This document shows positions 1-28,903 of a stretch of DNA of 28,903 nucleotides, piece by piece (positions within the stretch are counted from its first letter, which is position 1; each line of letters opens with the position of its first letter). The DNA is from a virus. Where the stretch lies: positions 1 to 28,903 of the IMG/VR virus record IMGVR_UViG_3300026518_000046; one strand, written 5' to 3'. Made by a program: the position numbers and the translations under genes. The notes under the pieces are model-generated. The model worked only from the letters and a program-made list of their open reading frames with translations. It was not told where the DNA came from and did no database searches.

Positions 1-107
1 TGATATATAAAACAATCAATATTATTTTTAATTTCTTCATATGTTGTTATTTCATTATTTTCAACACTTCTATATATTTTTATAGTCAAATTTTTTACAG
101 GAATCAT
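1..107 (-). CDS. head closure / head-tail connector protein, N-terminal part (continues at 28681-28903)
   Basis: The start codon is at 105-107 and the frame is open to base 1 (MIPVKNLTIKIYRSVENN...). Joining base 1 to base 28903 keeps the frame and yields a protein of about 109 residues ending IIRGVKQYDNIIDQHTECIL...KDE. The small size and the C-terminal pattern of an alternating beta region with a conserved R-V-K-x-Y-D stretch resemble the small head closure proteins that follow the head-tail adaptor in siphovirus head modules. It lies 6 bases downstream of the adaptor gene and just before an HK97 gp10-like gene, which is the usual place. Function is inferred mainly from order and length. 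Confidence 0.7.
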   Translation of the reverse strand, partial: MIPVKNLTIKIYRSVENNEITTYEEIKNNIDCFIY

Positions 108-113
108 CAGTTT

Positions 114-707
114 TTAATTATGATATATTTTAGATCTTTCTTTTCAAATGAATTTATATAATCTTTTAATTTCATCTTCTAAATTTTTAGTAAGATAAAA
201 ACTATAAGATCATGTATTTCAACTTGTTCAATCTTTTAATGTAACAGATAAATCTCCTTGTTTAAATGATTTTATATTTTCTGTATCAAATCAAGCAACA
301 GTTGTTTGATTTTGACTTGAAATTAGAAAATTTACTATTTTATACATTACCTCTTTTACTAAATAAGGTATTTCTGTATATCAAAATTCTAAATTAAAAG
401 TCATTACCTCATTATAAAAATCATTATTTTTTATTTTAATAGAATAATTAAATTGTTCAATATTTTCATTTTTATCTAAATTATTTATTTTTAATATATC
501 ATTTATTTTAATATACTTAAACTTATAAAATCAATCTTGGGCAAAAGGTTGTTTATAAGTTTTATTATGTATATTAAAAGTATCTATATTTAATCTATCA
601 TTTATTAAATTTTCAGCTTGAATTATTTTTGCATCTATTAAATCATTTTGAGAGTCATCTGTTATATTATAAAAAGATTTATATTCTTCTTTTGTTATAT
701 AACTCAT
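114..707 (-). CDS. head-tail adaptor (connector) protein
   Basis: 197 residues when TGA is read as Gly. The N-terminus (MSYITKEEYKSFYNI, then SQNDLIDAKIIQAENLIN) is the helical pattern typical of gp6/gp15-like head-tail connectors, in which the first helices contain D-x-x-I-x-x-x-I-x-x-A-E-x-x-I. Such proteins form a ring under the portal. The middle contains an aromatic beta region (KQPFAQDGFYKFKYIKI) and the C-terminal half includes a glycine-rich turn made with several TGA codons (about 165-172). It follows the major capsid gene and a small gene, and precedes the head closure gene by 6 bases, the standard order. The family call rests on N-terminal pattern and position. Confidence 0.75.
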
Positions 708-724
708 ATTTTTTTTAGTTAATA

Positions 725-982
725 TTATTTATTATCTTTTATTTCAACCTCTTTATTTTTAGTTTTAGTTTTTTTAGTTTCTTTCTTAATAGCTTCTTCA
801 AAAGGTATAAATCAATTTTTAAATAAAAATTCTATATTATAAATATCTGTTTTATAAACTTTTCCTTTTTTACAATTAGTTTGTTCTTTTGCAAATTTTG
901 TTAATCTAATAGTTACATCTCTATCAGCAACTACTGGAATTCTTAAATCATTTATTTTTTCTTGTACAGTTTTTTGTGCCAT
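725..982 (-). CDS. small protein between capsid and adaptor genes
   Basis: 85 residues, beginning MAQKTVQEKINDLRI. The middle (TIRLTKFAKEQTNCKKGKVYKTDIYNIEFLFKNGFI) resembles short phage head-module proteins with the pattern 'k-x-G-x-v-y-x-t ... e-x-L-x-x-x-G-x-I', often found next to the capsid gene. The C-terminus is a lysine-rich tail (about 68-85). The role is not known; a head decoration or assembly role is only suggested by its place between the major capsid protein and the head-tail adaptor. It contains just one in-frame TGA. Confidence 0.7.
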
Positions 983-1007
983 TTTTATTAAAATTATTTA
1001 TAAATTT

Positions 1008-1054
1008 TTGTATTTATATACAAATCAATAAGAAAGAATTATTCTTTCCTATTG
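1008..1054 (-). terminator. stem-loops after the major capsid gene
   Basis: CAATAGGAAAGAAT / ATTCTTTCTTATTG (minus strand, 1026-1054) forms a 14-pair stem with one G-U pair, 16 bases past the capsid stop. A second small hairpin TTGTAT-ATAA-ATACAA follows (1008-1023). There is no long U-run, so an mRNA-stabilising or partial terminator role is likely. Confidence 0.6.
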
Positions 1055-1069
1055 GATTTATATATAAAA

Positions 1070-2176
1070 TTATGATAAATCAATATTTTTTATACCAGCT
1101 ACAAAACCAGCTAAAATTGTTATTGCTAAATTAGCATGACAAACAGTTTCATATTGATCTTTTCTTGCAAGATATTGAGTTTTAATAATAGTATTAGAAT
1201 ATAAACCTTTTAATATACCATTATTATTAACTATTAACAATGTTCCTTTTGTATTTTGAGAAGGATCAGATGCATCAACAACACCATCTGCATTTGTTAA
1301 AGGAATATCAGAAACTTTTACATTCATACCTGCTATTCTACCTAATACACCAGATTTTACAACAGCTTCAGTTCCAAATTTTTCAACAGTTGTGAATTCA
1401 GGCATTTCTAATAATTTAGAATATGTATCTATATCACAAATTAGAGTTAAATCTTGTGGATTTAAACCTTTATCTCTTAATTTAGCTTTTGCAGCTAATA
1501 TTTTTTTGAAATCAATTACTCAACCATCTATTAAAGTATTATTTGCAATTGCTGATTTTCTAAGTCCATCAGCATTTAAATATGCTTCATCACCAGTTGG
1601 AGCAACACCTGTACTATTTACATTAGTAGTATCAGTTGCAGTATCACCATTTATAATTACGTCAGATGCAGTATTTACTAAACCTTTAGCAATATCATTC
1701 ATTACATCTTTTTCTACATTAAATCTTGCACTTTCAACAAATTCTCTTGTTAAATATACAGAAGTAGATATTTTTCTTGCAACTAATTCGATATCAACAT
1801 AACCACTTTTTGATGTTTTAGCATCAAATCCAGGAACATCTCTATTTTCTAAATTCTTATAGAATTTTAATCAACCTATATTGTGAGGAATTTTTTGAAC
1901 TTGTGCAGCCATTGAATAAGTTTTACCTAATCCATCAACTTTATCAAAAGCATCAAATTTTTCTATTAAAGTATTAGAATATTCTACTTGAGTTGTAGCA
2001 GCAGCTTCTGTATTAGTATTCATTGCTTCATCAGCTTTTACTTCTAATACAGCATCTTTTACTTCAACTTCTTTATCTTCTTTTACTTCAACTTCTTTAT
2101 CTTCTTTTACTTCATCTACAAATAGATCTTTTATTTCTGCTTCTAAATCAGCAGCATTTTTAATTTCTTTTGCCAT
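1070..2176 (-). CDS. major capsid protein (HK97-fold type)
   Basis: 368 residues with two in-frame TGA codons (after HNIG and after LIDG). The N-terminal 50 residues are very acidic/basic and carry a tandem octapeptide (KEDKEVEV twice), then a helical scaffold-like region. The rest has the usual capsid pattern: FYKNLENRDVPGFDA, VARKISTSVYLTREFVESARFN, VMNDIAKGLVNTASDVIINGD, and the C-terminal ITILAGFVAGIKNIDLS. It lies directly downstream of the prohead protease. The N-terminal segment could be the delta-like domain removed on maturation (inference from HK97). A terminator-like hairpin separates it from the protease gene, so expression may be adjusted there. Strong stem-loops follow its stop codon. 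Confidence 0.9.
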
Positions 2177-2231
2177 TTTTTATTTTTTTATATTATAAAT
2201 TATATTTATTAGTTTTTTTGTAGTTATTTTA

Positions 2232-2271
2232 CTACTTAATAAGTTAAGTAGAAAAAGCATTCCAGCTTTTT
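2232..2271 (-). terminator. tandem hairpins between protease and capsid genes
   Basis: Minus strand order: AAAAAGC-TGGAAT-GCTTTTT (2252-2271), then CTACTTAA-CTTA-TTAAGTAG (2232-2251). The first looks like an intrinsic terminator, the second is a perfect 8-bp stem. No consensus promoter was found between them and the capsid start, so they may process or attenuate the mRNA rather than end it. Confidence 0.6.
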
Positions 2272-2303
2272 TATTTCAAAAATAATCTAAGATAAACTTT
2301 AAC

Positions 2304-3275
2304 TTATACTAATGTTTGTGATATAAAATCACTTCATTTTATTGTATTATTTTTTTTTATTTCTACTTGTTTAGTAGTTTTAAAAGATAATCATTTTTTT
2401 ATTCAAATTGAATTTACATTACTTTTTAATATTTTTATTTCTGTTTTTGCTTCTTTAATTTCTTTTATTAAAGCTTTTAAAACATCTTTTGTTATTACAA
2501 TTCAATCATTTTTATTATCCTTATTAGTTATTTCATTTTCAATATTTTCATCTTCTATTTCTTTATCATTTTCTTCTATATCTTCATTTATAGCTTCATC
2601 AATTTCATCTAATGTTTCTACTTCATCATTTTCTTTTATTTTTTCTTTATTCTCTTTATTTTTTATATATTGTAATGCTTCTATTAAATCATCATCACTT
2701 ATATTATCAAAACTTACTTCTGTTTCTGTTCAATCTTCTCATTTTACTTCTAATTTTGAAAATGTCATATTTTTTAATTCTGCAAAATACTCTTTTGCAG
2801 ATTGAAATAAAGAATAAGGGTTAGCTGGAACAGAAACAATACTTATTTCTTTTAATTCTACTTCTATAAGTCTTCTTATAATTTGTAATTTACCATCTAC
2901 TTCTGTTTCTTCATACTTAACCTTTCTTGGTAAATATCATATAGAAAATCATTTAACTGTTCAATTTAATACTTTTCATTTAATTCAATCTTCATCATTT
3001 TTGATAATTGCTTTTATTTTTAATCCTTTACTATCTACTTTTGCTTCTATAACAGTTCAAATAGCTTTGTCCTGATTATGTCCTAATAGTAAAATAGGAT
3101 TTCTCTTAAATGTATCAAAATATTTTTCAAATGCAGTAGGTTCTACTACATCATTATAACTATCAAGTTTTTTAGTAGAAGCATATCATGTTATTTCTAT
3201 ATCTCAATTATCTAATTCTTTTATATTTTTTTGTTCAAATTTTTTAGTTTGAAAGTATAAAGTTTTATTATTCAT
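2304..3275 (-). CDS. prohead maturation protease with acidic C-terminal extension
   Basis: 323 residues. Residues 1-165 match the HK97-type (U35) prohead protease: ITGYASTKKLDSYNDVVEPTAF, then LLLGHNQDKAIG with the catalytic His near residue 66, and VKGFSIGYLPRKV with the catalytic Ser near 111, followed by LKEISIVSVPANPYSLF. These residues are shared by the family. Residues about 200-300 are strongly acidic and helical (coiled-coil-like), which suggests a fused scaffold, as in other phages where protease and scaffold are one chain. The gene precedes the major capsid gene and follows a promoter (3314-3341). Five or more Gly in conserved places are TGA. Confidence 0.9.
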
Positions 3276-3313
3276 ATTTTTTTATTTAATATTTAATATT
3301 TAAATATATATTA

Positions 3314-3341
3314 TATATAGTAATATATATTTTTTTTTCAA
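3314..3341 (-). promoter_or_regulatory. promoter of the protease and capsid genes
   Basis: TTGAAA 3336-3341 and TATATA 3314-3319, 16-base spacer, with a long A-run spacer. It starts just beyond the stop codon of the Mu-F-like gene and gives the capsid genes their own transcript. Confidence 0.75.
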
Positions 3342-3349
3342 GTTTTTTA

Positions 3350-4114
3350 CTATTTTTTATTATTTTTTATAGGTCTATATAAAGTAGTACATCTACATCT
3401 AAATCAAGTATTTGCATATTTAGTATGTGTTCAAGAAAATTCATCTGTTTCTTTAATCCATCAATCAAGTCAATTTTGAACATGTTCTGGTCTTACTTTA
3501 TTATCCTCAGCTGTTAATGCTTTTTTTTCAAATTTTATATTATGCTTTTTTTTAATTTCTTTAACTACTATTCAATTTCAATATTCATAAGCTCTTCAAA
3601 TTTCAGTAATTGCAATAATTTCTCACCTTGCTTTACTAAAAACTAATCAATCTAACTTATTTATATTTTTTGCTATTTCTGTATAACTCATTCACTCTTT
3701 TAATCATTTATATAATAGTTTTTTAATTCTTTTATTTGTAGTATTACTAATACTTCATTTATAATCAGATAAATGAATATTTTTTAATCTTTTTAAATAT
3801 TTTCAAGCAAGTGAAATACTATCATTTAGATCAATTTTTAATCAATTAGAATATTCTTTTAATATTTTTTTATTGTTATAAAATCATAATTTTATAACTG
3901 TTCATATAAATGATACTAATAAATCAACTATTTTTATATTGTTATTATCATTTAATAAAATTATATGGTCTATTATCTCTTTATTATTTTTATATATACT
4001 TATATTTATTTGTTTTAATATATTTTCTAATTCTTTTTTATTTTTTCATAATTGTTTTGATAATTTAACACTTAATTTTTTTTCTAAATCTATAATTTTT
4101 TGTTTATTATTCAT
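3350..4114 (-). CDS. minor head morphogenesis protein (Mu gpF / SPP1 gp7 type)
   Basis: 254 residues, stop TAG. The N-terminal two thirds is Lys/Ile-rich and helical. The C-terminal third carries the Mu-F-like module: IIAITEIGRAYEYGNGIVV, RPEHVQNGLDGWIKETDEF, and the terminal GFRCRCTTLYRPI, matching the family's end motif with paired cysteines (N-C-R-C). These proteins sit with the portal and enter the prohead in small copy number. Its start codon overlaps the end of the portal gene by 8 bases, so translation is probably coupled. Its stop is only a few bases upstream of the promoter driving the protease and capsid genes. Confidence 0.85.
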
Positions 4115-5330
4115 TATTATTTTTATTAGTAGTAGGGTTAATACTATTAGTATCTATATCATCTAATAATATTAAATTCTTATTTATAACTAATTTGTTA
4201 GCATTTTCATCATCAAATTCTTCAAGATCTAATAATTTTCTTCATTCATTTAATGTAAATAATCAATTATTTATTCATTTTGTAATAAAATCAATTTTTT
4301 CTTGATCAGTTTTACTATTTTTAATAAATATAAAACTATAACCTTCATATCATAATGAATTTAATAATAAATTTATTATTCATTCAATCTTTCTTTGTAA
4401 AGGTAGAATTGTTCAGTCATAAAATTGATAAAATTGATCTTTACTATTATTATAATTTATTCAATCAGAATAATTTAAAACTATTTTAGGGACACCCATT
4501 AAAGCACATAATCTTTCAGTTGTGAATTTTCTATATTCTAAATATTCCATATCTTTATTAGAAGTTCAAACTTGTTTAATGTCTTTAATTTTATTTGCTA
4601 TTAAAAATTTATGAGCATTATTTCAACCAGAAAATGATTTTTGAAGTTCATTTGTTAATAATTGAACCTCATCAATATATGTATCATCTTCATCTTCTCA
4701 AATTTCACTATCATCTTTTTGTTCATCTTCCAAAATTATTAGTTGAGAAGGAATCCCATTATTTTTGAAAAATGAATAATTAGATTTAGATGCTTCTTTA
4801 TCTCATAAAATTTCTGCTAATATACTTTCCATTTTAGATATTCAAAAAAATGGGTTGTCAAGATCTACATTATCTTTTATATGTATTATATCATCAGATC
4901 AAAATTCTATTATATTAGTTCATATTGTTTGTTTATATCAAATAACATCTCAATTAGTTGTTCACATAATTGTCATAGTTCTTGCATCTAATATATCAAA
5001 ACTTACAACTTGTCAATTATGATTTTTAATCTTTTCTATAAAACAATTTCAAAAAATATCTAATTCTTGTATAATTCTTGTAATAAATTCTTGTAATGTT
5101 TCATTTTTATTATAAATTAGTTGATTACTAAAATCTATAGTTTTTTCTCAATTGGAATTTATAAAATTATATCAATTTTTAGATATATTTTTTGTTTTTT
5201 CATCTATAATTCTTCTTAAATCACTATTTCATCTATATAAATTATAAAAATTTCATAAATGCATATATTCAGATAAATCATCAATTCAAAAATTAAATCA
5301 TTTAAGATTTTGTATTTGTCATTTTTTCAT
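4107..5330 (-). CDS. portal protein (HK97 family)
   Basis: 407 residues, the usual size. Recognisable segments: SDLRRIIDEKTKNISKNGYNF near the N-terminus; LQEFITRIIQELDIFGNCFIEKI (about 93-115), the family's conserved 'G-N-x-F/Y' region; IEFGSDDIIHIKD; GISKMESILAEI; ASKSNYSFFKNNGIPSQLIIL; and EYRKFTTERLCALMGVPKIVLNYSD, the C-terminal 'F...I...F.VP..ll' region. A short acidic insert (EDEQKDDSEIGEDEDD) lies near residue 225. It forms the dodecameric DNA-entry ring. It is the first gene of the structural operon, 38 bases from the -10 of a perfect TTGAAA-N16-TATAAT promoter, and overlaps the next gene. Confidence 0.92.
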
Positions 5331-5368
5331 TTTATGGTTTTTAATAGTATTAAATATATTTATATATA

Positions 5369-5396
5369 ATTATATGTTTTTTTTATTTTTTTTCAA
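5369..5396 (-). promoter_or_regulatory. promoter of the portal/structural operon
   Basis: TTGAAA 5391-5396 and the perfect TATAAT 5369-5374, 16-base spacer. Transcripts would start near 5362, about 30 bases before the portal start codon. Confidence 0.85.
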
Positions 5397-5419
5397 GTTT
5401 TTATATAATTTATTTTTAG

Positions 5420-5522
5420 TAATAGGTATTATTATTTATTATGTATACCCCTTACAGGAGCCCCCTTACAGGAGCCCCATAAGGGTAATACCCATGAAAT
5501 GGCTTTAATTAACTATTTATTA
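5420..5522. repeat. GC-rich boundary element A
   Basis: Left flank 5420-5449, 35-bp core 5450-5484 and right flank 5485-5522. The core contains two direct copies of CCTTACAGGAGCC in tandem and ends in CCTTA ... TAAGG inverted arms. Flanks match element B in direct orientation while the core is inverted. It sits between the end of the RusA-terminase operon and the promoter of the portal operon. Repeat of AAAGCC arms (GGCTTTAATT / AATTAAAAGCC) follows at 5500-5534. Confidence 0.88.
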
Positions 5523-6013
5523 AAATTAAAAGCCTTATTTCAAAAAATTCTAACTAATATAAAACTATTATATATTATAAAACTATAATATAACAATATT
5601 AAACTTACTAAAATATACCTAATAGGGTATAAAATAATATTTAAATTTATTTTTTCTAAATCTTTTATTTTTTTTGATAATCAAATTAAAGAATATTTTA
5701 ATAATCAAATATCAGCATTTAATTTATCTTCTTTATCTCAACCTACAAAATAAAAAATATCATGCCATTCATACTTAACTCAATCTAATAAATTAGTAAT
5801 AATTTTAATTATATTTTTAGAAAAATATGAAGGACCTATTCAATTGATTATTCATAATTCTTTTAATCTATCAAAATTTGCCTCTATAAAGTCTTTATTT
5901 TGTGTTAGGATAGAATATACCTCATTTATATCTTCTATATTATATAATCCATTTTGTTGGCATTTATCAATAAATTCATTTATTGATATTTCATTCATTT
6001 GTTTAATATACAT
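5513..6013 (-). CDS. unknown protein with phospholipase-A2-like HD...GG...AD signature and a membrane segment
   Basis: 166 residues, stop TAG. The middle has GPSYFSKNIIKII followed by EWHDIFYFVGGDKEDKLNADIGLL (about 82-105). The spacing H-D-x-x-Y-x-x-G-G...A-D is seen in small phospholipase-A2-like bacterial proteins; this resemblance is by eye only. Residues about 125-155 form one strongly hydrophobic helix (IRYILVSLILLYYSFII), then a short basic tail. It closes the RusA-terminase operon, 23 bases after the terminase gene, and its stop sits in the conserved flank of the GC-rich element at 5420-5522. A second possible start lies at 5996-5998. Function unknown; a host-envelope role is a guess. 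Confidence 0.7.
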
Positions 6014-6036
6014 ATTTTTATAGTTATTTTTATAAA

Positions 6037-7458
6037 TTAAGTAGAACTTACTACCATTCTGTTTCTTTTTTTTGTTTTTTTAGGTCAAAAACTTCTAACC
6101 ATACTATCAACCCTATCATCATGTGCAACATCAGGAAATGATAATAATTGAGTTTGTAAATCTTCAGTTGCTCATTCATTCTCATTAAAAAATATTTTTC
6201 AACTTTCAAAATCACCTTGCCATTGTAATAAATAAGTAACTTTATCTTTTATAGACGTAACTCATTTAACATTTAATCTCATTTTTTCAAAATCTTCTTT
6301 TAATAAAGTTTGAAAACCATTATCTTCTACAAATATTTTATCAACATTATATTCTTCATATACTCTCATTATTGTTTTATTTCTATTTATTGTTCTTTTT
6401 TGCTTTCCTTTTAATCATAAATTTTTAATTACATATTTATCTTTTCATTTTAGTCATGTTATAGTTATTCAGAATTCATCAGCAGTTGTTTTTTCAGATA
6501 TTGCAGGATCTAATCACATATAAATTCTATCAAATTCAATTTTATCTTTTTTATAATCAAAATATTTAATATCTTCTTGTTTAATTATACTATCCTCAGA
6601 ATTCATTGCTATATTCATATATTCTTGATTGAATATTAGAGATCCAAGCTTTTCTTTTCTTTTATTTAATTTAGCAATACTCCATTTTCAAGCCCATAAT
6701 ACTTTTCAATTTATTATTGCAGCATATTCTATTGTATTCCATCAAGCATCTTTTAAATATTTTACTAAACATAAGTTTCAGACTATTGTTCAAATTGTTA
6801 TAATATGTCAAGAGTCCATCAATGTTCAATAAACAGAACTTAGAAACCATGTTTTTTCTTTGTTCCAAGTTTCAGGTTTATGCGCTTCTTTATCTATATC
6901 ATCAACTACAATCCTTTCAGGTCTCTTTCATCTTATACTTCATCAAGGAGTTATAAGTTCTAAAGATACTCAATTTGTTAATTCTATTAAACTTTGTCTA
7001 AATTTCTTTTTTCAATATAATTTTGAAAATTCTTTTGTTTTATCTGGAATTAAATCTCAAAAAATAGTTAATATTTTTTTATTTCTTAATAATTCATCAA
7101 TAATTTTTCAAAAAAACTCTTCTCATAGTTGTTTTGTTGCAACATAAAGCTGTGAATTATATGTTTTATATAATAAAGAATGTAATATATCTAATAATAA
7201 CATTGTAGTTTTTCAGTGTCATCTCGCTATTATTATATTTAAATCTATTTTTTTATTTAATTCTCATATAATTTCTTTATGATGCTTTCAATATGCGCTT
7301 GTTATTATATCTTCTAAAAAGAATTGTCAAAACCATAATTTGTCATAATATCATTTATTATATATATATTGCTTTAATTCATCTCATTTTAATTCATCAA
7401 CAATTTTATCAAGTTTTTTTATATATTTTTTATCAATTATTTTATATTTTTTTTCCAT
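6037..7458 (-). CDS. terL: terminase large subunit
   Basis: 473 residues. ATPase half: LNIIIARGHGKTT (Walker A, residues about 75-84), with both glycines of the GHGKT loop encoded by TGA; LYVATKQLGEEF; LITPGGSIRGKRPERIVVDDIDKE (Walker B, about 183-190). Nuclease half: YMGLDPAISEKTTADE with the first metal-binding Asp, FVEDNGFQTLL with the second acidic group, and PDVAHDDRVDSMV near the C-terminus. This is the complete set for a DNA-packaging motor. It lies 3 bases after the RusA gene. The ARGHGKTT loop is one of the clearest proofs that TGA means Gly here, since Trp in these places would destroy the P-loop. Confidence 0.96.
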
Positions 7459-7461
7459 TTT

Positions 7462-7857
7462 TTAATTAGTTAATTCTTCTAATTCAAATTCTATAAATTC
7501 TTCTCATTTTTTTACTTTTTCTTTTTCAGATGTTTGTTTATATATTTTATTATCATTAAATCATAAATATTCAGCTAAAACATCTTGAAAAAGCTTATTT
7601 GAGTTATCTACATCACTACCTATATTAGAAACTCATATTTTTTTAATTAAATGTAATTTAATTTTTTTATTTCAAAAATCTATTCAATTATAAATGTCTT
7701 TTATATTATTTATTATAAAAAAACTCATTAAATCTTTTTTTAACTGTTTTGCTTCTTTACTTAAAAACATTCAGCATTTTTTACCTTTTTTTGTAAATAT
7801 AGGTCATATTTTATAAGTAGCATTTAAAGAAATTGATTTTAAAGGTATTTTTATCAT
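7462..7857 (-). CDS. rusA: RusA-family Holliday junction resolvase
   Basis: 131 residues, the usual RusA length. SISLNATYK near the N-terminus corresponds to the family's S-x-N-x-x-Y, and YLT-like MFLSKEAKQLKKDL follows. The acidic active-site set appears as GSDVDNSNKLFQDVLAEYLGFNDNKIY (D82, D84-N85, K88, D92, and D102 by my count), then K-rich strand ending in acidic EFIEFELEEL. RusA enzymes cut four-way junctions as dimers and in phages often clear branches before packaging, which fits its place directly ahead of the large terminase gene. A TTGATT-N16-TATTAT promoter lies upstream (7883-7910). Confidence 0.82.
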
Positions 7858-7882
7858 GATTTTATTTTAAGTATATTTATAT

Positions 7883-7910
7883 ATAATAATAATTTTTATA
7901 AAAAAATCAA
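7883..7910 (-). promoter_or_regulatory. promoter of the RusA-terminase operon
   Basis: TTGATT at 7905-7910 and TATTAT at 7883-7888 with 16 bases between, pointing at the RusA gene. It is divergent from the tRNA promoter at 7928. Confidence 0.65.
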
Positions 7911-7927
7911 ATAATTTTATAAAAAAC

Positions 7928-7955
7928 TTGAAAAAAAATAAAAAATTATTATATA
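7928..7955 (+). promoter_or_regulatory. promoter of the tRNA cluster
   Basis: TTGAAA at 7928-7933 and TATATA at 7950-7955, 16-base spacer, the same ACTTGAAAAAAAA context as the minus-strand promoters. It is the only one of the family seen on the plus strand and lies about 70 bases before the first tRNA. Confidence 0.7.
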
Positions 7956-8026
7956 TGATAATATCAGAATGAGGTAAAATGTCTTTTCTTTAATGTCTTC
8001 CATCGATAATATTATTATAAATATAT

Positions 8027-8101
8027 GGGGTAGCATGCCAATGGAGGCTAATCTCTCTTGCACAGAGATTGTGGTGGGTTCGATTCCCATCTATTCCACC
8101 A
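8027..8101 (+). tRNA. tRNA-Ala (anticodon UGC)
   Basis: The acceptor stem GGGGTAG pairs with CTATTCC, including the G3-U70 wobble that marks alanine tRNAs. The anticodon stem TCTCT/AGAGA encloses loop CTTGCAC with anticodon TGC at the centre. The T arm GTGGG-TTCGATT-CCCAT is regular and the 3' CCA is encoded. The D stem is short (GCC/GGC). It reads GCA, a codon well used by this phage. Confidence 0.92.
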
Positions 8102-8115
8102 TTATATTTTAATAT

Positions 8116-8190
8116 GCTCCCATAGTTCAATGGTTAGAACAAATGCCTTGTAAGCATTAAATTTCAGTTCAATTCTGAATGGGAGCTCCA
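8116..8190 (+). tRNA. tRNA-Thr (anticodon UGU)
   Basis: Perfect acceptor stem GCTCCCA/TGGGAGC, discriminator T, encoded CCA. The anticodon stem AATGC/GCATT carries loop CTTGTAA with anticodon TGT, which reads ACA. The D arm (AGTTCAATGGTTAGAAC) and the TTCAATT loop of the T arm are normal. Confidence 0.93.
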
Positions 8191-8196
8191 TTATAT

Positions 8197-8272
8197 CAGA
8201 GTATAGCTCAATTGGTAGAGCACTCGGTTTGGAACCGAGGGGTTGTAAGTTCAAGTCTTACTATTCTGACCA
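8197..8272 (+). tRNA. tRNA-Pro (anticodon UGG)
   Basis: Acceptor stem CAGAGTA/TATTCTG with the C1-G72 pair typical of bacterial proline tRNA, discriminator A, encoded CCA. The anticodon stem CTCGG/CCGAG holds loop TTTGGAA with anticodon TGG, reading CCA. D arm AGCTCAATTGGTAGAGC and T arm with TTCAAGT are regular. Confidence 0.93.
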
Positions 8273-8281
8273 TTAACTATT

Positions 8282-8312
8282 AAAAAAAAAACCTACATTT
8301 AGTAGGTTTTTT
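8282..8312. terminator. bidirectional intrinsic terminator between tRNAs and amidase gene
   Basis: Stem AAAAAACCTAC / GTAGGTTTTTT (11 bp) with loop ATTTA. On the plus strand it ends the tRNA transcript 10 bases after the proline tRNA; on the minus strand it directly follows the amidase stop codon. Both strands have a U-run on the 3' side. Confidence 0.88.
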
Positions 8313-8313
8313 C

Positions 8314-9105
8314 TTATTTAGTTAAATTGTCTATTGTTTTAATTATTTCATCTTGATTTAATCTTATTCAATATTTATTTATAAAATATAAACTTGATAT
8401 TCCTAAAATAGTTATTAAAATTAAAATAGCTATTTTTTTAATACTCATTTTATTAAAAATATTAAATAAAAGTTTTATTAAATCCTTATTATCATTTATT
8501 TGTTTTAAAATATCCTTTTTATTTTGTTTATTATTTATTTCTTTAATTATTTTTGTATTATTTTCTTTTGTTTTTTCTTTTATTTCTATTTGTTTTTTTA
8601 GATATTTTCTAAATCAATCCATATCTCATGCAAAAAAATTTGATGAAGGATCTATTTTATTAGTAGTTATTTCTTTATGTCATAATACATTTTCAATTTT
8701 AATATTATTTCTTTTTATAATATCAAGTGATAATTCTTTTAAACTTTCTATTTGTTCTTTTGTATAAGGATCTTTTCAATTTCCATAATTTTCTAATTCA
8801 ATTCATACACTTATAGGATTTAAGTTCCATCCCCATCTTGTTTGTTCTTTTGGTCCTATATTAGATTTTCCAGTATGCCGAGCTATATAATTTTCTCAAA
8901 CTAATGCCCATATAATACCATCTTTTCCTATATAATAATGAACTGAAACTTTTGAATTAGGATTCCTTCAAGAAAGCATATTAAAATCTCATGGAGCATG
9001 TCATGCTGTATGATGTATAATTAAATATTTAATTATATCATTTTTATGTCTTAAATCTTTATTTTTAGTAAAGTTTAATAATTTTTGTTTAATTTTTGTT
9101 ATCAT
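8314..9105 (-). CDS. N-acetylmuramoyl-L-alanine amidase (endolysin) with C-terminal membrane helix
   Basis: 263 residues. Residues about 25-175 are an Amidase_2 (T7 lysozyme/PGRP-like) domain: YLIIHHTAGHAPGDF with the zinc His, SVHYYIGKDGIIWALV, ARHTGKS, WGWNLNPISVGIELENYGN, and GHKEI...KIDPSSNF with the second His and the K-x-D-P motif. It cleaves the bond between N-acetylmuramate and L-alanine. A charged coiled-coil-like linker (about 180-220) leads to one hydrophobic helix near residues 228-246. A membrane-linked lysin is unusual for a siphovirus and suggests signal-arrest-like or anchored release, but orientation is unclear. It is the last gene of the tail/lysis operon, next to the holin. 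Confidence 0.9.
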
Positions 9106-9173
9106 AATTTTATTTTTTAATTAAATATAAAAAAAATATTACTGAAAATCATACAAATATAAGATTTTCATTA

Positions 9174-9695
9174 TTATTTTTTTTCTTTATTTTTTTCTTT
9201 TTCTAAGTGTTCTTTTATTATTTCTTGTTTTATTTTTTCATCTATTTCTATACTATTAACTCAAGTTTTTACTTGTGTTTCTATTGTTGTTTTAACTATT
9301 CAAGATCAAACTCTTAATAATAATTTTAATGCATCAAATTCTGATATTTTTTCTCAATAATTTATTCCATAAATATTTCAAATGATAGAGTATAATTCTA
9401 CTAATGATATTGCTCATAGCATAGTATAAATATAATCTTGTGGATTTCAAATATTAAATATTTTTAATATTATTGCTACACTTAATAATAAAAATAAAAT
9501 AGATGTCTTTTTTATAATACCTTTTAAGGCTGTTTCACTTTTAAGGTTTTTATGCATAAATCATTTTATAATTCATGTTATAAAATCTAATATTATTAAA
9601 ATAAGGAATAAATAAAAAATTTCCTCTTTTATTCATAAATATATTAGTCAAGCACTTAAAGTTCATCAAATTAGTCAAATTGTCAGTTTTTCCAT
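9174..9695 (-). CDS. holin (phage holin family 4 / toxin-secretion type)
   Basis: 173 residues. Hydrophobic segments near 5-20, 26-46, 64-85 and 90-112. The stretch FLILIILDFITGIIKGFMHKNL, followed by SETALKGIIKKTSILFLLL and ELYSIIGNIYGIN, closely follows the phi-29/Cph1-type holin pattern (L-D-x-x-T-G-x-x-K-a...S...g-x-x-K-K) of Phage_holin_4_1. The C-terminal 45 residues are charged and soluble, as in the family. It makes lesions in the cytoplasmic membrane to let the amidase act; the amidase gene follows 68 bases downstream. Confidence 0.88.
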
Positions 9696-9732
9696 ATTAT
9701 TCCTTATTTTAGTTATATTATAAATTAAAGTT

Positions 9733-10215
9733 TTATTCCTCATCTTCTTTATAAGGATTATATTCTAATATATCTGCTTGTTTTGTTTTATATTCTGTTA
9801 TATCAGCAAATATATCATTTATCATTGTATATGTAGCATCTAATGCAATTTTTTGATCATTTGGAACATCTAATCAGTCTATAATAGGTTTTAATGCTAA
9901 TAATAAATTATATATATTATTTATTTGTTTATAGTAAGGATATTTTTGTAATATATATTTTTCTATTGTTTTTCTATTGTTTTCTAATATATCACTCCTT
10001 TTTCTTATTTCAAGCATATTTTTATAATCAGCATCACTAATTATTTTAATATCTTTTCAATTAACAATATTTATTTGTTTTAATTCCTTTTTCTTTAATT
10101 CAGTGTATTTTTTATCAGAAATTTTTAGAACAGCAAATTGCTTTATCTCTTTTAATTCATTAGGAGACAAAGCTTGTGCTTTTCAAGTAATTTTATCATA
10201 TCTTAAATATTTCAT
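9733..10215 (-). CDS. unknown tail-region protein
   Basis: 160 residues, starting MKYLRYDKITGKAQALSPNEL and ending in an acidic tail (YNPYKEDEE). Mostly helical and charged, with no clear motif. It lies between the large fibre-like gene and the holin, 17 bases after the former, so a fibre assembly or structural role is possible. Its helical C-terminal part (YNLLLALKPIIDGL, ALDATYTMINDI) is comparable in position and style with the gene at 24518-24892, which likewise follows a fibre gene; homology between the two is not established. Confidence 0.72.
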
Positions 10216-10232
10216 TTTTATTTTATTATATA

Positions 10233-11945
10233 TTATATAGTAACATTACAAGTTGTTATACTTGTGTTTGTAGTATCAGATAATGTAGGTGATATATCTG
10301 TGATTGTAGGAGTTTTTGAACTTGTTGATATTGTAGTATCTGTAAATGTAACAGATAAATTAGTTATTGATACTCATCAAGTATTTCAATCCCGAACACA
10401 GTTTCAATCTTGATAAGTTCATTCAACAAATTCTCTTTGTATATTTAAAATTTCTTCTGATGTATCTTTATCTATTGTATGTATAGTAAATCATCAATTT
10501 CTTTTAATTATATTATTAACTAATCATGAAGTATTTATTAAAGGAGTAATTAAAACATTTCATTTAATAGTATAATCACTATTCATTATAATATATAATA
10601 TTTTTCTTTCATTATATAATTCAAATAATAAGCTATATTCTCAACTATTAACATCATAAAATATTTTTCAAATTTCCCGAGAGTTTCAATCTGAATGTTC
10701 TAATGTTCAAGCAAATAATACATTATAGTTTGATGGATCTATTATTGCTATATTTTTTTGATATCAAATTATAATATTTGTTCAATCATCTCAAATTGCA
10801 TCTGCTTTATCAAAATCTGATGTATTACAACTTATAAGTTTATTTTGAGTATTATTATATAATAAACTATCTTTACTATAATAACATCAAAAATATAAAT
10901 CATTATTTAAAATTGTAGTATTATTAACAATTCAATTATTAGAAGTTGAAGGCATTGCTCTTTGAGCATTTGATGCAGAAACTGCAGAAAAAGTATCATC
11001 AGATAAATTTATAGTTCAAATAATAGAATTTGCAGATGCATTTTTATCCATTCATGAAATATAAATATATCAATTTGTTTCATCTAATATTGTTCAGAAA
11101 TTAGTATTATTCACATTTATTAAAAAATCTATTTCTTTTGTTATTAAAGCATTTAAATCAAAATCAAATTTTCAATAATAGAATTTTCAGTTACTATATT
11201 CTTTTCATATTATATATAAATTATTATTATATATATATGAATATCAACTATTAAAATAATTATCTAATTTTGGAGATATTGTTTTTTCTAATAATATATT
11301 TCAATCTTTATCTGTTTTAGTTATAACTAAAAAATAATATCATGAAGTTCATCAATCTGCATTTTTTAAACTATTAAAATAATATTTATTCAAATCTACA
11401 TCTTGAATTCATACTGCTGTTCAAGTATTATTATTATATGATAATAAATAATCATTAGCTCAATTAAAAACAATAGGAGCTGGTGTATTACATTTATCAC
11501 ATAATGTTTTAACTTTTATTGTTGTAGGTTTATTACTATTTTCACTATCATATATTTTAATTAAATCAGCATCAACAGTGCTTAATTTTTCAGCATTAGG
11601 CTTTTCATCAAACTGATTTAAGACTCATGCTGTTGCATATAAAGAAACTAATGCATTAGCATTAAAAGTTAGAGCATTATTAGTTATAGATTTAGTTCAT
11701 GCTGTATCATCTTGAATACATGCTTCTACTGCTCTATCAATAGTTAATGTATCTCAACTTCTTGCTGTAACTTCAACTATTTCTCTTTTTATACACTTAT
11801 TGTCAGAATTAAATTCCTCTAATGTTAATAATGTATTAGAAGATGGGAATATTGCTCATTCTCAATTCTTAACAGTTATTTGAGTATCACTTCAACTTAT
11901 TCAAGCTGTAATTATACTTGTGATATTATTATCTAAATTATACAT
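10233..11945 (-). CDS. large tail fibre / tail-tip protein with repeated beta segments
   Basis: 570 residues. The N-terminus (TAGISGSDTQITV, LLTLEEFNSD, REIVEVTARSGDTLTIDRAVE) resembles the attachment domain of phage tail proteins that carry such a beta module followed by 'S-L-Y-A-T-A' at the end of a helix. Residues about 150-500 are a series of Asn/Tyr/Ser-rich beta segments with recurring patterns such as YNNNLYIIGKEYSNGKFYYG and ETNGYIYISGM, suggestive of a beta-propeller. The Cys-containing LCDKCNTPAP near 158 is odd. It follows the hub gene by 4 bases. Likely contacts the host surface; fold is inference. Confidence 0.78.
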
Positions 11946-11949
11946 ATTT

Positions 11950-12966
11950 TTATTTGTTAATTATATTATTTATAAGTTCATTAAATTGTTCTTTGTATTT
12001 TGTATTGATTTGTATATTTCAATTATTATATTTAATACTTTTAATATAAGAATTTTTAACTTTTTTTCAAATATTTAATACTATAATTTTACTATTTATT
12101 AAATCATCTAATAAATACAAAAATTTAGTGTTTATATTTATATTATATTCCTCTTTTATTTCTCAATGTTCAGTTACAAGTAGATTTCAAATATCATTTG
12201 CTGTATTATCATCTAAGATATCATTCATTGTAATATGTTTTCTTATTTGTCAATATTCTGCAATACTATTAGTATTTTCATATAATCCTGTAGTGTTTCA
12301 TTGATTATATGTTAATAATAAAGAATTGTATAAATCTAATGTATCTTTTTTATTATTTAAATTATTTATATTATTTCAAACTATAAACGAATACTCTTTA
12401 TTTTTTTCTTTAATAAAATCAATTTTTCAATCTTGTCTAATATAAAATATTTGTCATTTAATTATTGATAACTCTTTATATACTTGCAAAAAGTTTTTAT
12501 TTTTTAATTCTATTTTAATAGTTGCTCAATCATCATCAATATCTCAAACTCATAACATATTAGGATATTCATTATTTAATCTTGTAAACATATCAGTTAT
12601 GATTTCTGTTGCTGTTTTATCATCATTTGCAGTGCTATTTTGATATATAAGATTAGTTAATAATAATCAAATACCTTTACAATGTATATTTATATTATAT
12701 GATCAATCTGATATTATTTCTTGTATTGTATCAATAAATCAAGCAAATATTAGTTGTTTTTCTGTATTTTTATATTCATATATTTCTATATAATCATTTA
12801 ATAATATATTTTCAAAATATTTATTATATTTAATAGAAAAATTTGCTGAGTTGATAATATTTACTCATAAAGCAATATTAACTCAGCTATTTACAAAATC
12901 ATTTTCTATATTTAATTTAAATTCTTTTTTACTATTAAATACTTTTATTTTATATTGTATATTCAT
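11950..12966 (-). CDS. baseplate hub-like tail protein
   Basis: 338 residues. The N-terminus (IQYKIKVFNSKKEFKLNIENDF ... INSANFSIKYN ... LLNDYIEIYEYKNTEKQLIFAGFIDTI ... YNINIHCKGIGLLL) follows the pattern of hub proteins of siphophages and related Tal N-terminal domains, in which a first beta domain contains 'd-x-I-x-I ... l-x-f-x-G-x-I' and a following 'C-x-G-x-x-x-L-L'. It comes after the distal tail protein by 4 bases and before the fibre. No peptidoglycan hydrolase domain is visible. Family call is by pattern and order. Confidence 0.75.
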
Positions 12967-12970
12967 TTTT

Positions 12971-13912
12971 CTATATATAAGTTTTATTATAAGATGTTTT
13001 TATTGTTAGATCAGCATTCCCATTTTTTTCTATTTTAATTTCATTATTTCATACTTTTAATGTTTTCATAACTCAATCATAATTTCTATTTGTATTATTT
13101 TTCTTAAATGTTCATAGTTTATAATTTAATTCTAATACATCTCAAGTTGTATAAGTTTTATTATATTCTATTATACTTTCATCATTTATATTTATTTTAA
13201 GGGAATCACTTGTTCAACTATTTACAGTAATATTTAATGTTATATAAGTTTCTTTTAATCAAATATTATTTATTAAAATAGTTCCTTGATTATCTCAACC
13301 TGATAATGCATAAGTTCAAGTTTCAGCAGTTATTTTATAATAATAAGGATCTAAACTTAAAAAGTTTATTTCTACTGTTGTGAATGTTTTATTATAATGT
13401 TCTTCTATTCTTGGATTTGAAATAGGAGTTACTCTAATTTGTCTATATTCTCAATTTATTTTTTTAATAAAACAATTTTGTCTTTTAGAAAGTTCTCATA
13501 ATAATATATCTAATTTATTCCTAAAATCAACTTCTGTTTTTCCTTGAATATAAATCTTTAATTTAATATTTTTTCCTCTAATATAATTAGAATTATAACC
13601 TATTCAATCTTTATTTAAACTATTATATATATTATAATTATAATTTTCACTCTCTTGAATATTTTGAATAAAATTTTGACTATTATTTATAATATTTAAT
13701 TCATGTAAACTATAATCTCATAAATAAAAATCATCTGTTAATCATGTTATATCAATTCTACAATTATAATTGTCTAATATTATATCAATAGGTGTATCTT
13801 GTTCAAATCAAGCTCACCCATTATTATTTCATCAAGCATTGTTTTTTACTATAATATAATTTCAACCTCAGTTTAAGGCTATACTATTAAATGTATTTCA
13901 GTTTAATATCAT
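12971..13912 (-). CDS. distal tail protein (Dit-like)
   Basis: 313 residues, stop TAG. Starts MILNGNTFNSIALNGGGNY. The region SNYIRGKNIKLKIYIQGKTEVDFRNKLDILLGELSKRQ is the Dit/tail-component pattern (R-x-I-x-i-x-g ... L-x-x-x-L ... ), followed by TTVEINFLSLDPYYYK, where family members have 'f-x-c-x-d-P-y-x-y'. The C-terminal half is a beta domain. Dit forms the ring joining the tail tube to the hub. It directly follows the tape measure gene, the canonical order. Many glycines are TGA, including triple-Gly turns near the start. Confidence 0.85.
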
Positions 13913-13924
13913 TTTTATTTTTTA

Positions 13925-15700
13925 TTAGTTAAATCTATTTTGATCTTTTAATTGTTCTGTAAGTTTTTCAGCAACAATATTTGATAATTCTTCCATATCT
14001 TGTTTATCTTTAATCTGTATATTATCTAAGTTAATATCAATTTTTATATCTTGATTTATAGGATTTGAATTTGGTAATGTTGAAACTCATACTTGAGATT
14101 TATTTATTAGAGTTGTTACAGGGTTGTTATTTGTATTATTTCATAAATCTTTTGTTTTTTTAATTTCATCATTTATTTGTTTTAATCATACTATACTCCT
14201 CTCTAAATTGTCAATTTTTAATGTGAATTCTGTTCAAATTAGAACATCTAATATAGATGTCAATGTCTTTAATGGAAATATTAAAAAATCTATTAAAGTC
14301 TTTCATACTCATTTAATTCATCATTCAAAAGTGATGAAATGTTTTGAGACTTGACTTAGACTTTTCTTTACTCCTTCAAAATCTGTAATCAATCTATATA
14401 TTCAATATCATAATAATGCTATTGCTCATATTATCAATCAAACTGGATTTAAAAATAAAGCTCTTAGTGCAATATTTAATGGTCACATTGCAGCAGTTAA
14501 TCATCACACTATTCAAGTTACTCATTGTATAGCAAATCATACTGTTCATAGTATGGCTAATAAAGATCAAATTACTATAACTCCTCATAATATAACTTTT
14601 GTTAAAGTTTTATGTTCTTTCATAAATGTTATAGTTGCTTTTATAACTGGTAATAAAGATTGTCATAAATCTATCATTGCAATACTTAATTTATTTTTTA
14701 ATATTGCAACTTGATTATTAAATCATTCATTTTGTTTTTTGACAGCTATATTTAATTTATTACTTCAACTTTCCATATCTGCAAGAGTATTATTAAAAGC
14801 TTCTGCACTTCATCAAGTTAAAGTTAATACAGTGTTTAATGCTTCTGTACTATTAAATAAAGCTCATATTTTATCTATATCTCAACCAGTTTTGTCTCCT
14901 ATTTCTTTTAATAATCAACTTAATCATTTTGTTTTTAAAGCTGTTGCATTAAATTCTATACCTAATTTTTTAGCCATTTTTGTAGCTTCTGATCAAGGTT
15001 TTAATATATTAGATATTGTTGCTTTTAATCAAGTATAGGCTTCACTTGCAGGTAATCAAGTTGTAGTTAATGCTGCTGTTGCTGCCATCAATCAAGTCAT
15101 TTTTACTCATGCTGTGCTTGCTAATCAAGCTATTCAACCAAATCATTGTGCTAATTCTGCTACTGTTGTTTTACCATTTTTTACAGTTTTAAACAATATA
15201 TCAGCTTGCTGTGCTGATGTATATCCTTGTTTTCAAAATGCATTTACTGCTGATGTTAAAATATTAGTTGCTTCTGCTGTTGTTCATAATCAAGCATTCG
15301 CTAAATCTGAACTTGCTTTTAGAGTTTCTAATGCTTTACCTGTATTAGTTATTCAAGCTGATATAATATCATATGCAGATTTTCATAAATCATCTGCACT
15401 TTGTGGACTATTTGCTACAAGTTCTTTAATTCATTTTGAATATGCTTTAATTTGTTCTCAACCATCATTAAATAAGGTGTTTATACTATTCATATTCTTT
15501 TCAAAATCTCATGCAAATTTAATACTTGTTCATATAGCTGCTCATGCTGCAATTGCATATTTTCAAAAAGACTTTGAAAGAGTATCTCAAACATTTCTTG
15601 CTTGTGATCTTATATTTCAAAGTGTAGTTCTTACATTATTCAATGCTGTTGCTGCATTATTTCTTGCATTTATAATTATGTCTAAATTAAAATTTTCCAT
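13925..15700 (-). CDS. tail tape measure protein (TP901 type)
   Basis: 591 residues. The core (about residues 70-330) is the TP901 tape-measure domain: LVANSPQSADDLGKSAYDIISAG, KALETLKASSDLANAGLGTT, ATNILTSAVNAFGK, TVAELAQGFGGIAGLASTAGV, MAATAALTTTGLPASEAYTGL, ALFNSTEALNTVLTL. Hydrophobic helices follow near 335-425 (VILGGVIVIGSLLAIL, VGLIIGAIALLGYGIY), as expected for the protein that enters the host membrane during ejection. The C-terminus ends in a charged helix. It is short for the family, implying a short tail. It is broken by dozens of TGA codons, all at places where Gly is conserved. Confidence 0.95.
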
Positions 15701-15712
15701 TTTTATATTTTA

Positions 15713-15949
15713 TTATATTTTAGATTTTTGTTCTTCTCTTTTCCTCATAATATTTTTTGCTTTAATATCTTCTATATGTATATTATAAAAAATATCTAAA
15801 TCACTTTCATCATGCTTTTGTAATTCTTTATAAGAGCAATGAAATACTTCTTTCATTAAAGTATAATCTCTAACATAATTAGAAGCATTTCATTTTCCTT
15901 GTAAATTTTGTTTTATTTTACTAATATTATTTTTATATAATATTATTTT
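15713..15949 (-). CDS. tail assembly chaperone extension made by -1 frameshift
   Basis: A 78-residue open frame with no useful start codon that joins the upstream chaperone frame at a run of nine A (minus strand; 15946-15954). Slipping back one base on A-AAA-AAA gives ...LNSKKK then IILYKNNISKIKQNL ... VFHCSYKELQKHDESDLDIFYNIHIEDIKAKN. A G/GT-type -1 fusion just before the tape measure gene is conserved in long-tailed phages, and this position, the heptamer and the lack of an independent start all fit. The extension would be made in small amounts relative to the shorter protein. Confidence 0.75.
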
Positions 15950-16236
15950 TTTTTACTATTTAATCTAATATCAGTTATAATTTTTACTATTTCATTTACA
16001 TCTTCTTCTTGTAATTCATCTAATTCATCTTCTTTTAATCATGTCATTTTCATTATTACAACATCTTGTGCTTTTAATATATTCGAAGATGGTATGTTCA
16101 TATTAGATAAATCATCTCATTCTAATTTTGTCAAATCTACTCAATCTAACAAAGCTGCTTTTTCAGCTTTTGAAACTCAATAGTTAAAATTTTCTTTTAT
16201 TTCTATTTCATTTCATTCTTTTGTTTCATATATCAT
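15943..16236 (-). CDS. tail assembly chaperone (G-like)
   Basis: 97 residues. Starts MIYETKEGNEIEIKENF and includes SKAEKAALLDGVDLTKLEGDDL, then VIMKMTGLKEDELDELQEEDVNEIVKII. The last part matches the pattern of chaperones that wrap the tape measure protein (a helix pair with 'l-x-g-l-x-x-e-e-l-d-x-L'). It ends in SKKK just after a run of nine A in the mRNA, which is the frameshift site for the longer GT-like product. Next downstream is the tape measure gene. Confidence 0.82.
15946..15954 (-). promoter_or_regulatory. -1 ribosomal frameshift slippery run (A9)
   Basis: Nine A in the mRNA immediately before the chaperone stop TAA. Reading A-AAA-AAA and slipping back one base joins the frame to the 78-residue extension. 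Confidence 0.75.
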
Positions 16237-16248
16237 TTTTATTTTTTA

Positions 16249-16716
16249 TTAAATATTAAAATGTTCTCAGCAAGCTGGACACTCAACTATTTTTGTTTTA
16301 TCACTTACTTCTCTATCACTATTATCTTTTATATTATCAAAATCAATATTTTCTGTATCAAAATTTATATCTAAACCCCAATCTTCTAATAAGTCTGTAT
16401 TATAATCCTCTTCTAATAGTTCTAAATCCCATTCTCAAAATCATACATTATCTTTAATGATAAATTCTTTTTTTTGATCTTCTGTTAAATCATCTGCTTT
16501 AATAAAAGGAACATCCTTATATTTTAATTCTTTTAATGCTTTTAATCTCATATTTCAACCTAATACTACATTATTATTATCTAATATTAAAGGTCTTAAT
16601 TCAAGCATTTTAGGAAATTCTTTAATAGATTTTTTTAATTTTTCTAATTGTTCCTTTTTAATTGTTCTTGGATTTGTTTTATTTTCTTTTATTTCACTAA
16701 TTTTTATATATTCCAT
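16249..16716 (-). CDS. ParB/sulfiredoxin-fold domain protein with C-terminal Cys-x-x-Cys
   Basis: 155 residues. Residues 1-90 are a ParB-like N-terminal domain: IKENKTNPRTIKKEQLEKLKKSIKEF, LRPLILDNNNVVLGGNMRLKALKEL (the 'G-G-x-x-R' box with TGA-coded Gly), then KDVPFIKADDLTEDQKKEFIIKDN. It lacks the helix-turn-helix of a true partition ParB. The C-terminus VECPACGEHF resembles half a zinc finger, as in ParB-like/methylase-linked phage proteins. Similar genes occur beside terminase genes in many phages; DNA nicking, regulation or packaging roles are possible. It sits 12 bases before the chaperone gene. Confidence 0.82.
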
Positions 16717-16719
16717 AAT

Positions 16720-16914
16720 TTATTTTTTATTAATATTTATTATTCAAGGTACTTGATAATTATATTTTCATACTTGTTTTATATATTTTGTGTAATCTAA
16801 TGTATACTCATGTATATTAGACTTGTTTATTCATAATAATTTTAATCTTGTCTCTAAGTTATTATTAAATTCATTATTAATATTTTTTATAGTTTCATTC
16901 ATTAAATTTGTCAT
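16720..16914 (-). CDS. small unknown protein
   Basis: 64 residues (MTNLMNETIKNINNEF ... YTKYIKQVGKYNYQVPGIININKK). No motif recognised. It fits snugly between the DUF5681-like gene and the ParB-like gene (3 bases to the latter), so it is very likely translated. Starts at codons 16912-16914; another Met lies four codons in. Confidence 0.65.
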
Positions 16915-16932
16915 ATTTTTATATATAAATAA

Positions 16933-17346
16933 TTATAAATTTTTTAATCTATCTTTTAATAAATCAATTTCTTCTGTTGCTTCTATATTTATATTATTAT
17001 TAGTTTGAGTAGCTTTTCAAAATACTCTATCTAACAAACTATTTATAGCATAAAATCATTTATTACTTATTAAATTTTTTATTATTACTCTTAAAATCAT
17101 AGGTGTTTCTTTATCTTGTAATAATTCTTTAAGATCATTTTCATTTAAATTAAATAATAAAGATAATACATCTTCTATTTCTTTCTTACTTACCATTTTT
17201 ACTCATTTTTCTTTTAATTGATCTGTAATATTATTTAATAATTTTTTAGGAGCACCTTTTTTGTTTATATTATTAGGATTTTGTTTAAATCAATTTGTAT
17301 TTCATTTTCATTTAAATCTTTTAATTCTTTCTGTATCTTTTGTCAT
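16933..17346 (-). CDS. DUF5681-like protein, possible terminase small subunit
   Basis: 137 residues, very basic at the start: RIKRFKGKGNTNGFKQNPNNINKKGAPKKLLNN matches the 'f-k-x-G-x-S-G-N-P-x-G-R-P-K' type N-terminus of DUF5681 proteins. After a helical middle, MILRVIIKNLISNKGFYAINSLLDRVFGKATQ is the other conserved part (A-x-x-x-L-L-D-R-x-x-G-K-x-x-Q). Such proteins are common next to phage terminases and are often guessed to be the small, DNA-binding terminase subunit. Here it is the first gene after the late promoter at 17454-17481 and about 10 kb from the large terminase gene, so the role is uncertain. Confidence 0.78.
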
Positions 17347-17453
17347 TTTTATATAATTATAAAATAATAATTATTTTTTATTATTTAATATATTATTATT
17401 TCATTGTTTTACATATATTATTATAATAGGAAAAATAATTAAACCTTTATTAT

Positions 17454-17481
17454 ATAATAAAAAAAACAAGTTTTTTTTCAA
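17454..17481 (-). promoter_or_regulatory. late promoter of the tail/lysis operon
   Basis: TTGAAA at 17476-17481 and TATTAT at 17454-17459, 16-base spacer. The spacer contains a second CTTG. It drives nine kilobases of packaging, tail and lysis genes with an untranslated leader of about 100 AT-rich bases. Confidence 0.75.
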
Positions 17482-17495
17482 GTTTTTTTACTATT

Positions 17496-17777
17496 TTATA
17501 TATCTAATATCATATTTGTTAGTTGTTGTATATATTTTATTTCTACTTCTGTAATATATTCAATTCATTTTAATATTTTATAATTTTCTTCTACTTTACT
17601 TTGTTTTAATAATTGTGCAGTTTCTTGATTTAATAAAGATGCATAGCATCATTTTAATATATCTTCAACTTGTCAAGGTGTATTTAATCAATAATATTTT
17701 AATAAATTACTAATTTTTTCAAAATTTAATGGTTTTTGATTTTCAATAATTTCTGTTTTAATTGTATTTGTTTCCAT
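17496..17777 (-). CDS. small unknown early-region protein
   Basis: 93 residues: METNTIKTEIIENQKPLNFEKISNLLKYYGLNTPGQVEDIL ... ETAQLLKQSKVEENYKIL ... MILDI. Helical and soluble. No family recognised. Its start follows the stop of the membrane-protein gene by 3 bases, and it is the last gene before the late promoter. Confidence 0.7.
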
Positions 17778-17780
17778 TTT

Positions 17781-18116
17781 TTAATAGTTATATAATAAAA
17801 ATAATAATTTTAATCATATATATATTACATATAAATAATATATATTTATTCATATTATTAAATAATAAAACTTATTTAATAATTCTTTTTTATGTTTAAA
17901 TATTGTTAATAAAATATAAGTTATAATTATAATAACCCATATTTTTAATATTATAAAATTCCATATATTTCATGCCCATATTTTATTTGCTTCTATATTA
18001 TTAAAAGCACTAAATATATTTGTTTTATATTTTATAGAATACATATAACTATTTAATATAGTTATAATGTAATCTATAAAATTTAATGTTAATAATGTAT
18101 ATATTTGTTTTTTCAT
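17781..18116 (-). CDS. DUF5658-like small membrane protein
   Basis: 111 residues with three hydrophobic helices. The pattern LLTLNFIDYIITILN ... NNIEANKIWA ... FIILKIWVIIIITYILLTIF ... YYLIIGINIYYLYVIYIGL follows DUF5658 (L-N-x-x-D-x-x-x-T ... E-x-N-P ... K ... Y ... N), a small integral membrane family of unknown function found in bacteria, archaea and phages. Located downstream of the metallophosphoesterase gene by 12 bases. Could alter the host membrane, for example superinfection exclusion, but there is no direct evidence. Confidence 0.72.
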
Positions 18117-18128
18117 TTAAATAAATAA

Positions 18129-19502
18129 TTATAAAATAATATTTGATATTTCAACATTATTTTGTCAAAATATTCATTTCTTGATAGATGTAAATCATAC
18201 TTCTCCCATAAGTCATAATCTTTCATCAAAATCTCATGGTCCAGCTAATGGTGCTACCACAATTTTAGCAAAACCTTTACCTATTTCTTGTTTATGTTGA
18301 TGTGTATGTCAGCTAAGAATAATATTAAATTTTTGTTTATCTCAATATTTCCATAATAAATCTTCTGGTTTTTTATTATTAAATCAATTTTCTCAATGTG
18401 ATAATATTATTCCAAAATCTTCAGTATCTATTGTATTTATTGTATTTTTTCAATATTCTACAACTATATCTGTATTACTTAATCATCTTTTCATCAATTC
18501 ATATATAGTAAGTCAACCTATTCTTAGCATATCATCTTCATTTTTAGCTGTAACTCTATCATGATTTCATGGTATTCAATAAAATGATACTTTTTTTCAC
18601 ATTTTTCTTATATCTAATAATAATTCAGAAAATATATCTGCTGCTTTTAACATTAACTCAAACGGATTATTTATATCAGCTGTGATATGTTGTCAACTAT
18701 GCATTAAAGATTGTGATAAATTTTCTACTAAATCTCATAAAAATATTAGTTTAATTTTTTCTTCTTTTGAAAATTCAATATAATATTTAATTTTTGATAT
18801 ATCTTCTAATATTTTATTTGTGTTTTTCTTTCCTAAATGTATATCTGTCATTACTATTACAAGTTCTTTATTAGAAGTTGTAAGCATATTTAAATTAGGT
18901 AATTCTATTTTTTTAGGTTCATACTTTTTTATTACTTCATATAAGTTTTCCAAGTAATATTCAACATTTCAAACTATTCAAAATGCTTTTTTAGCTTCTT
19001 GTTTAAACTTTTTATCATATGTTTTTACAAATTTACCCTTAAAAGTATCTATATTCTCTTCTATTGCATCTTCTATAATTCTTTCTACTACTGTTTCATC
19101 ACCTTCTTGTTCTAATTTATTTAATGTATAAGGGCTTATAACATTACTTGTTTTATATAATCATAATTTTGATTTTATAAGATTAAACACCTCAGGTTTT
19201 AATTTATATTTTTCTAATATTTCTTGTCAATTTAAATTATTTCAATGATTTGAATAATCTTTAAATATTTCATCTACTGTTTTTATTTTAATTTTATATT
19301 CTTTTTTTAATTTAGAATGATATAAAATATAAAATTCATCATTTATTATTTGATATTTCTCTTTTGAGTTAATATCATTATTTAATTCTTCTAATCATTT
19401 ATCTTCTATTTTTTTATTTTTAGAAGAATTAACTTTTTTCTTTTTTTCTTGTTGTTCTATATCTTTATTTAGAACTATTTTTTTTGTTAAAAAATCAAAC
19501 AT
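18129..19502 (-). CDS. metallophosphoesterase (calcineurin-like) with N-terminal helical/HTH region
   Basis: 457 residues. The C-terminal half holds the full metal-binding set: MTDIHLGKK (about 218-226), IFLGDLVENL (254), YGIPGNHDR (309-316), IILSHGENG (about 368) and ILSGHTHQHKQE (about 395). In GD, GNH and GHTH the glycine is TGA, which independently fixes the code. The first 200 residues are Lys-rich and include a helix-turn-helix-like stretch (GQEILEKYKLKPEVFNLIKSKLGL). This layout is seen in phage and Bacteroidetes phosphoesterases near recombination genes; SbcD/Mre11-like nuclease activity on DNA ends is plausible, but no SbcC partner is present. It is preceded by a terminator-like hairpin. 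Confidence 0.9.
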
Positions 19503-19530
19503 ATTATTGTCTTAGGTTATAAAATAATAA

Positions 19531-19550
19531 GAGGGAGGATTCCCTCTTTT
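19531..19550 (-). terminator. intrinsic terminator after the 19553-19792 gene
   Basis: GAGGGA-ATCC-TCCCTC (minus strand) followed by TTATTATTTT. It is the only G/C-rich hairpin inside the early operon, placed between a small gene and the phosphoesterase gene, so it may reduce transcription of the latter. Confidence 0.75.
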
Positions 19551-19552
19551 AA

Positions 19553-19792
19553 TTAAAATAAATCTACACCTTCTATATCAATATCCAAGTTATTAGTATT
19601 TACATTATTTTCTTTTTTATTTTCTATAAATTTTTCCATTTTGAATTTATCATTTTTTAATACAGGAATTTTTATTTCTCATTTAAATGTATTTTTACTT
19701 GTATTAAATGTATTTTTTGAAATAAGACCTAATTTATCATTTATTTCATTTAGAATTTTTGTTAATTCTATATATTCTGTTTTATTTTCCAT
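19553..19792 (-). CDS. small unknown protein with acidic C-terminal tip
   Basis: 79 residues: MENKTEYIELTKILNEINDKLGLI ... FKGEIKIPVL ... NNVNTNNLDIDIEGVDLF. The last ten residues are acidic and end in Phe, recalling the tip of single-strand binding proteins, but there is no OB-fold sequence and the chain is too short, so this is only a remark. It lies 25 bases after a winged-helix gene and downstream of ERF, so a DNA-related role is possible. Confidence 0.65.
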
Positions 19793-19816
19793 AATGTTTT
19801 TAGTTATATATATAAA

Positions 19817-20098
19817 TTATTTTGATAGATTGAAATCTAATCATTTTTTTGTAATAGCATATGCTTGTCTTGGTTTAGATCTAAATAAGAATTGCATTTT
19901 AGGTTCTATTATACCTACTACCTCTACAAGTCAATGTTTCTTTAATTCAACAAGTCTTGCACTTGCGGAATATCAAATAAAAGGAACCTTAGACCATATA
20001 AATGGGTTAACAAAATCTACTGGATCTATAATTTTATTAGGATGTTTTTTCATATATTTTAATATTTGTCATTTTTGACTATTTTCTTGTAATCTCAT
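19817..20098 (-). CDS. winged-helix DNA-binding protein
   Basis: 93 residues. GQILKYMKKHPNKIIDPVDF, then GYSASARLVELKKHGLVEVVGI and KPRQAYAITKKGLDF match a small winged-helix fold: helix 1, recognition helix with 'a-R-L-x-E-L-x-x-x-G-l-v' and wing strands ending 'Y-x-i-T-x-k-G'. Such proteins are usually transcription regulators. Encoded in the early region between ERF and a small acidic-tail gene; it could act on the many near-identical promoters, but this is not shown. Confidence 0.78.
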
Positions 20099-20158
20099 AA
20101 TTGTATTTTTAATAATATAAATAATTGTATTTTTAATAAGAATACTAACTTATATTTT

Positions 20159-20824
20159 TTATAAAGCTTTTATTGCTTCTCTAACTTTTTTATTGATTTT
20201 ATAGTTTTCTGATAATTTTTTTATAATATCATCAGGAGTTTCTCATTTTTCAATTCTTTCCTTCATAACTTTTTGATGTTTTTCAAAATCATTATACCAT
20301 GGTTTTTCATCATTAGTATTATTATTACTACTATTTGATTTCTTTATATCTTTTTTTGATGCTGCTTTTCAATCATCATCTTCAACTTCAAGATCTAACA
20401 TAGATAAAACATTATATCTTCTATAATAAGTTATTTCAGAACCTTTTTTTTGTGCATCAAGTCATTCTTTCATTAAAAGTTTAGATATTATAGTTTCTTC
20501 TGGTTTATCTATATTTACTATTTTAGTTATTACATATCAATCTTCTATTGTATGTATAATCACTAATCAAACTTTTGTTATTATAGGGTTTAATTTTTTT
20601 TGTATCTGATCTAATGTAGCATATTTATAATTATAAGCTTTTGTATCTCTTTGTAATGAAATATTTTCTTTTTTAATTTCATTTATTTTTTGATAGATAT
20701 TCATTTTTGTAAAATCTATTTCTTTTGTTTTTTTTATATTTTGTGTAATTTTTTTTAAATTATCTCATAAATTTTTTTGTAAAGATTTATCTAAATCTGA
20801 TATTTGTTTTCATATGGTTGTCAT
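20159..20824 (-). CDS. erf: ERF-family single-strand annealing protein
   Basis: 221 residues. Residues about 70-165 match ERF: YKYATLDQIQKKLNPIITKVGLVIIHT, KGSEITYYRRYNVLSMLDLEVEDDDGKAA, the latter close to the family's 'G-S-A-x-T-Y-x-R-R-Y-x-L-x-x-x-L-g-i-x-x-e-d-D-D-g-x-x-A'. ERF anneals complementary single strands and circularises phage genomes by recombination. The C-terminus holds a Ser/Asn linker and a helical segment (DEKPWYNDFEKHQKVM). First gene after the promoter array at 21077-21323. Confidence 0.93.
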
Positions 20825-20995
20825 AATTCTTAAATTAAATAATAAAATATTTTAATGACTTTGTTTGTCTAATGTTATAATTGTATTAGTATTGTTATAC
20901 TTGTTATTATTATAAATTCTAATAATAGATAAATATAATATTCTTTTATTGTTTCCCACATAATTGTATAAATTAAATAATAAATTTTGTATATT

Positions 20996-21072
20996 GTAAG
21001 AAATAATTAAGTTTTATTTTAAGTGCTATATCTTCTTATATAGTATAAAATGTGTTTTTAATTATTTCTTAC
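20996..21072. repeat. 15-bp perfect inverted repeat at the start of the ERF transcript
   Basis: GTAAGAAATAATTAA at 20996-21010 pairs with TTAATTATTTCTTAC at 21058-21072; a smaller hairpin (CTATA-TCTTCT-TATAG) lies inside. The predicted transcription start of the promoter at 21077-21104 falls at the outer edge, so the mRNA would begin with this stem. A near copy lies at 24165-24237. Confidence 0.75.
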
Positions 21073-21076
21073 TTAT

Positions 21077-21104
21077 ATAATAAGAATTAAATCTTTTTTT
21101 TCAA
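21077..21104 (-). promoter_or_regulatory. early promoter, array unit 1
   Basis: TTGAAA 21099-21104, TATTAT 21077-21082, 16-base spacer. Bracketed by CTTACTT and AAGTAAG in inverted orientation, an operator-like arrangement. Confidence 0.75.
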
Positions 21105-21189
21105 GTAAGATATTTAAATTTTTATAATTTCTACTTTTCTTATATATTATTAGTAGTTATAAAATATTTTTAATACTTTACTTATGTAT

Positions 21190-21217
21190 ATAATAAGAAT
21201 TAAATCTTTTTTTTCAA
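21190..21217 (-). promoter_or_regulatory. early promoter, array unit 2
   Basis: TTGAAA 21212-21217, TATTAT 21190-21195, 16-base spacer identical in sequence to unit 1 (AAAAAGATTTAATTCT). Confidence 0.72.
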
Positions 21218-21295
21218 GTATGATATTTAAGTTTTTCCTAAGTATTATATTTTATTATATAATGTAGAAATGTTTTAAATATCTTACTTGTATAT

Positions 21296-21323
21296 ATAAT
21301 AATAATTTTAAATTTTTTCTCAA
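21296..21323 (-). promoter_or_regulatory. early promoter, array unit 3
   Basis: TTGAGA 21318-21323, TATTAT 21296-21301, 16-base spacer. Flanked by TTACTTG/CAAGTAA. Its leader carries a near-perfect inverted repeat (AAGTAAGATATTTAA against TTAAATATCATACTT) whose 3' arm runs into the -35 of unit 2. It overlaps the end of the gene at 21343 only by proximity (20 bases). Confidence 0.68.
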
Positions 21324-21342
21324 GTAAAGAATTTAAGTTTTT

Positions 21343-21525
21343 TTAATCAATATCTTGTGTATAAATTCAATTAGCTTCAATTCCATTTTTTATTAGTTTG
21401 ATGTCAATTCAATCTATAATATCTTTTATTAGTTGTTCTTTTATTGTGTTATTTTTTATTAGGATATTATTATCTAATAAAGCTTTTTCTATAATAGCTT
21501 CTGTTTCTTCTATTGTTAATTCCAT
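21343..21525 (-). CDS. small unknown protein
   Basis: 60 residues: MELTIEETEAIIEKALLDNNILIKNNTIKEQLIKDIIDGIDIKLIKNGIEANGIYTQDID. Acidic helical start. No family recognised. It follows the replication initiator gene by 22 bases and ends right at the promoter array. Confidence 0.65.
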
Positions 21526-21547
21526 TTTTTTATAATTATATAATAAA

Positions 21548-22174
21548 TTAAATATAACTTATTAACCCATTTTGTTGTTTCAAAAATTTTAAAGGTGTTA
21601 ATAAATATTTTTTTTGCCAATTTTCTCAATCTCTTTCTTTTTTTGATTTAATATAATTATTAAATCAAGATAGGATTCCTTCTTTTCAATATTCTTTTTT
21701 AATTTTAGAATATTGTTTTAATAAAATAGTAGTTACTTTATTATTAGTATTAAATATTTTATTCCAATATTCTATAAATTTTTCAACTTCTATTTTATCT
21801 TCTTTATTAGTATTATTATCTTCCTTTTTCTTAATAATAATTTCTTCTTTATTTACTTTATCTTTAATATTTTCTTTTTTTAAATCTTCTGTATTGGGAT
21901 GTAATATCCAAATCCGTTTAAAGTCTCATTTGATATTTATACAATATCTTAATAATACTCAAATAGTTTCTAATTCTTTAACCATTCTTGATATTTTTTT
22001 CTTTCATACTCATAATTGAGCTTGAATTCATCAAAAATTAAAATTCCAATCTGGTGGTCTTGATATTAAATAACAATATAATCATTTCGTATCTAATCAT
22101 ATATCTTTATTGTTAATAATATCATTTCAAATTATAGAATATCAATTTTGTAGTCTATTTTGTAGTTGTTCCAT
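21548..22174 (-). CDS. replication initiator / replisome organiser-like protein
   Basis: 208 residues. The N-terminal domain (IIGNDIINNKDIGLDTKGLYCYLISRPPDWNFNFGGIQAQLGVGKKKISRMVKELETIGVLLRY) is a winged helix of the type seen in phage replication proteins, in which a host-like 'k-g-L-y-x-y-L-x-s-x-p-x-w' start is followed by a recognition helix. After a Lys/Glu linker (about 110-135), the C-terminal part (VEKFIEYWNKIF ... WQKKYLLTPLKFLKQQNGL) resembles DnaD/replisome organiser ends. Expected to bind the origin and load the helicase encoded just upstream. Confidence 0.82.
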
Positions 22175-22212
22175 ATATTTTTATTTAAAAATTAAAATAA
22201 ATATTATAGTTA

Positions 22213-22407
22213 TTATTTAAATCATAATAATTTTTGAATATGAATATAAGCATAAGTAAATTTTATATTTTTACTTAAAAATTTAATTCATTTATGTCTA
22301 TAAGTTTTAGATATTTTCTTAAATCATTTATAATCTTTTTTGATTTCTTCTTTATGTTCTTTTCATATATGTTTTTTCATATATTTTTTTATTATTCTTT
22401 TATTCAT
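22213..22407 (-). CDS. small basic protein
   Basis: 64 residues, strongly basic: MNKRIIKKYMKKHIGKEHKEEIKKDYKGFKKISKTYRHKGIKF ... FTYAYIHIQKLLGFK. No family recognised; charge suggests nucleic-acid binding. First gene after the promoter at 22499-22526 and its inverted-repeat leader. Confidence 0.6.
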
Positions 22408-22432
22408 AAAATAAATAATTAAAAAGTAAATT

Positions 22433-22498
22433 TAAGTATATATAAAATTATGTCTATTTTATTTTTCTTTTTTTTAATAGTAATTTTATATATACTTA
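22433..22498. repeat. 18-bp perfect inverted repeat in an mRNA leader
   Basis: TAAGTATATATAAAATTA at 22433-22450 against TAATTTTATATATACTTA at 22481-22498, 30-base loop. It sits just downstream of the -10 box at 22499-22504, so the transcript would start with this stem-loop. No U-run suited to termination follows. Confidence 0.8.
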
Positions 22499-22526
22499 TA
22501 TATAACAATATATTATTTTTTTTCAA
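22499..22526 (-). promoter_or_regulatory. early promoter inside the end of the 49-residue gene
   Basis: TTGAAA 22521-22526, TATATA 22499-22504, 16-base spacer, CTTACTTGAAAAAAAA context. The -35 overlaps the last codons of the gene at 22513-22662. Confidence 0.7.
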
Positions 22527-22662
22527 GTAAGATATTCTTCTTTAATATCATAAGTCTATCTTCTCTTTCTTTTTTTGTTAATTCATTATATACTTTTATA
22601 TTAGGATATTCTTTTTTTAATTTCCTAAATTCTTTATCTGTTATAATTTTTAAATGTATCAT
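22513..22662 (-). CDS. small basic protein downstream of helicase
   Basis: 49 residues: MIHLKIITDKEFRKLKKEYPNIKVYNELTKKEREDRLMILKKNILLEKK. Highly charged helix-forming chain, no family recognised. Its start follows the helicase stop by 18 bases. The final ILLEKK codons coincide with the -35 region of a promoter, so its end may be shaped by that signal. Confidence 0.55.
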   Translation of the reverse strand: MIHLKIITDKEFRKLKKEYPNIKVYNELTKKEREDRLMILKKNILLEKK

Positions 22663-22680
22663 TTTTATTAAATTAAATAA

Positions 22681-24135
22681 TTAAAATATAATTTCTGTAT
22701 TTGCATCAAAATTTCAATTTAACTTATCTTTATCTATTTTGATGTCTGTGTATTGTAATGTATCAAAATCAAATTGCATATATACAGTTCAAGTTCATTT
22801 TCATTTTTCCCTGTTTTTTGCTATTATAAGCTCTGTTTCAGAATTTGGCTGTAACTTATCTCTATATAATAATAAAACCTTGTTAGCAACCTGTGATATA
22901 GCCATACTATCCTTAAAAGATGTTTCCGATGGTTTTCATTCTATTTTTTTGAAATGAGCTATTAAAAATATTAAAACATTATATTTTCTTGTAATATTTT
23001 TTATTTTATACATTACTTCTTCTATTTTTAAGTCTTGTCTTTCTTTTGCTCAATCTACATTAAATTCTTGTAAATGGTCTATTATAATTATATTGCAACC
23101 TTGTTGTATACCTTGTTTAACTATTTCTTCTAATTCATCAATTTTAATTTGTTCTTCTTTATTTCTTTTTACTTCTAGTATATGTTTATTATCTTTAATT
23201 AGATTATTTATTGCTTCATTTTTAATTTCTTCTGATATTTTAAAATTATTACTTATAAAATCATTATAATTGATATATCTATTTTCTTTTTTTCTTAATA
23301 TTTTATTTAATTCTACTAAATATTCTTGTTTCTTTTTATCTTCTAATCTATCTTCTAACGTGAACTTTAATACTTTATTATCGCTTTTTCATATCTTTTT
23401 TGCTATATTATTAACAAATGTTGATTTTCAAGTTCAGGTAGTTCAACCTACTAATATTAACTCTCATTTTTTTATGTATCATATTTTTTCATCTAAATCA
23501 TCATATCCCCAACTAAATACATCACCTTTATTTGTTTTTGCTAATTCTTCTAATCAAGTTTTTAATGTATCTTCATAATTTATAATTTCAAATTCTTTTT
23601 TAATATTGCTTATAAATGTATTATCATTTATTTGTTTTATTAAATCTTCTCTATTTTTAACTTTATCTATTGAATTATTTATAATAGAATAATCTATTTT
23701 CAATTTTTTATCTATTAGAATTTTATCTTCTAATATAATCTTTTTATTTTGTTTATATAATTTAGTATATAAACTATTAAATTCCTCTATATTTATAAAT
23801 CATTTAATTATAACTATATAATTTATATTATAATATTCTAAAATAGGAATATTATATCTATTTCAAGTTATAAATATAAAATCTGAATTTCATTTTCAAA
23901 ATGTTATTTTTCAATCTTTATTTTGTTGAAAATCATTATTAAATAATTGATATTCTATATCTAATAAATTATTTTCTTTTTTTATTTGTTTTTTATCTAA
24001 TTCTATATTAAAATTATCTTTATAAAAATTAGATAATTTTTGTATTTGCTCTTCAATTTTTTCTTTTTTTTGTAATATATCTAATTCTTCTAAATTAGGT
24101 ATTTTTACAAAATTTAATATGTTATCTATATTCAT
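22681..24135 (-). CDS. DnaB-like replicative helicase (RecA-fold)
   Basis: 484 residues. The C-terminal half is DnaB-type: VFSWGYDDLDEKIGYIKKGELILVGGTTGTGKSTF (Walker A about 229-239; three of its glycines are TGA), a Walker B strand NIIIIDHLQEF (about 348-357), VLIFLIAHFKK with the polar sensor His, SFKDSMAISQVANKVLLLYRD and LIIAKNREKGKGT, the arginine-finger loop, close to the 'K-x-R-x-G-x-x-g' of DnaB. The N-terminal 200 residues are helical, charged and unlike the canonical DnaB N-domain. It should unwind the phage origin with the winged-helix initiator. First gene of the early operon. Confidence 0.93.
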
Positions 24136-24164
24136 TGTATAAATATTAAAATAATAAAATGTTA

Positions 24165-24237
24165 AAGAAATAATTAAATTGTATTTTAAGGATTATATTT
24201 TCTTATATAATATAAAATAATGTTTTATTTATTTCTT
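24165..24237. repeat. inverted repeat leader of the helicase transcript
   Basis: AAGAAATAATTAAA at 24165-24178 against TTTATTTATTTCTT at 24224-24237 (13 of 14 pairs), with a small inner stem ATTATA/TATAAT. Same architecture and related sequence as 20996-21072. Confidence 0.7.
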
Positions 24238-24243
24238 AGTTAT

Positions 24244-24271
24244 ATAATAAGAATTATATATTTTTTTTCAA
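24244..24271 (-). promoter_or_regulatory. early promoter of the helicase operon
   Basis: TTGAAA 24266-24271, TATTAT 24244-24249, 16-base spacer. The -10 and downstream sequence match array unit 1 at 21077. Confidence 0.75.
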
Positions 24272-24353
24272 ACAAACAATTTAACTTTTTATAATTTCTA
24301 TTATTTTGCTTTTTATTGCTAATAGTTATAAAATAATAATTGTTTATATTTTA

Positions 24354-24381
24354 TATATAATAATTAAATAAAAAAAATCAA
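24354..24381 (-). promoter_or_regulatory. second early promoter of the helicase operon
   Basis: TTGATT 24376-24381 and TATATA 24354-24359 with a 16-base spacer, lying 110 bases upstream of the first, the same distance as between units of the 21-kb array. Confidence 0.6.
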
Positions 24382-24428
24382 ACAAAGAATTCATAAAAAT
24401 AAAAGCCATACATATATATGACTTTTCT

Positions 24429-24531
24429 TAATAAGTATTATTATTGATTATGTATACCTATTATGGGGCTCCTATGAGGGGGCTCCTGTAAGGGGTATAA
24501 CCATATAATGGCTTTATTTAGCTATTTAATA
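24429..24531. repeat. GC-rich boundary element B
   Basis: Left flank 24429-24458, 35-bp core 24459-24493 with two GGGGCTCCT blocks, right flank 24494-24531. The flanks match element A (5420-5522) in direct orientation at 28/30 and 30/38 bases; the core matches the reverse complement of A's core at 31/35. The stop codon of the gene at 24518 lies in the right flank. The core and its TATACC/GGTATA arms can fold. Confidence 0.88.
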
Positions 24532-24892
24532 TTGCCTGAATTTCAGTATATGCATTTAATGCCTTAATTTGAGTTTCACTTCTTTGATCCTCTGGTATAT
24601 CTAAAACATATTTTGCTAATACTCCTGCCATTAAATTTATTTGATCTGTTATAGAAGCTATTTTTATAATTTCTTCTCTTTTTTGTATTTTTCAAGTTAA
24701 TATTTGATATTCAATAGAATTTTGTGATAATAAATCAGTTGTTCAATCTGTATATTTTATATTTACATACGAATTATCAGGAGATAAATTCATATTTTCA
24801 ACAATTTTATTTGTATCAATATTATCTTTTAATATAATATCTTTATTTTCTGTTGTATTTATTAAAATATCTATATTTTTATATGTTTCCAT
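24518..24892 (-). CDS. unknown protein following the fibre gene
   Basis: 124 residues: METYKNIDILINTTENKDIIL ... VNIKYTDGTTDLLSQNSIEYQILTGKIQKREEIIKIASITDQINLMAGVLAKYVLDI ... AILNS. Mixed N-terminus and helical C-terminus. No family recognised. It is the last gene of the structural operon, 18 bases after the fibre gene, which suggests a fibre chaperone or cap, but no evidence beyond position. Stop lies in the flank of element B. Confidence 0.7.
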
Positions 24893-24910
24893 TATTTATT
24901 TTTTTATATA

Positions 24911-26542
24911 TTAAATAGGTGTAACTATAACTCTTCATAATCACCAATTTTTTCAACATCAAATCACATCTGCTTTATCACATCTATAAGAAAAAGTATG
25001 AGTTCATGGATTTAATATTCAAGTCCAACTTCTACTTACAGGTTTCCAAGATGCATTTGTTGTAGATGTTAAATGTTGTATGCTTCAATTTCATACTGTC
25101 TTATTTCAATCTACCATTAACCGAACATCAAATCTAGCTGTATAGTTTCAAATTGTTTCTACATCATATCTAACTAAACTTTTATGTGTAATATTTACTG
25201 TTTGTAAATTTATATCAGTATCTGCTGCATGTGTAGCAGGACATCAAGTTCTTGTATCATGTTGTATAAATACTTTTGTTTTTGCAACTAAATTAGAACT
25301 TAATCAATTTCAAAAGATAAAATGTCAAGTATCTCAATTTGCATATCAAATAATTAAATCATTTTCATTTGGTATATAATCTAAATAATAAGTTACAATT
25401 ATATCTGCTGTATCTTTTCAAATTCTACTTGTAGTTTTTATTTCTGCATCTGTTAATCTTAAATAAGCTATATTCCAGTTTGGTACAGATAAATTATCGC
25501 AAGTATCTAAATTTATATGTCATCATTGTCATTCTCATGAAGGTATCCAAATTATTCTTTGAGATATTGTTAATTCATTATTATTCCATGTAATATCTCA
25601 TCATCAACTCATAAGTATTTGATTTCTTCTCATAAGTTCATGTTTATATATTTTATCTTGAATTGATGTTATTATATTATTATCTTTAATTAAAGTTAAA
25701 TTAGATAAATCTGTTTTATCAAAAACTACTTCTGATCAAGATATATTTACTAATAAATGATCAACAGCTGTATTAGTTCAGATAATTATAAAAGTATTAT
25801 TTGCAATATTTTTTCAATCTGCATCATCTAATGTTGCATATTTAATAGTTGTCATACTATCCTCACTTCAAACTTCATACGCAAATTGATAGTCAGATCA
25901 ATCATAAACATATACACCTCTCTTTTTTCATAATCATAATGCACCTGTTTTTGTTAATATAGCCCAGTCTCATTTATTTGCTGCTTTTCAATCATCATCA
26001 GTAGTAGGTAATGTATCAAACGTATCACTATATCATAAAAATTGTCAAGGAACATTTTTATTTTTTATTAAAGTTTCTATTTGTTGAAATAATGCTTTTA
26101 CTGTTTGATTACTTCAAAAAATTCATTCATTAAAATCTCATAATGTCTCATCTCAATTATTTACTCATTCTAAGTTATATAATTTAGTTATAAGATCATT
26201 CAAGTTTTTACCTTGATTTGCTGATAATGGTTTATCTAAATCTATACTTGTTACATTATCTATAACATCTCTTTTTGTTAAATTTTTTATATCTTTTAGA
26301 TCTAATGCTTGAATAGTATAGGAATCCACTTTTTTATAATATCATCCTTGTTTATAATCTCAAGTATCATATGAACCTTGATCAGCTTTCAAAAATATTA
26401 TATCATCTACACTATAATTAGCTATTTCATTGATAGCTTCATCATAATTAGCATAATTTTCTTTAACTATAACTTTATTTAGTTTATCTTCTTGTTCTGA
26501 TGTTAATGCAGAACTTCAATTAGTTTTAATTCATAAAAACAT
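24911..26542 (-). CDS. tail fibre / receptor-binding protein
   Basis: 543 residues. Residues about 115-145 contain VTSIDLDKPLSANQGKNLNDLI, a motif shared by many phage tail fibres before a trimeric shaft. Next is FLGYSDTFDTLPTTDDDGKAANKGDWAILTKTGALG...KRGVYVYDGSDYQFAYEV (about 190-245), a common fibre module. The C-terminal 300 residues are Gly/Thr/Asn-rich beta structure with conserved Trp (TWNNNEL, RIIWIP, VPNWNIAYLRL, ASWKPVSRSWTG) and end in CGKNWGLGRVIVTPI. Three TGA codons in a row encode GGG at 25598-25606. It probably binds the host surface and is placed in the structural operon behind the tail tube. Confidence 0.85.
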
Positions 26543-26566
26543 ATTTTTTTATTATTAGTTATTAAA

Positions 26567-26878
26567 TTATTGAACTTTTTTAGAAATTCTTACTTCTAAT
26601 TTTCAATCTACATCCTTAGAATACATATATAAATCAGATATTGTTCAAAATGTAAATAAATGTATTTCATTAACTCATATTTCATCATTTTCATTACTAT
26701 CATCTATATTTATATTCTTTCAGTTATGAATTTCATTTATAAATATAGAATTAGTTCATACATTATTCATATCTACATAATCATCTCAAAATCTTTGTTC
26801 TATTTTGTTTGGATATTGTGATTTTATTAAATCATATAAAGTTTTAGTTCAATCATTTTTAGGTATTGTTATTTTCAT
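26567..26878 (-). CDS. unknown tail-region protein
   Basis: 103 residues: MKITIPKNDGTKTLYDLIKSQYPNKIEQRFGDDYVDMNNVGTNSIFINEIHNG ... IHLFTFGTISDLYMYSKDVDGKLEVRISKKVQ. Looks like a small beta-rich virion protein; the N-terminal half recalls short proteins between tail tube and fibre genes in some phages. No family firmly recognised. Preceded by a terminator-like hairpin. Confidence 0.7.
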
Positions 26879-26910
26879 TTTTTATATTTATTATTAAAAT
26901 ATTTAATATA

Positions 26911-26933
26911 AAAAGTCTAATTAAAGACCTTTT
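26911..26933 (-). terminator. hairpin after the tail tube gene
   Basis: Minus strand AAAAGGTCT-TTAAT-TAGACTTTTT: a 9-pair stem with one G-U, and its 3' arm is the U-run. Probably lowers transcription between the abundant tube protein and the fibre genes. Confidence 0.7.
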
Positions 26934-26938
26934 ATATT

Positions 26939-27919
26939 TTAATAATCTGTATCTTTATCATTTATTAGCTCTATTTCAATAGCTTGATTATTAACACTAT
27001 CATATGCAACATCAAATCCTAATGTTTCTTCAACTAAACCATTTAAGTCATCAGAACTATCCCAGCTTTCAAAAGTTAATTTATTTATCTTTATAGTTAT
27101 TTTAGCTTTTACACTTCAAATTGTTCTTCATTCAACTTCTATAATTGCTGCTTGATTAGTTCCATTTAATACTTTTTGTCTTAAATCATCACTTTCCATT
27201 ATTGCAGTTAAATCTCAATTTATTGTTGTTTGTAAATTATTTAAAGAAATTACCCCAGTATCACCATGTATTGCTGTATTTTCTTTAACATTTTTATTTA
27301 CATTTAGATTTATTTCTTTTAAAGGAGTTGGTGTAGCAGAAGCTGCTGCTGTTAAATCAGTTCAAAATTTAATAGTAGCATTTGAAGCTAAGAATTCTTT
27401 TTCAACTGAATTATAAGTAGGTGTTACATTATTAGTTGCATCTACAATAGCTTTACCTTTATAAACAGATTTAAATTTAATAGTTTCTCAACTTACAAGA
27501 TTTATAGATGCATTATCTAACATACTATAACCAGCTTGTTTATTTCAAGTTTTAGATACTTCATATATAGAAAATGTATCATTACAATTATCATTTTGAA
27601 GTTCAAATTTATGAGTATGAGTTCAATCTAAATTATCTGTATTTGTATATGTAGATAATAAACCTAATAAAATATATCAAATAGAAACATCTAAAACATC
27701 TCATTCAATTTCAGTTTTTGACATTACTTTACTTACATTATTATTATAGTTTTCTATAATTTGACCATAAGCATTAGTATTTTTACTAACCTCTATTTCA
27801 GGCACTAATTTAGCCTTAGAGAATGGTATAAATATAGATGGGTCTACTAATGTCCCAGCTGTTGTTTCTTTTGCTATTCAGATAGCATTTAATCTTTTAA
27901 TTTGTGTATTACAAGTCAT
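26939..27919 (-). CDS. major tail tube protein
   Basis: 326 residues. MTCNTQIKRLNAIGIAKETTAGTLVDPSIFIPFSKAKLVPEIE is the usual opening of phage tail tube proteins ('i-G-i-x-k-E-t-t-x-G-t ... i-P'). It continues with KVMSKTEIEGDVLDVSIGYILLGLLST, then THTHKFEL ... CNDTFSIYEVSKTGNKQAGYSMLDNASINLVSGETIKFKSVYKGKAI, as expected for tube proteins of the Phage_tube family, and FDVAYDSVNNQAIEIELIN at the end. Three-fold THTH and Gly-rich turns use TGA. Located after the tail completion proteins; a hairpin follows. Probably polymerises into the tail tube around the tape measure. Confidence 0.88.
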
Positions 27920-27934
27920 AATATTTTATAGTTA

Positions 27935-28336
27935 TTAGTTAATTTTATTTAATGCTGTTGCAGATATATTTATATCAACAGCTCTTTTAGGTTGTTCAGT
28001 ATCTTCATATCAGAACAAAATATTTGTTTTTATTTTATATAATGAACAATCTTGTTCAATTTTTCTTAATTTTTCTAATACTTGATCTATCAAAATCCTT
28101 ATTCTATCTTCCATTACTTGTCTATTTTTATTTTGTTCTGTTATTCTAACATTAAAGTTATAAATAGTTTGAAATGAATTACTATCATAACCTTGTTGGT
28201 CTCATGTTGTAGGATAGATTATAGCATTAGGAAATGTATCTATATTAGTTTTTTCATAATTCCAAGTTCTTGTATTTAATTTAGGAATATCATTTATTTC
28301 AGTATATAATCTATCTCATATATCTTTATAACTCAT
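27935..28336 (-). CDS. tail terminator-like protein
   Basis: 133 residues: MSYKDIGDRLYTEINDIPKLNTRTWNYEKTNIDTFPNAIIYP...SFQTIYNFNVRITEQNKNRQVMEDRIRILIDQVLEKLRKIEQD ... ISATALNKIN. Pattern and length resemble tail completion/terminator proteins (alpha-beta ring, 'f-x-v-x-i ... a-e-x-x-i-x-x-l-x-d-x-v-x-x-x-l'). It overlaps the HK97 gp10-like gene by 11 bases and precedes the tube gene by 15 bases. Trp here is TGG while Gly is TGA. Confidence 0.75.
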
Positions 28337-28688
28337 TATTATTTCTTATTAAATTATTTAAATGTTGTTCAAAAATATTTCAAATATTATTTTCTATATA
28401 ATTTTTTGCTTTTTTCATATAATATTTTCTATTTGGGTGTTTTTTATTTTCAAATTCTCTCCTTTTAGCATATTTTAATTTACTTCATATTTGTCAAATT
28501 AAATTATTATTTAATGTTGTTTTAATATTAGTAACTATACTTCTTCTTAAATTTCAACTTAATATAGGAGCATTAGATTTTGCTATATTTTGACCTTGAT
28601 ATATCAAATCAATAAATCATTCTGTTAATCTATTTATATCACTTTCAGAAAAAAAATTATATTCAATATTTATATTATAATTATTCAT
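28326..28688 (-). CDS. HK97 gp10-like tail completion protein
   Basis: 120 residues. NAPILSGNLRRSIVTN (about 39-54) is the 'A-P-x-x-T-G-x-L-r-x-S-I' motif of HK97 gp10; GQIGSKLKYAKRREFENKKHPNRKYYMKKAKNYIENN is the second conserved part, where the family has 'Y-A-x-x-v-E-f-G ... p-x-P-f-x-r-x-A'. Overlaps the head closure gene by 8 bases and the tail terminator gene by 11, so the three are translationally coupled. Acts at the head-tail junction in related phages. Confidence 0.85.
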
Positions 28689-28903
28689 CTTTATTTTTAA
28701 TTAAAATACATTCTGTATGCTGATCTATAATATTATCATATTGTTTTACTCATCTTATTATATATTCTTCATTATTATTATCAATTATTTTATCTCATAA
28801 TAATATATCTTCTTTATCTAATAATAATTTATATCATTGATATGCAGGTATATCATCATTTCATATAATAACATCTTCTGATAATGGATATATAAAACAA
28901 TCA
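28681..28903 (-). CDS. head closure protein, C-terminal part (continues from 1-107)
   Basis: Open frame to the window end, ending at a TAA at 28681-28683. Reads FIYPLSEDVIIGNDDIPAYQGYKLLLDKEDILLGDKIIDNNNEEYIIRGVKQYDNIIDQHTECILIKNKDE after the join. The first four residues (DCFIY) repeat at the very start of the window, so the two termini may overlap by one copy of an 18-base unit or the gene may truly carry a tandem 6-residue duplication. The pattern 'd-x-I-x-x-x-x-x-x-Y-x-I-x-x-V' suits a small head closure protein. Confidence 0.7.

Follow-up and report, generated by a model that had tools for sequence, protein, structure and literature searches.

A siphovirus-like phage genome with UGA as its main glycine codon and CGG as a probable tryptophan codon

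The DNA analysed here (the window, a stretch of 28,903 nucleotides; IMG/VR record IMGVR_UViG_3300026518_000046, positions 1-28,903) comes from a phage in which UGA is the main glycine codon, used through early and late genes, while TGG stays tryptophan. The window very probably represents the genome of a siphovirus-like tailed phage, essentially complete and circularly closable, that would infect Patescibacteria (tiny bacteria dependent on a host of their own) in which UGA is read as glycine. CGG is probably read as tryptophan, so the phage would follow a two-codon change and not translation table 25 alone. On balance, a picture is favored in which one tailed-phage family spans at least three codes (UGA as glycine with both CGA and CGG as tryptophan, with CGG alone as tryptophan, or with CGA as arginine), re-spelling sense codons between host lineages via host tRNAs; the window would belong to the CGG-only dialect, and capsid genes would show a translation cost of UGA-glycine. 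The probable meaning of CGG, the avoidance of TGA in capsid genes and the TerL relatives in genomes of one bacterial family (family B) go beyond an earlier sequence-only reading of this DNA. The core finding of a UGA-glycine phage is not new, because code-25 phages of Absconditabacteria and Gracilibacteria have already been published (Liu et al. 2023, PMC10746230), as has phage RSA-ATP1 (2026, PMC13059738); the earlier statement that such phages are scarcely described thus has to be withdrawn.

Genome organization

The GC content is 20%. A 17-base terminal overlap, in which 2..18 (+) is identical to 28887..28903 (+), has no further copy in the window, and joining the contig ends yields an intact ORF that completes the sole truncated gene (28681..28902); together, these features indicate an essentially complete genome of about 28.9 kb. 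Code 25 gives a list of 62 ORFs; 37 of them were kept as genes and together span 89% of the window. All 37 protein genes lie on the (-) strand, and three tRNA genes lie on the opposite strand. The hallmarks of siphovirus-like Caudoviricetes are all present (TerL, portal, HK97-type capsid, tape measure and Dit). None of the PHROG matches displayed for the 37 genes belongs to a tail sheath family, and the tail type is thereby a reading from gene content. The features are as follows.

114..707 (-): head-tail connector (gp6-like); Pfam Phage_connect_1 21.4 bits, PHROG 541/132
725..982 (-): small protein, no assigned function; weak PHROG_9723
1070..2176 (-): major capsid protein; Pfam Phage_capsid, PHROG_10; TGA in 2/24 Gly codons
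2304..3275 (-): prohead protease; Pfam Peptidase_S78 69.9 bits
3350..4114 (-): Mu F-like head morphogenesis protein; Pfam Phage_Mu_F
4107..5330 (-): portal protein; Pfam Phage_portal 148.6 bits
5513..6013 (-): protein with homologue in relative G002; without PHROG match
6037..7458 (-): terminase large subunit (TerL); PHROG_38 211.5 bits, Pfam matches slightly under cut-offs, relatives, Walker A ARGHGKTT
7462..7857 (-): protein matching PHROG_11573 (unknown function), by eye presumably RusA-like
8027..8272 (+): three tRNA genes, Ala(UGC), Thr(UGU) and Pro(UGG); ARAGORN, Rfam RF00005
8314..9105 (-): endolysin, Amidase_2; Pfam 97.4 bits with CGG as Arg, 104.1 as Trp; the AWHAG position holds a CGG (codon 76, window 8880)
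9174..9743 (-): holin; Pfam Phage_holin_4_1
9733..10215 (-): protein without PHROG match
10233..11945 (-): tail fibre; PHROG_8469; 40/40 Gly codons are TGA; two CGG codons
11950..12966 (-): probable tail protein; adjoins Dit, G006 homologue E 2e-6; without profile match
12971..13912 (-): distal tail protein Dit; PHROG_33, SPP1_Dit
13925..15700 (-): tape measure protein; Pfam PhageMin_Tail, PHROG_991
15943..16236 (-): small tail protein, perhaps an assembly chaperone; weak PHROG_166 tail
16249..16716 (-): ParB-like domain protein; Pfam ParB_N, PHROG_620
16720..16914 (-): small protein without PHROG match
16933..17346 (-): candidate small terminase subunit; homologues adjoin TerL in G004, G006 and G007; own profile of unknown function
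17496..17777 (-): small protein without PHROG match
17781..18116 (-): hydrophobic protein (by eye); without PHROG match
18129..19502 (-): calcineurin-like phosphoesterase (exonuclease); Pfam Metallophos, PHROG_284
19553..19792 (-): small protein, no assigned function; weak PHROG_9233
19817..20098 (-): possible regulator; weak PHROG_2440
20159..20824 (-): ERF-type single-strand annealing protein; Pfam ERF
21343..21525 (-): small protein without PHROG match
21548..22174 (-): replication initiation protein; PHROG_270; one CGG (codon 87)
22213..22407 (-): small protein without PHROG match
22681..24135 (-): DnaB-like helicase; Pfam DnaB_C 90.6 bits, PDB helicases
24518..24892 (-): small protein without PHROG match
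24911..26542 (-): tail fibre-like protein; Pfam Phage_fiber_rpt 28.4 bits, no match in a PDB search; triple TGA; one CGG codon
26567..26878 (-): small protein without PHROG match
26939..27919 (-): tail tube protein; Pfam Phage_tube_2; TGA in 10/20 Gly codons
27935..28336 (-): putative tail completion protein, by position; homologues in G006 and G008; without PHROG match
28326..28688 (-): HK97 gp10-like; PHROG_5, Pfam 21.0 bits, slightly under cut-off
28681..28902 (-): gene truncated at its 5' end, putative head closure, by position only; without PHROG match

UGA is read as glycine

In-frame TGA, which the sequence-only reading had placed in nearly every gene, occurs in all 37 and accounts for 439 of their 550 glycine codons (GGT 67, GGA 38, GGG 6, GGC 0). 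It ends no gene (TAA 34, TAG 3). Table 11 yields just six ORFs of at least 100 aa, and stop-to-stop frames of at least 100 codons reach a coverage of 0.87 with TGA as a sense codon versus 0.18 with three stops. Such open frames might be an artefact of AT richness, to which the GC content of 20% would lend itself, or might belong to decayed genes, but the probability of this is negligible: 20 random first-order Markov sequences with TGA as sense gave a mean coverage of 0.043 and a maximum of 0.083, and all ten proteins tested matched Pfam at E 1e-3 or better (TerL under its curated cut-off), which refutes it. Taking TAG as sense gave a coverage of 0.22; with TAA as sense, coverage was 0.85, but random sequence already reached 0.71.

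The glycine motifs named earlier are all present, and most of their glycines are TGA: both in ARGHGKTT of TerL, three of the four in VGGTTGTGKST of the helicase (the other is GGT), those of GNHD, GHTH and DDDG, and the last two in GGIAGL of the tape measure protein, where the first is GGT. In RWGWN of the amidase, the example offered for TGG remaining tryptophan, the tryptophans are indeed TGG and the glycine is GGA. The reported triple TGA was seen once, at codons 313-315 of gene 24911..26542.

Code 4, the code of Mycoplasma and of some phages, in which TGA is tryptophan, would open the frames too, and this reassignment is found in more bacterial clades (PMC8629427). It is scarcely credible here, and column and score tests rule it out. 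With TGA as tryptophan, the Pfam score fell or the match was lost in 10/10 proteins tested; TerL and the phosphoesterase lost their matches, and the capsid protein, with two TGA codons, was nearly unchanged. Tryptophan as TGA would also make up 439 of 8573 codons, a very high share, with only 111 GGN codons. When TGA positions were compared with homologue columns, as had been proposed, glycine led: in alignments of standard-code homologues to 50 window sites, TGA being masked, its weight was 17.1, followed by alanine with 5.1, and tryptophan was absent from the six top residues shown; at 70 TGA sites occupied by a different codon in code-25 relatives, the weights were 25.4 for glycine and 9.2 for alanine, the next residue. 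Score tests, standard-code columns and code-25 relatives all agree on glycine.

A further possibility is that the phage itself recodes UGA in a standard-code host through late activation of a suppressor tRNA, as in Lak phages. Recoding of this kind is carried out by some large phages (PMC10746230). However, neither ARAGORN nor Rfam found a tRNA(UCA) or other tRNA for UGA in the phage genome, the replication genes are TGA-rich too (helicase 18/23, initiator 13/15 glycine codons), and TerL relatives sit in TGA-coded bacterial genomes. On these grounds, phage-made recoding was rejected as very improbable; UGA would rather be decoded by the tRNA-Gly(UCA) of the host.

Relatives, published phages and likely hosts

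Among 64 pattern matches, eight were TGA-coded contigs, all with a homologous TerL (E 1.8e-43 to 1.7e-114). G001 and G004 are near copies of G007 and were left out of most relative counts, with the capsid gene of G001 retained; the contigs L398 and L400 duplicate G006 and G008. Helicase patterns added one more code-25 contig (L339) of 19. Searching IMG/VR with the TerL and portal proteins yielded just three loci, all in standard code. Of the 80 matches listed for a second TerL pattern, none was a convincing code-25 contig, and a third pattern recovered only the G001/G004/G007 group again.

The phages of Liu et al., matched from IMG/VR and GVD, are alike in their dense in-frame TGA and in yielding almost no annotation in code 11 (PMC10746230). 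RSA-ATP1, assigned to Strigamonas, is likewise described as a tailed phage with code 25, tRNA genes and virion genes that can be read in no other code (PMC13059738). Its published description sets it apart by a length of 39,071 bp versus 28.9 kb here, by a tRNA-Gly(UCA) that the present phage lacks, and by NinB/NinG/Exo/Bet homologues where ERF is found here; UGA occurs in 39/65 of its ORFs versus 37/37 genes here (PMC13059738).

In scans of genome contigs, the TerL pattern had 0 matches and an EF-Tu pattern had 2. TGA-rich TerL relatives (467-515 codons under code 25) were found in 5/48 genomes of family B, a code-25 family, and partial matches in 2/49 genomes of another family; identity to the relatives in bacterial genomes is only 32-40%. 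Judged from these sequences, the likely host group is family B, which carries related prophage genes and is perhaps on the Gracilibacteria/BD1-5 side. Host names are tentative because a family A contig is labelled Gracilibacteria, yet its reading of CGA as tryptophan fits published Absconditabacteria. The CRISPR spacer matches suggested for naming the host were sought in a weak test, blastn of the window against 48 genomes, which gave no clear link among the matches listed (5-6 of several hundred candidates scored per genome; the matches were largely short AT-rich stretches or tRNA hits). A few candidate matches were short and near-exact, among them one of 40 nt at window 7915-7954 and others of 30 and 33 nt at 16323-16355. 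If phages follow their hosts even in rare sense-codon reassignments, what a codon means could serve as a host label for phages without a CRISPR match.

CGG as a probable tryptophan codon

The earlier assignment to code 25 stands for UGA as glycine and for UAA and UAG as the only stops, but the table is probably incomplete for this phage because CGG behaves as tryptophan. Five CGG codons are the only CGN codons in the window (CGA and other CGN 0). The seven other fourfold boxes end in G in 28 of 1851 codons, and under that rate CGG as sole CGN codon has p 8e-10, in a comparison chosen post hoc. Two other comparisons were chosen after the counts were seen: CGA:AGA at 0:159 versus CGG:AGG at 5:13 (p 6e-6), and CGG:TGG at 5:34, which resembles Leu C1/T1 at 51:668 (p 0.2).

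Site evidence for tryptophan within the window comes from one conserved site, amidase codon 76, with the initiator as the second scored site. At the amidase site, tryptophan stands in 4/4 PDB sequences (three AmpDh2, one AmiD) and in 3/7 phage-collection homologues fetched (of 22 found); across these 11 homologues the residue is Trp, Asn or Tyr, and Arg in 0/11. With tryptophan in place of arginine, the Pfam score climbs from 97.4 to 104.1 bits; of 12 PHROG scores, 11 rise as well (PHROG_822 drops). The initiator site mildly favors arginine, since four of the six spanning PHROG families lose score with tryptophan (PHROG_270, from 49.8 down to 47.0) and the other two gain a little. The three remaining sites lie in 10233..11945 (two) and 24911..26542 (one); Pfam and PHROG alignments of the former fibre miss its two. 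In phages and prophages together, CGG columns are mixed (n=10: Trp 4, Leu 2, and Arg, Lys, Phe and Thr 1 each).

In family B, the majority reading of CGG is tryptophan in four genomes (20/26, 6/9, 6/7 and 2/2 sites; in G144, 11 of the 20 stem from one paralogous family), and G211 reads it as arginine (19/35 sites, 8 more Lys). Two family B genomes have a tRNA(CCG) with A1:U72 and G73; CGG would be read as tryptophan by a host tRNA(CCG) whose identity bases are of the Trp type. Dialects differ among the relatives and the host genomes: CGA and CGG are both Trp, CGG alone is Trp, or CGA is Arg.

Under pure table 25, CGG would be an ordinary rare arginine codon. The slight preference of the initiator site and the one code-25 host genome reading CGG as arginine agree with this, but it is unlikely given that CGG is the only CGN codon at 20% GC (8e-10) and that the amidase site is never arginine among 11 homologues. 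The preferred reading, CGG as tryptophan, involves the same codon change as that published for bacteria by Shulgina and Eddy (2021, PMC8629427), in which Absconditabacteria read CGA/CGG as Trp and some Gracilibacteria read CGG so; here the change probably extends to phages, and two host genomes carry a tRNA(CCG) whose bases are of the Trp type. A precedent for phages adopting a sense-codon change is given by two phage assemblies reported to read AGG as Met (PMC8629427). The main text of Liu et al. mentions neither CGA nor CGG (PMC10746230). If the tryptophan reading is true, automatic annotation with table 25 writes wrong residues in such phages. The phage family also provides a natural system for comparing virus genes that cross a code boundary.

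Capsid genes avoid UGA

The sequence-only reading had described the phage as fully adapted to its code. This agrees with TGA as the main glycine codon, but usage is not uniform: in the major capsid gene (1070..2176), TGA is only 2/24 glycine codons. Capsid genes are depleted of TGA in 10/10 phage contigs (p 4e-14 to 1.6e-3), which fall into six groups at less than 55% identity, as well as in a prophage of family B (9/34 vs 292/345, p 3e-12), so that 11/11 code-25 capsid genes tested avoid it. No case was made for UGA avoidance in host translation genes, where results were mixed, genes few and EF-Tu contigs picked by their TGA pattern. The capsid pattern looks as if UGA-glycine were costly. UGA may be a slower or less accurate glycine codon, in which case selection would keep the major capsid gene, expected to be the most expressed, in GGU/GGA. 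Avoidance in 11/11 genes would then be a sequence-based and measurable sign of costly UGA-glycine decoding. Recent acquisition of the capsid gene from a standard-code phage, with expression playing no part, is an improbable account of the pattern; capsid genes do differ in a few other codons too, but the depletion recurs in all ten contigs of six groups and in the prophage, and the tail tube gene is depleted as well in 2/3 phages tested (p 8e-4 and 3e-4; third 0.09).

Gene content and genome layout

When TGA is read as glycine, 37 genes, picked out of 62 open reading frames (ORFs) in code 25, cover 89% of the 28,903 bases that make up the full length of the virus record. All lie on the minus strand and all (37/37) contain in-frame TGA, which spells 439 of the 550 glycine codons; the stop codons are TAA (34) and TAG (3). 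Translation table 11 leaves six ORFs of at least 100 amino acids. Coverage with TGA as sense is 0.87 in the window compared with at most 0.083 in first-order Markov random sequences, whereas the control, TAA as sense, gives 0.85 in the window but also 0.71 in random sequence. Three tRNA genes were detected on the plus strand, fitting the codons GCA (used 187 times), ACA (325) and CCA (51). Their array (Ala, Thr, Pro at 8027-8272) is oriented against every one of the 37 protein genes.

Pfam and PHROG matches identify a tailed phage with head, tail, packaging, lysis and replication genes all present; no integrase family was among the PHROG matches listed for the 37 genes. The genome, of about 28.9 kb, is essentially complete, as its ends show. 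The 17-base sequence of 2-18 is repeated at 28887-28903 (with no further copy in the window), and when the ends are joined the cut gene at 28681-28902 becomes an intact ORF that starts shortly behind the connector gene. The join also closes the order of virion genes (TerL, portal, Mu F, protease, capsid, connector, joined gene, gp10-like, tail tube). Position 1 itself does not match at the join. On the circular map the late module lies in two pieces, with replication and recombination genes (15943-26542) between tail tube and tape measure.

Meaning of TGA

The sequence-only reading had taken TGA for glycine and not tryptophan, and this is borne out by profile matches, which the Trp reading weakens or abolishes in 10/10 proteins. 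With TGA as Trp the Pfam match is gone for TerL and the phosphoesterase, and falls from 148.6 to 111.4 bits for the portal and from 100.8 to 80.2 bits for the tape measure; the capsid score barely moves (27.9 to 27.1 bits), because that gene holds only 2 TGA. The motifs quoted in that reading are all present in the window, but some of their glycines are not TGA. When 50 TGA sites of the window were masked and compared with standard-code homologues, Gly accounted for 17.1 of the 50, followed by Ala (5.1) and Ser (4.7); as a yardstick, 8 GGA sites in the same comparison gave Gly 4.8. In the alignments with code-25 relatives, where any TGA in the partner was left out of the count, Gly also came first (25.4/70 sites). 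The genes are spelled with TGA, and the spelling fits glycine. UGA would be decoded by a host tRNA-Gly(UCA), since a search for tRNA(UCA) in the phage found none. Code-25 phages have already been described in the available text of two papers (PMC10746230; PMC13059738).

TGA avoidance in capsid genes

TGA makes up only 2 of 24 glycine codons in the capsid gene of the window, compared with 434 of 528 elsewhere (p 4e-14). The same depletion was found in 10/10 code-25 phage contigs whose capsid gene was identified by homology, forming six groups below 55% identity (0-40% vs 38-86%, p 4e-14 to 1.6e-3), with a small bias in the contigs from the capsid search, whose patterns contained one standard Gly codon. 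A capsid-like gene in the prophage of the bacterial genome G287 is similar (9/34 vs 292/345, p 3e-12), and the tail tube gene is TGA-depleted in 2 of 3 phages.

Capsid genes are expected to be the most highly expressed. Pooled from four phages, they prefer GCT, ACT, ATC and AGA to their synonyms, and these preferences look like translational selection. UGA may carry a translation cost, which would explain the codon choice of capsid genes; for a test of UGA avoidance in host genes, the sample was too small and biased. No report of UGA avoidance in code-25 phage capsid genes was found in search listings and passages of open-licence papers.

Relatives in viruses and bacteria

In IMG/VR, 64 stretches fit a DNA pattern that encodes the Walker A motif of TerL with two TGA. 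Eight contigs are TGA-coded, and all of these (8/8) carry a homologous TerL, three being near copies. Capsid alignment led to 16 loci, 8 of them in code 25 (L398-L404 and the already known L035); five contigs are new, L398 and L400 repeating known ones, and the capsids of L403 and L404 are 96% alike. A further code-25 contig of 59648 bases (L339), reached via a helicase pattern, has CGT 5 times and CGG once in 5.3 kb.

Among bacteria, a sample of 288 genomes from the class to which genome G009 belongs contains 25 with a TerL match at E 1e-5 or better; many TerL relatives in this class have no in-frame TGA at all. Within family B, the code-25 family that is the likely host group, 5/48 genomes have a TerL match with E no higher than 1e-10, and each of these genes is rich in TGA and spans 467-515 codons in code 25. 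The other code-25 family, A, which includes contigs titled UBA6263 and Gracilibacteria bacterium Tobar13m-G42, has matches in 2/49 genomes, both over part of TerL only. The family B genome G211 carries a TGA-coded prophage (L107, C7 550001-570000) with many genes like those of phage contig G005; G211 itself reads CGA and CGG as Arg.

CGG as a probable second reassignment

The only CGN codon in the window is CGG, which occurs five times. G-ending codons number 28/1851 in the seven other fourfold boxes, so that CGG in five of five has a chance of 8e-10, CGA:AGA is 0:159 vs 5:13 for CGG:AGG (p 6e-6), and CGG:TGG (5:34) is similar to the first-base C/T ratio of Leu codons, all comparisons picked with the counts already known. 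In the endolysin (8314-9105, minus strand, codon 76), CGG sits at the Trp position of AWHAG in AmiD-type amidases, and Trp stands there in 4/4 PDB matches (three AmpDh2, one AmiD); at this site, the 7 homologues compared, out of 22 found, have Trp in three, Asn or Tyr in four and Arg in none. Reading Trp for Arg raises the endolysin Pfam score from 97.4 to 104.1, and PHROG scores are higher with Trp in 11/12. The site in the replication initiation protein (21548-22174, minus strand, codon 87) mildly favours Arg, Trp lowering 4 of 6 spanning families (PHROG_270, 49.8 to 47.0). With caution, and on few sites, CGG probably means Trp, a second reassignment in the window, and would be read by a host tRNA with anticodon CCG. 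A phage precedent for a sense-codon change, AGG to Met, is given in the available text of PMC8629427; no report of CGA or CGG as Trp in phages was found in search listings and passages of open-licence papers.

In related phages, CGA falls at Trp in 3/4 sites of contig G003 and 6/12 of G008, and at Arg or Lys in 15/21 sites of L401. For CGG, ten sites from phages and prophages together are split among Trp (4), Leu (2), Arg (1), Lys (1), Phe (1) and Thr (1). In bacterial genomes, scored with CGA, CGG and TGA masked, Trp was found in family A at 51/116 CGA and 6/9 CGG sites (G010), and in family B at 20/26 CGG sites in G144 (11 from one paralogous family), 6/9 in G069, 6/7 in G281 and 2/2 in G053; G211 has Arg at 19/35 CGG (plus 8 Lys) and 309/474 CGA sites. 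Inspection by eye showed a CCG-anticodon tRNA with A1:U72 and G73 in both G069 and G281 (base 20 is ambiguous owing to the D-loop), and A1:U72 and G73 are Trp-type features in the available text of Shulgina and Eddy (PMC8629427). In G281 the inspection also showed a tRNA(UCA) that begins with GCG and carries U73, both Gly features. According to the same text, CGG is predicted as Trp in some Gracilibacteria and as Arg in others (PMC8629427). The split in family B, Trp in most and Arg in G211, fits this pattern, and family B is therefore placed, with caution, on the Gracilibacteria side; against this naming, it is a contig of family A that is titled Gracilibacteria.

Non-coding elements and short host matches

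Three kinds of element were noted.

3342, 5397, 17482, 21105, 21218, 22527 (minus strand); 7927 (plus strand): promoter-like ACTTGAAAAAAAA, then a TATATA-like stretch 10-20 bases on
5403-5522; 24412-24531: GC-rich hairpin element with GGGGCTCC repeats, two copies 73% alike, in gaps between genes
20998-21357; 24165-24305: block repeat, spacing 113 and 106 bases, mostly intergenic

All seven exact copies of ACTTGAAAAAAAA are intergenic (7/7), the plus-strand copy lying upstream of the tRNA genes. The hairpin element is GC-rich inside a genome of 20% GC, and its 120-base copies have predicted folds of -33.6 and -35.3 kcal/mol. The fourth copy of the block repeat lies 3 kb off and is 84% alike. 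Among the matches listed, host genome G269 contains a sequence 95% alike to the 40 bases around 7927, family B genome G235 contains one 83% alike to the tRNA-Pro stretch, and 16323-16355 has short near-exact matches in family B (30 nt at 97% in G134, 33 nt at 94% in G144).

What the first reader, a model, noticed from the sequence alone, without database searches (positions are those of the whole stretch)
5420..5522. Two boundary elements with the same flanks but a 35-bp core inverted between them
Elements A (5420-5522) and B (24429-24531) align over about 100 bases. Left flanks agree at 28 of 30 bases and right flanks at 30 of 38, both in direct orientation. The GC-rich 35-bp cores match only when one is reverse-complemented (31 of 35). 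The cores hold tandem GGAGCCCC blocks and end in CCTTA...TAAGG. This is what would remain if the core flips by recombination between short inverted arms, or through hairpin loop exchange in replication. Each lies at the 3' end of an operon just before the next promoter. They are by far the most GC-rich stretches in an AT-rich genome. I know of no named element like this.
Basis: partly seen in the sequence, partly recalled or inferred. Interest (0 to 1): 0.85.

Follow-up and report, generated by a model that had tools for sequence, protein, structure and literature searches.

The report
Repeated phage hairpin with flipped core
A small, AT-rich phage of glycine-recoding CPR bacteria carries two copies of a 103-base intergenic hairpin element at the ends of two gene clusters; in one copy the GC-rich centre is turned around, most likely by a copying slip between short inverted arms, and its function is unknown.

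Summary
Elements A (5420-5522) and B (24429-24531) match at 76/103 positions directly, and at 91/103 once a 33-bp core is inverted. Core identity is 31/33 inverted against at most 17/33 direct. Flanks match at 28/30 and 30/38; random 30-mer pairs from the genome never exceeded 27/30. Similarity stops sharply at both ends. A scan of 89 sequences (1.39 Mb: this phage and relatives) for direct flanks with an inverted core found only this pair.

The genome is a circularly closing 28.9-kb phage that reads TGA as Gly. About 20 code-25 relatives (35-47% TerL identity) lack the element, as do all collections searched.

The best reading is a duplicated 3'-end hairpin that suffered a hairpin-mediated microinversion, as in plastid 3' spacers. 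I found no invertase or integrase, and the core is too short for site-specific looping. The tandem GGGGCUCC blocks form a G.U-dependent hairpin on one strand only, so the flip puts the strong hairpin on the gene strand at A and the antisense strand at B. B alone is followed by a candidate intrinsic terminator. The two sense 3' UTRs become mutually complementary. Whether the flip is functional, neutral or ongoing cannot be decided from one genome.

The parts
5420..5522 (.). Element A, 103 bp; its right end contains the stop codon of the 5513-6013 gene (minus strand)
   Evidence: Alignment with B, sharp similarity borders
24429..24531 (.). Element B, 103 bp; its right end contains the stop codon of the 24518-24892 gene (minus strand)
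   Evidence: Alignment with A, sharp similarity borders
5450..5482 (+). Core of A: two tandem 14-bp units CTTACAGGAGCCCC plus ATAA; GGGGCUCC strand = minus (gene strand)
   Evidence: 31/33 to reverse complement of B core; RNA -33.6 kcal/mol, z -2.9 on minus, z -1.3 on plus
24461..24493 (-). Core of B, inverted relative to A; GGGGCUCC strand = plus (antisense to all protein genes)
   Evidence: RNA -35.1 kcal/mol, z -3.35 on plus, z -0.74 on minus
5444..5491 (-). Hairpin formed by GGGGCUCC repeats and arms UAUUACCCUUA/UAAGGGGUAUA
24452..24499 (+). Same hairpin on the opposite strand, arms UAUACCUAUUA/UAAGGGGUAUA
24401..24426 (-). Candidate intrinsic terminator directly downstream of B (AAAAGTCATATATATGTATGGCTTTT then ATTTTTAT); none after A
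   Evidence: Only such structure on the minus strand under my criteria; 0-2 per simulated genome
5369..5396 (-). Promoter-like site TTGAAA-16-TATAAT of the portal gene, next downstream of A
   Evidence: 11 of 12 consensus matches; part of a recurring CTTGAAAAAA motif
24244..24271 (-). Promoter-like site TTGAAA-16-TATTAT upstream of the DnaB-like helicase gene, downstream of B
5513..6013 (-). Gene ending in A, 166 aa, no family; lies between TerL and portal, absent there in relatives
24518..24892 (-). Gene ending in B, 124 aa, no family

Best explanation
A and B are two copies of one 103-bp non-coding element placed directly after the stop codons of two gene clusters. After duplication, the 33-48-bp GC-rich centre of one copy was inverted by a hairpin-mediated microinversion: the nascent strand switched template between short inverted arms (TATACCCCTTA / TAAGGG(G)TATA) during replication or annealing, leaving the outer flanks collinear. 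Functionally the element most likely acts at the RNA level as a 3'-end hairpin that protects or processes the upstream transcript, or insulates it from the next promoter. At A the strong G.U-containing hairpin is on the gene strand. At B the flip moved it to the other strand, and a separate candidate terminator follows. Shown: two copies, inversion, position, strand-specific folding. Inferred: template switching, and the RNA 3'-end role (which I hold at only about 0.35).
For: Inversion model 91/103 against 76/103; core 31/33 inverted against at most 17/33 direct, flanks far above chance; unique in 1.39 Mb. Inverted arms lie at the core borders. Both elements begin at a stop codon and precede a promoter-like site. 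Hairpin z -2.9 and -3.35 on the GGGGCUCC strand only; these are the two strongest intergenic hairpins of the genome. All 18 consensus pairs hold in both copies, and the 6 differences fall mostly in unpaired positions (p 0.01-0.05, biased because the fold comes from the same sequences). Precedents: template switching inverts spacers between short inverted repeats with arms over 9 bp (PMC8604942); 17-33-nt microinversions flanked by inverted repeats (PMC8755829); inverted 25-27-bp loops in the plastid trnH-psbA hairpin (PMC2903610). The phage encodes an ERF-type annealing protein.
Against: The arms are imperfect (one or two mismatches), which PMC8755829 considers hard for pure template switching; break-induced copying is the alternative. 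Only one genome is available, so direction, age and frequency of the flip are unknown. If the sense hairpin were essential, B should not have lost it. Neither element has a U-run, so classical termination is not supported. No relative carries the element, so function by conservation cannot be tested.
Confidence: 0.5

Rival explanations
1. Orientation-indifferent DNA site: the tandem 14-bp units are binding sites for a phage or host protein (replication, partition, packaging or boundary function), so core orientation does not matter.
For: Two near-exact 14-bp tandem units in both copies; B precedes the replication module and A the head module; a ParB-N-domain protein is encoded.
Against: Outer flanks are as conserved as the core and hold no such units; only two sites; no known motif.
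Confidence: 0.15
2. The opposite orientation is selected: the two sense 3' UTRs are antisense to each other and pair in trans, coordinating the two transcription units.
For: Predicted duplex of the sense RNAs -86 to -89.5 kcal/mol against -33.6 and -16.9 folded alone; 43/48 positions complementary.
Against: Any inverted duplicate has this property; A RNA is locked in a strong hairpin; no expression data.
Confidence: 0.1
3. The GC-rich core is a mobile GC cluster that inserted independently, in opposite orientation, into two copies of the same flanking sequence.
For: Core 60% GC in a 20% GC genome; borders sharp.
Against: No empty flank pair elsewhere in the genome above background, no target duplication, no other core copy here or in any collection; arms are shared between core and flank.
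Confidence: 0.1
4. Active site-specific inversion switch (inverton) flipped by a phage or host recombinase.
For: Direct flanks with inverted core are the expected snapshot.
Against: No invertase, integrase or transposase family above cut-off among the 34 proteins scanned; segment of 33-48 bp too short to loop (argument in PMC8755829); no promoter or gene in the core.
Confidence: 0.07
5. Assembly artefact at a shared inverted repeat.
For: Metagenomic contig; A and B share an exact stretch of 22-23 bases in inverted orientation, near common k-mer sizes.
Against: The copies differ at several core positions; a misjoin would exchange everything downstream, yet both outer flanks are collinear and head genes are syntenic with relatives.
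Confidence: 0.04

Closest known systems
Hairpin-associated small inversions in plastid non-coding DNA (trnH-psbA spacer; Kelchner and Wendel 1996, cited in PMC2903610)
   Same: Hairpin in a non-coding spacer, 25-35-bp centre inverted between short inverted repeats, collinear flanks; hairpin suspected to act in mRNA stability
   Different: Seen there between orthologues of individuals or species; here between two copies in one phage genome. The trnH-psbA stems are at least 18 bp; here arms are short and imperfect, and the inner hairpin depends on G.U pairs and changes strand with the flip
Template-switch spacer inversion / quasipalindrome events (PMC8604942, PMC8755829)
   Same: Short, partly imperfect inverted arms flank a precisely inverted spacer
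   Different: Documented mostly in yeast and apes; spacer here is at the long end (33 bp or more) and not shown to be recent
Invertons
   Same: Segment inverted between inverted repeats
   Different: No recombinase found, no promoter, segment too short
Intrinsic terminators
   Same: GC-rich hairpin right after a stop codon
   Different: No U-run after the stem in either element on either strand
REP/BIME, MITE and mitochondrial GC-cluster type dispersed palindromes
   Same: Short, dispersed, GC-rich, hairpin-forming intergenic repeats, opposite orientations
   Different: Only two copies, conserved non-palindromic flanks, no terminal repeats or target duplications, no transposase (comparison from general knowledge)

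Membership tests
Hairpin-associated microinversion (plastid type) | Inverted segment flanked by inverted repeats, outer flanks collinear | tested here: met
Hairpin-associated microinversion (plastid type) | Non-coding position near a gene's 3' end | tested here: met
Hairpin-associated microinversion (plastid type) | Both orientations seen at the same site among relatives | tested here: inconclusive
   No relative with the element found; only the two copies within this genome differ
Inverton / site-specific inversion | Recombinase gene in the element or genome | tested here: not met
   No such family (a host enzyme is not excluded)
Inverton / site-specific inversion | Both orientations present in reads | not testable with these tools
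   No reads available
Intrinsic terminator | GC-rich stem followed by a U-run | tested here: not met
   Neither element; a separate candidate lies at 24401-24426
Known RNA family | Match to an Rfam model | tested here: not met
   Only tRNA genes, plus one sub-threshold antisense hit to a tRNA
MITE / transposable repeat | Terminal inverted repeats, target duplications, multiple copies | tested here: not met
   Two copies only; no duplication visible at the borders

The most novel reading that the evidence does not exclude
The core is a selected two-state strand switch: by lying in opposite orientations, the paired elements make the 3' UTRs of two phage transcription units mutually antisense (or set which strand carries a strong G.U hairpin), regulating head and replication modules in a phage of glycine-recoding CPR bacteria.
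Probability: 0.1. Interest if true: 0.75.

Novelty: new variant of a known kind. Interest (0 to 1): 0.4.

Why it matters
If confirmed, it would be a hairpin-mediated microinversion preserved between two copies in one phage genome. It would also show that such flips need not be neutral, because a G.U-dependent hairpin is strand-specific and the flip makes two 3' UTRs antisense to each other. It also gives a tractable marker for replication-slip or annealing recombination in phages of uncultivated CPR bacteria. As it stands it is a well-documented curiosity without demonstrated function.

Tried and rejected
Exact DNA patterns for core and flanks in IMG/VR gave only chance hits: L003 (unrelated phage, inside a coding sequence) and L104 (61% GC contig). 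In bacterial genomes the single hit, L007 (Bacillus spacer just downstream of a gene's stop codon), fits the few hits expected by chance. blastn against phages and plasmids found nothing. Single-protein searches with TerL and MCP found no close relative; a TGA-aware TerL motif and a TerL alignment did. Element search in relatives by blastn, genome search and covariance model was negative. Terminator, inverton, MITE and Rfam explanations were tested and rejected.

Full report
What the sequence is. The window is a whole virus record of 28,903 bases. Its two ends share the 17-mer GATATATAAAACAATCA, and a reading frame continues across the join, so the genome probably closes as a circle. TGA is read as glycine: the Walker A motifs of TerL (ARGHGKTT) and of the DnaB-like helicase (GGTTGTGKST) use TGA at their glycines, and TGA outnumbers GGN 414 to 107. 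That code is known from Absconditabacteria and Gracilibacteria and their phages (PMC10746230). All protein genes recognised here lie on the minus strand.

Noticed in passing
window 1-28903: TGA is the main glycine codon (414 of 521 glycines), so standard-code ORF lists are misleading; phage of Absconditabacteria/Gracilibacteria type.
   Followed up: yes
window 1-18 and 28886-28903: 17-base end overlap and a reading frame crossing the join: the record is probably a complete circular genome although its completeness is not given.
   Followed up: partly
window 7927-8312 (+): tRNA-Ala(TGC), tRNA-Thr(TGT) and tRNA-Pro(TGG) lie on the strand opposite to all protein genes, with their own promoter motif and a good terminator.
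   Followed up: partly
window minus 22527, 21218, 21105, 17482, 5397, 3342; plus 7927: Recurring promoter-like motif CTTGAAAAAA(AA) at likely transcription-unit starts; similar TTTCAAG sites occur in relative G004.
   Followed up: partly
window 20998-21357 and 24165-24305: Repeated promoter-region block (three tandem copies plus a distant copy at 84%) ahead of replication genes.
   Followed up: no
window 7462-7857: Motif SDVDNSNKLFQD...FNDNKIY looks like a RusA-type junction resolvase (my reading; no Pfam RusA hit), which could act on cruciforms.
   Followed up: no
window 5513-6013: 166-aa protein with GPSYFSK...HDIFYFVGGDKEDKLNAD, reminiscent of phospholipase A2-like HD..Y..GG motifs (from memory); absent between TerL and portal in relatives.
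   Followed up: no
L019 9721, L034 14052 and 12222: Relatives have other GC-rich, near-perfect hairpins in intergenic regions, unrelated in sequence to A and B.
   Followed up: no
window 24401-24426 and 24510-24518: AAAGCCAT/ATGGCTTT inverted repeat encloses element B and could compete with the downstream terminator stem.
   Followed up: no
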